The position numbers were made by a program, and so were the translations under genes. The notes beneath the pieces are model-generated. The model worked only from the letters and a program-made list of their open reading frames with translations. It was not told the DNA's origin and did not search any database. Of a stretch of DNA of 64,000 nt, positions 1-64,000 are shown piece by piece. The DNA is from Sphingobium sp. Cam5-1. GTDB lineage: Bacteria > Pseudomonadota > Alphaproteobacteria > Sphingomonadales > Sphingomonadaceae. The DNA is taken from positions 186,001-250,000 of the forward strand of contig NZ_CP065138.1 of assembly GCF_015693305.1 (NCBI RefSeq), written 5' to 3'. Positions within the stretch are counted from its first letter, which is position 1, and each line of letters opens with the position of its first letter.

Positions 1-330
1 CTGGCGGCTTTCGCGGCAAAATTCGGGCCATTCGCGCGCAATGCGATCATCGCTCCATCGGGACATATAGTGGGTGAAGGCCAGCGCCAGCGGCGCCATT
101 TCCGCTTGCAGCCGTGCTGCCGTTTCCCGCAGGGGGGCATGCGCCTGCCTCTGCATTGCGGGATAGAAAACCTGGTCTTCCAGCGCGAGGTGAGACATTA
201 ATTGCCGGGCAAACTGCCAGCGGAAGGTGCCAAGCTGGCGAGGCGTGGCGTTGTCGGAAATCAGCTGCAAAAATTCGTCGGCGGATACGTCAAGCGCGTC
301 ATGTTGGCTTTGTAATTGCTGCAGGTCCAT
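1..330 (-). CDS. Hemerythrin (HHE) domain protein, 3' end cut by window edge
   Basis: The first 110 residues are visible, starting at an ATG at 330 and open to the left edge. The placement of His10, His47, Glu51 and His87 fits the helical HHE cation-binding domain that binds a di-iron centre or acts as an iron, oxygen or nitrosative-stress sensor. The HxxxE pair (SHLALEDQVFYP) is the typical helix-2 motif. The predicted protein is all alpha-helical, without a signal peptide, so it is probably cytoplasmic. It lies next to superoxide dismutase on the same strand, which suits an oxidative-stress or iron role. Family assignment rests on these residues only; the C-terminal ligands lie outside the window. 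Confidence 0.75.
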   Translation of the reverse strand, partial: MDLQQLQSQHDALDVSADEFLQLISDNATPRQLGTFRWQFARQLMSHLALEDQVFYPAMQRQAHAPLRETAARLQAEMAPLALAFTHYMSRWSDDRIAREWPEFCRESRQ

Positions 331-415
331 CGGCCGTTTCCAAACATAGGATAAGATGCTTTTCGCACGGCGCCGTTAATAATCCGTTCTTTCCGGCGGA
401 TATTGACCGAGGGAG

Positions 416-452
416 ACGCCGTCCGCCGCGCCTTTCGGGCAGCGGACGGCGT
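416..452. terminator. GC-rich hairpin between sodB and the hemerythrin gene
   Basis: A perfect 11-bp stem (416-426 with 442-452, ACGCCGTCCGC) with a 15-base loop lies just downstream of the sodB stop on the minus strand. No clear T-run follows, so it may stabilise the sodB mRNA 3' end or act as a weak terminator. Confidence 0.45.
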
Positions 453-460
453 GACAAGCA

Positions 461-1072
461 TCAGCCCGGCTGATCGGCGCGGCTCGCGCCTTCGCCGTCC
501 AGGTTCAGCGCGACGAAATCCCAATCGATCGCATCCTTCAGCAGGCGCTCAGCATAGTTGGGGCGCAGGTTGCGATAGTCGATATAATAGGCATGTTCCC
601 ACACATCGAGGATCAGCAGCGGGGTGTGGCCATGCGCCACGGGGGTGTCGGCGTCATGATAGCTGGTCACTTCCAGCTTGCCGTCCTTCAGGATTAGCGC
701 GGCCCAGCCGCTGGCGAAATGACCCACGGCTTCCGCCTTCAGCTTTTCGATCAAGGCATCGACCGAGCCGAAGCCTTCGTTGATAAGGGCGAGCAGCGTG
801 CCGGTCGGCTGCTTCTTTTCCGGCGACAGCGACAGCCAGTAGAATGTGTGGTTCCAGATCTGTCCGACCTGGTTGAACAGCGCGCCCTTGCTGCTCTTGA
901 TCAGTTCGACCAGCGACTTGCCTTGCAGGGCGGAATCTGCGGCGACCAGTTCATTCGCCTTCACGACATAGGCGTTGTGATGCTTGCCATGGTGATAGTC
1001 GAAGGTTTCAACCGAAAGAATGTCGCCAAAGGCATCCTTGGGGTAAGGCAGATTGGGCAGCACAAAGGCCAT
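461..1072 (-). CDS. sodB: Superoxide dismutase, Fe type
   Basis: Converts superoxide to hydrogen peroxide and oxygen in the cytoplasm. The 203 residues cover both SOD domains at the usual family length. Metal ligands can be read at His27 (in YHHGKHH), His75 (QIWNHTFYW), Asp156 and His160 (DVWEHAYYID). The active-site Gln71 sits four residues before His75, in the N-terminal domain, which is the arrangement of iron enzymes rather than manganese ones. No signal peptide is present. The C-terminal tail (DGEGASRADQPG) is a short lineage-specific extension. The start ATG has a GAGGAG-like sequence about eight bases upstream. Confidence 0.95.
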   Translation of the reverse strand: MAFVLPNLPYPKDAFGDILSVETFDYHHGKHHNAYVVKANELVAADSALQGKSLVELIKSSKGALFNQVGQIWNHTFYWLSLSPEKKQPTGTLLALINEGFGSVDALIEKLKAEAVGHFASGWAALILKDGKLEVTSYHDADTPVAHGHTPLLILDVWEHAYYIDYRNLRPNYAERLLKDAIDWDFVALNLDGEGASRADQPG

Positions 1073-1284
1073 GTCGGAACTCCTCGGGTTCTTGGGATGG
1101 ATGGCGGCATAACGGGCATGCCACCGAAAGGGTCCCGGCCCCGTAGCAGCCTTATTGCGCTGCGGAAAACAGGATATTTTCGTTTAGCTGCATGGAAATA
1201 TCCATGTGACAGCAGCGTAACGATGACATAGAATCATCGGTCAGGCCGTTCACAAATAGCGGCCGGATAATAGGGGACGGATCA

Positions 1285-1848
1285 ATGGCAAAATTCTTCG
1301 GTAATTTGCATCTGGTGCTCGCCGTGGGGCTGGTGTTTGCGCTGGTGGTGATTTTCTCGGTCCCGGCGAACACGATTCCCGAGCAGGCGATCCTGCGTTG
1401 GCTCCACCTGTTCTTCGGCATCGTGTGGATCGGCCTTCTTTATTATTTCAACTTCGTTCAGATTCCGACCATGCCCAAGGTTCCGGCCGAACTGAAGCCG
1501 GGCGTGTCGAAGTTCATCGCGCCTTCGGCCCTGTTTTTCTTCCGCTGGGGCGCAGCGTTGACCGTGCTGACCGGGGCGATCATCGCCTGGCGCAGCGCGT
1601 ATCTGGTTGAAGCGCTGACGCTTCAGCCGGGCTTCGTGCTGATCGGCGTCGGCATGTGGCTGGCGCTGGTGATGGCGTTCAATGTGTGGTTCATCATCTG
1701 GCCGAACCAGAAAAAGGCGCTGGGTATCGTCCCTGCCGAGGATGCGGTGAAGGCCAAGGCGGCGACCACCGCGATGATGTTTTCGCGTATGAACACCCTG
1801 CTGTCGCTGCCGATGCTTTATTGCATGGTGAACTTCAACGGCGGTTGA
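1285..1848 (+). CDS. PuuD-like urate hydroxylase membrane domain protein
   Basis: A 187-residue integral membrane protein with about four or five hydrophobic segments. The stretch WLHLFFGIVWIGLLYYFNF matches the signature of the N-terminal membrane domain of bacterial urate hydroxylase PuuD (urate_ox_N family), including conserved His and Trp residues. Full-length PuuD carries a C-terminal cytochrome c domain with a CxxCH motif; none is present here, so the protein is a stand-alone membrane domain. No purine-catabolism genes are nearby, so urate oxidation is not supported by context and the true substrate is unknown. It is transcribed alone. Confidence 0.7.
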   Translation: MAKFFGNLHLVLAVGLVFALVVIFSVPANTIPEQAILRWLHLFFGIVWIGLLYYFNFVQIPTMPKVPAELKPGVSKFIAPSALFFFRWGAALTVLTGAIIAWRSAYLVEALTLQPGFVLIGVGMWLALVMAFNVWFIIWPNQKKALGIVPAEDAVKAKAATTAMMFSRMNTLLSLPMLYCMVNFNGG

Positions 1849-1918
1849 CATTAATTGAGTGGGCGGGGTTGGCTAAGGCTGGTCCCGCCTGCGTTAAAAA
1901 CGCGTTCTACTACGAACA

Positions 1919-2566
1919 TTAACCCTGTGGCGGGGTGGTTTCGCCGATTTCCTCGCTATCGAGATTATTGCCCAGCGTCAGACCATGGCGGGTGAGCATC
2001 GGGATGTTGGCGAGGGCGAAGAGGAGCGACACGATCGTGACGCCCCAGACCTTGACCGCGAGCCATGCGTCGAAGGTCATCGAGTGGCGCATCACTTCAT
2101 TGGCGATGGCCATGGCGACGAAGAAGAAGCCCCAGTTGCGGGACAGCTTGCGCCAACCTTCTTCGGTGAGGCCGTCATAGGCGGCTTGCAGAAGATATTT
2201 GAGCAGCGCCTTGCCGCGCAGCAGCCCGCCGAACAGCATCAGGGCGAAGAAGCTGTAAATGATCGTCGGCTTTACCTGAATGAAGCTCTGATCCTGGAAA
2301 TAGATGGTGAGGCCGCCGAAAAAGAGGACGAGCATCGCTGACAACCACAGCATCGGCGACACGCGGCCAAGCTTTATCTTTGAAATGATCACGGCGATGA
2401 CGATGGCGGCCATGAACGCGGCCGTGCTGAGGGTCATCGCGGTAATCGGATTGCCGGGACCCCAGATCCAGCCCGCGCCCTTGTAGCTCAGGAAGAAGAC
2501 GAGCAGCGGGCCGAAGTCGAGCGCGAGGCTCAGGTTGCCGCCGTGGGTGGGTTTGGTGTCAGTCAT
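1919..2566 (-). CDS. yciB: YciB/IspZ family inner-membrane protein (septation protein A)
   Basis: A 215-residue polytopic membrane protein with five or six hydrophobic segments. It matches the YciB/IspZ family: an N-terminal DFGPLLVFFLSY segment, a central KPTIIYSFFALMLFGG segment and LSRNWGFFFVAMAIANEV near the C-terminus. Homologues link envelope synthesis and division proteins and are needed for normal septation in some pathogens; the molecular role is unclear. It is followed on the same strand by ftsY across a stretch filled by a palindromic repeat, so any cotranscription would be with the ftsY-mtaB-dapF group. The adjacency to ftsY and the family assignment are seen; the division role is family knowledge. 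Confidence 0.88.
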   Translation of the reverse strand: MTDTKPTHGGNLSLALDFGPLLVFFLSYKGAGWIWGPGNPITAMTLSTAAFMAAIVIAVIISKIKLGRVSPMLWLSAMLVLFFGGLTIYFQDQSFIQVKPTIIYSFFALMLFGGLLRGKALLKYLLQAAYDGLTEEGWRKLSRNWGFFFVAMAIANEVMRHSMTFDAWLAVKVWGVTIVSLLFALANIPMLTRHGLTLGNNLDSEEIGETTPPQG

Positions 2567-2575
2567 TGTGTATTT

Positions 2576-2680
2576 CCGTCATCCCAGCGCTGAAATGAGG
2601 CACGTGACTCATTTCAACTGGGATCTCATGAGGCTGGGTTGTGCCGTAAAGGCATGCGACCCCAGCTTCTGCTGGCATGG
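2576..2680. repeat. Family A palindromic repeat with nested CACGTG hairpin
   Basis: Arms CCGTCATCCCAGC and GCTGGCATGGCG flank a 100-base palindromic element between yciB and ftsY. It has the same outline as the copies at 4586-4668, 7590-7648 and 21716-21799. The tip of its left half is replaced by an extra hairpin at 2591-2616 (arms TGAAATGAG and CTCATTTCA around the core CACGTG). Confidence 0.85.
2591..2616. repeat. Small CACGTG-core hairpin, copy 1
   Basis: A 26-base near-perfect palindrome. Its central 14 bases (2597-2610) are the reverse complement of GAGTCACGTGCCTC, found exactly at 24485-24498 and 45999-46012. The outer arms (TGAAAT and ATTTCA) differ from those of the other copies but remain complementary. 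Confidence 0.85.
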
Positions 2681-2694
2681 CGCAGATGGGGCGT

Positions 2695-3633
2695 TCATCG
2701 CGCATAGGCTGTTCCTGCGATCGCGCGCGCCATGTCGCCGGGGTCGAAGGGGCGCAGATCCTCGATCTTTTCACCTACGCCGATAGCATGGATGGGCAGG
2801 CGATATTTCTCCGCCGCCGCGACCAGCACGCCGCCGCGCGCGGTGCCATCCAGCTTCGTCATGACGAGGCCGGTGACTTGCGCGACTTCCTTGAACACCT
2901 CGATCTGGTTCAAAGCATTTTGTCCGGTGGTGGCATCCAGTACCAACACAACGTCATGGGGAGCCGCCGGGTTCAACCGGCCGAGCACGCGGCGAATCTT
3001 GGCCAATTCGTCCATCAGCTCGGTCTTGTTCTGAAGGCGGCCGGCCGTATCGACGATCAGCACGTCGATGCCGGTGGCGGTCGCCTGCTTGACCGCATCG
3101 AACACGATGCCTGCTGCGTCGCCCCCTTCCTTGCCAGCGACGATGGGGATGCCGAGGCGATCGGCCCAGACCTTTAGCTGCCCGATTGCGGCGGCGCGGA
3201 AGGTGTCGCCCGCCGCCAGCATCACGCCATAATCCTGTTCCAGGAAATTATTGGCGAGCTTGGCGATGGTGGTGGTTTTGCCCGAACCGTTGACGCCGAT
3301 GACTAAAATGACCTGCGGGCGAGGAAAGGCTTCGATCTCCAACGGCCGGGCTACGGGGGCGAGAACCTTCTCGATCTCCTTCGCGATGATTTCGCGGAGA
3401 TAGTCTTCGGTGAGTTCGCGGTTGTAGCGGCCTTCGGACAGGCGATCGCGTACGCGGGCGGCCATGGCGGGGCCGAGGTCGCTGACAATCAGTGCTTCCT
3501 CGATCTCATCGAGCGTCTGGTCGTCAAGCGCAGCCTTGGTGAAGAGGCCGGTGAGGTTCTCGCCAAGCTTGTCGGAGGTGCGCTTCAGGCCGCCGAAGAG
3601 GCGGTCGCGCCAGCTGGTGCCGGGTTCAGTCAT
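2695..3633 (-). CDS. ftsY: Signal recognition particle receptor FtsY
   Basis: The SRP receptor GTPase, which docks Ffh-bound ribosomes at the inner membrane. In 312 residues the N domain covers about 10-100 and the G domain 105-310. Motifs are GVNGSGKTT (113-121), DTFRAAA (143-149), DTAGR (195-199) and TKLDG (259-263). The acidic A domain of enterobacterial FtsY is absent, as in many alphaproteobacteria. The stop of mtaB's neighbour lies within four bases of this start (ftsY begins at 3633, mtaB ends at 3630), so mtaB and ftsY overlap and are probably cotranscribed. Its partner ffh lies 2.5 kb away on the other strand. Confidence 0.97.
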   Translation of the reverse strand: MTEPGTSWRDRLFGGLKRTSDKLGENLTGLFTKAALDDQTLDEIEEALIVSDLGPAMAARVRDRLSEGRYNRELTEDYLREIIAKEIEKVLAPVARPLEIEAFPRPQVILVIGVNGSGKTTTIAKLANNFLEQDYGVMLAAGDTFRAAAIGQLKVWADRLGIPIVAGKEGGDAAGIVFDAVKQATATGIDVLIVDTAGRLQNKTELMDELAKIRRVLGRLNPAAPHDVVLVLDATTGQNALNQIEVFKEVAQVTGLVMTKLDGTARGGVLVAAAEKYRLPIHAIGVGEKIEDLRPFDPGDMARAIAGTAYAR

Positions 3634-4961
3634 TGCCGAGCCTCTTGCGCGATCAGCACGCCATTCTCAAGGGCCGTGATGGTTGCGGACGTGATCGAGG
3701 AAGGCGGTTGAGGCGTGACGAAGCGAACCGGCGCGAAATTTTCGGCGTGGCCGGTCAGGCCGTTGCGCTCGACCAGCACCGATTGGGTGGTGCCGATGAG
3801 GCTTTGCAGCCATTGCTGGCGCTGCGCTTCGCAGGCCGAGCGAAGGCGGGCAGCTCGGGCTTTGACCGTAGCGCGGTCCACCTGCGGCATGCGGGCGGCG
3901 GGGGTGCCTGCGCGTGGGGAGTAGGGGAAGATATGGCCGTGCACGATGGCGCATTCGTCGACCAGCTTCAGGCTGTTTTCGAACATCGTCTCATCCTCGG
4001 TCGGGAAGCCAGCGATGATGTCCGCCCCGATGCTGATGGCGGGGCGGGCAGCCTTGAGCCGCTCCACGATGCGAATGGCATCGGCGCGGCTATGGCGGCG
4101 CTTCATGCGCTTGAGGATCATGTCGTCGCCCGCCTGAAGCGAGAGGTGGAGGTGCGGCATCATGCGCGGCTCATGGGCGATGAGGTCGAAGAGCCGGTCG
4201 TCGATCTCCACGCTGTCGAGGGAGGAGAGGCGCAGGCGCGGCAAGGACGGCACGGCTTTCAGGATGCGCTCGACCAGGAGGCCGAGCGAGGGTGATCCGG
4301 GGAGGTCAGGGCCGTAGCTGGTGACGTCGACGCCGGTCAGCACGATTTCCTGATAGCCTGCGTCCACCAGCTCGCGCGCCTTGTCGATGACGGCGCCTGC
4401 GGGGACAGAGCGGCTATTTCCCCGGCCATAGGGGATGATGCAGAAGGTGCAGCGATGGTCGCAGCCATTTTGCACCTCCAGGAAGGCGCGGGCATGTTCG
4501 GCAAAGGCGCTGGCCATGTGCGGCGCTGTGTCGCGGACAGCCATAATGTCGGAGACTTGGACTTTCTCCGCTGCCTTCAATACGTCCGTCACCCCAGCGG
4601 AGGCTGGGGTCTCGTGCGGTAGGGCGCGGCGTTGGGCCTGAGATCCCAGCTTCCGCTGGGGTGACGGGTAGGTGGTGGGGTCGAGTTTCTCGCGGTTGCC
4701 TATTACCGCGTCGACCTCCGCCATTCGGGCGAAGGTTTCCGGCTCGGTTTGTGCAGCGCAGCCCGTCACCATGATCCGCGCCTCTGGTCGTTCGCGGCGG
4801 GCGCGGCGGATGGCTTGGCGGGTCTGGCGCACCGCTTCGGCGGTTACCGCGCAGCTGTTGACGACGATAAGGTCATCCTGCCCGCCTGCCATCTCGCGGA
4901 TGGCCTCGCTTTCCGCGATGTTGAGGCGGCAGCCGAGGGTGATGATCTGCGGGCCGCTCAT
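3630..4961 (-). CDS. mtaB: tRNA t6A37 methylthiotransferase MtaB, with a translated repeat insertion
   Basis: A radical-SAM enzyme that adds a methylthio group to t6A at position 37 of ANN-decoding tRNAs. The N-terminal MTTase domain carries the cluster cysteines Cys11, Cys37 and Cys68. The radical-SAM motif is CDHRCTFC (Cys167, Cys171, Cys174). A TRAM-like C-terminus follows. Residues about 99-126 (beginning SPQRKLGSQ and ending PASAGVTD) are encoded by a complete copy of the family A palindromic repeat, lying in the linker between the MTTase and radical-SAM domains without breaking the frame. The start is four bases from the dapF stop (4965). Function is secure; the tolerance of the insert is inferred from the intact frame. 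Confidence 0.93.
   Translation of the reverse strand: MSGPQIITLGCRLNIAESEAIREMAGGQDDLIVVNSCAVTAEAVRQTRQAIRRARRERPEARIMVTGCAAQTEPETFARMAEVDAVIGNREKLDPTTYPSPQRKLGSQAQRRALPHETPASAGVTDVLKAAEKVQVSDIMAVRDTAPHMASAFAEHARAFLEVQNGCDHRCTFCIIPYGRGNSRSVPAGAVIDKARELVDAGYQEIVLTGVDVTSYGPDLPGSPSLGLLVERILKAVPSLPRLRLSSLDSVEIDDRLFDLIAHEPRMMPHLHLSLQAGDDMILKRMKRRHSRADAIRIVERLKAARPAISIGADIIAGFPTEDETMFENSLKLVDECAIVHGHIFPYSPRAGTPAARMPQVDRATVKARAARLRSACEAQRQQWLQSLIGTTQSVLVERNGLTGHAENFAPVRFVTPQPPSSITSATITALENGVLIAQEARQ
4586..4668. repeat. Family A palindromic repeat inside the mtaB coding region
   Basis: A near-perfect inverted repeat with end arms CCGTCACCCCAGCGGA and CCGCTGGGGTGACGG and inner arms GGGGTCTC and GAGATCCC. 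It matches the intergenic copies at 7590 and 21716 in outline. Its length keeps the mtaB reading frame open and it contributes about 28 amino acids. Confidence 0.92.
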
Positions 4962-4964
4962 GCT

Positions 4965-5765
4965 CTAAAAGCGCGTCCAGTCAGCCTCGCCGTCGAAGAC
5001 GTGGGTGGCGGGGCCGGTCATCATGATGTGGCCGCCGGGTTGCCAATCGATGACGAGGTCGCCGCCGGGCAGGGTTACGCGCGTGGGTCCGGTAACGAGC
5101 TTGCGCCGTACGCCTGCGACGGCCGTGGCGCAGGCTCCAGTGCCGCATGCGCGGGTGAGGCCAGCGCCGCGTTCCCAGACGATCAGGCGGATATGATTGT
5201 CGCCGACTATCTGCGCGAAGTTGACGTTGACGCGGGCGGGGAAGAGCGGATCGGTCTCGATCAGCGGGCCTAAATGCTCGAAGTTCACACCGTTCAGATC
5301 GTCCACGAAGAAGATGACATGCGGGTTGCCGACATTGACGGCGGCGGGGGCGGGGAGGTCTTCCCAGCTGACTGGCATGGTCAGCGTGTCCAGGGCGTAG
5401 GCGAGGGGAATGGCATCCCAGTCGAGCCGGGGCGCGCCCATATCGACGGTAGCACCGCCATTGATTGCCTTGGCTTCCAGCAGTCCCGCCTTGGTTTCGA
5501 TCAGCACGTCGCGGCCGACGAACAGGGGAACGCAGCGGGTAGCGTTGCCGCAGGCTTCGACTTCGCTGCCGTCGCTGTTGAAGATGCGCATGGATACGTC
5601 GGCGCGATCGGACTGGCCGATGAGGATCAGCTGATCGCAGCCTATGCCTGCGTGGCGGTCGGCTATGGCTTGGGCGCGGGTGGGGGTCACGTCGACCGCG
5701 CCCTCCCGCGCGTCGATCACGACGAAGTCGTTGCCCAGCCCGTGCATTTTGGAAAATCGGCCCAT
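4965..5765 (-). CDS. dapF: Diaminopimelate epimerase
   Basis: A cofactor-independent racemase that converts LL- to meso-diaminopimelate for lysine and peptidoglycan synthesis. Catalytic cysteines are Cys72 (in ACGNATRC) and Cys207 (in ACGTGAC), each in one of the two pseudo-symmetric lobes. The N-terminal KMHGLGNDFVVID and the NPHVIFFVDD segments are family hallmarks. At 266 residues it has normal length. It is probably the first gene of the dapF-mtaB-ftsY transcript, since the spacing to mtaB is only a few bases. Its product feeds the DAP-type MurE encoded at 57.6 kb. Confidence 0.96.
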   Translation of the reverse strand: MGRFSKMHGLGNDFVVIDAREGAVDVTPTRAQAIADRHAGIGCDQLILIGQSDRADVSMRIFNSDGSEVEACGNATRCVPLFVGRDVLIETKAGLLEAKAINGGATVDMGAPRLDWDAIPLAYALDTLTMPVSWEDLPAPAAVNVGNPHVIFFVDDLNGVNFEHLGPLIETDPLFPARVNVNFAQIVGDNHIRLIVWERGAGLTRACGTGACATAVAGVRRKLVTGPTRVTLPGGDLVIDWQPGGHIMMTGPATHVFDGEADWTRF

Positions 5766-5812
5766 AATGGTCGCGCATGTAGGGGGTGTGGGGGAAAAAG
5801 GCGAGTCTGCAT

Positions 5813-5901
5813 CCCGTCATCCGCCATCCCGGGCTTGACCCGGGATCCCGCTTCCTTGCGCGGGACCGAGCGGGACCCCGGATCAAGTCCGGGGTGACGG
5901 G
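5813..5901. repeat. CCCGGG-type palindromic repeat
   Basis: An 89-bp inverted repeat related to family A at its ends (CCGTCATCC and GGGTGACGGG) but with a CCCGGGCTTGACCCGGGATC interior, a form common between alphaproteobacterial genes. It lies between divergent genes, so it is not a terminator for either. Confidence 0.8.
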
Positions 5902-5995
5902 TAGAGAATGTGGTGCGCGTCATTGCATCCCTCCCCCCATTCCGCTAAGGGCCACATCGCAATTGGGCGGTTCGCCGTTCGATACCCTGACAGAT

Positions 5996-6058
5996 CCATG
6001 GTGCTCACACGGGAGCACCGGATGGACGCTGGCCGGCGAGGTTTCGCCCGCCGGCGGT
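5996..6058 (+). promoter_or_regulatory. Candidate structured 5' leader of ffh
   Basis: Two stable hairpins lie in tandem. The first pairs CCAT (5996-5999) and GGTGCTC (6000-6006) with GAGCACC (6013-6019) and ATGG (6022-6025), leaving a two-base bulge. The second pairs GCCGGCG (6032-6038) with CGCCGGC (6049-6055) and is followed by GGTTTTG. The second resembles an intrinsic terminator some 60 bases before the ffh start, so this could be an attenuator or a conserved leader RNA. Only the structure is seen; regulation is inferred. Confidence 0.5.
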
Positions 6059-6116
6059 TTTGTCGTTTGGCGGGGTGGCGCTGTTTTCCGGGCTTTTCGG
6101 CCCAAATGAGGTGATG

Positions 6117-7586
6117 ATGTTCGATTCGCTAAGCGATCGTCTGAGCGGGGTATTCGACAAGCTGCGTGGGCGCGGTGCGCTGACGGAGGACGATGTCCGC
6201 GCCGCGATGCGCGAGGTGCGAATCGCGCTGTTGGAAGCCGACGTCGCGCTTCCGGTCGTGCGCCAGTTCGTCGATCAGGCGACCGAGCGGGCCGTGGGCA
6301 GCGACGTGCTGCGGTCGGTCACGCCGGGGCAGATGGTCGTCAAGATCGTCTCCGACACGCTGACCGAGACGCTGGGTTCTGAAACGTCCGACCTGCTGAT
6401 CGATGTCAGTCCGCCTGCGGTCATCATGATGGTCGGCCTTCAGGGGTCGGGCAAGACTACCTCCACCGCCAAGATCGCCAAGCGTTTGAAGGAAAAAGAG
6501 CGCAAGAAGGTGCTGATGGCGTCGCTCGACGTCCAGCGTCCGGCCGCGCAGGAACAGTTGGCGGTGCTGGGCACGCAGACCGATGTCGCGACCCTGCCGA
6601 TCGTGGCGGGTCAGCAGCCGGTCGATATCGCCAAGCGGGCTTTGCAGGCGGCGAAGCTTCAGGGCTTCGACGTGGTGATGCTCGACACGGCGGGTCGTTT
6701 GCACGTCGATCAGGCGCTGATGGACGAGATGAAGGCGGTGGCCGAAGTCTCCAATCCGGCGGAAATCCTGCTCGTTGTTGACTCGCTGACCGGCCAGGAC
6801 GCGGTGAATGTCGCAACCAGCTTTACCCAACAGGTGCCGCTGACCGGCGTGGTGCTGACCCGCATGGACGGCGATGCGCGCGGCGGCGCTGCGCTGTCGA
6901 TGCGTGCGGTCACAGGCCGCCCGATCAAATTCGCGGGCACCGGCGAAAAGCTGGACGCGATCGAGCCATTCCATCCCGCGCGCGTGGCGCAGCGCATCCT
7001 TGGCATGGGCGACGTCGTGTCGCTGGTCGAGAAGGCGGCCGAGGCGGTCGACGCCGATGAAGCCGAGAAGCTCGCCAAGAAGATGGCCAAGGGTCAGTTC
7101 GACATGAACGACCTGCGCGCCCAGCTTAACCAGATGCGCCGCATGGGTGGCCTCGGCGCGCTGGCGGGCATGCTGCCGGGCCTCAAGAAGGCGCAGGCCG
7201 CGATGGCGGCGAGCGGGGCCAATGACAAGACGCTGATCCATCTGGACGCGATGATCGGATCGATGACGCCCAAGGAGCGGGAGAAGCCCGGCCTGATCAA
7301 CGCCAAGCGCAAGATCCGCATCGCCAAGGGTAGCGGACGCACGGTGCAGGAAGTCAACAAGCTCCTGAAAATGCATCAGGAGATGGAAACGGCGATGAAG
7401 AAGATCCGCAAGATGGGCGGATTGAAGGGGCTCGCCAAGATGTTCACCGGCGGTGGCATGGACAAGCTGATGGGTGGCGCGGGTGGCGCGCCGGACCTTG
7501 GCGGGCTTGGTGGATTGGGCGGCCTTGGAGGCGGAGGCAATATGCCCAACCTGCCGCCGGGCTTTCAGAATTTCATGAAGAAATAG
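6117..7586 (+). CDS. ffh: Signal recognition particle protein Ffh
   Basis: The SRP54 GTPase that binds signal peptides and 4.5S RNA and pairs with FtsY. In 489 residues the N domain covers 1-95, the G domain 100-295 with GLQGSGKTT (107-115), DTAGRLHVD and TRMDGDARGG, and the methionine-rich M domain about 300-450. The extreme C-terminus is a Gly/Leu-rich low-complexity tail (GGLGGLGGLGGGGN). The start at 6117 gives the conserved MFDSLSDRL opening; an ATG directly before it (6114) and an upstream in-frame ATG at 6060 are less likely. No 4.5S RNA gene is visible in the window. Confidence 0.96.
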   Translation: MFDSLSDRLSGVFDKLRGRGALTEDDVRAAMREVRIALLEADVALPVVRQFVDQATERAVGSDVLRSVTPGQMVVKIVSDTLTETLGSETSDLLIDVSPPAVIMMVGLQGSGKTTSTAKIAKRLKEKERKKVLMASLDVQRPAAQEQLAVLGTQTDVATLPIVAGQQPVDIAKRALQAAKLQGFDVVMLDTAGRLHVDQALMDEMKAVAEVSNPAEILLVVDSLTGQDAVNVATSFTQQVPLTGVVLTRMDGDARGGAALSMRAVTGRPIKFAGTGEKLDAIEPFHPARVAQRILGMGDVVSLVEKAAEAVDADEAEKLAKKMAKGQFDMNDLRAQLNQMRRMGGLGALAGMLPGLKKAQAAMAASGANDKTLIHLDAMIGSMTPKEREKPGLINAKRKIRIAKGSGRTVQEVNKLLKMHQEMETAMKKIRKMGGLKGLAKMFTGGGMDKLMGGAGGAPDLGGLGGLGGLGGGGNMPNLPPGFQNFMKK

Positions 7587-7589
7587 TCT

Positions 7590-7648
7590 GTCATCCCAGC
7601 GAAGGCTGGGATCTCAGGCACAAGATCCCAGCCTTCGCTGGGATGACG
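7590..7648. repeat. Family A palindromic repeat between ffh and rpsP
   Basis: A compact, almost perfect inverted repeat: GTCATCCCAGCGAAGGCTGG against CCAGCCTTCGCTGGGATGAC around a short centre. It lies just after the ffh stop and may double as a 3' hairpin, but it has no T-run. Confidence 0.92.
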
Positions 7649-7691
7649 AATTGAAGCTAAGTAGATTAGAGTAGAAAGGTCAAAAACTAAC

Positions 7692-8159
7692 ATGGCAACG
7701 TCCATTCGTCTTTCGCGCGGTGGTTCCAAGAAGCGTCCTTATTACCGCATCGTCGTGGCCGACAGCCGCGCGCCGCGTGACGGCAAGTTCATCGAGCGTA
7801 TCGGCAGCTACAACCCCGTCCTGCCCAAGGGCGACGAGAAGCGCGTCGTGATCGACGTTGAGCGTGCGAAGCACTGGGTTGCCGCTGGCGCGCAGCCGAC
7901 CGACCGCGTTGCCCGCTTCCTCGACGCGGCTGGCGTGAAGGAACGCGCTGCCCGCAACAATCCGAAGAAGGCTGAGCCGGGCCAGAAGGCCAAGGATCGC
8001 GCCGAAGACCGCGCGACTAAGGCTGCGGAAGCCGCAGAAGCTGCCGAAGCCGCGAAGGCTGCTGCCGCTGAGGCCGCTGCCGCTCCGGCCGCTGAAGAAG
8101 CGCCTGCCGCTGAAGAAGCTGCTCCTGAAGCCGCTTCTGAAGAACAGGCTGAAGGCTGA
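7692..8159 (+). CDS. rpsP: 30S ribosomal protein S16 with Ala/Glu-rich tail
   Basis: A 30S subunit assembly protein. The first 85 residues are the complete S16 fold ([20 protein letters not shown], then [10 protein letters not shown] and [20 protein letters not shown]). The remaining 70 residues are a low-complexity Ala/Glu/Lys tail, so the protein is 155 residues against about 82-90 in E. coli; such tails are common in sphingomonads. An AAAGG element precedes the ATG. It heads the rpsP-rimM-trmD-rplS translation operon. Confidence 0.96.
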
Positions 8160-8169
8160 CATGATGAAG

Positions 8170-8265
8170 CCCCTCCCTTTCAAGGGAGGGGTTGGGGTGG
8201 GTAGAGCGGGCCTAAGGCTCGCTTCGCTCGCACCCACCCTCAATCCCCTCCCTGGAAGGGAGGGG
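8170..8265. repeat. Family B palindromic repeat between rpsP and rimM
   Basis: The outer hairpins are CCCCTCCCTTTCAAGGGAGGGG on the left (8170-8191) and a second CCCCTCCC/GGGAGGGG hairpin on the right. Inner arms GGTGGGT and ACCCACC enclose GCTCGCTTCGCTCGC. The same plan is seen at 21905-22016 and 24374-24520. Its right end abuts the rimM start and appears to supply the Shine-Dalgarno sequence. Confidence 0.9.
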
Positions 8266-8269
8266 AGGC

Positions 8270-8752
8270 ATGAGCGGCGACAAACCCGTCACTCTCGCCG
8301 TTATCATCGGCGCGCATGGGGTGGCGGGCGAGGTTCGTCTGAAGCTCTTTGGGGAAGGCGTGGAAACGCTCAAATCCTATAAGAGCTTCGACGCTGCGGG
8401 CGGCAAGCTGACGTTGAAGTCGGTGCGTTCCGGCCCCAATGGTGCGGTCGCGCGCTTCGCCGAGATTGGCGATCGCAGCGCCGCCGAAGCGTTGCGTGGG
8501 ACCGAACTGACCGTTCCCCGCTCTGCCCTGCCTCCGCTGGAGGAGGGTGAATATTATCATGCCGACCTCATCGGCTTGCCCTGTTTCTCCAGCGAGAGTG
8601 AGGGGCTGGGCAATATCGTCGCGGTCGAGAATTTCGGCGCTGGCGATATTATCGAGGTCGAACGGCCCAACGGCAAACGCTTCATGGCGCCGATGCATGC
8701 GGTCACGATCGCGGACGGACGGGCCGTGATCGAAGCGGCCTTTGCGGTTTGA
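8270..8752 (+). CDS. rimM: Ribosome maturation factor RimM
   Basis: Binds S19 and helps 16S 3'-domain maturation. The 160 residues include the N-terminal beta-barrel (VTLAVIIGAHGVAGEVRLK, then RGTELTVPRSALPPLEEGEYYHADLIGL) and a C-terminal PRC-barrel-like half ending FMAPMHAVTIADGRAVIEA, all at standard length. The ATG at 8270 is only a few bases after a palindromic repeat whose GGGAGGGG end is the only plausible ribosome-binding site. It sits in the conserved order rpsP-rimM-trmD-rplS, interrupted by one small extra gene. Confidence 0.95.
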   Translation: MSGDKPVTLAVIIGAHGVAGEVRLKLFGEGVETLKSYKSFDAAGGKLTLKSVRSGPNGAVARFAEIGDRSAAEALRGTELTVPRSALPPLEEGEYYHADLIGLPCFSSESEGLGNIVAVENFGAGDIIEVERPNGKRFMAPMHAVTIADGRAVIEAAFAV

Positions 8753-8765
8753 TCGGCGGTCGCTG

Positions 8766-9038
8766 ATGCCCCAAATCCTTACCGCCCTCTATCTGCTGAT
8801 GATGATCGCCGCAGGGTGGCGCTTGTTCACCATGCCATGGAAGCGCGCGTTGAAGATTGGCGCGGCGGTGGCGCTGGTCATCCCTATTCCCCTGCTATTT
8901 CTCCTGCCCGCTTTGATGAACCCGGAGCGGCCCTTTGCCGATCTGCTGCGTGCTATCGGTGTTGCCCTGATGGCAGGCGGCACCGTGTCGTTGCTGGGGG
9001 GCATGTCCGCGGCGTGGCTGCGCAAGCGCAAGGCGTGA
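8766..9038 (+). CDS. Small two-to-three-helix membrane protein, function unknown
   Basis: A protein of about 90 residues, [21 protein letters not shown] onward, with hydrophobic segments at about 3-20, 30-50 and 62-82 and a basic C-terminus (WLRKRKA). It lies between rimM and trmD and overlaps trmD by four bases (GTGA), so it is translationally coupled to it. The start at 8766 is preferred over an upstream in-frame ATG at 8742 that would overlap the end of rimM. I do not recognise a family. The tight packing in a translation operon supports a real gene. Confidence 0.65.
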
Positions 9039-9766
9039 GTTTTCGGACGCAGATATTGACGCTTTATCCGGAGATGTTTCCGGGACCGTTGGGCGTGTCG
9101 CTGGCCGGGCGCGCTCTGGCGGAAGGGAAATGGTCGTGCGATCCGATCCATATCCGCGATTTTGCGACCGACAAGCACCGCACCGTTGACGACACGCCTG
9201 CGGGCGGTGGCGCGGGGATGGTGCTGCGCGCCGACATATTGGGGCTGGCTATCGATCACGCGCTGGAACAGGGGCCGGACCTGCCGGTGATCGCCATGAC
9301 GCCGCGCGGTAAGCCGATCACCCAAACACGCGTGCGCGAACTGGCGGCGGGGCCGGGCGCGACGATATTGTGCGGACGGTTCGAGGGCTTTGACGAGCGT
9401 ATCTTCGAGGCGCGGCCGGTTGAGCAGATCAGCATGGGCGACATCATTTTGTCCGGCGGCGAGATGGGTGCGCTGATGCTGCTCGATGCTTGCATTCGGC
9501 TGCTTCCCGGAGTAATGGGCGCGGCTTCCAGTGGGGATGAAGAGAGCTTCGAAAGCGGCCTTCTCGAATATCCGCACTATACCCGACCCGCTTTGTGGGA
9601 AGGGCGCGCGATCCCTGAAGTGTTGCGATCGGGGGATCATGCGAAAATCGCCGCCTGGCGGAAACAAAGGGCGGAAGATGACACACGGCTAAGGCGGCCG
9701 GACCTTTGGGAACGTCATATCGGCGTTCGGGACCAGCCGCCCTCTGGTGCGCAACGCAAAAGGTAG
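9035..9766 (+). CDS. trmD: tRNA (guanine-N1-)-methyltransferase TrmD
   Basis: Methylates G37 of tRNAs reading CNN codons, preventing +1 frameshifts. The GTG at 9035 overlaps the preceding stop and gives the conserved opening [16 protein letters not shown]; translation from upstream would run through the small membrane protein. The SPOUT trefoil-knot region is clear: [26 protein letters not shown] and [19 protein letters not shown]. At 243 residues it has normal length. It is followed after 11 bases by rplS, so it is cotranscribed. Confidence 0.95.
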
Positions 9767-9777
9767 GACTTTAAGTC

Positions 9778-10146
9778 ATGAACTTGATCCAGCAGATCGA
9801 GGCCGAAAACATCGCGGCCCTCGCCAAGGATATCCCGGAATTCCGCCCCGGCGACACGCTGCGCGTCGGTGTGAAGGTCGTCGAAGGCGACCGCAGCCGC
9901 GTCCAGAACTATGAAGGCGTGTGCATCGCCCGCTCGAACAAGGGCATGGGCAGCAACTTCACCGTGCGCAAGATTTCGTTCGGTGAAGGCGTGGAGCGTG
10001 TGTTCCCGCTCTATTCGCCCAACCTCGATTCGATCACCGTCGTGCGTCGTGGCGTCGTGCGTCGTGCGAAGCTCTATTATCTGCGTGGCCGCACCGGCAA
10101 GCGCGCTCGCATCGCCGAGCGCCGCGACGTCCGCACCGAGGACTGA
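9778..10146 (+). CDS. rplS: 50S ribosomal protein L19
   Basis: Located at the 30S-50S interface. The 122 residues match L19 throughout: [20 protein letters not shown], then [20 protein letters not shown] and a basic tail. Length is typical. It is the last gene of the rpsP operon and is followed by a strong intrinsic terminator at 10178-10212. Confidence 0.97.
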
Positions 10147-10177
10147 TCATCCTCTCGGCTTTAGGGTCGCTATGTTG

Positions 10178-10212
10178 AACAGGCGGCGCTCGAAAGAGCG
10201 CCGCCTGTTTGC
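10178..10212 (+). terminator. Intrinsic terminator of the rpsP-rplS operon
   Basis: A perfect 14-bp stem (10178-10191 with 10196-10209) with a GAAA tetraloop; the stem ends in TGTTTGC. It lies between convergent genes and closes the translation operon. Confidence 0.9.
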
Positions 10213-10240
10213 TTATGGGGCCGATTGACCCGGTCAGATC

Positions 10241-11233
10241 CTATTGGACTTTGGCAGGAAGCGCCGCCTTTTCTGGTCGCGTCTTCCACAATGACCAGCC
10301 CACGCCGCCTGCCAGAATGGCAAAGGTGACGGCCAGCGAGACCGGCGGCGGGATTTTGGCCAGCCCCAACGCGTCGGCGACAAATATCTTCGATCCAATG
10401 AAGATCAGCAGCAGGCTGAGCGCATATTTGAGATAGTGGAAACGCTCCACCATCGCGGCCAGGGCGAAATAGAGCGCGCGCAGGCCAAGGATCGCGAAGA
10501 TGTTGGACGTGTAGACGATGAACGGGTCCGTTGTGATCGCGAAGATCGCCGGCACCGAATCGACCGCGAACACCACATCGACAAATTCGATCATGACCAG
10601 CGCCAGGAACAGCGGCGTGAAGAACAGAGCCATCTTTCCGGTTCGGGGATCGGTCTGTCTCACCCAGAAATGCCGACCATGCAGAGTGTCGGTCACCCTC
10701 ATGCGGCGCTTGACCCAGCGCAGCACCGGCGACGCGCCGACGTCATAGTCCTTCTCCGCGGTCATCCACATCTTGATGCCGGTCGCGATCAGGAAGGCGG
10801 CGAAGAAATAGAGCAGCCAACCCCATTGCTGCACCGCCGCCGCGCCGAAGCCGATCATCACCGCGCGCAACAGGATGACGCCCAATATGCCCCAGAAGAG
10901 CACCCGATGCTGATAGAGACGCGGTATGCCGAAATAGGTGAATATCATCGCGATGACGAAGACATTGTCCATCGCCAGGCTTTTTTCGACGACAAAGCCG
11001 GTGACGTAATTGAGGCCCGCCGTCGCGCCCATCTGCCACCATATCCAGGCACCAAACCCCAGGCCGAGAAGGATGTAGAAGGCGGAAAGGGTAAGGCTTT
11101 CGCGCACGCCAATCTCGCGTTCGCGCCGGTGCAGGACGCCGAGGTCCAGCGCCAGCAGGGCGATCACGATGCTAAGGAAGGACAGCCACATCCAGAGTGG
11201 CGTATCGAGCCAGGCCAGCGATAGGAAATCCAT
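10241..11233 (-). CDS. TerC/Alx family integral membrane protein
   Basis: A 330-residue polytopic protein with about nine transmembrane segments. The TerC signature is visible in NVFVIAMIFTYFGIPRLYQHRVLFWGILG, with the conserved acidic and aromatic positions (EKSLAMDN and FVDVVFAVDSVPAIFAIT). Family members include Alx/MntX, implicated in manganese export, and TerC, which helps metal-load exoenzymes. The middle cytoplasmic loop (MTAEKDYDVGAS to PRTGKMALF) is normal for Alx-like proteins. The manganese role is family knowledge, and no known manganese riboswitch could be recognised upstream. A small ORF ends four bases before its start. Confidence 0.87.
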   Translation of the reverse strand: MDFLSLAWLDTPLWMWLSFLSIVIALLALDLGVLHRREREIGVRESLTLSAFYILLGLGFGAWIWWQMGATAGLNYVTGFVVEKSLAMDNVFVIAMIFTYFGIPRLYQHRVLFWGILGVILLRAVMIGFGAAAVQQWGWLLYFFAAFLIATGIKMWMTAEKDYDVGASPVLRWVKRRMRVTDTLHGRHFWVRQTDPRTGKMALFFTPLFLALVMIEFVDVVFAVDSVPAIFAITTDPFIVYTSNIFAILGLRALYFALAAMVERFHYLKYALSLLLIFIGSKIFVADALGLAKIPPPVSLAVTFAILAGGVGWSLWKTRPEKAALPAKVQ

Positions 11234-11237
11234 GGCG

Positions 11238-11417
11238 TCAGCTCCCGTTCCAGGCAGGGCGCGCTATCGACCGGCGCAGGCGGGCGTTCAGTTGATCCCT
11301 GCGCTGCAACAGCCTTTCGATGCGGCGGGGATCAGGTGCTGAGCGCAGCCGCTCCATCCGCAACTGGTCATCGACGCGCTGCGCCAGAAGCATGAGAATA
11401 AAGGTGAAAGGCTTCAT
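11238..11417 (-). CDS. Small basic coiled-coil protein, possibly DUF465/YdcH-like
   Basis: 59 residues from the ATG at 11417, preceded by AGAGG at nine bases. After a short hydrophobic start (MKPFTFILMLLAQ) the rest is an Arg-rich helical hairpin (RMERLRSAPDPRRIERLLQRRDQ read in two pieces), reminiscent of YdcH-type proteins, which have two short helices with a Pro break. It is coupled to the TerC-like gene with only a few bases between them. Codon use looks like its neighbours. The family is a guess. Confidence 0.5.
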   Translation of the reverse strand: MKPFTFILMLLAQRVDDQLRMERLRSAPDPRRIERLLQRRDQLNARLRRSIARPAWNGS

Positions 11418-11624
11418 ATGTGCCATCCTCTTTCGTGCGTTTCGCTCGATCGGATGACAGGGAGGGATAAGGAACCTGCACCGGTGTCACCCGATGCGGT
11501 CCGACATCACGTCGCTTCTGGGGAGAAGCAGCGCCAGAGGGGCCCGGTCCGCAGAGATGGGGATAACCGGTTCCCGCGCGGGGCGCAAGTCCGGCGGGGT
11601 AGCCTTAGTGCTGCCGTGCCACGA

Positions 11625-12899
11625 TCAGGCCGGTTGTCGGCTCGTAAACCACAGCCCGCCCAGGCTGATCGCTGCCGCCGCCGACATATAGAGGCCGACG
11701 AGCGCCACGCCCTGCACCTGGATCAGCCAGGTCGCGACGATAGGGGCGAGCGCACCGCCGATGATGCCGCCGAGGTTGAAGGAGAAGGAGGCGCCCGTGT
11801 AGCGTAGCTGGACCGGGAAGAGGTGGGGCAGATAGGCGCCCAGCGGCCCGTAGACGAAGCCCATCAGGAATAGGGCGAGGCTGAGGATCAGGAAGATCGG
11901 CAGCAATTGTCCGGTGCCCATGGCGGGGCCGAAGATGATCCCCATGAGGACGGTGCCGATGCAGCCTGCGACGAGTACACGGGTGGGGCTGGTCTTATCC
12001 GCCCACCATCCGGCGATGACGATGCTTAAGCCCATGAACAGGATCGCGCCGAGCTGGATCGCCAGGAAGGTTTCGCGATCGATCTTGAGGGTGGTGGTGC
12101 CGTAGCCGAGCGCGAAGGCGGTCGCGATATAATAGACGGCGAAGCAGGCGACGACGGCGAAGGTGCCTGCGATGGCTGCGCCCAGATGGTTGGAGAGGAG
12201 CGTCGCGAGGGGGAGTGCGGGCGGCGGTGCTTCGGCTTGCGCGGCGGCGAACTCTGGCGTTTCGGTGAGTTTCAGCCGGACCCAGAGGCCAAGGAACACC
12301 AGCACCGCGCTGCCAAGGAAGGGCAGGCGCCAGCCCCAGGCGAAGAAATCCTTGTCCGTCAGGAACATGCCCAGGATCAGGAACAGGCCGTTGGCGGCGA
12401 GGAAGCCGACGGGTGCGCCCAGCTGCGGAAACATGCCGAAGCGGGCGCGCCATCCGGGCGGGGCGTTTTCCACCGCCAGCAGCGCCGCGCCGCCCCATTC
12501 TCCGCCCAGGCCGAAGCCCTGACCGAAGCGCAGGATGCACAGGATCAGCGGCGCCCACCAGCCGATCATCTGGTAGGTCGGCAGGAAACCGATGGCGAGC
12601 GTCGATCCGCCCATCAGCATGAGCGAGGTGACGAGCGTCGCCTTGCGGCCGATGCGGTCGCCATAATGGCCGAACACGGCTGCACCCAGGGGCCGGGCGA
12701 AGAAGGCGAGGGCGAGGCTGCCATAGGCGGCGAGAAGCTGGGCCGAAGGGGAGGAGGCGGGGAAGAAGAGCGGGCCGAACACGAGGCTGGCGGCGGTGGC
12801 GTAGATGTAGAAGTCGTAAAATTCGACCGCCGTGCCGATCAGGCTGGCTGCCAGCACCCGCTTGTGGCGCAGCATTGCGCCGATTCCTTCGCTTGCCAT
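11625..12899 (-). CDS. MFS transporter, metabolite:H+ symporter (MHS) family
   Basis: 424 residues with twelve predicted membrane segments. The opening GTAVEFYDFYIYATAASLVF, the loop GHYGDRIGRKATLV and the RFGQGFGLGGEWGGAALLAVE segment identify the MHS subfamily (relatives of ShiA, KgtP and YhjE), which import organic acids with protons. The substrate cannot be told from sequence. The gene stands alone: no catabolic gene adjoins it, and a non-coding stretch of about 200 bp separates it from the next minus-strand gene. Confidence 0.87.
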   Translation of the reverse strand: MASEGIGAMLRHKRVLAASLIGTAVEFYDFYIYATAASLVFGPLFFPASSPSAQLLAAYGSLALAFFARPLGAAVFGHYGDRIGRKATLVTSLMLMGGSTLAIGFLPTYQMIGWWAPLILCILRFGQGFGLGGEWGGAALLAVENAPPGWRARFGMFPQLGAPVGFLAANGLFLILGMFLTDKDFFAWGWRLPFLGSAVLVFLGLWVRLKLTETPEFAAAQAEAPPPALPLATLLSNHLGAAIAGTFAVVACFAVYYIATAFALGYGTTTLKIDRETFLAIQLGAILFMGLSIVIAGWWADKTSPTRVLVAGCIGTVLMGIIFGPAMGTGQLLPIFLILSLALFLMGFVYGPLGAYLPHLFPVQLRYTGASFSFNLGGIIGGALAPIVATWLIQVQGVALVGLYMSAAAAISLGGLWFTSRQPA

Positions 12900-12967
12900 A
12901 TGTCCGTCTGTCCCCCTGTATTCTCTTTCAGCATTTTTCCTCGACCGTCCCGACGCAAGAAAGGAAA

Positions 12968-12994
12968 GGGCTTCGACAGGCTCAGCCCGAACGG
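12968..12994. repeat. Family C short repeat (TTCGACAGGCTCAGCCCGAAC)
   Basis: A 27-bp imperfect palindrome, GGGCTTCGACAGGCTCAGCC followed by CGAACGG, between the transporter and the RNA methylase. The same unit lies in the opposite orientation at 43021-43048. This type of unit is widespread in proteobacterial intergenic DNA. Confidence 0.75.
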
Positions 12995-13014
12995 GGAGGG
13001 GTTAGCTGGAGCTT

Positions 13015-13815
13015 CTAACGACGTGCCCGTTTCTGGTTCAGCAGTTCGTAAGCCATCACCGCGCAGGCGACGGCGGCGTTGAGGCTGTCGGCCTTGCCCA
13101 GCATCGGCATTTTTACCAGCTGGTCGCACTCGGCCTCATAGGATTCGGGGAGGCCCTGCGCCTCGTTGCCGACGAGCAGGAAGGCCGGGCTGGCATAGCG
13201 CGGTTCCTGATAATCCTGCGTGGCTTTGAGACTTGTGCCGATGAGTTCGCCCGGCCCCTGCCGCAGCCACGCCAAGAATTCGCCCCAGCGCGCCTGAGTG
13301 ATGGATTGGGTGAAGAGCGCGCCCATCGACGCGCGAACGGACTCAACGGAAAAGGGATCGACGCAATCGTCGATCAGGATGAGGCCGCCAGCGCCCACCG
13401 CGTCGCCGGTGCGCAATATGGTGCCAAGATTGCCGGGATCGCGCAGCGACTGGGCGACGATCCAGATGTCCGCCTTGCTGCGGTCGAGCTTTTCCAGCGG
13501 GGTGAGCCGGTCGCGATAGACGCCGACGACAGCCTGGGCGTTATCCTTGCCGGAAATCTTGGAGAGAATGTCCGGCGTGGTTTCGATGACATCGCCGCCT
13601 GATGCCTCCATCGCCGCGATCAGGTCTGCCGCGAGCGGGTGGGTGGACCCGGCGTGGAACAGCATTTCCGGCAGCACGCCTTCCTCGCGCGCCTCGGTGA
13701 GTATGCGCAAGCCCTCGGCCAGGAACAGCCCTTCGGCCTTGCGGAACTTCTTTTCGCGCAAGGAGCGGACGCGCTTCACCAGCGGGTTGGAAAATCCGGT
13801 GATCTCGCGTGCCAC
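13015..13815 (-). CDS. SpoU/TrmH-family RNA 2'-O-methyltransferase
   Basis: 266 residues. An N-terminal substrate-binding region (NPLVKRVRSLREKKFRKAEG, the L30e-like part) is followed by the SPOUT knot domain with the family motifs QSLRDPGNLGTILRTGDAVG, DDCVDPFSVESVRASMGALF and FLLVGNEAQGLP, and the final LNAAVACAVMAYEL. Members methylate ribose in rRNA (RlmB-like) or tRNA. Which RNA is modified here cannot be told. The gene stands alone on the minus strand. Confidence 0.9.
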   Translation of the reverse strand: MAREITGFSNPLVKRVRSLREKKFRKAEGLFLAEGLRILTEAREEGVLPEMLFHAGSTHPLAADLIAAMEASGGDVIETTPDILSKISGKDNAQAVVGVYRDRLTPLEKLDRSKADIWIVAQSLRDPGNLGTILRTGDAVGAGGLILIDDCVDPFSVESVRASMGALFTQSITQARWGEFLAWLRQGPGELIGTSLKATQDYQEPRYASPAFLLVGNEAQGLPESYEAECDQLVKMPMLGKADSLNAAVACAVMAYELLNQKRARR

Positions 13816-13879
13816 TGCGCCTGCTCTGCTCCTGGGATGAGGCGGCCTCTCTATCGGGCCCGGGCGGAGCGCGGAAGAG

Positions 13880-14152
13880 CTATTCTTCGCCGAATTTGTC
13901 TTCGACCAGCGTCACCAACTTGCCGAGCGATTCCTCGGCATCGGGCCCCTTGGCGCTGATGGTAATGGAATCGCCCAACGCCGCGCCCAACATCATGAGG
14001 CCCATGATCGACGTGCCGGTCACCTCGCTGCCATCCTTGCGCACGGTGATCTGGGCGGGAAGGCCGCTGGCCAGCGTCACGAACTTGGCGCTGGCGCGCG
14101 CGTGGAGGCCGCGCTTGTTGCTGATCAGGACTTGCCTGGTGATTTCGCTCAT
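13880..14152 (-). CDS. ptsH: HPr phosphocarrier protein
   Basis: A 90-residue HPr. The active-site His17 is in RGLHARASAKFV, and the regulatory serine, equivalent to Ser46, is in TGTSIMGLMMLGAAL (about Ser49), with the full Gly-rich context needed by HPr kinase. The gene overlaps the EIIA gene by four bases. No EIIB/EIIC transporter or enzyme I is present here, so this belongs to the regulatory PTS of alphaproteobacteria rather than to a sugar transporter. Confidence 0.94.
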   Translation of the reverse strand: MSEITRQVLISNKRGLHARASAKFVTLASGLPAQITVRKDGSEVTGTSIMGLMMLGAALGDSITISAKGPDAEESLGKLVTLVEDKFGEE

Positions 14153-14553
14153 GTGGTGCTGCCCAACAATTCGGATGCGACGCTGATATATTTTTGGCCT
14201 GCTTCGCGCGCGGCGGCGACGGCCTGGCGCACGTCCATGACCTTGCGCGCGCTTTCCAGGCGGATGAGCATGGGCAGGTTGATGCCCGCGATAACCTCGA
14301 TCTCGCCCGCCTTTAGCAGCGATATGGCAAGGTTGGACGGGGTGCCGCCGAACAGGTCGGTGAGGAGTATGACGCCAGACCCGTCATTCACCCGCTCCAC
14401 CGCCGATGCGATGTCGGCGCGGCGCACTTCCATGTCGTCCTCCGGGCCGATGCAGATGGTCGCGATCTGCTGCTGCGGACCGACCACATGCTCCATCGCG
14501 ACGACAAATTCCGTCGCCAGTGACCCATGAGTGACGAGAACAAGTCCTATCAT
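14149..14553 (-). CDS. PTS system EIIA component, mannose family
   Basis: A 134-residue EIIA-Man domain. The phosphorylated His9 is in LVLVTHGSLATEF, and the LLTDLFGGTPSNLA motif is present. Alphaproteobacteria commonly keep this single-domain protein with HPr and HprK as a regulatory phosphorelay, with outputs to carbon and nitrogen status and envelope regulators. It lies between rapZ (31 bases upstream) and ptsH (overlap), so the order hprK-rapZ-EIIA-ptsH forms one likely transcript. Confidence 0.92.
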   Translation of the reverse strand: MIGLVLVTHGSLATEFVVAMEHVVGPQQQIATICIGPEDDMEVRRADIASAVERVNDGSGVILLTDLFGGTPSNLAISLLKAGEIEVIAGINLPMLIRLESARKVMDVRQAVAAAREAGQKYISVASELLGSTT

Positions 14554-14583
14554 CTACCTACTCGGCCCACATTGTTTCATGAT

Positions 14584-15516
14584 TTAAGCTTTCGGGCCTC
14601 CCGGTTCGCGCTTCTCCAGACTGTCCTGGGGCGCTGATTCCATATTGCGGTGCGAGACCGTGGGCGAAAAGCCCGCCTCTTGCAAGTATTTGGCGACCCG
14701 TTCGGCAACATGGACTGAACGGTGCCGTCCCCCGGTACATCCGAAGGCGACAGTCACATAGGATTTGCCGCTTTCCTGATAGCGGGGCAAGAGCAGCGCC
14801 AGCAGTTCCTCTATGCGGCGCACGGCGTCCTCATAGGCGGGATCTTCGATGATATAGGCGGCGACATCGGGGTCCAGCCCGGTCTTGGGCTTCAGTTCCG
14901 CTTCCCAATGCGGATTGCGCAGGAAGCGCATGTCGAAGACCAAATCCGCGTTCAGGGGGACGCCGCGCGAAAAGCCGAAGGACATGATCGTCAGCACCGG
15001 GGCGGACAGGCCGTCGCGCGAAAAGCGGTTGCGGATTTCCTGTTGCAGCGCGTTGCTGGTCAGGCTGGTCGTATCGATGACATGGCTGGCCCAGCGGCGC
15101 AGCGGGTCGGTCAGCTCCCGTTCGCGGGCGAGGCCGTGGGTCGCCGGGCGATCCGAAGCCAGCGGGTGACGGCGCCGTGTCTCGGCAAAGCGGCGCTCCA
15201 GTTCCATGTCGGAACAGTCGAGAAAGAGCGTCTCGACGTCATGGCCCCGGCGCGTTCGCAGGGCCTTTATGCGCTGAACGATCGTGTGCGCGTCGAACCC
15301 ACGGGTGCGCGCGTCGATGCCGAGCGCCAGTGGACGGTCATCCAGTTCCTCGTGACCGGCGGGCACGGGCGTGTCGAGCAGCCGCTCCAGCAGGAGGAGG
15401 GGAAGGTTGTCCACGACTTCCCAACCCATGTCCTCCAGCGTCTTGAGCGCCGTCGTCTTGCCCGCGCCGGAAAGGCCGGACACCAGCAGGATGGTCTTGG
15501 GCGTCCGTGCGGTCAC
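14584..15516 (-). CDS. rapZ: RNase adapter / nucleotide-binding protein RapZ
   Basis: A P-loop protein whose E. coli homologue guides RNase E to the GlmZ sRNA and senses glucosamine-6-phosphate. The Walker A GLSGAGKTT is at residues 14-22. The GIDARTRGFD motif and the C-terminal hallmark GCTGGRHRSVHVAERVA are present. The length of 310 residues includes an unremarkable tail. It starts with GTG at 15516, overlapping the hprK stop (GTGA), so the two are translationally coupled. The sRNA partner is unknown in alphaproteobacteria. Confidence 0.94.
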   Translation of the reverse strand: MTARTPKTILLVSGLSGAGKTTALKTLEDMGWEVVDNLPLLLLERLLDTPVPAGHEELDDRPLALGIDARTRGFDAHTIVQRIKALRTRRGHDVETLFLDCSDMELERRFAETRRRHPLASDRPATHGLARERELTDPLRRWASHVIDTTSLTSNALQQEIRNRFSRDGLSAPVLTIMSFGFSRGVPLNADLVFDMRFLRNPHWEAELKPKTGLDPDVAAYIIEDPAYEDAVRRIEELLALLLPRYQESGKSYVTVAFGCTGGRHRSVHVAERVAKYLQEAGFSPTVSHRNMESAPQDSLEKREPGGPKA

Positions 15517-15946
15517 GCCAGCCCCATCGTCTTGAGCGCAAGTTCGACCTTGATCGGCGCCGATGCTTCAAAGGGGGAAACCTTAACCACCGGCAGGGGG
15601 ACACCGGCGACGAGCCATTCTTCGGGGTCGCCCGGCATGCGATCAATGTCCTGCGACAGGTCGATGATCAACGCCAACCGCGCCCCGTCGATCGACGGCA
15701 GGTCCACGACTCCGACGCCGCGCACCTCCATCATTCCGGCGATCGTGGCTGGCGCAGACGCCTCCAGCTGCCCCCGCTGGACCGCACGATGGTGTAGTCG
15801 TCGCTGATGAGCATGGCGCCACGGTCGATCAGGCGTAGGGCGAGATCCGATTTGCCCGCGCCGCTCGCGCCGCAGATCAGCACGGCCCGCCCGTCTATCG
15901 CGACGCTTGTCGCATGCATTGTTTCGGTTGAGTCTTGCGCCGCCAT
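15513..15946 (-). pseudogene. hprK: HPr kinase/phosphorylase, short alphaproteobacterial form, single-base frameshift
   Basis: Two overlapping frames together give one HprK. The first (15946 to about 15776) encodes HATSVAIDGRAVLICGASGAGKSD with the Walker A GASGAGKS and then DRGAMLISDDYTIVR. The second (from about 15775 to 15513) encodes QLEASAPATIAGMMEVRG, DLPSIDGARLALIIDL and the C-terminus. The break falls at a run of five C on the plus strand (15771-15775; five G in the mRNA); one more G would join the halves smoothly as VRSSGGQLE. It may be a true pseudogene, a phase-variable tract or an assembly error. Everything downstream, including the coupled rapZ, is intact. The short form lacking the N-terminal domain is normal for alphaproteobacteria. 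Confidence 0.85.
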
Positions 15947-16040
15947 GTCCCTGAACGCATCCTAGACCTTGCGACGGTGCGTGTGAATCGAATTGACGCA
16001 AAGAATTCATGCAAAGGTCAAAAACCTTCGAGCGGCCGTC

Positions 16041-17636
16041 CTATTCCGAGACAATGCCGGGGTCGCGTTCCACGCCCATGGGCAGGCGCAGCATGAAACA
16101 GGCGCCCTGCTGATTATCTTCGCGGTCGGCAATGCTGATCTTGCCCTGATGCCCTTCCACGATAGACCGGGCGATGGCGAGGCCCAGGCCCGAATGCTTG
16201 CCGAAGCTCTCCATTTCCGGGCGAACGCTGTGAAAGCGGCGGAAGACATGCTCGCGCTGGGACTCGGGCACGCCGGGGCCTTCATCCTCGACGCTCACCA
16301 GCACTTCATGATCGGCGACGGTTGCGACGATCTGAACCAGCCCGCCGTCGGGTGAGAAGGAGATGGCGTTGTCGATCAGATTGTCGAGCACGCGGAGCAG
16401 GCGCTGCTCTTCGCCGAGCACGACGGCGACATCCTTGCGCGGGCGGGCGAAGGCGAGGCGGACGCCGCGCGGAACGCCCCGTGTCTCACGCGCGACCACC
16501 ATGCGCTCGATCAGCAGGCCGAGGTCGATTGGCTCGAAGCGCGTGCGCGACAGCTGGGCATCGATACGCGACGCTTCGGCAATGTCGGTGACGAGCCGGT
16601 CCAGTCGCCGCACGTCGTCCTGGGCAATCGCCATCAGCTGATCGCGCAGTTCCGGCTTGTCGATCCGTTCCAGCGCGTCGAGGGCGGAGCGGAGCGAGGC
16701 GATGGGGTTTTTCAGTTCATGGCTGACATCGGCGGCAAAGGCGTCGGTGGCATCGATCCGCTGGCGCAGCGCGTGGCTCATGTCGGAGAGCGCGCGAGCG
16801 AGCATGCCGATTTCGTCGCGTCGTTCGGGCAGGCGGGGCACGGTGACCTCCCGCGCGCGGCCCAGGCGGACTCGTACGGCGGCGCGGGCCAGGCGTTGCA
16901 GCGGCTGGACGATGGTCCGGGCGAGGAACAACGACAGCAGAACCGAAGCCAGCACGGCCGTGGCGATCACAATGCCCAGCCTAAGCCGTTCGGCGCGCAC
17001 CGTCCGGGTGATGTCCCGGGCATTTTCGGTCGCGAGGAGGCTGCCGCCGTCCTTCAAGCCCGTTGCGGCCGAGATCATGAAGGTGCGATCTGGCGCATAG
17101 CGGTTCATCGCCTGCGGCTGGCCTGTCTTGCGGGCGAGCAGCAGCTCCGGCCAGGCATCGGCGCGATCGATGGCAGGCTCTTCGAAATTGGGCGGTCGGT
17201 CGGCGAAGACGACGCGGTCCACCGCCTTGTCCAGAAAACGCGCGACATGGCGCCGCCACCCTTCTTCCGACGGCAGGGTTAGCCGATAACGAGGAGCATC
17301 CATCGCAAAGCTGTCGGCGATCAGCCGTCCGTCCGGGCCATAGCGGCGAACGCGATCGCGTGTCTGCCGGGCATAGGCGGCGATCAGCGCATTGTGCCGT
17401 TCGGCCGGTGCCGTCTCCAGGCCGATCGCCAGCAGCTTCAACTCGCGCGCGGACTGGTCGAGGCGCGCGTCCACGATGCGGGTGCGATAGCTGTCCAGAT
17501 AGAAGAAGCCGCCCGCCAGCAAAGCCAGCGCGAACACGTTGACCGCCAGGATGCGCGGCGTCAGGCTGATCCGGCCCGACCAACGCAACCCGCCGTCCCG
17601 CGGATCACTCTTCGGAGAATCGGTATCCGGCGCCAT
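16041..17636 (-). CDS. chvG: Envelope-stress sensor histidine kinase ChvG
   Basis: A transmembrane kinase paired with ChvI, which responds to acid and envelope stress in rhizobia. I take the start at 17636 ([14 protein letters not shown]), so it overlaps chvI by 32 bases; an upstream in-frame start would lie deep in chvI. In 531 residues, membrane segments are about 27-46 and 219-239, enclosing a periplasmic sensor domain. Then come a HAMP region, the phospho-acceptor His306 (DVSHELKNP), the N box DNLIDNAI (418-425), G1 DEGPGVPE (451-458) and G2 [10 protein letters not shown] (481-490). Genes encoding HprK and HPr lie directly downstream, as in other alphaproteobacteria. Confidence 0.93.
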
Positions 17637-18309
17637 AGAGCGTATCGATTGCGTTGAATTCAGGATCGGCCTCGCGGAATTTGCGGCGGAGCCGCTTGAT
17701 GTGGCTGTCGATGGTGCGGTCGTCGACATAAACGTCATCCTGATACGCAGCATCCATCAACTGGTTGCGATTCTTGACGACGCCGGGGCGCGCCGCAAGC
17801 GTTTCGAGGATCAGGAATTCGGTAACGGTCAGCGTAACGTCCTGGCCCATCCATTTGACGCGATGGCGGGCGGGGTCCATTTCAAGCCGTCCGCGTATGA
17901 TCGGGTCGGCTGCGGGCTCGTCACTGGCGTCGGCCAACCGGCCCACCTCCGCCCGGCGCAGGATGGCGCGGATGCGGGCGATCAGCAGGCGCTGCGAAAA
18001 GGGCTTTGCGATATAATCGTCCGCGCCCATGGCAAGGCCAAGGGCTTCGTCCAGCTCATCGGTCTTGGATGTCAGGAAGATCACCGGCATCTGGCTTTTT
18101 TCACGCAGCCGCCGGAGCAGTTCCAGGCCGTCCATGCCCGGCATCTTGATGTCGAACACGGCAAGGTCGGCCGGATTGTCGAGCAGCGCCTTCAGCGCCG
18201 CCTCCGGGTCCGAATAGAGGCGCGTCAGAAAGCCTTCGGCCTGCAGCGCGATGGACACGGAAGTCAGGATATTCTTGTCATCATCCACAAGGGCGATGGT
18301 TGGAGTCAT
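17605..18309 (-). CDS. chvI: OmpR-family response regulator ChvI
   Basis: Partner of ChvG. A receiver domain (acidic pocket LVDDDKN, phospho-acceptor in [11 protein letters not shown] at about Asp53, Lys in YIAKPF) is followed by an OmpR winged helix ([17 protein letters not shown] and [18 protein letters not shown]). The length is 234 residues from the ATG at 18309, which has GGGAAGAAG just upstream; a TTG four codons earlier is a poorer choice. It is divergent from pckA. ChvI targets in rhizobia include pckA (family knowledge), but I did not identify a binding site here. Confidence 0.94.
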
Positions 18310-18595
18310 GCTTCTTCCCAAAGATCTTGGCCGCTCTGCTCAGGCCTTCTTGTCCAGCGTTAGACGATGCCCGTCCCGCTCGCAAGAAAGGGGTAGGCGG
18401 GCGATTATGCGGTTTTTGTCCCTTAATCTGGGACAAACGGCTTGCTGGCGGGATTTGACGCTGGGGGTGCAAAGGCTTATTGGGCCTCTCATCTGCAGGA
18501 ATGTCGCCGCCCACAAGGGAGAGCGGCGCTGGGAGCGGATCGGTCGCAAGCGTTCGTTGTTGGCGAGCCGGAGTAATCACATCAGGAGCTAAGGC

Positions 18596-20191
18596 GTGCA
18601 GGCCAAATCCTCAATCACCCTGGATCATCAGGGCATTTCCACGACCGCTGAACAACATTGGAATCTCGGCACCGCGCCGCTCGTCGAAGCCGCCATCGCC
18701 AATGGTGAGGGCATCCTGTCCAAGGACGGCCCGCTGGTCGTGAAGACCGGCAAGCACACCGGCCGTTCGGCCAACGACAAGTTCATCGTCAAGGACGCCG
18801 AGACCGAATCCACCGTATGGTGGGGCAAGACCAACGTTCCCATGACGCCGGAGCATTTCGCCGCGCTGAAGGAAGATTTCTTCAAGGCGCTGGGCGAGAA
18901 GGACAAGCTCTACGTCGCCGATCTGTTCGGCGGTTCGCAGCCTGAGCATCGCGTCAACGTCCGCGTCATCAACGAACTTGCCTGGCACAATCTGTTCATC
19001 CGCACGCTGCTGGTTCGTCCCGGCCACGAAGAACTGAGCGCCTTCGCGCCTGAATATACCATCATCGACCTGCCCACTTTCCAGGCTGATCCGGCCCGCC
19101 ATGGCTCGCGCAGCGAAACGGTGATCGCGGTCAATTTCACCGAAAAGCTGATCCTGATCGGCGGCACCAAATATGCTGGCGAAATGAAGAAGTCGGTCTT
19201 CGGCATCCTCAACTATCTGCTGCCGACCAAGGGCGTGATGCCCATGCACTGTTCGGCCAATATCGGCCCGGACGGCGACACGGCTGTCTTCTTCGGCCTG
19301 TCGGGCACCGGCAAGACGACGCTGTCGGCCGACGCCAGCCGCACGCTGATCGGCGATGATGAGCATGGCTGGTCGGACACGGCGGTCTTCAATTTCGAAG
19401 GCGGCTGCTATGCCAAGATGATCAACCTGTCGGCCGACGCCGAGCCGGAGATCTTCGCCACCACCAAGCGTTTCGGCACGGTGCTCGAAAATGTCGTGAT
19501 CCACGAGCATACGCGGGAAATCGACCTCGACGACAACAGCCTGGCCGAAAACAGCCGTGGTTCCTATCCGATCGACTTCATCCCGAATGCGTCGGAGAAG
19601 AATCTGGGTCCGGTGCCCAAGAACATCATCTTCCTGACCGCCGACGCCTATGGCGTTCTGCCGCCGATCGCGCGGTTGACCCCGGATCAGGCGATGTATC
19701 ACTTCCTGTCGGGCTACACCGCGCGCGTGGCGGGTACGGAAATCGGCGTGACCGAGCCTTCGGCGACCTTCTCCACCTGCTTTGGTGCGCCGTTCATGCC
19801 GCGTCACCCTTCGATCTACGGCAATCTGCTCAAGGACCGGATCAACAAGGGTGGCGTCACCTGCTGGCTGGTCAACACCGGCTGGACCGGCGGCAAATAT
19901 GGCGTTGGCAAGCGTATGCCGATCAAGGTGACGCGCGCCCTGCTGAACGCGGCGCTGGACGGCAGCCTCAATGATGTCGAGTTCCGGATCGATCCCAATT
20001 TCGGGTTTGAGGTGCCGGTCGCGGTGCCGGGCGTTGATGCGACCATTCTCGATCCGCGTGCGACATGGGCCGACAAGGCCGCCTATGACGAGACGGCGGG
20101 CAAGCTGGTGAAGCAGTTCGTCGATAATTTCGCCCAGTTCGAAGATCATGTCGATGCTTCGGTACGGCAGGCTGCGCTGACGGCGGCCTGA
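18596..20191 (+). CDS. pckA: Phosphoenolpyruvate carboxykinase (ATP)
   Basis: Decarboxylates oxaloacetate to PEP, the first step of gluconeogenesis. In 531 residues the P-loop GLSGTGKTT is at 234-242 and the metal/nucleotide motif DDEHGW at 254-259; the substrate-binding [12 protein letters not shown] and the [14 protein letters not shown] loop are also present. The start is GTG with AGGAG seven bases upstream. The leader between chvI and pckA holds the promoters of both. A strong terminator follows at 20221-20253. Confidence 0.97.
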
Positions 20192-20220
20192 CAGGCGGGG
20201 CTGCCCGCTTCCAAAGGTTG

Positions 20221-20253
20221 AAAAGAGCCGGGGGCAATGCTTCCGGCTCTTTT
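20221..20253 (+). terminator. Intrinsic terminator of pckA
   Basis: An 11-bp perfect stem (AAAAGAGCCGG with CCGGCTCTTTT) with a loop of 11 bases, followed by TGCTTTC; the T-rich 3' arm fits a rho-independent terminator. Confidence 0.88.
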
Positions 20254-20311
20254 GCTTTCGGGCGGCGGCATGCGGTGCTATTCTGGTGCCCAATATAACG
20301 GGATTAAGGCG

Positions 20312-20623
20312 ATGTTTGACCAACTGATAAACAGCGTGGGCGGATTGGAAGCAGTGGCGGCGAAGCTGGGGCTTTCGGCCGAGCAGATGCAGGCGCTGAT
20401 GACCGAGATTGGCGGCAAGATCGCTGCTGGCGAAACCGATGTCGCGGCGCTCGCCACCACTGCGGCGGAACATGGCGTGTCGGCGGACAAGTTGCAGGAA
20501 CTGTTCGCGCAGTTCGGCGGCCCCGAGGCGATTCTGGGCAAGCTGGGCGGCCTGTTCGACAGCGATGGCGACGGCAGCCCGATCGGCGAACTCAGCAGGC
20601 TGGCCAAGGGGCTGTTCGGCTGA
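20312..20623 (+). CDS. Small helical protein of unknown function
   Basis: About 103 residues from the ATG at 20312 (MFDQLINSVGGLEAVAAKLG). Upstream in-frame ATGs fall in the pckA terminator region and are unlikely. The N-terminal half resembles a short alpha-helical repeat (GLEAVAAKLGLSAEQMQALM, then HGVSADKLQELFAQFGG), the kind found in YidB/DUF937-like proteins. A DSDGDGS segment near residues 86-92 could bind Ca2+, followed by a short hydrophobic end. There is no signal peptide. I do not recognise a specific family. Confidence 0.6.
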   Translation: MFDQLINSVGGLEAVAAKLGLSAEQMQALMTEIGGKIAAGETDVAALATTAAEHGVSADKLQELFAQFGGPEAILGKLGGLFDSDGDGSPIGELSRLAKGLFG

Positions 20624-20796
20624 AAATCCGGCTGAAGCTGGCGGGGGATGATCGTCAGCTATCGGCCATGAAAGTTTTTTCACCTTGCCTTAACGGGGCC
20701 GAAAAGGCATTCGCGCCGCCATCACTTATTGCGAAAGCCACGCAACTGGCGTCCTGACCGGGCGTTGGCCAAGTGGATTTGGCAGGAGACAAGGTT

Positions 20797-21612
20797 TTGA
20801 GCGACGTGACGATCGAAAAGCCGGTACTGGAGCCGACCGGCGCCCTGACTGTCGAAACCGTGCTGTCGGTGCGGCATTGGAACGAGCATCTGTTCAGCTT
20901 CCGCATCAGCCGCCCGGCAAGCTTCCGCTTCCGCTCGGGCGAGTTCGTGATGATCGGGCTGCAGGGCGACAATGGCAAGCCGCTGCTGCGCGCTTACTCC
21001 GTGGCCAGCCCGGCCTGGGACGAGGAACTGGAATTCCTGTCGATCAAGGTGCAGGACGGGCCGCTGACCTCCAAGTTGCAGCTGATCCAGCCGGGGGACC
21101 AGATCTATCTCGGCCGCAAGCCAACCGGCACGCTGGTGACCGACGCGCTGTTGCCGGGCAAGCGGCTGTTCATGCTGTCGACCGGGACGGGGCTTGCGCC
21201 TTTCCTCAGCCTGGCGCGCGATCCGGACGTTTATGAGTTTTACGAAGAGGTCGTCGTCGTCCATTCGGTGCGCCGGGTCAGCGACCTTGCCTTCCATGAC
21301 GAGCTGACGGCCAAACTCGCGGAAGACCCGTTGGTGTCGGAGCAGGCCGCTAACCAGTTCCATTATGTGCCGACCGTCACGCGCGAACCATTCCGCAACA
21401 ATGTGCGCATCGACAAGCTGGTCGAGAGCGGGGCGCTGTTCGAAGGCATCTCGGGCGACAAGAAGTTCAACCCCGAAACTGACCGCGTGATGATGTGCGG
21501 CAGCATGGAGATGATCAAGCAGTTCGCGGCGTTCTTTGAGGGTGAGGGCTTTGTCGAGGGTTCCAATGCGGCACCGGGGGCTTTCGTGATTGAGCGCGCC
21601 TTCGTCGGTTGA
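20797..21612 (+). CDS. fpr: Ferredoxin-NADP+ reductase
   Basis: An FAD enzyme moving electrons between NADPH and ferredoxin or flavodoxin, often under oxidative stress. In 271 residues the FAD site is RAYSVASP. The NADP(H) side is visible in MLSTGTGLAPFLSLARDPD, and the C-terminus MMCGSMEMIKQF then FVIERAFVG is typical of the Fpr family. The best start is TTG at 20797, with AGGAG eight bases upstream; a GTG eight codons earlier has no such site. It stands alone on the plus strand. Confidence 0.93.
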   Translation: MSDVTIEKPVLEPTGALTVETVLSVRHWNEHLFSFRISRPASFRFRSGEFVMIGLQGDNGKPLLRAYSVASPAWDEELEFLSIKVQDGPLTSKLQLIQPGDQIYLGRKPTGTLVTDALLPGKRLFMLSTGTGLAPFLSLARDPDVYEFYEEVVVVHSVRRVSDLAFHDELTAKLAEDPLVSEQAANQFHYVPTVTREPFRNNVRIDKLVESGALFEGISGDKKFNPETDRVMMCGSMEMIKQFAAFFEGEGFVEGSNAAPGAFVIERAFVG

Positions 21613-21715
21613 TCTGGCGGAGAGTGTCGAAGAAGAGGGGCTGGCGGCGACGCTGGCCCTTTTTGTTTGGATATGGGCGAACCTCTGCGCAGGGCCATTT
21701 TTAATCACTACACTT

Positions 21716-21799
21716 CCGTCATCCCACCGAAAGCTGGGATCTCGTGAGGCTAGGCCGAGCGCCATCGACTGAGATGCCAGCTTCCGCTGGCTTGACGGG
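21716..21799. repeat. Family A palindromic repeat
   Basis: Ends CCGTCATCCCACC and CTGGCTTGACGG, inner arms GCTGGGATCTCG and GAGATGCCAGC, with a central spacer. It is degenerate at several positions compared with the copy at 7590. Confidence 0.85.
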
Positions 21800-21904
21800 A
21801 TGGGAGTGTCGGCTAACGACCACTTATGGTCATTCCAAATCCCTGCGCGAAGCGTGGGGAGGATAAATGTCCGCCCCACCCGTTCACATTACCTTCCCGA
21901 TTAT

Positions 21905-22016
21905 AGGAGGGCTAGGGCAGGGCGCGAGCGGAGCGATCTTCTGGGTTATGCCTCACATAACAAGGCAGATGTTGCGCCAGCCCACCCCCTAACCCCCTCC
22001 CGCTTGCGGGAGGGGG
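21905..22016. repeat. Family B palindromic repeat, left half decayed
   Basis: The right half is intact: GCCCACCCCCTAACC then CCCTCCCGCTTGCGGGAGGG. The left half (GGAGGGCTAGGGCAGGGC) is degenerate. The interior keeps GCGCGAGCGGAGCG and TTGCGCCAGCCCACC, as in the copy at 24374-24520. Confidence 0.8.
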
Positions 22017-22033
22017 AATCGCCGTCACCAGCC

Positions 22034-22477
22034 TCAGGCCAATTCCACCTGTAGCACCGAAGCCTCCGCTCCAACCACGCGTACCCGGGCCCCCGCTGGC
22101 GCGTCGGGGCCTCGGCAGGACCAGACACTGTCGCCGACTTTCACGCGGCCCCGGCCTGCTTCGATGGCTTCGACCACCAGCACGATTTCGCCAATGAGCC
22201 TCGCCGTCCGATCATTGAGCAGCGGGTCCTGCGAATCTACCGGATTGGCGGCATACCAGCGACGGCCGCCCCAGACCGATACCAGGCAAAGCAGGGCGAA
22301 GATCAGCAATTGCACCGGCACGGACACCGGCAGCAGCAGCGCGATCAGCCCCGTCACCGCCGCCGCCAGCGCGACCCAGATCAGGAACACGCCGGGGATC
22401 ATCACTTCGGCGACTCCGAGCAGGGCGGCGAAGACCAGCCAGCCCCAATGATCGTCCAGCATGCTGAGCCAGTCCAT
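22034..22477 (-). CDS. NfeD-family membrane protein
   Basis: 147 residues. Two or three hydrophobic segments (about 12-70) are followed by a beta-barrel OB-like domain (IGEIVLVVEAIEAGRGRVKV, then GDSVWSCRGPDAPAGARVRV). This is the short NfeD form without the N-terminal protease. Partner NfeD proteins act with SPFH proteins, and the gene begins at the stop of the SPFH gene upstream (overlap at 22477), so the pair is an operon. Confidence 0.88.
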   Translation of the reverse strand: MDWLSMLDDHWGWLVFAALLGVAEVMIPGVFLIWVALAAAVTGLIALLLPVSVPVQLLIFALLCLVSVWGGRRWYAANPVDSQDPLLNDRTARLIGEIVLVVEAIEAGRGRVKVGDSVWSCRGPDAPAGARVRVVGAEASVLQVELA

Positions 22478-23448
22478 CAGCTCTGACCCTGCGCGAAGGG
22501 GCTGCGGCGGGGCGGAGCAGGGGGCGAGGTCGGTGCGCCGTCACCGCCCAGCGCTTCCTTGGCGAGCGCGCCAATGCCGCCCAGCGTGCCGATGAGCTGC
22601 GTCGCCTCGACCGGGAACAGGATGGTCTTGGCATTGGGCGAGGTGGCGAACTGGCTCACCGCCTCGACATATTTCTGGGCGACGAAATAGTTGATCGCCT
22701 GTGCGTTGCCCGACGCGATGGCTTCGGACACCATCTGCGTCGCCTTGGCCTCCGCCTCGGCCTCGCGTTCGCGCGCTTCGGCGTCGCGGAAGGCGGCTTC
22801 GCGGCGGCCTTCGGCTTCCAGGATCTGGCTTTGCTTCTGCCCCTCGGCTTTCAGGATTTCAGAAGCGCGCAAGCCTTCGGATTCCAGGATCAGGGCTCGC
22901 TTTTCGCGTTCGGCCTTCATCTGGCGGCCCATGGCGTTGACGATGTCGGCGGGCGGGCGGATGTCCTTCAGCTCCACGCGCGTGATCTTGATGCCCCAGG
23001 CGTTGGTCGCATGATCGACCACAGAGAGCAGGCGGGCGTTGATTTCGTCGCGCTTGGACAGGGTTTCGTCGAGGTCCATCGATCCCATGACGGTGCGCAG
23101 GTTGGTGGTCGCCAGCTGCATGATCGCGACGTACAGCTCCGACACTTCATAGGCGGCCTTGGCGGCGTCGAGCACCTGAAAGAAGACGACGCCGTCTACC
23201 GACACCATGGCGTTATCCTTGGTGATGATCTCCTGCCCCGGAATATCGACCACCTGCTCCATCATGTTGATCTTGCGCCCGACGGCGTAGAAAAAGGCGG
23301 GGTAGAAATTGAGGCCGGGGCGCGCGACTTCGGTGAAACGACCGAAGCGTTCTATGGTATATTGATAGCCCTGACGCACCACCTTGACGCTCACGGCAAG
23401 ATAGAAGAGCACCAGGAAAGTCACCGTTAGCGCGAAGGTCGTCAGCAT
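22477..23448 (-). CDS. qmcA: SPFH/stomatin-like membrane protein (QmcA type)
   Basis: 323 residues. One N-terminal membrane anchor (3-23), the SPFH domain (VRQGYQYTIERFGRFTEVAR to about 190), a coiled-coil rich in Glu/Ala/Lys (ESEGLRASEILKAEGQ), and a C-terminal Pro/Ser/Arg tail. It assembles large oligomers at the inner membrane, possibly organising membrane microdomains or protease complexes. The NfeD gene overlaps it, which is the usual pairing. It is divergent from the next plus-strand gene. Confidence 0.9.
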   Translation of the reverse strand: MLTTFALTVTFLVLFYLAVSVKVVRQGYQYTIERFGRFTEVARPGLNFYPAFFYAVGRKINMMEQVVDIPGQEIITKDNAMVSVDGVVFFQVLDAAKAAYEVSELYVAIMQLATTNLRTVMGSMDLDETLSKRDEINARLLSVVDHATNAWGIKITRVELKDIRPPADIVNAMGRQMKAEREKRALILESEGLRASEILKAEGQKQSQILEAEGRREAAFRDAEAREREAEAEAKATQMVSEAIASGNAQAINYFVAQKYVEAVSQFATSPNAKTILFPVEATQLIGTLGGIGALAKEALGGDGAPTSPPAPPRRSPFAQGQS

Positions 23449-23546
23449 CTTTTTCCCCCTTAAGAAGCGCTTGACTATGACGCGGATTCGTTAACGGGGA
23501 AAGTCAAACCGTCACGCCGCCGCCCAGCCCGAAAAGGAGACCTGCC

Positions 23547-24362
23547 ATGTTGCTGCGCCACGCCCGATCGCTGCTGTTCCTGCCTGCGTCGAACAAGCGC
23601 GCCATTGCCAAGGTGCGTACGCTTTCCTGCGACATGGTCATGCTGGACCTGGAAGATGCCGTGCCCGACGACCGTAAAGAAGAGGCGCGTGCCAACGCGG
23701 TCGAAGCCGCCGCCGAAGGCTTTGGTAAACGGCTGTGCGCCGTGCGGATCAATGCCGAAGGGACGCCGTGGCACGGCCCGGAAATGATCGCGGTCAAGCG
23801 TTCCGCCGCCAACTATGTCATCCTGCCCAAGGTCGAAAGCGGCAAGCAGGTGCGCGACGTGTTCAGCGTCTGCCAGAAGCCGGTCATCGCCATGATCGAG
23901 AGCGCGGCTGGCGTTCTTGCCGCCACGTCGATCGCGGCGGAAGAGGGCACCGCGGGGCTGTTCATGGGCACCAATGATCTGCGACAGGACCTTGGCATTC
24001 CTCCTTCGGCGGGTCGGGAAGGGCTGAGCTTCGCCTTGCAGTCCGTGATCCTGAGCGCGCGGGCGGCGCGGATCGCGGTATTCGATGGCGTGTTCAACCG
24101 GCTGGACGATGAAGCGGGTTTCGAAGCGGAATGCGCCGCCGGGCACGCCCTAGGTTTTGACGGCAAGACGCTGATCCACCCGAGCCAGGTGCCGGTCGCC
24201 AACCAGGTGTTCGGGCCGGATGCGCAGGCGGTGGCTGACGCACGGCGCTTGATCGAGGCGGCGACGGGCGGGGCTGAGCGGTTTGAGGGGCGCATGATCG
24301 AGGGGATGCATGTTGAGGAGGCACGGGCGCTTATTGCTCGGGCTGAGGCGGTGATGGGTTGA
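23547..24362 (+). CDS. HpcH/HpaI-family CoA ester lyase (citrate lyase beta-like)
   Basis: 271 residues of TIM-barrel. Hallmarks are RSLLFLPASNKRAIAKV at the start, the metal-binding DLEDAVP and the catalytic MIESAAGV and GTNDLRQDLG motifs, with a C-terminal GKTLIHPSQVPVANQVF that reaches into the active site. Members cleave or hydrolyse malyl-CoA, citramalyl-CoA or beta-methylmalyl-CoA. Which substrate applies is not clear from sequence, and no glyoxylate-cycle or citramalate genes are adjacent. Confidence 0.87.
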   Translation: MLLRHARSLLFLPASNKRAIAKVRTLSCDMVMLDLEDAVPDDRKEEARANAVEAAAEGFGKRLCAVRINAEGTPWHGPEMIAVKRSAANYVILPKVESGKQVRDVFSVCQKPVIAMIESAAGVLAATSIAAEEGTAGLFMGTNDLRQDLGIPPSAGREGLSFALQSVILSARAARIAVFDGVFNRLDDEAGFEAECAAGHALGFDGKTLIHPSQVPVANQVFGPDAQAVADARRLIEAATGGAERFEGRMIEGMHVEEARALIARAEAVMG

Positions 24363-24373
24363 GTCATCTTGTT

Positions 24374-24520
24374 CCCCTCCCGCAGGCGGGAGGGGTTAGG
24401 GGTGGGCGCGAGCGAAGCGAGCTTTGGAGCTTACCTCAAAATGTAAATCTGGCATTGCGCAGGCCCACCCCCGGCCCTTCAAACGAGTCACGTGCCTCGT
24501 TTGAACGCCTGCGGGAGGGG
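24374..24520. repeat. Family B palindromic repeat with nested CACGTG hairpin
   Basis: Left arm CCCCTCCCGC with GCGGGAGGGG, then GTTAGGGGTGGGC; right arm GCCCACCCCCGGCCC and CGCCTGCGGGAGGGG. The unique interior holds GCGAGCGAAGCGAGC. In the right arm the expected CCCCTCCC is replaced by a hairpin at 24478-24505. It fills the gap between the lyase and the convergent lipoprotein. Confidence 0.9.
24478..24505. repeat. Small CACGTG-core hairpin, copy 2
   Basis: Arms TTCAAAC and GTTTGAA around the invariant core GAGTCACGTGCCTC (24485-24498). It is inserted in the tip of the right arm of the family B repeat. Confidence 0.88.
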
Positions 24521-24533
24521 AGATGACGTCCCT

Positions 24534-25154
24534 TTATCGCTCCGCCGCGTTGGCCGCCTCGCCCGCCTCTACGGGCTCCGCTGCCCCCTTCGCCGCAAAA
24601 ACACGCAAGCTATCCAGCACCTTCTTTGCGATCGGCTGATATTGTTCGCTCAGCATCTCCGGGTAAACGAAGGTGGCGGTGACAATCCCCCCGTCCGGCT
24701 GGCGGAGCAGGCGGACGGCGACATTGTTACCCTCTCCATCATTGGCCGTACCGCGATATTCATTGTCGCCGATAAAGTCGCCGTCGACGCCTTCCGAACC
24801 GCTGCTCATCGACTGGACGACCTGCTGGAGCGTCTGCTGCTCTCCGCTGCGCTGCCAGAAGACGCGGACGTCCGCGCCTGCGCCGGGGTCCTGAAAGACC
24901 GTGCCATCCGGCGTGCTCGCGGCGGCATCCTGTTCCCAGCCTTCGGGGAAGCTGACCGAAAAGCCGCGATCGCTATTCACATAATTGCGGTTCTCGGCAG
25001 CCTCCGCCTTGCTTTCCGCGAGTGCCTTTGCCGTGGCGGCGTTGGCGGCGGCGGCCAGTTCCTCCTGGCTCGGCATATCCTCCACCGGCTCGGCGCGTCC
25101 GCAGGCGGCCAGCAGGAGGACGGAAAGGAGGGCGGCTAGGCTGAGCTTTTTCAT
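24534..25154 (-). CDS. Predicted lipoprotein, function unknown
   Basis: 206 residues from the ATG at 25154 (MKKLSLAALLSVLLLAACGR). The lipobox LAAC puts the acylated Cys at residue 18, so the protein is anchored to the outer membrane or the periplasmic face. A Glu/Ala-rich spacer (SQEELAAAANAATAKALAES) precedes a beta-rich domain with SDRGFSVSFPEGWEQ and DVRVFWQRSGEQQ. No enzyme motif is apparent. It is convergent with the lyase, and a sigma-54 activator gene lies upstream on the same strand. Confidence 0.75.
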   Translation of the reverse strand: MKKLSLAALLSVLLLAACGRAEPVEDMPSQEELAAAANAATAKALAESKAEAAENRNYVNSDRGFSVSFPEGWEQDAAASTPDGTVFQDPGAGADVRVFWQRSGEQQTLQQVVQSMSSGSEGVDGDFIGDNEYRGTANDGEGNNVAVRLLRQPDGGIVTATFVYPEMLSEQYQPIAKKVLDSLRVFAAKGAAEPVEAGEAANAAER

Positions 25155-25241
25155 GCCCTGTCCAAAGCATAGGCGGCCCGACATTTCAACGTCGCAACGA
25201 TGTCGAGCGGCGGATGAGCGCTGCGCCGCGACGGGCGCGGT

Positions 25242-26690
25242 TCAGGCGGCGCTGTCGATCCCGAGTTCGGCGAGCTTGCGGTAAAGGGTCGAACGGCCGA
25301 TGCCGAGGCGGCGGGCGACCTCCGTCATGCGGCCGCGATAATGGCCGATGGCGAGGCGGATCACGTCCGCTTCGATCTCCGCAAGCTGGCGGACATGGCC
25401 GTCGCCTTCGAAAAGGGTGATGCCCGCCGCTTCCCGATGCGTTTGCGGCACGGTGCGCAAGCGGGGATGGAGCGGTTCGCCACTGGCGCGCGTCCGGATA
25501 TGCGCGGCGATCTGCGGAAAATCCTGCGGCGTCAGGGCGTCGCCTTCGCACAGGACGGCGGCGCGGAAGAGGGCGTTTTGCAGTTGGCGCACATTGCCCG
25601 GCCATTCATGCTGCATCAGCAGCGCGAGCGCATCGTCGGTCAGGCCCAGGCCGCGAAGGCCCGGCTGGGTGGCGATGCGGGCCAGCAGATGGCGGCAGAG
25701 CGCGGGCACGTCGCCGATCCGCTCCCGCAGCGGCGGGATGGTCAGCTGAACGACGTTCAGGCGATAATAGAGGTCCTCGCGGAAGCGGCCCGCCTCGATT
25801 TCTTCGACCAGCCGCTTGTTGGTCGCGGCGATGATCCGGACATCGACATGGACTGGCCGTCGCGCGCCGAGGGGTTGCACTTCGCCATCCTGAAGAACGC
25901 GCAATAGCTTTACCTGAGCGTCGAGCGGCATTTCGCTGACTTCATCGAGGAAGATCGTGCCCATGTCGGCGGCGACGAACTTGCCGACCTGACGCTCGAA
26001 GGCGCCGGTGAAAGCGCCGCGCTCGTGACCGAACAGGTCCGATTCGACGAGGTTTGCGGGGATGGCTCCGCAATTGACGGTTACCATCGCCTGCTTGTGG
26101 CGGGGCGAGGCGGCGTGAATGGCGCGGGCGATGACATCCTTGCCGACGCCGCTTTCGCCTTCGATCAGGACGGGCACGCGGGCGCGCGCGGCCTTTGCCG
26201 CGATCGCGAGGGCAGCGCGGAATTGCGGCGCGGCGCCGACCACGTCCTCGAACGACAGGGCGGCGGAGATTTTTTCGGTGAGCGGGCGCAACTCGCCCTT
26301 GCCATGTTCCTGCGACAGGGTGGCATTGAGCGCGGCGAGCAGCCTTTCGGGCGCGACCGGCTTGGCCAGATAGTCCGTCGCACCAGCGCGCATTGCATCG
26401 ACGGCAACCGCTACACTGTTGTGCGCGGTCAGAATCAATATGGGCAGGGCAGGGCGGCGGCTGCGCAATTCGCGGACGAGGCCGGTTGCGTCAGGACCCG
26501 GAATCCATTGATCCAGCAGCACCGCGTCAAGGCGCATGCCGTCCTGCGTGCCGAGCATGGCGATCGCCATGTCGCCATCATTCGCGAAGATCGTGCGCCA
26601 TCCGGCGCGGGCTGCAAGCGCGGATACGAGCCTGCGCTGGGCGGGCTCTTCATCGATCAGCATCAGCATGGGTACGCCGTCGCGCGCCAT
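25242..26690 (-). CDS. Sigma-54-dependent transcriptional activator (NtrC family)
   Basis: 482 residues: a receiver domain (phospho-Asp60 in VLLDQWIPG, Lys in YLAKPV), an AAA+ domain (Walker A GESGVGKD, the GAFTGA loop that contacts sigma-54, Walker B FLDEVSEM, arginine finger region) and a Fis-type DNA-binding domain (TEVARRLGIGRSTLYRKLAE). All features needed for sigma-54 activation are present. No histidine kinase gene adjoins it, so its signal is unknown. Its targets are not evident from the neighbours. Confidence 0.92.
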   Translation of the reverse strand: MARDGVPMLMLIDEEPAQRRLVSALAARAGWRTIFANDGDMAIAMLGTQDGMRLDAVLLDQWIPGPDATGLVRELRSRRPALPILILTAHNSVAVAVDAMRAGATDYLAKPVAPERLLAALNATLSQEHGKGELRPLTEKISAALSFEDVVGAAPQFRAALAIAAKAARARVPVLIEGESGVGKDVIARAIHAASPRHKQAMVTVNCGAIPANLVESDLFGHERGAFTGAFERQVGKFVAADMGTIFLDEVSEMPLDAQVKLLRVLQDGEVQPLGARRPVHVDVRIIAATNKRLVEEIEAGRFREDLYYRLNVVQLTIPPLRERIGDVPALCRHLLARIATQPGLRGLGLTDDALALLMQHEWPGNVRQLQNALFRAAVLCEGDALTPQDFPQIAAHIRTRASGEPLHPRLRTVPQTHREAAGITLFEGDGHVRQLAEIEADVIRLAIGHYRGRMTEVARRLGIGRSTLYRKLAELGIDSAA

Positions 26691-26847
26691 CTTACCCCTC
26701 TTCTTGTTCGGTGGCGCCAGCCTAGCTCAAGGGGGTAAAGGCGCCCTTAACCGGAAAGTTTTTCTCTGGTTGTTTCGAGGTTGAGGGGGGAGAACCTTGT
26801 CGATAAGAGGGGCGCGCTTAAAAACACAGGCGACTAAGGGAATGGAA

Positions 26848-26973
26848 ATGGCGTCAGAAGGAAATATGGAGAGCGCAACCCAGACCTATGCAGGGTTCGT
26901 GACTCTGGTGAAGCGGGGCACAATTGCATGCGTCGTGCTGGCCGCGATCGTCGTCCTGCTGATCTCCAGCTAA
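26848..26973 (+). CDS. aa3-type cytochrome c oxidase subunit IV-like small protein
   Basis: 41 residues, MASEGNMESATQTYAGFVTLV onward, with one transmembrane helix (about 24-40) ending in ISS. It resembles the short bacterial subunit IV of aa3 oxidases (hydrophilic N-terminus with Y-x-GF then one helix). The ATG at 26848 is preferred over the one at 26842 because AAGGG then sits seven bases away. It lies 25 bases before pntAA, and no oxidase genes are adjacent. Confidence 0.65.
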   Translation: MASEGNMESATQTYAGFVTLVKRGTIACVVLAAIVVLLISS

Positions 26974-26998
26974 GACCGGCGGCGACAGGGGGATGTCG

Positions 26999-28117
26999 AT
27001 GAAGATTGCGATTATCAGGGAGCTTGCCGAGGGTGAGCGCCGGGTCGCCGGTACGCCGGAAACCGTCAAGAAGTTCAAGGCGCTGGGCGCTGATGTCGTG
27101 GTGGAAGCAGGCGCAGGTCTGACCGCCGCCATCGCCGATGCCGATTATGCCGCCATGGGCGCGACCATTGCCGACCGCGCGGCCACGGTGGCGGGCGCGG
27201 ACATCATCCTGGGCGTTCAGGGGCCGGACGTCGCGACCATTACGGGCGCGAAGCCCGGCGCGTGGATCGTCGCGGGACTCAACCCCTTTGTCGAGCGAGC
27301 GCGCGTCGATGCCTATGCATCGGCGGGTTATGAGGCGCTGGCGATGGAATTCATGCCGCGCATCACCCGCGCGCAGTCGATGGACATCCTGTCTTCGCAA
27401 TCGAACCTCGCTGGCTACAAGGCGGTGCTGGACGCGGCGGCCGAATATGGCCGTGCTTTCCCGATGATGATGACGGCGGCAGGCACGATCTCCCCGGCCA
27501 AGGCGTTCGTCATGGGCGTGGGCGTCGCCGGGCTTCAGGCGATCGCGACGGCCAAGCGTCTGGGCGCGCAAGTGTCGGCGACCGACGTGCGCTCCGCCAC
27601 CAAGGAGCAGATCGAAAGCCTGGGCGCGAAGGCGGTTTTCGTCGAAAGCGTCGCGGGTATCGAGGGCGAGGGCAAGGGCGGCTATGCCACCGAAATGTCC
27701 GAGGAATATCAAAAGGCGCAGGCCGAACTGGTGTCCAGCCACATCGCCAAGCAGGACATCGTCATCACGACGGCGCTGATCCCGGGTAAACCCGCCCCGC
27801 GCCTCATCACCGATGCGCAGATCGCGACGATGAAGCCGGGCAGCGTAATTGTCGACCTCGCCGTCGAGCAGGGCGGCAATGTCGAGGGCGCGGTGCTGGG
27901 CCAGGTGGTCGAGCGCCATGGCGTCAAGATCGTCGGCCACAAGAATGTGCCTTCGCGGCTAGCCGCCGATGCTTCGGCCCTGTTCGCGCGCAACCTCTAT
28001 AATTTCCTCTCGGCCTTCTGGAACAAGGAACAGAATGCGCCGGTGCTGGACGAGGAAATCGGCAACGCCATCCGCTTGACGCAAGGCGGCAAGGTCGTCA
28101 GCGACCGATTGCAATAA
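26999..28117 (+). CDS. pntAA: NAD(P) transhydrogenase subunit alpha, domain I
   Basis: The soluble NAD(H)-binding dI half of proton-translocating transhydrogenase. About 372 residues from the ATG at 26999 (MKIAIIRELAEGERRVAGTP), with AGGGGG six bases upstream. The Rossmann motif VMGVGVAGLQAIATAKRLGA, DVRSATKEQIESLGA and the RQD-like loop region are present; the end SAFWNKEQNAP is normal for the split alphaproteobacterial subunit. It should be followed by pntAB and pntB; the following genes are diverged membrane proteins. Confidence 0.93.
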   Translation: MKIAIIRELAEGERRVAGTPETVKKFKALGADVVVEAGAGLTAAIADADYAAMGATIADRAATVAGADIILGVQGPDVATITGAKPGAWIVAGLNPFVERARVDAYASAGYEALAMEFMPRITRAQSMDILSSQSNLAGYKAVLDAAAEYGRAFPMMMTAAGTISPAKAFVMGVGVAGLQAIATAKRLGAQVSATDVRSATKEQIESLGAKAVFVESVAGIEGEGKGGYATEMSEEYQKAQAELVSSHIAKQDIVITTALIPGKPAPRLITDAQIATMKPGSVIVDLAVEQGGNVEGAVLGQVVERHGVKIVGHKNVPSRLAADASALFARNLYNFLSAFWNKEQNAPVLDEEIGNAIRLTQGGKVVSDRLQ

Positions 28118-28124
28118 GTGGCTG

Positions 28125-28155
28125 CTCCTCTCCCGTGCCTCGCGCGGGGGAGGAG
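28125..28155 (+). terminator. Hairpin after pntAA
   Basis: Stem CTCCTCTCCCG with CGGGGGAGGAG (11 pairs, one G-T) followed by TCTTCG and TTTT. It could terminate or attenuate pntAA, or be a fragment of a family B repeat arm. Confidence 0.5.
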
Positions 28156-28244
28156 GTCTTCGTTTTGGGGACGAACATTAGCGGCGGCCCTGCGGCGCGG
28201 AACTCCGTTCCGATCGACCTCGACATGACCTTCAAAGGGCAGGA

Positions 28245-28526
28245 ATGAGCGGGCTTCTCCTCTTCTGTTTCCTTCTTGCCTGCGCGGTTGGTGCGATTGC
28301 CGCATGGCGCCTGTCGATGGACGAGCTGAGCAGCCGAGTCGTCCCGCTATTCCTGCTTGTCACTGCTGGCATCGCCGGAACGCTGGTGGTTGCGGCGGAA
28401 GTGAGCAGCACTTGGGCGCGCGATCTGAGCCTGCTCGCCCTCATTCTTGCCAGCGCTTCCTTTTGCGGCGGCTATGTCGCGACGCGCCGGGCTGAAAAAT
28501 CGCAACAGGCAGCGAAACGCCCGTGA
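28245..28526 (+). CDS. Diverged PntAB-like membrane protein (transhydrogenase domain II, alpha part)
   Basis: 93 residues with three hydrophobic segments. It lines up by eye with PntAB: FLLACAVGAIAAWRL against the usual FVLACFVGYYVVWRV, and LASASFCGGYVATRRAEKS against LASINIFGGFLVTRRM. The residues that are conserved for function are partly lost and the C-terminus is Lys/Gln-rich. It overlaps the next gene by four bases (GTGA), so the pair is coupled. The assignment is a by-eye alignment to remembered family members and needs checking. Confidence 0.6.
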   Translation: MSGLLLFCFLLACAVGAIAAWRLSMDELSSRVVPLFLLVTAGIAGTLVVAAEVSSTWARDLSLLALILASASFCGGYVATRRAEKSQQAAKRP

Positions 28527-29176
28527 GCCCGAGCTTTGACGCGATCATCCTTGCTCAGACCGTAGCGGCGGCGCTGTTCGTTTTCGCGCTGTGGCCGCTG
28601 GGCACCGTGGCTGGCAGGCGGCGGCGCCAGACGGCTCTGGCAGGGACGGTGATCCTGTCCGCAGCCGCCGTCTACGACATGGACGTGCTCAACGCGCCGG
28701 AGATTATCGGCGCGCTGCTGATCGGCGGGGCGTTTGGCCTGTTGCTCGGACGGGAATGGCCGGAAAGCCGGTTGACGGTGCTGCTGACGATTTTCGCCGG
28801 GTTTGCGGGAGCGGCAATGATTTCCGCCGCCGCCGCGGCCTGGCTCAATCCCTTCGCCTTCGGCCTGGTTGATGAGGGGAGCGCCGATGTCGCGACGCGC
28901 CATTTGCTGGCTCTCGGCGTGGTGGCGCTGGCGGGAAGTGGCGCCTGTGCCGCCGCAGCCTTCGCGCTGTTGAGGCGTGGGGGCGGAAATATGGCATTGC
29001 TCGCTATCAGCATCGGAATGGTCGGTTGGGCCACCGCAGCCTTCGCTTTCCTGCTGGAAAATATGGGCCTGGCCGTTGTCGGCGGGCTTGGCGGAGCGGC
29101 GGGAACGGGAATCGCGTTGCGCTTATGCGGTGGCGCGCGCGGGAAGGGGCTTGCCGACGCGGAGGCCCGTCCGTAA
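28523..29176 (+). CDS. PntB-like membrane protein lacking the NADP(H)-binding domain
   Basis: 217 residues with about seven hydrophobic segments. It follows the order of the PntB membrane region: a start like SFDAIILAQTVAAALFVFAL, a middle EIIGALLIGGAFGLLLGREWP and an end GWATAAFAFLLEN with VVGGLGGAAGTGIALRLCGG. Intact PntB has about 460 residues, with the dIII NADP(H) domain in the last 200; that half is absent. The proton-path His and Asn of E. coli PntB seem replaced (around Thr89 and Gly164-Trp169), judged by eye. It may be a relic or a new membrane function. Confidence 0.6.
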   Translation: MSPSFDAIILAQTVAAALFVFALWPLGTVAGRRRRQTALAGTVILSAAAVYDMDVLNAPEIIGALLIGGAFGLLLGREWPESRLTVLLTIFAGFAGAAMISAAAAAWLNPFAFGLVDEGSADVATRHLLALGVVALAGSGACAAAAFALLRRGGGNMALLAISIGMVGWATAAFAFLLENMGLAVVGGLGGAAGTGIALRLCGGARGKGLADAEARP

Positions 29177-29233
29177 CGCTGAAGCGGACAGACGCCGGGG
29201 CACTCCCGGACGGCAATTGGGGTAAGGCGCACC

Positions 29234-29926
29234 ATGCAGAAGCTCGGCCTGATCGGCGGTCTCAGCTGGACATCGACGGCACGTTATTATCAGATCATCA
29301 ATCAGGCGGTGTACCGCGCGAAGGGCGGGCAGCACAGCGCGCCCCTGCTGATCGAAAGTCTCGACTTCGCCGACATCGGCCGCTCCACCACGGAGGAAGA
29401 GTGGGCGCATGCCGCGCAAGTGCTGACCGCGTCCGCCCGGCGGCTGGAGCAGGCGGGGGCAAAGGCGCTGCTGATCTGCGCCAACAGCATGCACCGCGTC
29501 TATGAAGAGGTGCAGGGCGGGGTGGACACGCCGATCATCCACATCGCCGATGCGGTGGGCCGCAAGATGAAGGCCGACGGCGTGCAAAGGGCTGCCCTGA
29601 TAGGCACCCGCAACGTCATGACCGAGAAATTCTACCGGCAACGGCTGGTCGGCCACGGCATTTCGCTGCTGCCTGCGGACCTGGAACTCGCCGAGCGGAT
29701 CGACCGCATCGTTTATGAGGAACTGACGATCGGCAAGGTCAGCCGCGAATCCGAACGCTATATGCGGTCGGAACTGACGGACATCGCCAAGGAGAATGTG
29801 CAGGCGGCGATCCTTGCCTGCACCGAACTGGAAATGATCGTGGATGTGAAGGCGAACGTGCTGCCCATCTATGACGGCACGGCGATCCACGCGCGGGCCG
29901 GGGTCGATGTTATCCTGGGCGACTAG
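29234..29926 (+). CDS. Aspartate/glutamate racemase family protein
   Basis: 230 residues in the two-lobed Asp/Glu racemase fold. The two catalytic cysteines are in LLICANSMHRVYEE (about Cys83) and LACTELEMIV (about Cys195), and the start MQKLGLIGGLSWTSTARYY is typical of the YgeA/aspartate racemase group. The substrate could be Asp, Glu or a related amino acid. It lies downstream of the diverged transhydrogenase genes but with its own spacing. Confidence 0.85.
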   Translation: MQKLGLIGGLSWTSTARYYQIINQAVYRAKGGQHSAPLLIESLDFADIGRSTTEEEWAHAAQVLTASARRLEQAGAKALLICANSMHRVYEEVQGGVDTPIIHIADAVGRKMKADGVQRAALIGTRNVMTEKFYRQRLVGHGISLLPADLELAERIDRIVYEELTIGKVSRESERYMRSELTDIAKENVQAAILACTELEMIVDVKANVLPIYDGTAIHARAGVDVILGD

Positions 29927-29981
29927 TCCGGCACTCCGTTCGTTTCGAGCGCTGTCGAGAAACGAATAGACCGGACAAGAA

Positions 29982-30021
29982 AAGGGGACGCCCTCTCGGA
30001 CGTCCCCTTCCTCCCCTTTTT
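29982..30021. terminator. Bidirectional terminator between the racemase and tadC
   Basis: Stem AAGGGGACG with CGTCCCCTT, followed on the plus strand by CCTCCCCTTTTT. Reading the minus strand, the same stem is followed by TTCTTG, so it can serve both convergent transcripts. Confidence 0.8.
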
Positions 30022-30029
30022 AGCTTGTC

Positions 30030-31019
30030 TCAGAATGCCGTGCTGATCGAGCAGGCCGCAGGGCCAAGGATCACGACGAACAGCGTCGGCAGAATGAAAA
30101 GGATGAGCGGCACCGTCATGATGGCGGGCAGACGCGCGGCCTTTTCCTCGGCGCGCATCATGCGTTCATGGCGGAATTCAGCGGACAGCACGCGCAGGGC
30201 CGAAGCGAGCGGTGTGCCGTATTTCTCGGTCTGGATCATGGTCGTGACCACGCCCTTGATCGCATCCAGCTTCACGCGGTTGGCGAGATTTTCGAAGGCC
30301 ATGCGCCGTTCGGTCAGGAAGCTGAGTTCGATCGCCGTCAGCTGGAACTCGTCGCCCAGTTCCGGATAGGCCTTGCCCAATTCCTTGGCGACGCGGCTGA
30401 AGGCGGCATCGACGGTCAGGCCCGCCTCGGCGCAGATGACGAGCAGGTCGAGCGCGTCGGGCAACCCCTTGCGGATCGCGGCGGAGCGCTTCTGGATCTT
30501 GTTGTCGATGAAGATGTCGGGCGCCTTGTAGGCCAGCAGCAGCGCCACGGCGAAGGCCATGAAACGCTTCGCGCCGCCCCAGTCGGGATAGATGCCGACG
30601 CCATAGAGCAGCAGAGCAGCCAGACCGCCGATGACGATCGGCAGCACCATGCGGCCGAAGATGACGGCGACCGCCAAATCCTTCGACCGGATGCCCGCCT
30701 GCGCCAGCTTCAGCTGGGCCTCCTTCAGCTGGTCGTCCTGCAACACCTTCAGGCTCGACAGGAAGGACCGCATCTGGTCGGTCGTCTGGCTCTTCTTGAC
30801 CAGCTTGGCGCGGCGGCGCGCGGTGGACGCGGTGATCCCCGCCTTCAACTGTTCGCGCCGTTCATTGAGCGCTTTGACCCGCTTTGCCATCGGGTCGCGC
30901 ACGGTCATTACCGTATAGAGCACGAACAGCATGGCCAGCGTCGCCATGGCGGCAAGCAAGGTGCCGAAATCCGTGGCGTTCATGCCGAAAAGAGTGCCGG
31001 CGGGGGAAGCGGTTTCCAT
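30030..31019 (-). CDS. tadC: Tad pilus inner-membrane platform protein TadC (GspF family)
   Basis: 329 residues. An N-terminal membrane segment, a long cytoplasmic region and three C-terminal membrane segments enclose the GspF fold (GLPDALDLLVICAEAGLTVDAAFSRVAKELG, read in parts, is the family block). TadB and TadC form the inner-membrane platform on which Flp pilin is assembled. It follows tadB after about 16 bases in the same transcript. Confidence 0.92.
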   Translation of the reverse strand: METASPAGTLFGMNATDFGTLLAAMATLAMLFVLYTVMTVRDPMAKRVKALNERREQLKAGITASTARRRAKLVKKSQTTDQMRSFLSSLKVLQDDQLKEAQLKLAQAGIRSKDLAVAVIFGRMVLPIVIGGLAALLLYGVGIYPDWGGAKRFMAFAVALLLAYKAPDIFIDNKIQKRSAAIRKGLPDALDLLVICAEAGLTVDAAFSRVAKELGKAYPELGDEFQLTAIELSFLTERRMAFENLANRVKLDAIKGVVTTMIQTEKYGTPLASALRVLSAEFRHERMMRAEEKAARLPAIMTVPLILFILPTLFVVILGPAACSISTAF

Positions 31020-31035
31020 GTCTTTCTATCCCCCG

Positions 31036-32031
31036 TCAGATTTCGAAGTTGATCATCTGCGCCATGATGAAGACGCCTATGCTCATCCAGCACATGCCGC
31101 CCAGACCGATGACCTGCATCGTCGACATCCCAAACAGGCCGGCCGGATCGGGCGTGAAGAAGGGGTGCATGTAACTGAAGTTAATGTAACAGATCATGCC
31201 GAACACCAGGAACGGCAACGCGCCGATGATGTAGGCCGACGCCTTGGATTCCGACGACATGGCGCGGATTTTCAGCTTCATCTGCGCACGCTGACGCAGC
31301 ACGGTTGCGAGGTTGGAGAGAGTTTCGGCAAGGTTGCCGCCCGTTTCCCGCTGGATCGCGAGGCTGATGACGAAGAACTGGAATTCCGGCGTGCCGAGGC
31401 GATCGGCCGTTTCCTGCAACGCCTGATCCATCGTCTTGCCGATCTTGATGCGCTCGGTGATCAGCTTGAATTCCTCACCCACTGGCCCAGGCACTTCGTT
31501 TGCCACGACGCCCAGCGTTTCGGTGATGGGCAGGCCCGATCGCAGACCGCGTGTCAGCAGTTCGAGCGCGTCGGGAAATTTCATCGTGAACTGCATCACC
31601 CGCTTCTTGATCAGGCGGCCGACCCACATGTGGGGCAGGGCGAGCCCTGCAGCCAGGCTGACCATGATGGCGAGCAGCGGTGCGAAGCCGCGCACGAACA
31701 GAAAGGCGCAGATGCCCAGAGCAATGAAGGCGCAGGAGGTCATATATTGGCTGACCGTCCATTTCTTGCCGGTCATGCGGATGCGCTTGGCCAGATTTTC
31801 CGGGTTCGGAACCAGCGAAACGAGCATCTTCATCTCGTTGCCCGGCTGTCGATTGGAAATGGCCTTGCGCATGCGCGCTTCCATCAGCGCGTCGGTCGAT
31901 CCGCTGTGACGTTCGCGGATCAGGGCGACACGGCGCTTGCTGGCCTTTTCAGCCGAGGGGCCAGCAAAGGCCATCGCTACCAGACCCAGGAAGGCCGTCA
32001 GCAGCATGATCAGCAATATCGAATTGCTCAT
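31036..32031 (-). CDS. tadB: Tad pilus inner-membrane platform protein TadB
   Basis: 331 residues from the ATG at 32031 (MSNSILLIMLLTAFLGLVAM). Earlier in-frame codons would fall inside the hairpin before the gene. It is a GspF-type protein with the block FPDALELLTRGLRSGLPITE and four membrane segments. Immediately upstream, where cpaF (the assembly ATPase) normally lies, only about 58 bases with a small hairpin are found. Confidence 0.92.
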   Translation of the reverse strand: MSNSILLIMLLTAFLGLVAMAFAGPSAEKASKRRVALIRERHSGSTDALMEARMRKAISNRQPGNEMKMLVSLVPNPENLAKRIRMTGKKWTVSQYMTSCAFIALGICAFLFVRGFAPLLAIMVSLAAGLALPHMWVGRLIKKRVMQFTMKFPDALELLTRGLRSGLPITETLGVVANEVPGPVGEEFKLITERIKIGKTMDQALQETADRLGTPEFQFFVISLAIQRETGGNLAETLSNLATVLRQRAQMKLKIRAMSSESKASAYIIGALPFLVFGMICYINFSYMHPFFTPDPAGLFGMSTMQVIGLGGMCWMSIGVFIMAQMINFEI

Positions 32032-32053
32032 GGTATCGCCCGTTCCGTTAAAA

Positions 32054-32079
32054 GGTATGCCGCCAGATGACGGCATGCC
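32054..32079. repeat. Small hairpin in the cpaE-tadB junction
   Basis: Stem GGTATGCCG with CGGCATGCC (one G-T pair), loop of eight. It occupies the place where cpaF is expected. Confidence 0.6.
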
Positions 32080-32089
32080 AGAACCAAAT

Positions 32090-33370
32090 CTAGGCCTTGG
32101 CCTTGTCCTTGCGCGCCGGGATCAGCCCCCGGAGGTCGCCGATCTTGCCGAGCAGGGAGTCGCCCTTTTTCTTTGCGGGCTTGCCATCGACGGCTTCGCT
32201 ATCCTCGGCTGCCCCCATGGTGGCGTCGAGCAGGCTGACGCACGCGGCGCCGACCTTGCTGCCCTTGGCCGCCTCGGCCAATGTCTTGCCCAGCTTGGCG
32301 GCCTGCGCCGCGACCCGCAGGTCGAAGGGGATCAAAATGTCGACCTTGCGTTCGATCGAGGTTTCGAAATCCTTGCGGCTGATTTCCTGCGCGCTTGCAT
32401 GGACGCGGTTGGCAACCACGATCACACGCGTTTGGGGGGCGTTGCTCTTCAGCCAGGACAGGATGCGAATCGAATCGCGCGCCGCCGCCAGCGTCAGTTC
32501 CGTGACCACTACGGCGACATTGACGTCGCTCATCAGGTGCGGATGCTGGATCAGCATATGGCGCGGCAGATCTACGACGCTGCATTCGAAAGCGGCGCGG
32601 AACTCCTCCAGCAGCTGGTAGAAGGCGCCACCATCGGTCAGCATCGGCTGGCTGATCGGTGCTTCGGCCGACAGGATCGCCAGCGTGTCGCTCGCCCGTA
32701 CCATTGCGCGCTCGATGAAAAGACCATCGATGCGGCTGGGGTTATCGATCGCGTCGGTCAGGCCACGGCCCGGCTCCAGGTCCATCGCCAGTGCGTTGGT
32801 GCCGAAATGAACGTCGAGGTCGAGCAGCGCGGTCGGCCGCTTCTGCTTGTCGCTAAGTAGCCAGGCGAGCGAGGTGGCGATGCTGGAAGCGCCCACGCCG
32901 CCGCGCGTGCCGATGACGGCGGTGGTCAGATGCGGCCGTTCAGGCGCCGCGTCGCGCGGGGCGAAGAACACCGCCTGCGCCTGAGCCAGTGCGTCGCGAA
33001 GCTGGTCCGCACCAAAGGGTTTCAGGAGATAATCCTGAATGCCGCTGGCGACGAGGTCGCGGTAAAGGCGCACGTCGTTGACCTGACCGGCGGCGATCAC
33101 CACCGTGCCGGGTTCGCACACTTCGGCAAGGCTGTTGATGTCGTTCAGCGGGTCGCCGCTTTCGGACATATCGACGAACAGGATTTGCGGGCTGGCGCTG
33201 ACCGACAGGCTCTGCACGGCATTGCGCATGCCGCCCTTGTTCACCTTTTCCGGTGCCCAGCCCATCTCGGCCGCGACCATCGCCAGCAGATCGTGGCTAT
33301 GATCGTCGCAAACAAAGGCGTGGAAGGGATCGCGCTGTCCAGACATGGCAGGTTTCCAGGGTGCGTTCAT
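32090..33370 (-). CDS. cpaE: Pilus assembly protein CpaE/TadZ (ParA-like ATPase)
   Basis: 426 residues. An N-terminal receiver-like domain (FHAFVCDDHSHDLLAM to about 130) precedes a MinD/ParA-like ATPase domain. The Walker A is the deviant GTRGGVGASSIA, in which the usual catalytic Lys near the end (GKT/S) is replaced by Ala. Such sequences occur in TadZ and may bind but not hydrolyse nucleotide; this protein positions the Tad apparatus. A Lys-rich tail ends it. The cpaD stop overlaps the start region. Confidence 0.9.
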   Translation of the reverse strand: MNAPWKPAMSGQRDPFHAFVCDDHSHDLLAMVAAEMGWAPEKVNKGGMRNAVQSLSVSASPQILFVDMSESGDPLNDINSLAEVCEPGTVVIAAGQVNDVRLYRDLVASGIQDYLLKPFGADQLRDALAQAQAVFFAPRDAAPERPHLTTAVIGTRGGVGASSIATSLAWLLSDKQKRPTALLDLDVHFGTNALAMDLEPGRGLTDAIDNPSRIDGLFIERAMVRASDTLAILSAEAPISQPMLTDGGAFYQLLEEFRAAFECSVVDLPRHMLIQHPHLMSDVNVAVVVTELTLAAARDSIRILSWLKSNAPQTRVIVVANRVHASAQEISRKDFETSIERKVDILIPFDLRVAAQAAKLGKTLAEAAKGSKVGAACVSLLDATMGAAEDSEAVDGKPAKKKGDSLLGKIGDLRGLIPARKDKAKA

Positions 33371-33372
33371 GA

Positions 33373-34014
33373 TCAGCGTCCTAAGTTCTTGAGATCGCCC
33401 GAACCGGTCGGCGTCTTTTCACGGTAGGTCGAAATGGCCCGGTTGGATGTCGCTGTGCGCAGGTCGCTTTCGCTGCTCTGGCCGCGCACCAGATCTTCAG
33501 GATTGGCGACCATGGCGGCAAGATTGCTGTTCACGGCGCAACCGTAATTGGAGGTGGTGCCGAGCTGGGATTCAGTTTCCTTCTTGCTCGACCAGTCAGG
33601 GCATCCCGGCACACGAGCGGTGGCGCGGCGCACGACCAGCCGGACGCTGCCAGCAGGCGCGGAGCCTGCCGCAGCAGAGCTGTCCTCGCCCACCAGCATG
33701 CCGTGGCGGGCGACGACATCGGCGATGCTTTCGCGCAATTCGGGACTGTAATAGGCGTCGGTAACGATCGCGACCTGATCGCCATAGCCAAGACCGATGG
33801 AGGCGAACCAGTCGTCCAGGCGGCGCGCTTCCGAAGGGGCAAGGGCGCCGTCAGGGCCAGCCTGAACGTCGAAGGTGTAGGCATCGTGGCTGACGACCGG
33901 CTGATGCACCGATTCAACGCCGCGATTGACGCTGGAATTGCAGGCGGCAAGCGGCAGCGCCAGCAGTGCGAGCGCGCCGAAGCGGAGGATATTTTTGGCG
34001 GACAGGGAAGTCAT
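33373..34014 (-). CDS. cpaD: Pilus assembly lipoprotein CpaD
   Basis: 213 residues. The signal peptide ends at the lipobox LPLAAC (Cys25). The CpaD family block (DQVAIVTDAYYSPELRES, VRLVVRRATARVPGCPDWS) and a Cys-containing segment (NYGCAVNSNLAAMVANPEDLVRG) are conserved. It is believed to help the secretin CpaC into the outer membrane. It is followed after two bases by cpaE. Confidence 0.9.
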   Translation of the reverse strand: MTSLSAKNILRFGALALLALPLAACNSSVNRGVESVHQPVVSHDAYTFDVQAGPDGALAPSEARRLDDWFASIGLGYGDQVAIVTDAYYSPELRESIADVVARHGMLVGEDSSAAAGSAPAGSVRLVVRRATARVPGCPDWSSKKETESQLGTTSNYGCAVNSNLAAMVANPEDLVRGQSSESDLRTATSNRAISTYREKTPTGSGDLKNLGR

Positions 34015-34031
34015 GACTGTCGTCCTTCCGA

Positions 34032-35552
34032 TCAGAAGCTGAAGCCCGGCGCAGCGTCGGCTTTCGCCGAACGCTTGCCTGTGTCGCGGGGAGCCGCCGC
34101 CTGCGGGCCGGGCGCGGGGGCCGGGCCGGGTTCGCGGCGTGGCAAGGGCGGGCGCGCGCCACTCACCCCGTCATTCCCCTGCTGGAGCAGAAGGCCCTGG
34201 GCGATATTGGCATTGCGGAAGCCATCGGTCGGCAAGTGCACGTCCGACGCGTTCATCGGCTTCACCAGATAAGGGGTGACGACGATGACCAGTTCGGTCT
34301 CATGACGCTGGAACCGGCGTGACTTGAACAGGCTGCCAAGGATCGGGATTTCACCGAAGCCCGGCGTCTTGCTGATCGAGTTGGCGGTGTCGTTGTTGAG
34401 CAGGCCCGCAATCATGAAGGCCTGACCCGAACCCAGTTCAACAGTGGTTTCGGCCGTGCGGCTCTTGAGCGCCGGGACGGTGGTGTTCACCGAGAAGTCG
34501 AGGCTCGACACAGTGGGACGGACGCGCAGCGATATGCGGCCATCGGCCAGCACGGTCGGCGTGAAGGCCAGCTGCACGCCATATTGCTTGAACTCGATGC
34601 TGTTGCCCTGCGTGCCGTTGCTGACGGTGTAGGGATATTCGCCGCCCGCCAGGAAGCTGGCCGTCTCGCCCGACAGTGCGGTCAGGTTCGGTTGGGCCAG
34701 TGCGGTGGCCAGGCCGCTTGATTCGGCAAGGTCCAGCGCGCCCGCGACATCCATGCCGAGCAATTTGGCAACGAAGCCGAGGGACGTGGTGCCATCGATC
34801 GGGCTGTTGAACGTCCATTGACGAGTGATATCGCCATTGGGAAGACCCGGCACGAAACTCCCTGAAGTCGCGAAGCCACGATCCGATCGGTTCATGTAGC
34901 CGCTGAAGTTGCCGGATCCGGTCCCCAAACCTCTCAGATTTACGCCGATCTGATGCCCTATGTCGCGGCTGACTTCAGCGATCTTGACCTGAAGATTGAC
35001 CTGAAGCGGCGTTGCGGTGCGCAGGCGGCTGACCACCGTTACGTCCTTGCCCACGAAGGCCTGCGTCAGCCGTTCGGCCTCCGCTGCATCTTCTGGTGCG
35101 GCGACGGTGCCGGTCAGCAGGACCATGCCGTTCATCTTGTTGACGGCGATGGCGGCTTCGGGCATCGCCAGCTTCAGCATTTCGTCGATATTCGACAGGT
35201 TGTTGCCGACGCGGACGGTGCCGGAAAACAGTACCTTGCCGTTGGTCGCGGTCACGAATACGGTGGTTTCACCGGCTGCCTTCGCGATCAAATAGAGCTG
35301 GTTCTGGGCACGGACATGGACGTCGACCACATTGGGGTCGCCGATCACCACGTCCGACATCTTCGCGCCCAGATTGATGACCTTGCTGCCGCCCACGGAC
35401 ATCAGGATCGCATTGTCCTGCATCGATGAAGGCGCGGCGTTGAGTGCGGTGGTCGGCGTGGCGGCCATGGCGGCGGCGAGGCCGAGAGCGATCGCGGGGC
35501 CGATGAGCGGTTTCACCGCCTTCTTGCCCGCATCAATGTTGATACGCTTCAT
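34032..35552 (-). CDS. cpaC: Tad pilus outer-membrane secretin CpaC/RcpA
   Basis: 506 residues. A signal peptide (to about residue 38) is followed by an N-terminal secretin domain with BON-like repeats (SKVINLGAKMSDVVIGDPNVVDV, read in parts) and the C-terminal secretin domain (VELGSGQAFMIAGLLNND, then GFGEIPILGSLFKSRRFQRHETELVIVVTPYLV). It forms the outer-membrane gate for the Flp pilus. A Pro-rich tail follows. It begins two bases after the cpaB stop. Confidence 0.95.
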   Translation of the reverse strand: MKRINIDAGKKAVKPLIGPAIALGLAAAMAATPTTALNAAPSSMQDNAILMSVGGSKVINLGAKMSDVVIGDPNVVDVHVRAQNQLYLIAKAAGETTVFVTATNGKVLFSGTVRVGNNLSNIDEMLKLAMPEAAIAVNKMNGMVLLTGTVAAPEDAAEAERLTQAFVGKDVTVVSRLRTATPLQVNLQVKIAEVSRDIGHQIGVNLRGLGTGSGNFSGYMNRSDRGFATSGSFVPGLPNGDITRQWTFNSPIDGTTSLGFVAKLLGMDVAGALDLAESSGLATALAQPNLTALSGETASFLAGGEYPYTVSNGTQGNSIEFKQYGVQLAFTPTVLADGRISLRVRPTVSSLDFSVNTTVPALKSRTAETTVELGSGQAFMIAGLLNNDTANSISKTPGFGEIPILGSLFKSRRFQRHETELVIVVTPYLVKPMNASDVHLPTDGFRNANIAQGLLLQQGNDGVSGARPPLPRREPGPAPAPGPQAAAPRDTGKRSAKADAAPGFSF

Positions 35553-35553
35553 C

Positions 35554-36567
35554 TTATTTCCCCCCGACCGGAACGACGGTCACATTGGTGCCGCGTGCGA
35601 CGCGGATCACAGGGCCGCTGATGCCGCCCGGCGCCGCGGACGAGCCATCTGCGGGCACTGCGACCCCGGCGGTCTGCATCGGCTTGGCGGGGACGGAGCT
35701 GCGCTGGTAGCGCGACACGTCGGCGCCCGTTGAAAAGGTGCTGCCCTTGTCGACCGGGCGCGCGGCGAGCTTTGCGATGATCTTCTTTTCCGCGTTCGGA
35801 TTGGCGCCATCAGGCAAATCGACGTCAGTGCCAGCGATGGCGGCGTCGAGGTCCGACGCATTGTCGGCGATCGAACGCAGCGTCAGCGAGAGCGATCCGA
35901 TGGTCTGCGCCACCGCGATCTTCTCCGCGATCTTGGGTGTCACTTCGATGGTCACGTTGGAATAGGTCTGCACGACCGGCTTGCCGTCCGCGCCCAGCGC
36001 GTCCATGCGCTGGTCGGTGGCGAGCACGCGCAGGTTGCGCAGGATGGTCTCGGAAACCTTCAGCGCTTCACCGTCGCCGCCGCCCGCCACGCTCTGCGTC
36101 AGCATCAGGTCGACGCGGTCGCCCGGGAAGACGAAGCCCGCGACCGAATTCTGCGCCGACACCGGCACGGTGACAGCGCGCATGCCCGGCCCGAGCGCTG
36201 CGGCGAGGAAACCGCGCTCACCCGGCTTGATCACCGAGCCGACGGTCATCGGCTGCCCGGCGGAGATGGCGGTGCGCACGACACTGCCCACCAGCTTGGC
36301 GGGATCGGCCTGACCCTGGATATAATAGGCCTGTTCGACCAGATCTTTCGGCCATGGCTGGAAGCGGAAGCTTTCCGCGTCCAGGATGGTGCCGACCGGC
36401 AATGCCTTGGTCGCGACCAGCACATGGGGCTGATCGGCTGCCACCGGCATGGATGAGGCATTGGCCTGGGGCGCGCTAGACGAACTCAGCATGTTGCGCG
36501 CGAGAAGAGCTGTTGTGACCGCTATGATAAGCGCCCCCGCCAGCAGCACGATTTTCTTGCCGTCCAT
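35554..36567 (-). CDS. cpaB: Pilus assembly protein CpaB (SAF domain)
   Basis: 337 residues. An N-terminal membrane anchor (about 5-24) leads to a SAF/RcpC domain (VLVATKALPVGTILDAESFRFQPW, read in parts, then GDRVDLMLTQSV). RcpC-type proteins help assemble or stabilise the Tad secretin channel. A Lys/Ala-rich C-terminus ends in NVTVVPVGGK. It lies in the usual order after cpaA. Confidence 0.92.
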   Translation of the reverse strand: MDGKKIVLLAGALIIAVTTALLARNMLSSSSAPQANASSMPVAADQPHVLVATKALPVGTILDAESFRFQPWPKDLVEQAYYIQGQADPAKLVGSVVRTAISAGQPMTVGSVIKPGERGFLAAALGPGMRAVTVPVSAQNSVAGFVFPGDRVDLMLTQSVAGGGDGEALKVSETILRNLRVLATDQRMDALGADGKPVVQTYSNVTIEVTPKIAEKIAVAQTIGSLSLTLRSIADNASDLDAAIAGTDVDLPDGANPNAEKKIIAKLAARPVDKGSTFSTGADVSRYQRSSVPAKPMQTAGVAVPADGSSAAPGGISGPVIRVARGTNVTVVPVGGK

Positions 36568-36617
36568 GATGAAATTCGCCTCCCTCAGTCAGGCAAATGT
36601 CGCCCGAGCCCCGAATT

Positions 36618-37088
36618 TTACGCAAAATGGTTAAGATATCGTTCGCCAATCAACCAAAGCGCCGCGACCGATATTGCGATACCGTAAGGAATTTGGGGCT
36701 GGCCCAGCCGTCGGGTCGTCCGGTGGTGGACCACGGTGACGATCGTCACCACGCCCCCGACCATGGCCATGACCATCAACATCGACAGCACGGCTTCCCA
36801 TGGGAACCACAGCGCCAGCGCGCCCAGCAGCTTGACGTCGCCCCCGCCCATGCATCCCATGGCGAAGAGCGCGGCGAAAAGTGCGAACACGGCGAGCGCC
36901 AGCGCGATCTGCAAGACCATGCCCGGCCAGACCGGCATGTCATTGGCGATCCACCACAGTGGAGCCAGCGCAGCTATGGTCAGGTTCAGCCGGTTGGATA
37001 TGATCCGCGACCGCAAATCCGTCACCGATGCGACGACCAGCAGCACGCCAAGGGCGCACAGCAGCGCCGTCGTGAAATATTCCCCCGT
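36618..37088 (-). CDS. cpaA: Prepilin peptidase CpaA (A24 family)
   Basis: 156 residues from the ATG at 37088 (MTGEYFTTALLCALGV); a longer in-frame start would run into the divergent hydrolase. It is an aspartic prepilin peptidase: the catalytic pair is Asp in ASVTDLRSRII and the GGGDVKLLGA motif. Several membrane segments are present. It matures Flp pilin, but no pilin gene is seen in this window. Confidence 0.9.
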   Translation of the reverse strand, partial: TGEYFTTALLCALGVLLVVASVTDLRSRIISNRLNLTIAALAPLWWIANDMPVWPGMVLQIALALAVFALFAALFAMGCMGGGDVKLLGALALWFPWEAVLSMLMVMAMVGGVVTIVTVVHHRTTRRLGQPQIPYGIAISVAALWLIGERYLNHFA

Positions 37089-37140
37089 CATGAATCTAAA
37101 CCCTAGACCGAATGGCTTACCAAACCGTAACCATGCGCCC

Positions 37141-38097
37141 ATGGATTCGCCCCTGCCTGTTCCCCCGGCCTTTGACCGTCGCGCATGGCCGATGGATGGG
37201 CGGCTCGATTACTGGACCGCGCCGGATGGCTGGCCGCTGCGCCGCTATCGGCTGGGCGAGGGACAGCGCGGGCGGTTGCTGATGCTCGGCGGGCGCGGCG
37301 ACATGATCGAGAAATACCTCGAAGTCATCCATCACTGGGCGGGTAAGGGCTGGGCGGTCACCGCCTTCGACTGGCGCGGACAGGGCGGCTCGGGCCGCCT
37401 GAGCAGAGATCCGCTCTGCGGCCATATCGACGATTTCGCGCTATGGATTGCGGACCTTGAAGCTTTCGTCACCGATTGGCGGGCGCAGGGGGCAGGACCC
37501 TGCGCCATCGTCGCGCACAGCATGGGCGGGCATCTGCTGCTGCGCGCGCTGGCGGAAGGCATGACCCCGCCTGACGCTGCGGTCGCCGTCGCGCCGATGA
37601 TGGGCGTCCATACCGCCCCGCTACCACGCTGGCTGGCGGTGCTCATCGCCCGGACCATGTGCGCGCTCGGCTTTTCCCACCGCCAAGCCTGGACGCAGAA
37701 GGAAGATTCGCAGCGGCAGCGGGCAATGCGGCAGAAGCGGCTGACGCATGATCCGGAACGTTATGCCGACGAACTCTGGTGGCGCGATCATAGCCGGGAC
37801 GTGGCGCTGGGTTCGCCAAGCTGGCGCTGGGTGGTGGAGGCGCTGCAATCGACCTTCGCGTTGGAGAAGGACGGCAAGCTGGAGCGCATCGCTGTGCCGC
37901 TGCTGATCCTTGCCACCAGTGCCGACCGGCTGGTGTCCACGCCCGCCATCCGTCGCATCGCCGCGCGCATTCGGGGCGCGCGCCTGCACGTCTACGGGCC
38001 AGAGGCTGCGCATGAGATATTGCGCGAAATCGACCCGGTGCGCCTCGATGCCCTGCGGCGGATCGACGCTTTTCTGGATGAGAACGCGCCAGCATGA
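37141..38097 (+). CDS. Alpha/beta hydrolase (lysophospholipase/serine aminopeptidase S33 type)
   Basis: 318 residues from the ATG at 37141. The nucleophile elbow AHSMGGH and the preceding FDWRGQGGSGR mark a PldB/monoacylglycerol-lipase-like enzyme. Asp is in LATSADRLVS and the catalytic His in YGPEAAHEILRE. It overlaps the oxidoreductase by four bases (ATGA), so the pair is one transcript. The substrate is not clear; lysophospholipid is one possibility. Confidence 0.85.
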   Translation: MDSPLPVPPAFDRRAWPMDGRLDYWTAPDGWPLRRYRLGEGQRGRLLMLGGRGDMIEKYLEVIHHWAGKGWAVTAFDWRGQGGSGRLSRDPLCGHIDDFALWIADLEAFVTDWRAQGAGPCAIVAHSMGGHLLLRALAEGMTPPDAAVAVAPMMGVHTAPLPRWLAVLIARTMCALGFSHRQAWTQKEDSQRQRAMRQKRLTHDPERYADELWWRDHSRDVALGSPSWRWVVEALQSTFALEKDGKLERIAVPLLILATSADRLVSTPAIRRIAARIRGARLHVYGPEAAHEILREIDPVRLDALRRIDAFLDENAPA

Positions 38098-39197
38098 GTC
38101 ATTTCGACATCGTGATCGTCGGTGGTGGCATAGCAGGCGCGAGCCTGGGCGCGGAACTGGCGGGCCAGGCGTCGGTGCTGATCCTGGAGCAGGAGGAAAG
38201 CGCTGGATATCACGCCACCGGCCGATCTGTTGCTTTCTGGGAGGAAACCTATGGCGGGCGGCAGGTGCAGCCGCTGACCACGGCGTCCGGGCCGTTGTTG
38301 CGCTCGCCTGATCCAGCCTTTGCAAGCCGATCCTTCCTGACGCCCCGGCAGACGCTGTTCGTCGGGCGGGAGGCCGATGGGGCAGAGCGCGACCGGTTGA
38401 TGCGGGAATTTTCGGGCTGCGTCGACCTGCGTCCTGTTGATCCCGCCGCGCTGGTAGCGGGGCTGAGACCCCATTGGACGATCGGCCTGCTGGAACCGGG
38501 CGTGTGCGACATCGATGTCGCCGCGCTGCATCAGGCGTATCTGCGGCGCTTCCACGCGAAGGGCGGTACATTGCGGCTGGGCACTGTTTTCGAGCAGGCG
38601 ACCCCCACGCCGGGCGGCTGGCGCATACAGACGAACGGCGGCGTCATTGATTGCGGCATCATAGTGAACGCCGCTGGCGCATGGGCCGATGATGTCGCAC
38701 GGCGCAGCGGCGTCGCGCCCATCGGCATAGCCCCACTGCGCCGCACCGTCGTGCAACTGCGCGTGCCCGCGATGCCGTCACCCGACCTGCCACTGGTCAT
38801 GGACCTTGGCTCCAGCTTCTATTTCAAGCCGGAGGGCGAAGGGCGGATCTGGCTGACCCCGCATGATGAAGAACCTTCGCCGCCCTGCGACGCCGCGCCC
38901 GAAGAACTGGCGGTGGCGCAGGCGATCGCCCGTTTCGAAGATGTCGTGGACTGGCCGGTTGAGGCGGTCGAACGCAAATGGGCGGGGCTGCGCAGCTTCG
39001 CGCCCGATCGCGCGCCCGTCTATGGCTTTGACGCCGATGCAGCGGGTTTCTTCTGGTTCGCGGGGCAGGGCGGTTTCGGCATTCAGACTGCACCTGCCGC
39101 GGCATTGCTGGGATCGGCGCTGGTGACCGGCGGATCGATGCCCAAAGCGGTGGGCGGGATTGATCCCGCCGCTTATTCTCCCACCCGTTTCAAGTAA
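38094..39197 (+). CDS. FAD-dependent oxidoreductase (DadA/glycine oxidase-like)
   Basis: 367 residues. The N-terminal Rossmann motif IVIVGGGIAGASLGAEL binds FAD, and the C-terminal block PVYGFDADAAGFFWFAGQGG, read in two parts, is the usual end of the DAO family. The mid part NAAGAWADDVARRSG is also conserved. It oxidises an amine or amino acid, the identity of which is not readable. The gene is coupled to the hydrolase upstream. Confidence 0.88.
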   Translation: MSHFDIVIVGGGIAGASLGAELAGQASVLILEQEESAGYHATGRSVAFWEETYGGRQVQPLTTASGPLLRSPDPAFASRSFLTPRQTLFVGREADGAERDRLMREFSGCVDLRPVDPAALVAGLRPHWTIGLLEPGVCDIDVAALHQAYLRRFHAKGGTLRLGTVFEQATPTPGGWRIQTNGGVIDCGIIVNAAGAWADDVARRSGVAPIGIAPLRRTVVQLRVPAMPSPDLPLVMDLGSSFYFKPEGEGRIWLTPHDEEPSPPCDAAPEELAVAQAIARFEDVVDWPVEAVERKWAGLRSFAPDRAPVYGFDADAAGFFWFAGQGGFGIQTAPAAALLGSALVTGGSMPKAVGGIDPAAYSPTRFK

Positions 39198-39301
39198 ACC
39201 AAGGCCGGGTACGGCTAGCCGGAACGAAGAGGCTGCCATCACGTTGGGTCAATGGCCGCGCCCATGTAGATGGGATGCAATAAAGATGCGGCCGATCCTA
39301 A

Positions 39302-39403
39302 AGCATTTTCCAAGTGGATGGTATCATCTGCTGCCTGAGAAAATGCGGAAAACAAAAGACAATTAGAGCATGAGTCAATTCAGTCTGATCGGCTTATGCT
39401 CTA
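39302..39403. repeat. Family E mosaic repeat (GCATTTTC...GAAAATGC...TAGAGCAT...ATGCTCTA)
   Basis: Two adjacent hairpins: GCATTTTC (39303-39310) with GAAAATGC (39339-39346), then TAGAGCATGA (39364-39373) with TTATGCTCTA (39394-39403). This arrangement is a common mosaic repeat of alphaproteobacteria. It lies just before the urcA start. Confidence 0.75.
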
Positions 39404-39422
39404 GGAGTAGGAGAATGCGGTG

Positions 39423-39836
39423 ATGAGAAAGTCGATATTATCAGGGTCGGTCCTGATCCTGTCAGGACTGTTTATGGCAAGTGGCAGCACCAGCTTTGCT
39501 CAGCCAACAGAGGAAATTATCGTGACGGGGCGCTATAGCGACGCCCAATCCCTTTCGCAAAATGTCAGTTATGCCGATCTCGACCTTAGTACAAAGGCCG
39601 GGAAGGACGAGCTGCGCCACCGCGTCGCGCTGACCGCCCGTTACCTATGCGACAAGCTGGGCGAATCGGGTTCATCGTCGGCCGTCGCGCCCAGTTGTCG
39701 GGATGCCGCGGTGAAGGACGCGATGGCGCGGGTCGGCACGGTCGAAGAGGGCTTTGCGCCGCGTGGCACGACATGGGTCGCCGGTACGCGCTGGCAGCCG
39801 CCCTATCCTGCGGACTGGGTCGAAAAATATCCCTGA
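39423..39836 (+). CDS. UrcA family protein
   Basis: 137 residues from the ATG at 39423, preceded by AGGAGTAGGAG. The signal peptide ends near TSFAQPTEE; the UrcA core (VSYADLDLSTKAGKDELRHR, then TARYLCDKLG) follows, with the conserved Cys. Proteins of this family are secreted or periplasmic and of unknown function, and frequent in sphingomonads and Caulobacter. It stands alone. Confidence 0.87.
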   Translation: MRKSILSGSVLILSGLFMASGSTSFAQPTEEIIVTGRYSDAQSLSQNVSYADLDLSTKAGKDELRHRVALTARYLCDKLGESGSSSAVAPSCRDAAVKDAMARVGTVEEGFAPRGTTWVAGTRWQPPYPADWVEKYP

Positions 39837-39870
39837 ACCCTGTCGGGGGAGCGGCGTTTCGCTCCCCCGT

Positions 39871-40317
39871 TCAGACGCGGAAGAGTTCGGCGGCCGCGCA
39901 GGCGAGTTGATCGGCGCGCTCATTTTCAGGGTGACCGGCATGGCCCTTAACCCATTGCCAGCTGACCTTGTGCGGCGCGGCGGCGGCGAGCAGCGCCTGC
40001 CATAGCTCGGCATTCTTGACGGGCTTGCGGTCGGCGGTCTTCCAACCATTCTTCTGCCAGCCGAACACCCATTTGGTGATGCCGTCCATCACATATTTGC
40101 TGTCGGTATAGAGCGTGACCTGGCAGGGGCGATTGAGTGCGTTCAGCGCTTCGATGGCGGCCATCATTTCCATGCGGTTATTGGTGGTCTGCGCCTCCCC
40201 GCCGGAAATTTCCTTTTCCTTCGAGCCAGAGCGCAGTACCGCGCCCCAGCCCCCAGGGCCGGGATTGCCCTTGCACGCGCCGTCGGTGAAGATTTCGACC
40301 TTTGAAAGCGCGCTCAC
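39871..40317 (-). CDS. rnhA: Ribonuclease HI
   Basis: 148 residues that cleave the RNA of RNA-DNA hybrids. Catalytic residues Asp12 (FTDGACKGN), Glu50, Asp72 (YTDSKYV) and Asp136 (NERADQLA) are all present, with the basic handle ([20 protein letters not shown], read in parts). It overlaps thrB by four bases and is the last gene of the ispH-thrB-rnhA transcript. Confidence 0.96.
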
Positions 40318-41291
40318 GCCCGCAACAACTCCGACGGCGCAGTCTGCGCATAGAAATCCAACCGCCGCAGATAGGCCAGCGGGTCCTTGCGCGTCACCAG
40401 CGCGTCGGCGGGCGTGTTGATCCAGTCATAGGCCCGCGTCAGCAGGAAACGCAGCGACGCGCCCCGGCACAGGATCGGGAAGGCGGCCTGCTCGGCATCC
40501 GAGAGTCCGTGCGCCGCCTGATAGCCAGCGAGCATCGCGGCCGACCGATCGGGAAAGAAGTGCGCGCCATCATTGCTGAAAACCCATGCGCTGTGCGTGA
40601 CGGCCAGGTCATAGGCGCGAATATCGGTGCAGCTGAAATAAAAGTCGATGAGGCCCGTCACCTCATCGCCCAGCATCAGCACATTGTCGGGGAAAAGGTC
40701 CCCATGAATGACGGCGCGTGGCAGTTCGGCGGGCCAGTGCGCGTCGAGATAGGCAAGCTCATCCGCGACCCGCCGGCCAAGGCCGGGCGCGATATCATCG
40801 AAATGATCGCCGCACTTGGCCGCCAGATCGTGCCAGCCAGCGATGTCGAGCGCGTTGCGGCGTTCGCCCGCAAAGCCTTCCGCCGCGCGATGCAGCTGGC
40901 CCAGCGCCGCGCCTGCGGCTTTCGCCTGTCCGGCGGTAGGCTCGGTGACGGATATGCCGGTCAGGAACTCGATCAGGCAGGCGGGCCTTCCGCCCAGTTG
41001 TTGCAGGCGCTTGCCCTCCCGATCAGCGATGAAGCGCGGCACCAGACAGCCGCGCGCGCCCAGATGATCGAGCAGATCCATGAAAAAGGGGAGGTCGGCC
41101 TCATCGACCCGCTTTTCGTAGAGAGTGAGAATATAGCGGTGGCCATTGCCGTCCGCGCCGGTGGTTTCCAGCAGATAGTTGCTGTTTTCCACCCCTTCGG
41201 CGATCCCCTTGGCGGAGACCAGCCGTCCCGCGTCATAGCGGGTCAGAAAGGCGTCGATTTCCTCGGCCGGGACATGGGTATAGACCGCCAT
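40314..41291 (-). CDS. thrB: Homoserine kinase, ThrB2/APH-like type
   Basis: 325 residues related to aminoglycoside phosphotransferases. The kinase motifs are [14 protein letters not shown] (catalytic loop) and GLIDFYFSC (metal-binding Asp). It phosphorylates homoserine in threonine synthesis. The opening [21 protein letters not shown] is typical. It is close to ispH upstream (five bases) and rnhA downstream (overlap). Confidence 0.93.
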
Positions 41292-41295
41292 AGCC

Positions 41296-42243
41296 TTACG
41301 CCGCTCCCAATTCGCGGGGAAGTTTGAACGAGACGGTTTCGCGCGCCGTCTCCACCTGTTCCTCCGTCACGTCGAATCGGGCGGCAAGCCGGTCCACGAC
41401 TTCGCGCACCAATATTTCGGGGGCGGAGGCGCCTGCGGTCAGGCCGAGGGTCGCCACATTCTCCAGCCACCCAAAATCGATATCGTCTGCGCGCTGGATC
41501 AGCCGGGCTGGCGTGCCCTCGCGTTCGGCCACCTCGACCAGGCGGAGCGAGTTGGAGCTGTTGGGCGCGCCGATCACATAGACCGCGTCGCAGGCGGCGG
41601 CGATCGCCTTCACGGCCGCCTGTCGGTTCGACGTTGCGTAGCAGATGTCCTCGCCCTTGGGCGCGTGGATCGATGGGAATCGGCGCTGAAGCGTTTCCAC
41701 AATCGCGGCCGTATCGTCCACCGACAGGGTGGTCTGGGTCAGGAAAGCAAGATTGTCGGGATTTTCGGGAGTAAAGCCCTCCGCATCCTCGACCGTTTCG
41801 ATCAATGTCATGTTGCCCGCATCGACCTGCCCAAAGGTGCCGACGACCTCGGGATGCCCCCTGTGACCAATGAACAGGATATGGCGCCCTGCCTCGACCT
41901 GCCGTTCGGCCTGCCGGTGCACCTTGCTGACCAATGGGCAGGTGGCGTCCAGATAATCAAGGCCGCGTTCTTCCGCCTTTGCCGGCACCGCCTTGGGCAC
42001 GCCATGGGCGGAAAAGACCACGGGCACGCCGTCGGGCACCTGATCCAGTTCCTCGACGAAAATCGCGCCCTGCGCCCGCAGATTGTCCACGACATATTTA
42101 TTATGGACGATCTCGTGCCGGACATAGACGGGCGCGCCATATTTCTCGATCGCCTTTTCGACGATGATGATGGCGCGGTCCACGCCAGCGCAAAAGCCGC
42201 GCGGGGCGGCGATCAATAGCTTTAAGGGAAGACGGGCGGTCAT
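41296..42243 (-). CDS. ispH: 4-hydroxy-3-methylbut-2-enyl diphosphate reductase
   Basis: 315 residues, the last step of the MEP isoprenoid pathway. The [4Fe-4S] ligands Cys18 ([12 protein letters not shown]), Cys102 (DATCPLV) and Cys201 ([11 protein letters not shown]) are present, with the catalytic Glu132 in HRGHPEV. Length is normal. It is probably the first gene of the ispH-thrB-rnhA run on the minus strand and faces the next gene across 120 bases. Confidence 0.96.
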
Positions 42244-42364
42244 GGCTGCCGCTTAGGGCAATGTCGCGCCAGAAGGAAGGGGTGAGGGGAGGCGCGCTCC
42301 TTTCGGTTGCGTGAGCGGCGGGGTGCGGATAAGAAGCCCCAGCCTGTTCCCAAGGGATTGCCTC

Positions 42365-43003
42365 GTGACCTTTTCTCGACTTGCGCTGACCGGAATGCTC
42401 GCCCTTGCCCTTGCGGGCTGCTCGCGCCGGGGAGAAATCGATGCCACGGGTGGCGTCGTCGCCGTCCGATCGGCCTGCCCGACCGCCGCGATCCCCGCCT
42501 ATACGGGTGACGTGACGCTTTTCAATCCTGCTGGCAGCACCGACGCCCGCGCGATCGACGTGGTGGCGAACATCACCGACCTGCGCGCGACCTGTGCGGA
42601 AGGCGCGCAATTCTACAGCGAGGCGACCTTTACGGTGAACGCCCGCCGTTCCGACGCCACCGCCGCGCGGCAAGTGACGCTGCCCTTCTTCTCCGCCGTG
42701 GTACGTGGCGGCAACGCCGTCGTTGCCAAGCGTGTCGGCCAGGTCGTGCTGGACTTCCCCGCAGGTCAGTATCGCGCGACAGCGACCGCAAAGGCGGGCT
42801 CCTATGTCGACAAGGCCGCAGCGACGCTGCCTGCCGACATTCAGGCGAAGATCACGCAGAAGCGCAAGGCAGGCGATGCCGACGCGGCTATCGATCCCTT
42901 CGCCCAGCCTGACGTCCGCGCGGCGCTGCAACGAACCAGTTTCGAGCTGCTCGTGGGTTTCAACCTGACCCAGGACCAGCTCCGATATAACGCTACACGT
43001 TAA
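42365..43003 (+). CDS. Predicted lipoprotein, function unknown
   Basis: 212 residues from the GTG at 42365. The signal peptide (FSRLALTGMLALALAGCSR) ends at the lipobox LAGC; an earlier in-frame start would add a charged stretch ahead of it. The mature part is beta-rich (VDVVANITDLRATCAEGAQF, read in pieces) with two Cys (about 56 and 80) and ends LVGFNLTQDQLRYNATR. It has no enzyme motif. It is divergent from ispH. Confidence 0.72.
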   Translation: MTFSRLALTGMLALALAGCSRRGEIDATGGVVAVRSACPTAAIPAYTGDVTLFNPAGSTDARAIDVVANITDLRATCAEGAQFYSEATFTVNARRSDATAARQVTLPFFSAVVRGGNAVVAKRVGQVVLDFPAGQYRATATAKAGSYVDKAAATLPADIQAKITQKRKAGDADAAIDPFAQPDVRAALQRTSFELLVGFNLTQDQLRYNATR

Positions 43004-43020
43004 GAGCGAACCTTAATCTT

Positions 43021-43048
43021 CCGTTCGCCCTGAGCTTGTCGAAGGGCT
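43021..43048. repeat. Family C short repeat, opposite orientation
   Basis: CCGTTCGCCCTGAGCTTG followed by TCGAAGGGCT, the inverted counterpart of 12968-12994. It lies between the lipoprotein and argS. Confidence 0.75.
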
Positions 43049-43127
43049 CTACTTCTTTGCAGGGAAGGATGAGGCTTCGATTTTAGCCCAGCCCGGACGG
43101 GTCTTGTGCTTTTTCGAGGAAACAGCC

Positions 43128-44855
43128 TTGTCTCTCTACATTCGTTTCACTGCCCATCTGAACGCCGTGCTGGACGCGCTGGAGGCGGACGGCACGCTGC
43201 CCGCTGGCCTCAACCGCAAGTCCGTCACGGTAGAGCCGCCCCGCGATCCCAGCCATGGCGACCTCGCTACCAACGCGGCTATGGTGCTTGCCAAGCCCGC
43301 AGGCACCAACCCGCGCGCGCTGGCGGAAAAGATCGTCGCTGGCCTTGAAAAGCTGGACGAGGTGGAAAGCGCCACCATCGCTGGACCCGGCTTCATCAAC
43401 CTGACGCTGACCGACGCCACCTGGCGCGCCGAACTCGCCGCCATCGAAGCCGAGGCTGCGGATTACGGCCGGTCAGACATGGGCACGGGCGTCACCGTCA
43501 ACGTCGAATATGTCTCCGCCAACCCCACCGGCCCCATGCATATGGGTCACTGCCGGGGCGCGGTAGTCGGCGATGCGCTCGCGACCTTGCTCGAATATGC
43601 CGGGCACAAGGTCATCCGCGAATATTATATCAACGATGCAGGCGGCCAGGTCGATGTGCTCGCCCGCTCGGCCCATATCCGCTACCGCGAGGCGCTGGGC
43701 GAGGATGTCGGCGCGATCCCGGAAGGCCTGTATCCCGGCGACTATCTGGTCCCTGTCGGCCAGGCGCTCGCCGCCGAATATGGCGACAAGTTCGTAGGCG
43801 CGCCCGAAAGCGATTGGCTCGTCCCCTTCCGGACCAAGGCGGTGGCCGCGATGATGGAGATGATCCGCAGCGACCTCGCTTTGCTCGGCATCCACCACGA
43901 CATCTTCGCGTCCGAAGCCGAACTGCAAGCCGCCGGAAAGCCCGAAGCCGCCGAAAAGTGGCTGCGCGACCATGACCTCGTCTATGACGGCGTCCTCGAA
44001 GCGCCCAAGGGCGAAACGCCCGAAGATTGGGAGCCGGTCGAACTTCCCTTGTTCCGCTCCACCAAATTCGGCGACGATCAGGACCGCCCGATCAAGAAGT
44101 CGAACGGCGCCTGGACCTATTTCGGCGCCGACATGGCTTATCATTTCCAGAAGGCGCAGACCGCCGACCAGCTCATCGACATCTGGGGCGCCGACCATGC
44201 GGGCACCGTCAAGCGCATCCAGGCCGCCGTCGCCGCCCTGACCGAGGGCAAGGCGCGCTTCGATGTCAAGCTCATCCAGATGGTCCGCCTGCTCCGCGAT
44301 GGCGAGCCGGTGAAGATGTCCAAGCGCGCGGGCAATTTCGTGACGCTTGCCGATGTCGTCCGCGAAGTCGGCAAGGACGTCGTCCGCTTCACCATGCTCA
44401 CGCGCAAGGCCGACGCCCAGATGGACTTCGACTTCGCCAAGGTGGTGGAAGCGTCAAAGGACAATCCGGTTTTCTACGTCCAATATGCCCACGCACGCAT
44501 TTCCTCGCTCGGCCGCCGCGCCGAAGAGGCACAAATTGCACTTCCCGCGCCCGACCTGTCCCGCCTTGGGACTGAAGAACTTAACCTTGTTAAGTTAGCG
44601 GCGCAGTTCCCGCGGGTGGTGGAAGGGGCTGCATCGGCCCGCGAACCGCATAGAATCGCTTTCTATCTCAACGACTTGGCTTCTGAATTCCACAGCTGGT
44701 GGAATCTGGGGAACGACAATCCGCGCGCCCGCGTCATCCTGACGGACGATCCGGACGTAACTTCTGCGCGCCTTTTCTTAAGCCGTGGAATCGGGCAAAT
44801 CATCCGTAATGGCCTTGCCCTGATGGGCGTGGCCGCGTTGACGGAAATGCAATAG
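43128..44855 (+). CDS. argS: Arginyl-tRNA synthetase
   Basis: 575 residues from the TTG at 43128, with GAGGA seven bases before it; a start upstream gives no such site. The class I HIGH signature is SANPTGPMHMGHCRGA and the KMSK-type loop is KMSKRAGNF. The N-terminal tRNA D-loop-recognition domain and the C-terminal DALR anticodon domain are complete. Length is normal for the family. Confidence 0.96.
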   Translation: MSLYIRFTAHLNAVLDALEADGTLPAGLNRKSVTVEPPRDPSHGDLATNAAMVLAKPAGTNPRALAEKIVAGLEKLDEVESATIAGPGFINLTLTDATWRAELAAIEAEAADYGRSDMGTGVTVNVEYVSANPTGPMHMGHCRGAVVGDALATLLEYAGHKVIREYYINDAGGQVDVLARSAHIRYREALGEDVGAIPEGLYPGDYLVPVGQALAAEYGDKFVGAPESDWLVPFRTKAVAAMMEMIRSDLALLGIHHDIFASEAELQAAGKPEAAEKWLRDHDLVYDGVLEAPKGETPEDWEPVELPLFRSTKFGDDQDRPIKKSNGAWTYFGADMAYHFQKAQTADQLIDIWGADHAGTVKRIQAAVAALTEGKARFDVKLIQMVRLLRDGEPVKMSKRAGNFVTLADVVREVGKDVVRFTMLTRKADAQMDFDFAKVVEASKDNPVFYVQYAHARISSLGRRAEEAQIALPAPDLSRLGTEELNLVKLAAQFPRVVEGAASAREPHRIAFYLNDLASEFHSWWNLGNDNPRARVILTDDPDVTSARLFLSRGIGQIIRNGLALMGVAALTEMQ

Positions 44856-44875
44856 CCAGGCGGAGGCACGGATAA

Positions 44876-45586
44876 ATGGGCGACTTTGCGAGGGGGCGGC
44901 TCGATCTGGACGATGACGAGCGTCTGCCCTGGCTGGAGCCTGGTATCGAGGATGAGGAGGATGAGGGCCTGTCACCTGTCCGCCTGCTCGGCTTCATCCT
45001 GGTTGCGCTCGTCCTGCTCGGCGGCGTGGTCGCTGGCGTCTGGCTTCTCAAGAACCGTTCGACTGGCGGCGGCGAAGGCAAGCTGATCGCCGCGCCCGCT
45101 GGCGACTATAAAGTCCCCGCCCGCGAGGCTGATGCGAAGAAGTTCGAGGGCGAGGGCGACGCCAGCTTCGCCGCCAGCGAAGGCGTCGTGCGCGACGGCC
45201 GCATCGATCCCAGCCGCGTGCCCGAAGCGCCCGTGACCGCCACCGCCCCTGCAAAGACACGGCAGGCCGTGCCCGGCAAACCGTCGCAGAGCGTGACCGC
45301 TCGCGTCGCCGACGAAACCAACGTCCGCCCCGCCGCCGCCCAGCCGGTGCACAAGGGCGGAGCCGTGATCCAGCTCGGCGCCTATGGCAGCCAGTCCGGC
45401 GCCCGCGATGCCTGGACCCGCCTGTCCAAACGCTTCGCTTATCTGGCTCCGCTCACCATGTCGGTCGAGCCTACGCAGGTCGGCGGCAGCACCCTCTACC
45501 GCCTGCGCGCGACGGCGGGGGCACAGGCGAATACGCTCTGCGGCAAGCTGAAGGTTGCTGGTGAGAGTTGTATCGTGGTGAATTAG
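44876..45586 (+). CDS. SPOR-domain protein
   Basis: 236 residues. A cytoplasmic acidic N-terminus (FARGRLDLDDDERLPWLEP) precedes one membrane helix (about 40-60), a long Ala/Pro-rich periplasmic linker and a C-terminal SPOR domain (AVIQLGAYGSQSGARDAW, then STLYRLRATAGAQANTLCGKL) that binds denuded septal glycan. It fits a division-site protein of the FtsN/DedD kind. It lies between argS and the DUF559 element. Confidence 0.87.
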   Translation: MGDFARGRLDLDDDERLPWLEPGIEDEEDEGLSPVRLLGFILVALVLLGGVVAGVWLLKNRSTGGGEGKLIAAPAGDYKVPAREADAKKFEGEGDASFAASEGVVRDGRIDPSRVPEAPVTATAPAKTRQAVPGKPSQSVTARVADETNVRPAAAQPVHKGGAVIQLGAYGSQSGARDAWTRLSKRFAYLAPLTMSVEPTQVGGSTLYRLRATAGAQANTLCGKLKVAGESCIVVN

Positions 45587-45597
45587 GTTACCCACTG

Positions 45598-45638
45598 CTC
45601 CCTCTTCCCTTCAGGGGAGAGGGTTGGGGAGAGGGGAG
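45598..45638 (+). repeat. Left inverted arm flanking the DUF559 gene
   Basis: CTCCCTCTTCCCTTCAGGGG, then AGAGGGTTGGGGAGAGGGGA. It is inverted relative to the arm at 45974-46039 and is of the family B type. It ends six bases before the TTG start of the DUF559 gene. Confidence 0.88.
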
Positions 45639-45643
45639 CAACG

Positions 45644-46042
45644 TTGCGGGATCGAAAATCGCTGGGTTTCGCGAAACAGCTGCGCCGCTCACTAACTCCT
45701 GCCGAAGCCCGCCTCTGGTATCACTTGCGCGCCAAGCGCTTCGCTGGCGTCAAGTTCCGCCGCCAAACCGTAATCGGCCCTTTTATCGCCGATTTTACCT
45801 GCCGCGCGTCGATGATGGTGCTCGAGATCGATGGCGACACCCACGGTTTGACCGCGCAACATGACGCTGAACGAACCACTTATCTCAAACAACAAGGCTG
45901 GCACGTCATCCGCTTCACCAACACAGAAGTTATGCAGAGCCTTGAAGCCGTCCTGTCCGACATAGCGCAGCGCCTTCCCCTCTCCCTAACCTCGATGAGA
46001 GTCACGTGCCTCTCATCGACCCCTGAAGGGGAGAGGGAGTAA
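45644..46042 (+). CDS. DUF559 (Vsr-like) endonuclease-domain protein
   Basis: 132 residues from a TTG start. The DUF559 core reads RSLTPAEARLWYHLRAKRF, VKFRRQTVIGPFIADFTC, EIDGDTHG, the QHDAERTTYLKQQGWHVIRF segment and NTEVMQ. Asp in IADF and Glu/Asp in EIDGDTH are probable PD-(D/E)xK-type residues, as in Vsr repair nucleases. The last 20 residues or so are encoded by the right-hand repeat arm, and the stop TAA falls immediately after the arm. It is bracketed by inverted repeats, so the gene and arms look like one unit. No partner gene is adjacent. Confidence 0.85.
   Translation: MRDRKSLGFAKQLRRSLTPAEARLWYHLRAKRFAGVKFRRQTVIGPFIADFTCRASMMVLEIDGDTHGLTAQHDAERTTYLKQQGWHVIRFTNTEVMQSLEAVLSDIAQRLPLSLTSMRVTCLSSTPEGERE
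45974..46039 (-). repeat. Right inverted arm flanking the DUF559 gene, with nested CACGTG hairpin
   Basis: TTCCCCTCTCCCTAACC on the inner side, then the hairpin of 45992-46019, then CCCCTGAAGGGGAGAGGGAG. It is inverted relative to the left arm. The DUF559 stop codon follows directly. Confidence 0.88.
45992..46019. repeat. Small CACGTG-core hairpin, copy 3
   Basis: Arms TCGATGA and TCATCGA around the invariant core GAGTCACGTGCCTC (45999-46012). It sits within the end of the DUF559 reading frame and the tip of the repeat arm. Confidence 0.88.
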
Positions 46043-46112
46043 GCCTTGCTCATCACCCCCGCCCCAACAACCCCTTCGACACGACGCTCCTTCGCCGCTA
46101 CCATCCGCCCTC

Positions 46113-47126
46113 ATGAAACCGGTAATCTACGGCCTCTCCGGCGAGACGCTCACTGCTGACGAACGCGCCTTCTTCGCCGACGCCCAGCCTGCGGGCTACA
46201 TCCTCTTTCGCCGCAACATAGCCGATCGCGCCCAATTACGCGCGTTGACGGACGACCTGCGCGCCCTTCACGGCCGCGACGATTTGCTGATCATGATCGA
46301 TCAGGAAGGCGGCCGCGTCGCCCGCATGCAGGTGCCCGTCTGGCCCAGCTTCCCGCCCGGCGCCGTGTTCGATCGCCTCTATGATATCGCCCCGTCCAGC
46401 GCGATCGCAGCCGCCCGCGCCAATGCGCATGCCATCGCGGTGACGCTGGCCGAAGTGGGCATCAATGTCGATGCACTCCCCTTGCTCGACGTGCGGCAGG
46501 ACGGGGCCAGCGACATCATGGGCGACCGCACCTTGGGCGCGGAGCCGATGCGGGTCGCCGCGCTTGGTCGCGCCACTCTCGAAGGATTGGCTAAGGGCGG
46601 GGTCGTGGGCATCATCAAACATATGCCGGGCCATGGCCGTGCGATGGTGGACAGCCATCATGAGCTGCCGATCGTGACCGCGAGCGAGGAAGAACTCGCC
46701 ATCGACCTCGCGCCCTTTCAGACATTGAAGGACGCAGCCATCGGCATGACCGCCCACGTCATCTATACCAATTGGGACCCGGATCTGCCCGCCAGCCTTT
46801 CCGCCTCGGTTATCGAAACGATCATTCGTCAGCGGATCGGCTTTAACGGCCTTCTCATGTCGGACGATCTCGACATGAAGGCGCTGAACGGCAGCATTCC
46901 CGAATTGGCGGCAGGCGTCGTCGCGGCCGGGTGTGACCTGGCGCTCAACTGCTGGGCACGGATGGACGACATGATCGGCATCGCCAATAGTCTTCCCGAT
47001 ATCAGCACGCGGTCGAAGGCCCGGCTGGACCGCGCCATGGCGTCGGCGCAACTCGATCAGGACAGCCCGCCCCTCGAACAGCTGCTCGCTACCCGCGACA
47101 GCCTGCTCTCCGTGGTGGCTGCGTGA
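46113..47126 (+). CDS. nagZ: Beta-N-acetylhexosaminidase NagZ
   Basis: 337 residues of the GH3 family that cleave GlcNAc from anhydro-muropeptides in peptidoglycan recycling. The KHMPGHG (His catalytic dyad in IKHMPGHGRAMVDSH) and the nucleophile Asp in MSDDLDMKAL are present; IDQEGGRVARMQ is the substrate-binding block. Length is normal for the cytoplasmic form and there is no signal peptide. It heads a run of genes toward scpA. Confidence 0.94.
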   Translation: MKPVIYGLSGETLTADERAFFADAQPAGYILFRRNIADRAQLRALTDDLRALHGRDDLLIMIDQEGGRVARMQVPVWPSFPPGAVFDRLYDIAPSSAIAAARANAHAIAVTLAEVGINVDALPLLDVRQDGASDIMGDRTLGAEPMRVAALGRATLEGLAKGGVVGIIKHMPGHGRAMVDSHHELPIVTASEEELAIDLAPFQTLKDAAIGMTAHVIYTNWDPDLPASLSASVIETIIRQRIGFNGLLMSDDLDMKALNGSIPELAAGVVAAGCDLALNCWARMDDMIGIANSLPDISTRSKARLDRAMASAQLDQDSPPLEQLLATRDSLLSVVAA

Positions 47127-47172
47127 GGGCGAACGCCGTCCATCACCTTCCGGCGGAGCCGCTTCAATGTTC

Positions 47173-47241
47173 GCGCAGAGCCCGCGGAAGGCGCAGAGAA
47201 AGCGCGATGCGGCATCTTTGCGTCCTCTGCGGGCTCTGCGC
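47173..47241. repeat. Family D inverted repeat, first pair
   Basis: GCGCAGAGCCCGC (47173-47185) pairs perfectly with GCGGGCTCTGCGC (47229-47241), with a GCGCAGAGAAAG/CTTTGCG pair inside. Confidence 0.85.
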
Positions 47242-47248
47242 GCATAAA

Positions 47249-47390
47249 TTTTCACGCGGAGGCGCGGAGACGCGGAGGGGCGGTGCCACCGGCGAAGCCG
47301 CTAATCCCGCTACCTTCACTCTCACTTGCCAGGCAACTTTCAGAGTGCTGCACGCGCCTCAAACCCTCCGCGTCTCCGCGCCTCCGCATG
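47249..47390. repeat. Family D inverted repeat, second pair (CTCCGCGTCTCCGCG type)
   Basis: CGGAGGCGCGGAGACGCGG then AGGG (about 47256-47278) is perfectly complementary to CCCTCCGCGTCTCCGCGCC then TCCG (47364-47386), with GTG/CAT-containing edges. Repeats of this composition are found in many bacterial genomes. Confidence 0.85.
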
Positions 47391-47437
47391 AAAAATCGCG
47401 CTTCGCACGGCCTGCGCGCCAGAGAGCCGCCTGAACC

Positions 47438-48220
47438 ATGGAAGACCTCTTCATCCCTCCACCGCAGCCACGCGAAGACATGCTGACCGTCAGCTTCGAA
47501 AGCTGGGAAGGGCCGCTCGATCTTCTCCTCGCGCTGGCCCGCTCGCAGAAGGTTGATTTGCGGGAAATCTCCATCCTCGCGCTGGTCGAACAATATCTGG
47601 CCCATATTGAGGGCGCGCGGAAGCTGAAGCTGGAACTGGCGGCCGATTATCTGGTGATGGCGGCGTGGCTCGCTTACCTCAAATCCTCACTGCTGCTGCC
47701 CAAGCAAGCGCAGCCTGATCCCAACCCCGACGAACTGGCGCTGCGCCTGCAATTGCGGCTCCAGCGGTTGCAGGCCATGCGAGAGGCCGGTGCCCGCCTG
47801 ATGGCGCGCGATCGCGTCGGCCGCGACGTGTTCGTCCGCCCCCGTCCGGAGGGACTACGCCTGGTGCGCAAGGCGAAATGGGCCGCCAGCCTCTACGATC
47901 TCCTGCAATGTTACGGGCAGGTGCGCGCACGGACGCAGCCGGTCGTCCACATGGTCGTCGCCCGGCCGGTGATGACCCTGGACGAAGCCATCCAGCGTGT
48001 CGGCGCTTTGGTGGGGTCGGCGATCGATTGGACGGTGCTGGAATCCTTCCTGCCCGATGGTCAGGACGGGCCAATGGCGAAATCCGCGCTCGCCAGCAGC
48101 TTTGTCGCGGCGCTGGAACTGGCGCGGCAGGGGCGGTTGGATATCCAGCAGGACGGCATTTTTGAGCCCATTTACCTGCGCGCCGCGCTGCCCGAACAAA
48201 ATGGGGGACGTTTGTTGTGA
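47438..48220 (+). CDS. scpA: Segregation and condensation protein ScpA
   Basis: 260 residues, the kleisin of the SMC-ScpAB condensin complex. It has the family opening FESWEGPLDLLLALARSQK, then DLREISILALVEQYL and AADYLVMAAWLAYLKSSLLLP; the C-terminal winged helix binds SMC. It overlaps scpB (TGATG), so the two are translationally coupled. It is located after nagZ, as in most sphingomonads. Confidence 0.94.
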   Translation: MEDLFIPPPQPREDMLTVSFESWEGPLDLLLALARSQKVDLREISILALVEQYLAHIEGARKLKLELAADYLVMAAWLAYLKSSLLLPKQAQPDPNPDELALRLQLRLQRLQAMREAGARLMARDRVGRDVFVRPRPEGLRLVRKAKWAASLYDLLQCYGQVRARTQPVVHMVVARPVMTLDEAIQRVGALVGSAIDWTVLESFLPDGQDGPMAKSALASSFVAALELARQGRLDIQQDGIFEPIYLRAALPEQNGGRLL

Positions 48221-48810
48221 TGCAGGAACCGGACGATTTCATGCGCGCGGTGGAGGCCGCCCTGTTCGTTGCCGAACATCCTCTGACTACCATCGAACTG
48301 CGGCAACATGTGGGGGATGCCGGGGACATCGCCGCCGCGCTTGCCGCGCTGTCGGATCATTATGCCGGGCGCGGCATCAATCTGGTCGAACGCGGCGGGC
48401 GCTGGCATTTTCAGACGGCGGCGGACCTTGCCCATATCCTGCGGCGGGAAAAGGATGAGACGCGCAAGCTGTCCCGCGCGGCGATGGAGACGCTGGCCAT
48501 CATCGCCTATCATGAACCTGTCAGCCGCGCGGAGGTCGAGGCCATTCGCGGTGTGCAGGTGGCCAAGGGAACGCTGGACGTGCTGATGGAAGCGGGCTGG
48601 GTCCGGCCAGCGGGCAGGCGGGAAGTGCCGGGCCGTCCATTGATTTACGCCACCACGCACGAATTTCTGTCACATTTCGGGCTTAGCAGCCGCCGGGATC
48701 TGCCGGGTGTGGACGATCTGCGTGCTGCCGGATTGCTCGATCCGGTCGATCTTGCGCTGGAGGGCCTGGGGGCTCAATCCGTTCTGGAAAATGATGAGGA
48801 AGAAGCCTAG
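48220..48810 (+). CDS. scpB: Segregation and condensation protein ScpB
   Basis: 196 residues from the ATG overlapping the scpA stop; a GTG directly before it is less likely. Two winged-helix domains are seen ([20 protein letters not shown], then [28 protein letters not shown], read in parts). It forms a dimer that binds ScpA. It is followed by tatA after 29 bases. Confidence 0.94.
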
Positions 48811-48839
48811 AAAGGGCTTCCTTTCAGGAGAAAGTTAAA

Positions 48840-49082
48840 ATGGGTTCCTTTTCGTTGATGCACTGGGTCATCGTTCTCCTGGTGGTCATGCTGTTGTTTG
48901 GCGGCGGCCGTATTTCCGGGCTGATGGGTGACGTTGCCAAGGGCATCAAGAGCTTCAAAAAGGGCATGGCTGACGATGATGACGACATCGCGCCCGCCAA
49001 GCCCGCTACCCGGATCGAAGGACATCGTGTCCCTGAACAAGACGCACCGACCGCCACGTCCGAGGAAAAGACCAAGGCCTGA
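48840..49082 (+). CDS. tatA: Twin-arginine translocase subunit TatA
   Basis: 80 residues. An N-terminal membrane helix with [21 protein letters not shown], the conserved FG-GRISG hinge, an amphipathic helix ([20 protein letters not shown]) and a charged tail. It forms the variable-size pore of the Tat system. AGGAGA lies eight bases before the ATG. It is followed after 31 bases by tatB. Confidence 0.95.
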
Positions 49083-49113
49083 TTTTCATTTCACGCCCAA
49101 GCGGTAGGCGCGC

Positions 49114-49539
49114 ATGTTCGATATCGGCTCGTCCGAACTTCTACTGATCGTGATCATCGCGGTTGTCGTGATCGGTCCAAAGGATTTGCCGCGCGCCTTG
49201 TACAAGGTCGGGCAGATCGTCGGCAAGGCGCGCGGAATGGCGCGCCATTTTCGTACCGGCATCGATGCCATGGTGCGAGAAGTCGAGATGGAAGAACTGG
49301 AAAAGAAGTGGGCCGATCAGAACCGGCGGATCATGCAGGAGCATCCAGCCGACACTTCCGCCACTCCCGCGATGGAGCCATTGCCGGGGTCTTCCAGCGA
49401 TCCCGCGCCCGCCGCCTCCACATCTCCCCCGCCCTTCGTGGCCCAATCGGCGCCTGTTGCTCCGGCTCCCGCCGCCGACGGTCCACCCTATATCGCGGCG
49501 CAGTCCGCTCCGGCCGGTAAGGGTGACGCGCAGGCATGA
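49114..49539 (+). CDS. tatB: Twin-arginine translocase subunit TatB
   Basis: 141 residues. The N-terminus [20 protein letters not shown] and the hinge [21 protein letters not shown] identify TatB; the amphipathic helix is followed by a long Pro/Ala-rich tail ([16 protein letters not shown]). It binds TatC to recognise twin-arginine signals. It overlaps tatC by four bases (ATGA). Confidence 0.95.
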
Positions 49540-50330
49540 AGGACATCGATGATAGCAAGGCGCCGCTGCTCGACCATTTGATCGAATTGCGGGGACGGCT
49601 GCTGAAATGCGTATGGGCGTTGTTCATCACCGGCGCGGTCTGTTTCTATTTTTCTGACAAGCTCTTCGCCTTTCTGGTGCATCCTTTGAAGGAAGCCTTT
49701 GGCGACGCGGGTGGGCGGCTGGTCTATACCAAGCTGTACGAAGCCTTTTTCGTGCAGGTGAAAGTGGCGATCTTCGGGGCTTTCTGCGTTTCCTTCCCGA
49801 TCATCGCGAACCAGCTTTGGGCCTTCATCGCTCCGGGCCTTTATGCCAAGGAAAAGAAGGCGTTACTACCATTTCTGGTGATGACCCCGGTGCTGTTCCT
49901 GATGGGCGCCAGCCTCGCTTATTATATCGTGATGCCGACCGCGTTCCATTTTTTCCTGGAATTTCAAGGGAATAGCAGCGGCCTCAAGGTGGAGGCGCTC
50001 CCTAGCGCTGATGCCTACCTCACATTAGTCATGCAGTTCATCCTTGCATTCGGCATCAGCTTTCTGATGCCCGTCCTGCTGATGCTGCTCAACCGCGCCG
50101 GTTTCGTCACCCGCGCCCAACTGGTCGGCCTGCGCCGCTACATGATCGTCGGCGCCTTCATTCTCGCCGCCGTACTAACCCCGCCCGACGTCGTGTCGCA
50201 GCTGATGCTCGCCATTCCCCTATTGCTGCTTTACGAAATCACGATCGTCGCGATCTGGTTCACCGATCGCAAGCAGGCCCGCGAAGCCGCAGCCGCAGCC
50301 GCGGACGGAGCCGACGCCTCCACCAGCTAA
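49536..50330 (+). CDS. tatC: Twin-arginine translocase subunit TatC
   Basis: 264 residues with six membrane segments. It carries the conserved [16 protein letters not shown] start, the [17 protein letters not shown] loop and the [20 protein letters not shown] block. It binds the signal peptide. The C-terminal tail is Ala/Asp-rich. The stop codon is followed directly by an A-run that is the T-run of a terminator on the other strand. Confidence 0.96.
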
Positions 50331-50356
50331 AAAAAAGGCCCGCCATTAGGCGGGCC
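50331..50356 (-). terminator. Intrinsic terminator of the entericidin-like gene
   Basis: On the minus strand GGCCCGCC-TAAT-GGCGGGCC is followed by at least six T. The T-run touches the tatC stop codon. On the plus strand no T-run follows, so it serves the minus-strand gene. Confidence 0.88.
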
Positions 50357-50383
50357 GCAAGGGTGGGAGCCTGTTTATGCTGC

Positions 50384-50512
50384 TTACTTCGCCGCGTCTT
50401 CCACGGCCGCGCCAGCGCTCTGCACGTCTTTGCCAGCGCCTTCGACGGTGTTGCACGCAGCCACCATCAGCGAACCGGTAAGCAGCAGAGCAGCAAGGAT
50501 CTTCTTGGTCAT
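50384..50512 (-). CDS. Entericidin A/B-like small lipoprotein
   Basis: 42 residues (MTKKILAALLLTGSLMVAACN), too short for most ORF screens. The lipobox VAAC gives a mature acylated peptide of about 23 residues (CNTVEGAGKDVQSAGAAVED). Entericidins are tiny membrane lipoproteins linked to stationary phase and cell lysis. The CAT start lies at 50512 with a GAGAC region upstream, and a dedicated terminator follows. The family assignment is by size, lipobox and composition. Confidence 0.8.
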   Translation of the reverse strand: MTKKILAALLLTGSLMVAACNTVEGAGKDVQSAGAAVEDAAK

Positions 50513-50850
50513 GGTCGTCTCCTAGAAAAAACTCGAGCCGGACAGCCTCGCTGTCCGGGGGCTGGGGATGAGAACCCGCGGCGGCGAAATACGTTCCGCA
50601 TCCGGAAATATCTGATTTTGATCGGAAAAGGCCCAAAAAATCTGAGCCCGGAACGCGTCGGGGGGGAGATGCGTTCCGGGCTCATGTTTTTTTGGATAGC
50701 AAGAGCGGGGGGCAAAAGATTTGCTATCCGGTATGCAGAACCCTCCATCGCGAGATTTGGTTCCGATGTTTTTTCATTCTCGCGATATTTTTATTTTCCA
50801 GCAAAATCAGATAATTGGCTATTCAGCCAAAATATCTCCCGCTGCCTCCT
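50513..50850. other. 338-bp gap with a bidirectional hairpin terminator and AT-rich DNA
   Basis: It holds a 9-bp hairpin (CCGGACAGC, 50538-50558), a 13-bp hairpin at 50644-50683 flanked by A and T runs, and an AT-rich stretch (about 50760-50840). No ORF is supported. Because the hairpin faces no adjacent gene end directly, an unannotated small RNA is possible. Confidence 0.5.
50644..50693. terminator. Strong bidirectional hairpin terminator
   Basis: GAGCCCGGAACGC (50644-50656) pairs with GCGTTCCGGGCTC (50671-50683), followed on the plus strand by ATGTTTTTTT. On the minus strand the stem is followed by AGATTTTTTGGG. Confidence 0.85.
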
Positions 50851-51765
50851 TCAGATGAGCGGCCGTCCGCTGTTTCTATATTCGGGTCGGATGGTGGACG
50901 GCGGCAGCGTGTCTTGAGGCGCTGGGGGCGGAACAATGATAGGCGCTGCAACATCGGCACCGACGGGTTCGGCATAGCGCTCAGCGGCGCGTGGACTGGT
51001 CGGCCAAGCGCGAAGAGAGGGGCCTGACTGCCATTCCCGGCCGGGGTAGGGAATGCGAAACGCCGCCTCCGTTCCGTGAAATCCGGGCATCTGATAGAAG
51101 ATGTGAGCGCCGATTACGGCGACGGCGCGCTTCGATGCAGCCCATCCTGGATGGACGGCCAGCGTGTGGTAGAAGGTCGAAAGTCCCACCGGAGCATAGA
51201 CACGACCCGCGAGTGCCTGTTCCGCTATCCGGCGCGCGCGCGTCCAGCTTTGCACATGGTTGGCCCGTCCCATGGATCCGTCGCAACTGAAGGTGAATTG
51301 GCAAAGGGAATCGGTGCGCTCCGACCCCTGATAGACGACGCCGCAGACGCTATGTGGCCAGAGGGGGTTACGAACACGGTTGAGAACGACTTGAGCGACG
51401 GCGCGCTGGCCTTCTTCGGGTTCGTTGCCAGCTTCATAATAGATGGCGGAGGTAAGGCAGTTGATTGCCCGGTAGCTGTCCAGTGGTGTTTGCCCGCGAA
51501 AGGCAGCGGCCGGAGCGGCATTGACCGTCTCGAGCTTCAGGACATGCTGGCTGTTGCCGGGTGAAGCGGGGAGATCCTGAAAGACGCCGTCAACGAAGAA
51601 GTAGGCGGAGCCGGGGAAATTTTCGCCCGGCCTTTCCGCGACGGCATTGCGTGACGCTACGTCAGCCAGCATATCGAGCGGAGCGGCCGTGATCAGGCGC
51701 GGCAAGGCAAGCGCGATCAGCGCCAGGGCGGCCAATGCCATATGCCATAATCGCGCGCGCGCCAT
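50851..51765 (-). CDS. Cell wall hydrolase, SleB type
   Basis: 304 residues. An N-terminal membrane anchor (about 8-28) precedes a SleB/hydrolase_2 domain: NCLTSAIYYEAGNEPEEGQR, then AVAQVVLNRVRNPLWPHSVC and CQFTFSCDGSM, with the catalytic Glu in YYEAGNE. The C-terminus is Pro-rich. It cleaves peptidoglycan glycan strands. A long AT-rich gap lies downstream of its stop. Confidence 0.85.
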   Translation of the reverse strand: MARARLWHMALAALALIALALPRLITAAPLDMLADVASRNAVAERPGENFPGSAYFFVDGVFQDLPASPGNSQHVLKLETVNAAPAAAFRGQTPLDSYRAINCLTSAIYYEAGNEPEEGQRAVAQVVLNRVRNPLWPHSVCGVVYQGSERTDSLCQFTFSCDGSMGRANHVQSWTRARRIAEQALAGRVYAPVGLSTFYHTLAVHPGWAASKRAVAVIGAHIFYQMPGFHGTEAAFRIPYPGREWQSGPSLRAWPTSPRAAERYAEPVGADVAAPIIVPPPAPQDTLPPSTIRPEYRNSGRPLI

Positions 51766-51950
51766 GTCTGAAGCCGTCTGCTTTCACAAATTCATTGCGG
51801 CGGTGTGCCGCATGACCTGTCCTTAGCGCAAAAGCCTTGCCACTTTCTTCCCGCTCGATGCGATCTTTGCGCGGCAATGAAAACGGCTCTTTGGGTGGAT
51901 GAGCATTCCCTTGCTTGGCAAGCGTGCATCCGCTCCGCTATGCGGGGGAC

Positions 51951-52946
51951 ATGCTGGTTCAGAATGATAGCCTCGCCCTGATTGGCAACACGCCGATGGT
52001 ACGCCTTACCGGTCCATCGGAAGAGACGGGCTGCGACATTTTCGCCAAGTGCGAATTCGCCAATCCCGGCGCGTCGGTGAAAGACCGTGCCGCGCTCTTC
52101 ATCGTCAATGATGCGGAGGAAAAGGGGCTGTTGCAGCCGGGCGGCACGATCGTCGAAGGGACGGCGGGCAATACCGGCATCGGCTTGGCGCTGGTCGCCA
52201 ATGCGAAAGGCTATAAGACGATCATCGTCATGCCCGAGACCCAGAGCCGGGAGAAGATGGACACGCTGCGCGCACTGGGCGCCGAGCTGGTGACCGTGCC
52301 TGCCGCAGCCTATTCCAACCCCGGTCATTTCGTCCACACGTCCCGGCGGATCGCCGAAGAGACGGAGAATGCGGTCTGGGCCAATCAGTTCGACAATATC
52401 GCGAATCGCAAGGCGCATATCGTCGGTACGGCCGAGGAAATCTGGCAACAGCTGGAGGGGCAGATCGACGGCTTCACCTGCGCGGCGGGGACGGGTGGCA
52501 CGATCGCGGGTGTTGGCCTTGGCCTCAAGGCGCATGACGAGAATATCACCATTGCGCTGACCGACCCCTATGGCGCGGCGCTCTATAATTATTATGCCCA
52601 TGGCGAGTTGAAGGCGGAGGGATCGTCGGTGGCCGAGGGCATCGGGCAGGGCCGTATCACCGCCAATCTGGAAGGCGCGCCGATCGACACCCAGTTCCGC
52701 ATTTCCGATGAGGAAGGACTGCACTGGGTCGAGCGATTGCTGGCGGAGGAGGGGCTGTGCCTTGGTCTGTCGTCAGGGATCAACGTCGCAGGCGCGGTGT
52801 CGCTGGCACGTGAGCTGGGCCCAGGCAAGCGGATCGTCACCATCCTGTGCGACACGGGCTTCCGTTATCTGTCCACCCTCTACAATCGTGAGTGGCTGGA
52901 AGCGAAGGGCTTGACGGTCTTCCCCTGGCTCGCGCACAATCGCTGA
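51951..52946 (+). CDS. cysK: Cysteine synthase
   Basis: 331 residues, PLP-dependent. The PLP Lys is in NPGASVKDRAA, the phosphate-binding loop in AGTGGTIAGVG, and the substrate loop EGTAGNTGIG is present. It makes cysteine from O-acetylserine and sulfide. The ATG at 51951 is chosen because a GGGGG element precedes it, while an upstream TTG has none. Family length is about 310-330. Confidence 0.92.
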   Translation: MLVQNDSLALIGNTPMVRLTGPSEETGCDIFAKCEFANPGASVKDRAALFIVNDAEEKGLLQPGGTIVEGTAGNTGIGLALVANAKGYKTIIVMPETQSREKMDTLRALGAELVTVPAAAYSNPGHFVHTSRRIAEETENAVWANQFDNIANRKAHIVGTAEEIWQQLEGQIDGFTCAAGTGGTIAGVGLGLKAHDENITIALTDPYGAALYNYYAHGELKAEGSSVAEGIGQGRITANLEGAPIDTQFRISDEEGLHWVERLLAEEGLCLGLSSGINVAGAVSLARELGPGKRIVTILCDTGFRYLSTLYNREWLEAKGLTVFPWLAHNR

Positions 52947-52986
52947 TCGCCGACAAGGGTCGCGGCGAAAAGATAAAGAGCGCTTA

Positions 52987-53292
52987 ATGGCTGAACATCC
53001 CCGCCGACAGGAAGGGTTGCAGCGTGTCCAGATCGGCCTGACAGGGCTGGCGGGCGTGGTGCTCCTCGTGGGTCTGGCGAATATCGTGATCGACAAGGCG
53101 CGGATCGATGATCCGGCGGTCCCGCCGCCCACCGTGTCGACGCTGGACGTCAATGCAGTCGCGCCCAAGGAGCCTTTGGCGGAGCTGGGCGTGCAGCCCG
53201 CGCCGGAACAGCAGCCGATCGTCCCGGATCTTCAGCCGGACCCTAATCTGAGCAAGCCGATGGATCGCGACCCACAGCCATCCGGCCGCTGA
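52987..53292 (+). CDS. Small membrane protein, function unknown
   Basis: 101 residues. One hydrophobic segment (about 16-36, IGLTGLAGVVLLVGLANIVI) is followed by a Pro-rich tail (VPPPTVSTLDVNAVAPKEPL and onward). There is no recognised domain; a periplasmic Pro-rich tail would be on the far side of the helix. It lies about 40 bases after cysK and could be cotranscribed. Confidence 0.6.
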   Translation: MAEHPRRQEGLQRVQIGLTGLAGVVLLVGLANIVIDKARIDDPAVPPPTVSTLDVNAVAPKEPLAELGVQPAPEQQPIVPDLQPDPNLSKPMDRDPQPSGR

Positions 53293-53760
53293 AGGTCCGA
53301 ACCGAGCCGCGCATTGCCTGAAGGCGGCGCCACGCACATTCGTGATGTTTCGGCTGGGACCGACCTGGTCCTGCTCGGTGGCCCCCGCTGATCCCGGTTC
53401 TAATCGCTGTCATGCTGGGCCGGAGGCCGGGTGGCTTCGCGCGATATGCGCAGGGGCGCTGATCGGCGGGATTTTCTGGGCAATGTTGGGATCAGCCATT
53501 TTTGCGTGATTTAGCTGTTGGCGTGGCAGGTGTTGCTTGGCCCAACTCGTCTCAAGAAACGCGAAAACTAACACAGAACCAGAACAAAACGGGATTTCCC
53601 AAAATCTCCCGACTTTTCCCTTTTCTTGTGCCCCGGCCCTTGGTATCTAAAACGCATAGGGGTTTGTCAGGCTTTGCTAGTCCTGCGCACCGGGCCGCAA
53701 TGACGCGGGTTGGTGAGCGGCTGCCTGCGCCCCTGCGAACAGAGGGGCAGCAGTCCGCAC
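53293..53760 (+). other. 468-bp leader of the division cluster
   Basis: An upstream stretch without a supported gene precedes mraZ. It contains, 140 bases before the start, three exactly spaced TCCC repeats (53594-53620) that fit an MraZ operator. Farther upstream (53293-53500) nothing recognisable is seen; open frames here lack starts or family matches. The region near 53640 (TATCTAAAAC) could hold the promoter. Confidence 0.6.
53594..53620. promoter_or_regulatory. Candidate MraZ operator, three 10-bp-spaced repeats
   Basis: The minus strand reads GGGAAAA, GGGAGAT and GGGAAAT, each exactly 10 bases apart, a direct-repeat pattern matching known MraZ boxes (GGGAA or TGGG with 10-bp period). 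It lies upstream of mraZ, the usual autoregulation site. Confidence 0.65.
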
Positions 53761-54258
53761 GTGCCGGAAATCATTCTCTTTACAGGCAACGCGTTCAGCG
53801 TAGCGGACGGCAAGGGCCGGTTCGTGCTGCCTCTGGAGATGCGTCGGCAGGTCAAGCTGTCCAGCGGCGGCGAAACGCGGCTGTATCTCTCCGTCCATGG
53901 CGACAACCCCTGCGCCACGGGCTTTGGAGAATCGCATCGCCGTTTCCTGTTCACCGAAGTCGAGGAACTGGCTCGCGAAGCACGGGCGCATGGCCGCGAC
54001 TATAATGCCGACCTGGAGCTGGAACGCCGACTCGGCACGATCGAGGAGGTGAATTTCGACGACGGCGGCCGCTTTGCCATGCATCCGGACATCAAGGATG
54101 AATATGGCATCACCGATGCTGTCTTCTTCTATGGCGTGGGTCGCTATATCCAGATCTGGAAGCCGGAAACGCTGGTCGACAGCAAGGATCGCCCCGAACT
54201 GATCCGCAACAAGGTGCGCCGCTGGCTGGACCAGCGCATGGCGGGGGACGGCAAGTGA
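53761..54258 (+). CDS. mraZ: Transcriptional regulator MraZ
   Basis: 165 residues from the GTG at 53761 ([23 protein letters not shown]). Two AbrB-like SpoVT domains are present, the first with [20 protein letters not shown] and the second around [21 protein letters not shown]. It binds direct repeats upstream of the dcw operon and controls it. It is the first gene of the division cluster and overlaps rsmH by four bases. Confidence 0.93.
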
Positions 54259-55226
54259 CCGCTCCTGCCGATCTGGATCGTCACATCCCGGTTCTGCTCA
54301 ACGAAGTGCTGCACGCCCTCGCCATCAACCCCGGCGAGATTCATGTTGATGGCACGTTCGGCGCGGGCGGTTATTCCAGTGCGATGGCGGCGCAGGGCGC
54401 GAAGGTTTTTGCCTTCGACCGCGATCCCGATGCCATCCGGGAAGGCGAGGCGCTGGCGAAGGAGAAGGGCATCACCCTGATCGCCGGGGAATTTTCCCGC
54501 ATGGAGCAATTGCTGGCTGACCGGGGTGTCACCTCGGTCGCCGGCGTGACGCTCGACATCGGTGTGTCTTCGATGCAGCTCGACCGGCCGGAGCGCGGCT
54601 TTTCCTTTCAGGCGGACGGCCCCCTCACCATGACGATGAGCCAGAACGGGATGAGCGCCGCCGATTTCCTGAACAACGCCCCTGAGCAGGAGATTGCCGA
54701 CGTCCTCTATCGCTATGGCGAGGAACCGCGCTCGCGCCGCGTTGCTCGTGCGATTGTGGAAGCGCGTCCGTTGGAGCGCACCGGTCAACTCGCAAGCGTC
54801 GTTCGCCGGGCGCTAGGCCACAAGCCACACGACAAGAAGGACCCGGCAACCCGCACCTTCCAGGCGATCCGCATCCATGTGAATCGCGAGCTGGAAGAAT
54901 TGGAGCGTGGGCTGGAAGCCGCGGAAGCGATGCTGGAAGAGGGCGGTCGATTGGCCGTGGTGACTTTCCACAGCCTGGAAGACCGTATCGTCAAGCAGTT
55001 CTTGCGGCAGCGCAGTGGCGGGGAAGGTGCGGGATCGCGCCATTTGCCGGAACGCAAGGCCGCCGCCGAGCCTACCTTTCACAAACCGGCCAAAGCCATT
55101 CGCCCCGGCGAGGCAGAGCTGGCCCGCAACCCGCGTGCACGCTCCGCGACTCTGCGCAGCGCCGTTCGTACATCAGCCGCCATTCCTTCCCGGTCCAGTT
55201 CTTCTTCCAGGAGCGCCCGCCCATGA
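54255..55226 (+). CDS. rsmH: 16S rRNA m4C1402 methyltransferase RsmH
   Basis: 323 residues, also called MraW. The SAM-binding block [20 protein letters not shown], then [10 protein letters not shown] and the [18 protein letters not shown] block identify it. The GTG start overlaps the mraZ stop. It methylates the N4 of C1402. The C-terminus is a Ser/Arg-rich tail. Confidence 0.95.
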
Positions 55227-55873
55227 TCGCGGTGAAGAGGTTGCAGAGCCTGATCTGGATACTGCTCGTCGCGCTGGGTGCGCTTGGCGCCTATCTGGTA
55301 TCGCTGAAAGTCGCGACCGAGCGTAACGAACTGATGAAGGTGCAGACGCAGATCGCGCGGGCGCGGGCGGACATTCGCTATCTGGAAACGGAGTTCAGCG
55401 CGCGAGCGAGCATGCGGCAGCTGGAGCGCTGGAATCAGGATGATTTCATGTACGCGACGCCGACCGCGCAGCAATATCTGGGCGGTGAGCGGGCGCTGGC
55501 GAACCTGGATGGCATCCAGCCTAACGGCCCCGACTATGTCGCGCCGCCTGTGATGGTGGCGATGGTCGAAAGCCCTGCCGACCTGCCATCTGCGCCGCAG
55601 GCCGCCCCGGCGAGTCCCGCCGCGACCCAGATCCGCAGCGATATCGCGGTGATCCGCGAAGCGCATGCGGCTGATAATGTCGAAAAGATTGTCAAACCCG
55701 CTGCCAAGACCGCTGCCGAAAAGGCGAAGGACGATGCGGACGTGTCGAAGCCCAATCCGGTGGCTCGCCACGCGGAACGGATGGCGATGCTGGATGCCAA
55801 GCTGCTTGACGACAGCACCATCGGCGACATCAGCGCCAAGGCGGCGCGCGAACGCAAGAAAGGCGCGCGCTGA
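55223..55873 (+). CDS. ftsL: Cell division protein FtsL, long form
   Basis: 216 residues. A short cytoplasmic part and one membrane helix (about 5-25, [20 protein letters not shown]) precede a coiled-coil ([20 protein letters not shown]) and a long Ala-rich periplasmic extension. It works with FtsB and FtsQ to recruit FtsW and FtsI. Enterobacterial FtsL has about 120 residues, so the extension is unusual in length. It sits between rsmH and ftsI as expected and overlaps both. Confidence 0.85.
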
Positions 55874-57585
55874 TGGCAACGATCATCGTTCAGCCGGGCG
55901 GCGCCAGGGCAGGCAAGCAGCGGGTTGACCTGACGGCGGTTGCGCACAACCGGCTGATGTTGCTGCTGATCCTGTTCATGGCGATCACGGCGGTGGTGAT
56001 TTTACGGCTCACCTGGGTGGGCATCTTCGCGCATGGCGCTAGCGGCGATGGCGCCGTTTCGGGCCTGCTTCCCGCCCGCGCTGACATCGTCGATCGTAAT
56101 GGCGTGCCCCTTGCCCGCACGATGGATGCCTATTCCATTGCCGTGCGCCCGTCGAAGCTGATTGGTGAGCCTGCCGAGCTTGCGCGCAAACTACACGAAA
56201 TTTTCCCTGATGAACCCGAAGCGGCTTTCTACAAGAAGCTGACGGGCAAGGGCTGGGCCTATCTGCGTCGCCGCGCGCTGCCGGAAGAAGTGGCGGCGGT
56301 GAATGCGTTGGGCGAGATCGGCATCGAATTTCCCCGTGAGAAGGAACGCCTGTATCCCCAGCGCAGCTTGGCGGCGCATGTGCTCGGCTTTGCGCCCAAT
56401 GCCGACGGGCAGGGCGGCATGGGGGTCGAAGCGGCGTTCAATGACCGGCTGACCGATCCGGCGCTGCGCGGGCAGCCTTTTGCCATTTCGATCGACAGCC
56501 GGGTGCAGGGCGCGCTGGAAAGCGAGCTTTACGCTCAGATGGTGGCGCAAAATGCCAAGGGCGCGGGCGGCATCATCATGGATGCAAACACCGGCGAAGT
56601 GATCGCGATGGCGTCAATCCCTGTGTTCGACCCCAACAAGCTGCAAAATTACGCGGGCAAGAAATGCAGCGAATCGCCGCTCTGTAACCATATGGTCCAG
56701 GCGCGCTACGAACTGGGTTCGACGTTCAAGCCATTGTCGATCGGCGAGGCGATGGATCGCGGCGTCGTCACTTCAATGGCGAAGCGCTACGACGCGACCG
56801 CCCCGCTTGCGGTGGCCGGGTTCAAGATCAAGGACGACCATGCGCTCGGTCGCTGGATCAATGTGCCGGAAATATTGGTGCACAGCTCCAACATCGGAAC
56901 GGCGCGGATCGCCGATGAAATGGGCGCCGCGCCGATGCAGCAGCTGTTCCGCAATCTGCAATTCGACCAGCGGGCGCCCATCGAGCTGAAAGAACGCGCC
57001 AAGAGCATCTGGCCTTATAATTGGGGCCGCATAACGACGATGACCGTGTCCTATGGTCATGGCATCGCCGTGACGCCGCTGCACCTTGCCGCCGCCTATG
57101 CGGCATTGGTGAACGGGGGCATCTGGCGGCCCGCCACCTTGCGCAAGCTGCACGCCAATGAAGTGCCCGAAGGCCATCGCGTCTTTTCGGCTGCAACCAG
57201 TGCGCGGATGCGGCAGCTGTTGCGGATGATCGTCGCGGCAGGTACAGGTCGCAGCGCCGACGCCAAGGGATTCCGGGTGGGCGGCAAGACGGGTTCCGCC
57301 GAGAAGCCTGAAGAAGGCCGGTACAACAAGAGTTCACTGGTGACGACTTTCGCGTCCGCATTTCCGATGGATAATCCCCGCTACGTCGTGCTGACGATGA
57401 TGGACGAGCCTAAGGGCAACGCGCAGACTTTCGGCCTGCGCACGGCTGCCTGGACGGCCGCGCCGGTGGTCAAGCGCGTGATCGAACGCACCGCCCCGAT
57501 GCTGGGTGTGCTGCCCGATGAACGGCGGGACGTCGATATTTCCGACCTCATGCCCCTGCTTGGGCAGGACAAGGACAAGGATTGA
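55873..57585 (+). CDS. ftsI: Peptidoglycan transpeptidase FtsI (PBP3)
   Basis: 570 residues. One membrane helix (about 30-50), a PBP dimer domain and the transpeptidase domain with the Ser-x-x-Lys motif at Ser283-Lys286 (GSTFKP), SxN at Ser338-Asn340 and KTG at Lys472-Gly474. It is the septal cross-linking enzyme and works with FtsW. No beta-lactamase-like changes are obvious. It lies before murE. Confidence 0.95.
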   Translation: MATIIVQPGGARAGKQRVDLTAVAHNRLMLLLILFMAITAVVILRLTWVGIFAHGASGDGAVSGLLPARADIVDRNGVPLARTMDAYSIAVRPSKLIGEPAELARKLHEIFPDEPEAAFYKKLTGKGWAYLRRRALPEEVAAVNALGEIGIEFPREKERLYPQRSLAAHVLGFAPNADGQGGMGVEAAFNDRLTDPALRGQPFAISIDSRVQGALESELYAQMVAQNAKGAGGIIMDANTGEVIAMASIPVFDPNKLQNYAGKKCSESPLCNHMVQARYELGSTFKPLSIGEAMDRGVVTSMAKRYDATAPLAVAGFKIKDDHALGRWINVPEILVHSSNIGTARIADEMGAAPMQQLFRNLQFDQRAPIELKERAKSIWPYNWGRITTMTVSYGHGIAVTPLHLAAAYAALVNGGIWRPATLRKLHANEVPEGHRVFSAATSARMRQLLRMIVAAGTGRSADAKGFRVGGKTGSAEKPEEGRYNKSSLVTTFASAFPMDNPRYVVLTMMDEPKGNAQTFGLRTAAWTAAPVVKRVIERTAPMLGVLPDERRDVDISDLMPLLGQDKDKD

Positions 57586-57586
57586 G

Positions 57587-59029
57587 ATGCGCCTCGGGTC
57601 GCTTATCGAGGGGCTGGATGTGAAGCTCGACACGGGGGCGCCGCTGGACGCTTCGGTGTCGGGCTTCGCGATCGATAACCGGAAGGTTGCGCCGGGCACG
57701 GTCTTTGGCGCCTTCCAGGGACTGAGGGTGAATGGCGAGGATTTCATCGCCGACGCCGTGCGCGCGGGTGCTGTTGCGGTCGTCGCGCGGCCGGAGGCTA
57801 AGGTGGAGGGGACGGTCCATATCGCCCATGACAATCCCCGCCGCTTTTTCGCCTTGCTTGCCGCTCGCTATTTCGCGCCTTTCCCAGAAGTAACCGTTGC
57901 CGTCACCGGCACCAACGGCAAGACATCGACCGTCGAGTTGGCCCGCCAGCTTTGGCGCATGCTCGGCCATCATTCCGCTTCGATCGGCACACTCGGCGTC
58001 ACGACCTCCGTCGATCAGGTATCGACGGGTCTGACGACGCCGGACATCGTTACGTTTCTGTCCAACATGTCGGGGCTGAAGCGCGAGGGTATTACCCACG
58101 CAGCCTTCGAAGCGTCGAGCCATGGCCTTGCGCAATATCGGACGGAAGGACTGCCGGTGTCGGCGGCCGCCTTCACCAATCTGTCGCGCGATCATCTCGA
58201 TTATCATGGCGACATGGACAGCTATTTCGACGCCAAGATGCGGCTGTTCGACGAAGTCGTCGCGTCTGATGGCACCGCTGTCGTCTGGGCCGACGACGCA
58301 TGGTCGGACAAGGTCATCCAGCGAGCTACGAAGCGGGGGCTTCGTGTGCTGAGCGTCGGGGTGCAGGGGCAGGCATTGCGCCTTGCCAACCGCACCCCGA
58401 CCCAGTTGGGCCAGGCGCTGGAAATCGAGGTCGGGGGTAAGCTCGACAAGGTCAACCTGCCGCTGATCGGCGCCTATCAGGCCGCGAACGCCTTGACCGC
58501 CGCCGGGCTCGTCATTGCAGGCGGCGAGGATGTGGCGAAGGTTCTGGAACTGCTTGGCCGGGTTCAGCCGGTGCGCGGCCGTCTGGAGCGGGCAGTGATC
58601 ACAAAGGCAGGCGCGCCCATCTATGTCGATTATGCGCATACGCCCGATGGACTGCGCGCCGCGATCGAAGCGCTGCGGCCCCATACGCGCGGCAAGCTGA
58701 TCGTGCTGTTCGGCGCTGGCGGCGATCGCGATGCTGGCAAGCGGCCGCAGATGGGCAAGGTTGCCGCAGAGTTGGCTGATCATGTCATCGTCACGGACGA
58801 CAATCCCCGATCAGAGGACCCGTCCGCCATTCGCGCCGCCGTCATGGAGGGGGCGTCGGGCGCGGAGGAAATTGGTGGCCGCCGGGCCGCCATCGCCGCC
58901 GCCATTGCGCGGGCCGGTGGGGATGATATCGTGCTGCTCGCGGGCAAGGGGCATGAACAGGGGCAGATCATCGGCGATCGGGTGTTGCCGTTCGACGATG
59001 TCACTGTTGCCCGGGAGTGCGCTGGGTGA
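57587..59029 (+). CDS. murE: UDP-MurNAc-L-Ala-D-Glu:meso-DAP ligase MurE
   Basis: 480 residues from the ATG at 57587, two bases after ftsI. The ATP site is VTGTNGKTST, the middle domain and the DNPRSEDP motif mark a meso-DAP-adding enzyme rather than a Lys-adding one, and the carbamylated Lys region is intact. It adds the third residue of the peptide stem. It overlaps murF by four bases (GTGA). Confidence 0.95.
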   Translation: MRLGSLIEGLDVKLDTGAPLDASVSGFAIDNRKVAPGTVFGAFQGLRVNGEDFIADAVRAGAVAVVARPEAKVEGTVHIAHDNPRRFFALLAARYFAPFPEVTVAVTGTNGKTSTVELARQLWRMLGHHSASIGTLGVTTSVDQVSTGLTTPDIVTFLSNMSGLKREGITHAAFEASSHGLAQYRTEGLPVSAAAFTNLSRDHLDYHGDMDSYFDAKMRLFDEVVASDGTAVVWADDAWSDKVIQRATKRGLRVLSVGVQGQALRLANRTPTQLGQALEIEVGGKLDKVNLPLIGAYQAANALTAAGLVIAGGEDVAKVLELLGRVQPVRGRLERAVITKAGAPIYVDYAHTPDGLRAAIEALRPHTRGKLIVLFGAGGDRDAGKRPQMGKVAAELADHVIVTDDNPRSEDPSAIRAAVMEGASGAEEIGGRRAAIAAAIARAGGDDIVLLAGKGHEQGQIIGDRVLPFDDVTVARECAG

Positions 59030-60405
59030 GCGAGCTTTGGACTTCCGAGGAAATAGCGCAGGCTACAGGGGGTGCCGCTTCGGCACCCTTCGCCGTTTCG
59101 GGCGTCGCCTTCGATAGCCGCGAAGTGACCAATGGTGACTTGTTCGTCGCGATGAAGGGCGAGACGACGGACGGCCATCATTACATCGACAAGGCTTTCG
59201 GTCAGGGCGCGGCTGGCGCGATTGTCAGTGAGCCTGTTCCTCAACCTCATATATTGGTTCCCGACAGTGCCGCTGCGCTGGAAGCGCTGGGTCGCGCGTC
59301 GCGTGCGCGCATGCAGGGCAAGGTGGTTGGGGTCACGGGATCAGTCGGCAAGACCGGCACCAAGGAAGCTCTGTTCCAGGCGCTGGACCGCAGCTGTCCG
59401 GGTCAGGTGCATCGGTCGGTCAAGAGCTACAATAATCATGTCGGCGTGCCGCTCAGCCTGTCCCGCATGCCCCGCGCGTCGGCCTTTGGCGTGTTCGAAA
59501 TGGGCATGAACCATGCCGGTGAACTGGCGCAGTTGACGCGGCAGGTGCGGCCGCATGTCGCCATCGTGACCGCCATCGCCCCGGCCCACATCGAATTTTT
59601 CGGCACCGAAGAGAAGATCGCGCAGGCCAAGGCGGAGATATTCGAAGGGCTTGAACCCGACGGCACGGCGGTCATTCCCTATGACAGCCCGCATGTCGCG
59701 ACGCTCTACGCAAAGGCGGAGCAGCATGCCTCCCGCATCCTGACCTTCGGTTTTGACGAAGAGGCCGATGTGCGCGCGCGTGACATGGTTCCGGCGGCAA
59801 ACGGCGGCACATTGGTCACGGCCACGCTGCCCAGCGCCGAACTCTGCTTCACCGTGGGTGCGCCCGGCGAACATTGGGTTTCCAACGCGCTGGCCGTGCT
59901 CGCGGCGGTCGAGGCATTGGGCGGCGATCTGGCTGCTGCGGGTCTGGCGCTCGCCGAAATGCCGGGCCTGCCTGGCCGTGGCGAGCGGCGGTCTGTCGCC
60001 GTTTCGGGCGGCGAAGCGCTGCTGATCGATGAAAGCTACAATGCCAATCCGCTAAGCATGGCCGCCACGCTCAAGCAGTTGGGCAAGGAAAATGCGAGCC
60101 GCCGCATCGCCGTGCTGGGCGGCATGCGGGAATTGGGCGATCGCAGCCACGAACTCCATGCCGGACTTGCCGAGCCGCTTGCCGCCGGTCAGGTCGACTA
60201 TGCCATTCTGGTGGGCGATGAAATGAAACCGCTGGCCGAGGCGCTGCACGGTCAGCAGTTGGCCTTTGATCATGTGCCGGATACGGCGGCCGCCACCAAT
60301 CTCATTCGGACGGAAATGCGCGCTGGCGACGCCATATTGGTCAAGGGCTCGAACGGCATCGGCCTGTCCCGCCTGGTCGCCGCGCTTGGGGAACATAGGA
60401 ACTGA
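59026..60405 (+). CDS. murF: UDP-MurNAc-tripeptide:D-Ala-D-Ala ligase MurF
   Basis: 459 residues from the GTG at 59026 ([15 protein letters not shown]). The ATP site is [11 protein letters not shown]; the [19 protein letters not shown] and [20 protein letters not shown] blocks, read in parts, are typical. It adds D-Ala-D-Ala. It overlaps mraY (TGATG). Confidence 0.95.
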
Positions 60406-61478
60406 TGCTCTACTGGCTCGCCCAGACTATGGATTTCGCGGGGGTTTTCAACCTCATCCGCTATCTTAGCTTCCGCGCGGGCGCGACGATCGCGACGGCC
60501 TTCGTCATCGGCCTTGTGCTGGGTCCGCGCTTCATCGGCTGGCTGCGGGTGCGGCAGGGTAAGGGTCAGCCGATCCGTGATGATGGTCCGCAGACCCATC
60601 TGGCAAAGCGCGGCACGCCGACCATGGGCGGGTTGATGATCCTTACCTCCATGATCACATCGGTGCTGCTCTGGATGGATTTGTCATCCATCTATGTTTG
60701 GGCGTGCCTGTTCGTGACGCTGGGTTTCGGCGCGATCGGCTTCCTCGATGATTATGACAAGGTTACGAAGGCCAGCCACAAAGGGCTGTCGGGCAAGATG
60801 CGCCTGGCGTTCGAATTCCTGATTGCGGGCATAGCGGCCTGGTTGATCGTCAACCAGCACGGGAATACGGCGCTCTACCTGCCTTTCTACAATGGTCCGG
60901 CGATTGAGCTTGGCCCCTTCTACTTCCTCTTCGCTGCATTCGTGATCGTGGCGTTCGGCAACGCTGTGAACCTTACCGATGGTCTCGATGGCCTTGCGAC
61001 CATGCCGGTCATCATCGCCTGCATGGCGTTCATGGCGATCGTCTATCTGGTCGGTCGCGCGGACTTTGCGGCCTATCTTGGCATCCCGCATGTGCCGGGC
61101 GCGGGCAATCTCACCATATTGTGCGGTGCGATCATTGGGGCAGGTTTGGCCTTCCTCTGGTTCAACGCCCCGCCTGCCGCCGTATTCATGGGTGATACCG
61201 GCAGCCTTGCGCTGGGCGGGACTATCGGCGTGATCGCGGTGACCGCGCATCATGAAATCGTGCTGGGCGTGATTGGCGGCCTGTTTGTGGTCGAGGCGAT
61301 GAGCGTGATCATCCAGGTCTTCTTCTACAAGCGCACCGGCAAACGTGTGTTCAAGATGGCCCCGATCCACCATCATTTCGAGCAGCTGGGCTGGGCCGAA
61401 CCGACGGTCGTGATCCGCTTCTGGATCATCTCCTTCGTGCTGGCCCTTGCCGGTCTCGCTACGCTGAAGCTGCGGTGA
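60405..61478 (+). CDS. mraY: Phospho-MurNAc-pentapeptide translocase MraY
   Basis: 357 residues with ten membrane segments. It attaches the precursor to undecaprenyl phosphate to make lipid I. The conserved loops [36 protein letters not shown] and [11 protein letters not shown] carry the catalytic Asp residues and the His motif. It overlaps murF and murD. Confidence 0.96.
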
Positions 61479-62806
61479 GCGAGATGGCACTTACTTCTTC
61501 AGCCTTCGCTGGCAAAACATATGCGGTTCTTGGCTTGGCCCGGTCTGGACTCGCGACTGTAGAGGCGCTTGTGGCCAGCGGTGCGCGCGTCGTCGCCTGG
61601 GACAATCGGGACGAAGCGCGCGCTGCTGTCGCGGACAAGGCCGAACTTGCGGACCCGCTGGAGATCGACCTCGCGGGCTTTGACGGCGTTGTTGTTTCTC
61701 CCGGCGTGCCACTCAACAAGCATCCGATCGCCATGCATGCCAAGCTCGCGGGCGTGCCCGTCATCGGCGACATCGAACTTTTCGCGCTCGCTCGGCCGAC
61801 GCTGCCCGCGCATCGCGTGGTTGGCATTACCGGCACCAACGGCAAGTCGACCACGACCGCGCTGGTCCATCATATCATAGAAGCAGCAGGCATTCCGACC
61901 CGGATGGGCGGTAATATCGGTTTGCCCATTTTGGGGCAGGAGCCGTTGCCGGAGGGCGGCATCTATGTCCTGGAACTGTCCAGCTATCAGATTGACCTGA
62001 CCCAGAGCCTGGACTGCGATGTCGCGGTGCTGCTCAACATCACGCCGGATCATCTCGATCGCTATAATGGCTTTGAAGGCTATGTCGCGTCGAAGGCCAG
62101 GCTGTTCGCCATGCAGTCGCCGGACCATGTCGCGGTGATCGCGACGGAGGATGAATCGAGCCGGTCCATCGCGGCCCAGCCGGGCGCTCGCCGGGTAGAG
62201 GTGAAGGCTGGGGACATCGATCCCGCCGCGCAGGCGAACTGGCCGTCGCTTCAGGGGCCGCACAACGCGCAGAACGCAGCGATAGCCCTCGCCGTCGCGC
62301 GCGCGCTGGGCATCGATGAAGCGACGATCGAGGCCGCGCTGCAAAGCTATGCCAGCCTGCCGCACCGGATGCAGCGCGTGAAGGAGCTGAACGGCGTTCT
62401 TTACGTCAACGACAGCAAGGCGACCAACCCCGCCTCGACGGCGCCCGCACTGGCGGCCTATCCGCCCGTTGACGGTCGGCCGCGCCTGCACTGGATCGTC
62501 GGAGGTCTGGCAAAGACAGACAATCTGGACGAATGCGCGCCATGGTTTGGCAATGTCGCAGCCGCTTACACCATCGGCGAAGCGGGGCATATGTTCGCCG
62601 ACCTGCTCAAAGACCATATGGCGGTGAATGACAGCGAGATGCTATCGGCCGCCGTTCGCCGCGCGGCGCGTGTAGCACAGCCGGGCGACGTTGTGCTGCT
62701 TTCGCCAGCCTGTGCCAGTTTCGACCAATTCCGGGATTTCGAGGCGAGAGGCGATGCCTTCGTCGCGGCCGTCACGGCGCTGGAAGAAGGGGGCTTGGAC
62801 GGTTAA
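61475..62806 (+). CDS. murD: UDP-MurNAc-L-Ala:D-Glu ligase MurD
   Basis: 443 residues from the GTG at 61475. The ATP-binding [16 protein letters not shown] and a C-terminal domain with [13 protein letters not shown] and [11 protein letters not shown] are present. It adds D-Glu. The start overlaps the mraY stop. It is followed after 33 bases by ftsW. Confidence 0.95.
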
Positions 62807-62839
62807 GGGCTGCGCAGGGGCGAAGAAGGGGCGATTATA

Positions 62840-64000
62840 ATGTTCAGGGCAGGCGAACTGGTGAAGGGGTTCAAGAACCGCACCGTTCCGCGCGAGCGTA
62901 CGGCCCTGGCCATCTGGTTTTGGGAGATTGATCGCGTTCTTCTCTCGCTGATCGTCGCGCTGATGGCGATCGGTCTGGTTGCCGTCGCGGCGGCTTCCCC
63001 CGTAGCGGCGATCGATCGTTCGACCAGCAGTGTCTCAGTCACGCCGCTCATCTATTTCTATCGCCAGCTTATGTGGGTCTTCATCGGTCTGCCGATCATG
63101 CTGGTCATATCGATGTTGCCCCGGCAGCAGGCCCGGCGGTTGGCCATGTTCATGACCGCCTTTTTCATCGTGATGTTGCTGTGCGTGCCGATCCTGGGAT
63201 CGACGGTGAACGGCGCGCGGCGATGGATCGACCTGCCCGGCTTCCGCTTTCAGCCTTCGGAATTTCTGAAGCCTGTCTACGTCGTCACCATGGCCTGGCT
63301 GCTTTCGCTGCGGGGCAAGGACATGTCCTTGCCGGTCATTCCGCTGACCGGCGTGTTGACGCTGTTGATCGCGGCGATCCTGATGAAGCAGCCGGACTTT
63401 GGCCAGACGGTGATCTTCCTCGCTTGCTGGGGCTGCCTGTTGCTGCTGTCCGGCGTGTCGATGCGGTTCATCGGCATGATGGGTGGCGTGGCGCTGGCTG
63501 GCCTGATCGCGATGTACATGTTCTACGAAAATGGTCGTCAGCGCATCAATGACTTCCTTGGCATCGGCGTCGCGCAGGATACAGGGCCGGACCAGACTGA
63601 GCTGGCGTTTCGCACGATCACCCATGGCGGCTTCACAGGGGTGGGGCCGGGTGGCGGCCAGGAGAAATTCCGCCTGCCCGAAGCGCACACCGACTATATC
63701 TTTTCCGTGATCGGTGAAGAGTTCGGGCTGCTCGCCTGCATCGGCATCGCCTGCGTTTACCTGGCGATCGTCGTCCGCGTGCTGCTGCGCATGCTGGACG
63801 AGGATGATAATTTTACGATCCTGGCCGCAGCGGGCCTTACAACGCAGTTCGGGTTGCAGGCGATCATCAATATGGGCGTCAATGCCCAGATATTTCCTTC
63901 GAAGGGCATGACGCTGCCCTTTATCAGCTATGGCGGCTCCTCTATGCTGGCCCTTTGTATCGGGGTCGGCCTGCTGCTTGCGTTCACACGGCGCAATCCC
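62840..64000 (+). CDS. ftsW: Peptidoglycan glycosyltransferase FtsW, 3' end cut by window edge
   Basis: 387 residues visible from the ATG at 62840, open to the right edge. This is the SEDS glycosyltransferase of the septum: about ten hydrophobic segments, RRWIDLPGFRFQPSEFLKP, EAHTDYIFSVIGEEFG and LPFISYGGSSM. It pairs with FtsI. Only the last few residues are outside the window, judged from family length. Confidence 0.93.
   Translation, partial: MFRAGELVKGFKNRTVPRERTALAIWFWEIDRVLLSLIVALMAIGLVAVAAASPVAAIDRSTSSVSVTPLIYFYRQLMWVFIGLPIMLVISMLPRQQARRLAMFMTAFFIVMLLCVPILGSTVNGARRWIDLPGFRFQPSEFLKPVYVVTMAWLLSLRGKDMSLPVIPLTGVLTLLIAAILMKQPDFGQTVIFLACWGCLLLLSGVSMRFIGMMGGVALAGLIAMYMFYENGRQRINDFLGIGVAQDTGPDQTELAFRTITHGGFTGVGPGGGQEKFRLPEAHTDYIFSVIGEEFGLLACIGIACVYLAIVVRVLLRMLDEDDNFTILAAAGLTTQFGLQAIINMGVNAQIFPSKGMTLPFISYGGSSMLALCIGVGLLLAFTRRNP

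Follow-up and report, generated by a model that had tools for sequence, protein, structure and literature searches.

MITEs are non-autonomous, palindromic elements, and Rickettsia has dispersed palindromic elements that allow in-frame read-through. The REPs associated with RAYT are defined by a GT(A/G)G head together with a stem, the RAYT gene itself being flanked by REPs (PMC2817692). Such repeats also serve as targets of insertion sequences, IS1397 and IS621 among others (PMC1525189).

Here we describe a 28-bp hairpin that occurs three times in a window of 64,000 nt (the whole stretch of DNA that was analysed) from Sphingobium sp. Cam5-1, contig NZ_CP065138.1. Like MITEs, it is palindromic and would be non-autonomous, but 4 bp are lost at its sites, there is no general target duplication, and its arms are not a fixed terminal sequence. 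It resembles the Rickettsia elements in that it allows in-frame read-through, the net gain of 24 bp preserving the reading frame at site 3, but it is far shorter, has a fixed tip and is nested in other repeats. The nearest known kind is that of the REP/BIME elements, which are likewise described as short, dispersed, intergenic palindromes whose stem pairing is kept via complementary change (PMC2817692). Compared with the RAYT-type REPs of that description, the hairpin has a fixed tip on a free stem and seldom a head, and most hairpin-rich genomes lack a Y1 gene. Because the head tetranucleotide is rare and a Y1 gene is absent from most of the rich genomes, we do not class it as a RAYT-associated REP. 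Insertion into palindromic repeat units is shared with the REP-targeting insertion sequences, but those treated in PMC1525189 are full elements with a transposase gene, whereas the hairpin has only 28 bp and its target loses 4 bp. In the open-licence literature that was searched, we found no description of the hairpin, and its core sequence appeared in no paper there. The dispersed hairpin points to an undescribed kind of miniature element.

The hairpin unit, its spread and its pairing

A sequence-only reading of the window had reported an invariant 14-base core with complementary arms, lodged in the tips of three larger palindromes. An exact search of the window returned the 14-mer GAGTCACGTGCCTC at the three reported positions, 2597-2610 (-), 24485-24498 (+) and 45999-46012 (+). 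When up to three mismatches were allowed, the window gave nine matches against 6.64 expected by chance, and these included the three exact ones and another three representing the same sites on the opposite strand; therefore, only the exact matches are informative. The unit of a core between complementary arms held, its extent being corrected to 28 bp (arm 7, core 14, arm 7; Table 1), with six pairs remaining at site 1. The core proved to be near-fixed rather than invariant, as four other sites in the same genome have one core base altered, and the apical placement was confirmed for some hosts, while in others the hairpin lies within one arm of the palindrome. The tip of the hairpin reads GAG-T-CACGTG-C-CTC. 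Folded as single-stranded DNA, the three window hairpins reached -6.7, -8.4 and -8.8 kcal/mol, with z values of -5.18, -4.26 and -4.26, respectively; for the second, one of 200 shuffles folded equally well. At sites 1 and 2 the inverted partner repeats are empty by our reading of the sequence.

Table 1. Positions of the hairpin copies and of the adjoining host repeats in the window
Feature	Position	Strand	Basis
Hairpin copy 1, 28 bp, arms TGAAAT/ATTTCA, outermost pair broken	2590..2617	-	G022 ortholog is empty and has GAAG
Host repeat of copy 1, left part, family A	2577..2589		Alignment to empty ortholog
Host repeat of copy 1, right part, family A	2618..2628		Alignment to empty ortholog
CTTC at the hairpin-equivalent place in the inverted partner repeat of copy 1 (empty partner)	2666..2669		Sequence reading
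Hairpin copy 2, 28 bp, arms TTCAAAC/GTTTGAA	24478..24505	+	Pattern and arm search
Empty partner repeat of copy 2, family B; GGAG (24389-24392) at the hairpin's place	24374..24395		Sequence reading
Host repeat of copy 2, right part (CGCCTGCGGGAGGGG)	24506..24520		Sequence reading
Hairpin copy 3, 28 bp, arms TCGATGA/TCATCGA	45992..46019	+	Identical hairpin at orthologous place in G022
Host repeat of copy 3, right part (CCCCTGAAGGGGAGAGGG, family C)	46020..46037		Sequence reading

The armed hairpin recurs well beyond the window. The 4.37-Mb genome holds 15 exact copies of the 14-mer, eight on the (+) and seven on the (-) strand, all 15 with complementary arms of 6-9 bp, and the reversed control sequence has none. 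A pattern search of 61 genomes found the 14-mer in 29, all of them among the 37 genomes of the same genus, and in none of 24 genomes representing other families of the order; the reversed control was absent from all 61. A covariance model built from 22 distinct 28-mers gave matches, some of them weak, in 20 of 397 family genomes (6 of 96 genera) at E 0.01. At E 1e-5 it matched 70 of 94 genus genomes, with up to 59 matches per genome, and left 24 without a match; these model counts may list a symmetric site once per strand, and the large searches used stricter filters. The occurrence within the family is patchy. One copy lies in frame inside an open reading frame.

The pairing of the arms was examined at several scales. 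In the 22 aligned 28-mers, which had been preselected by an arm length of 5 bp or more, 99.1% of cells were paired and two-sided changes numbered 55 against 13.0 (sd 3.2) after shuffling; shifting the arm partners along the sequences abolished pairing. As a cleaner test, free of that preselection, we scanned 84,980 species genomes with a pattern that left four outer positions of each arm weakly constrained and three inner ones free. The scan returned at least 120 stretches, and pairing was scored among the 80 loci listed. Among these listed matches, 72 of 83 distinct sites were fully paired at the free positions, about 1.3 being expected by chance, and the remaining 11 had one mismatch there; 34 of the 45 distinct 28-mers listed were fully paired at these positions, and the listed carriers were all sphingomonads or an unclassified proteobacterial bin. 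The covariation in the 22 rows and the free-position pairing in the listed matches support the earlier suggestion of a hairpin selected as a structure. When the exact 14-mer was sampled more widely, 103 of 127 distinct contexts had arms of 5 bp or longer; the other 24 include contexts with a single arm mismatch or indel, a family of bulged-stem repeats in G023, and contexts with no visible arm partner.

The 51 distinct perfect arms begin at their outermost base with T in 40 cases, G in 9 and A in 2, the arms with an outermost G being found in other genera. Within one host repeat there is a series TTGAAGC/TTGAAAC/TTGAATC. The core has no fixed orientation with respect to host and arm: the two orientations number 23 and 4 for TCGAAGA, 4 and 4 for TTGAAAC in host D, and 12 and 0 for TCGGCCA.

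Host repeats and the difference of 4 bp against 28 bp

The larger palindromes around the hairpin, reported earlier for the window, turned out to be palindromic repeats of several kinds, BIME-like in look, with two inverted hairpins round a central stem. In the alignable repeats A, A2/g64 and F, the distance from the same CAT to the hairpin is 10, 14 and 18 bases, respectively, with 4 bp at these places in the empty forms; the remaining host families are unrelated to these. Because the alignable repeats hold the hairpin at different positions and the other host families are unrelated, the comparison favours several separate insertions. No strong target consensus was noticed. The arm TTCAAAC is shared among several hosts, and a single host family has several different arms; therefore, the arms are partly inherited along with the element. 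At orthologous loci the arms track the host subtype (TCGGCCA beside GGCACC, TCGATGA beside AACC), and TCGAAGA-type groups in the genome G026 multiplied together with their host repeat. Separate insertion and spread with the hosts both seem to be needed.

The insertion suspected from the window alone is supported by filled and empty forms of the same locus, which differ by 4 bp against 28. At site 1 the ortholog in G022 is empty, CGTCATACCAGCG-GAAG-CTGGCATC, and the window is filled, CGTCATCCCAGCG-28 bp-CTGGGATC. At one Sphingobium locus, TomTYG72 and TomTYG74 have an empty left repeat (AGAG) and a filled right repeat, TomMM7A, TomTYG73 and TomMM15 have a filled left repeat and an empty right one (CTCT), and TomTYG64 and TomTYG46 carry a different repeat; whole repeats have been swapped between strains at one intergenic place. 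At site 3 most of the relatives examined beyond G022 carry different DNA.

More generally, matching empty repeats carry 4 bp in place of the 28-bp hairpin. With 10-bp flanks, empty counterparts were found in 0.62 Mb for 62 of 113 copies, the modal gap being 4 in 48 of them. In 1.74 Mb, 140 of 173 flank pairs had empty counterparts, with a modal gap of 4 in 97, 5 in 17 and another length in 26; these pairs are non-independent, many copies having multiplied along with the host repeat, as did the TCGAAGA group in G026. With shuffled flanks, 18 of 60 pairs were matched and a gap of 4 was seen in three of these 18. Counted by distinct contexts, a gap of 4 was found in 84 for family A (gap 28 in 1), 74 for A2 (gap 28 in 2), 16 for B (gap 28 in 6, gap 5 in 7), 12 for C (gap 28 in 7, gap 3 in 7), 14 for E (gap 28 in 9, gap 27 in 4) and 20 for F (gap 28 in 5), and a few further lengths were also present. 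Expansion or shrinkage of C or G runs may account for the gaps of 3 and 5. Loose patterns for hosts D and H returned noise and were set aside. By our reading, at least one locus (L090/L091) does not follow the 4-bp rule.

Search for an enzyme and weighing of the explanations

No enzyme for the hairpin was found. The Y1 transposase domain PF01797 was detected in 23 of the 94 genus genomes; among the 13 with at least 10 hairpin matches, only 5 have it, and a GTAG/GTGG head lies within 8 nt outside either end in just 7 of 218 contexts. Both results stand against the idea that the hairpin is an unusual REP moved by a Y1 (RAYT or IS200/IS605-type) transposase. The irregular hairpin tip and the palindromic targets would suit such an enzyme, as would 4-bp direct repeats, which flank 8 of 218 contexts against 2.08 after shuffling, an excess that does not amount to a general target duplication; on this evidence we regard a Y1 substrate as very unlikely. 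Direct repeats of 2 bp flank 87 of 218 contexts (61.1 shuffled) and those of 5-9 bp flank 0-1 of 218, so there is no general target site duplication. The reverse transcriptase domain PF00078 showed no association either: 48 of the 94 genus genomes have it, compared with 3 of the 13 richest, and the genome of the window gave no match. The IS110-type domain PF02371 occurs in 12 of the 13 richest genomes and also in 78 of 94 overall, and the genome G481 has 13 hairpin matches and no PF02371. No recurrent neighbour gene was found across 104 loci, where the clusters were shared, duplicate or few-locus ones, and Pfam assigned four clustered open reading frames to an ABC transporter, a short-chain dehydrogenase, a phage portal protein and no match. 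At the clustered copies L045 and L046 no autonomous parent was seen, the genes looking ordinary when their reading frames were read. Rfam at the gathering threshold returned a single match in the window, terC at 11492-11555, and none for the hairpin. A likeness to parS (CACGTG) and dif (11+6+11 bp), as these sites are generally known, was rejected, since here it is the arms that vary, around a fixed centre.

The explanation we prefer, and to which we give about an even chance, is that the hairpin constitutes a dispersed element, non-autonomous and only 28 bp long, which is recognised by its tip and exchanged for 4 bp of REP/BIME-like palindromes. It would account for the several unrelated hosts, the 4-for-28 difference, the near-fixed core, the complementary arm changes and the filled and empty alleles. 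A candidate trans-acting protein would recognise the tip, the DNA probably being single-stranded or extruded, which would leave pairing as the sole constraint on the arms; insertion into a repeat hairpin would take out 4 bp, and the inserted hairpin would also spread whenever the host repeat is amplified or one repeat copy converts another. Against it count the 43 of 140 flank pairs with a modal gap other than 4, the contexts with gaps of 3, 5 or further lengths, the non-independence of the flank pairs, the want of a strong target consensus, the deviating locus L090/L091, the failure of the Y1, reverse transcriptase and neighbour-gene searches to yield an enzyme, and the fact that no movement was observed. 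That the arms follow the host subtype also counts against it, for this is predicted by passive spread alone, in which one or a few old insertions were followed by gene conversion, template switching and amplification while the arms drifted by compensatory change. The swapping of whole repeats between strains and the TTGAAGC/TTGAAAC/TTGAATC series, which resembles stepwise change, fit passive spread as well. However, it does not readily explain three different distances from CAT in alignable repeats, each with a 4-bp empty form, nor the unrelated host families, nor a core that stays fixed though the arms differ at most positions, and we consider it rather unlikely as the whole explanation.

A fixed tip and paired arms would also be expected of a functional cis-acting hairpin, one that works as RNA or DNA by binding a host protein and is maintained by selection site by site. 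We find this improbable: presence varies between strains at one locus, 24 genus genomes have no model match, the core takes either orientation (as with TCGAAGA), one copy sits in frame within an open reading frame, and the sole Rfam match of the window lies elsewhere. The formation of the arms during insertion by inverted copying of flanking DNA, also raised by the sequence-only reading, is barely credible. In its favour, three loci (L073, L158 and L159) have palindromes reaching 21-24 bp beyond the core. However, arm words from the 51 distinct perfect arms were not enriched in the flanks relative to shuffled pairings, the mean longest flank match being 4.846 against 4.776 (sd 0.074), and neither arm is found within the empty forms. 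Moreover, L137 retains both repeats and an intervening stretch, and the related locus L159 (about 93% identical flanks) lacks that stretch between the two 4-bp positions; hence we infer that the long perfect palindromes are deletions between two copies in one element.

Implications for small dispersed elements

Going beyond the dispersed-element reading, we tentatively propose, as a possibility well short of an even chance, that the hairpin represents a minimal mobile DNA of a new kind: a tip-recognised hairpin of 28 nt with nearly any paired arms, moved in trans, with the loss of exactly 4 bp from palindromic targets. It is also a case of one palindrome embedded in many different ones, and most of the genomes in question have none of the Y1 enzymes to which repeats of this sort are generally ascribed. 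If the interpretation is true, the hairpin would be among the smallest known dispersed elements and would bear a sharp signature, 4 bp out and 28 bp in, a rule that is directly testable. Its recognition logic would be the reverse of that of REPs, with the tip fixed and the stem free, and the responsible enzyme would be either new or a known enzyme in a new use.

Reading frames across the hairpins

The net gain of 24 bp brought by hairpin copy 3 amounts to eight codons, such that the frame of an ORF of 132 codons passing through this copy and its host repeat is identical with or without the hairpin; the ORF runs in-frame through both and meets its stop just past them. In Sphingobium strain TomTYG64, the hairpin falls within the span of a hypothetical protein whose annotated start lies upstream of it; this start is possibly misplaced. 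A match to the terC RNA family was also recorded in the window.

Coordinates of features in the window and at locus L286
Feature	Location	Strand	Remark
terC RNA family match, RF03067	window, 11492-11555	-	55.2 bits
ORF of 132 codons	window, 45644-46042		
Hypothetical protein, TomTYG64	L286, 1465-2409		

Bulged arms and long palindromes

In genome G023, we observed a repeat family centred on the 14-mer (L021, L085-L089), flanked by CGAAAAACCC and CCCACTTTTTCG, where arm pairing requires one bulged base. Furthermore, the elements at L159, L073 and L158 are missing the stretch between two inverted repeats, and their outer parts are united by a single hairpin into a palindrome extending 21-24 bp beyond the core; L137, to which L159 was compared, retains both repeats and the stretch between them.

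Host repeats, transposases and possible turnover

No match to the Y1 transposase (PF01797) was found in 71 of the 94 genus genomes, and REP/BIME-like palindromic repeats do occur in genomes devoid of a match. In a single orthologous intergenic region of four genomes (L155, L048, L031, L347), the hairpins reside in differing host repeats, which, by rough reckoning, may be a chance coincidence. Entirely different BIME-like repeats occupy one shared intergenic place strain by strain (L283 and L290-L295 in the named Tom strains; L286 and L296-L298), as if whole repeats had been exchanged between strains.
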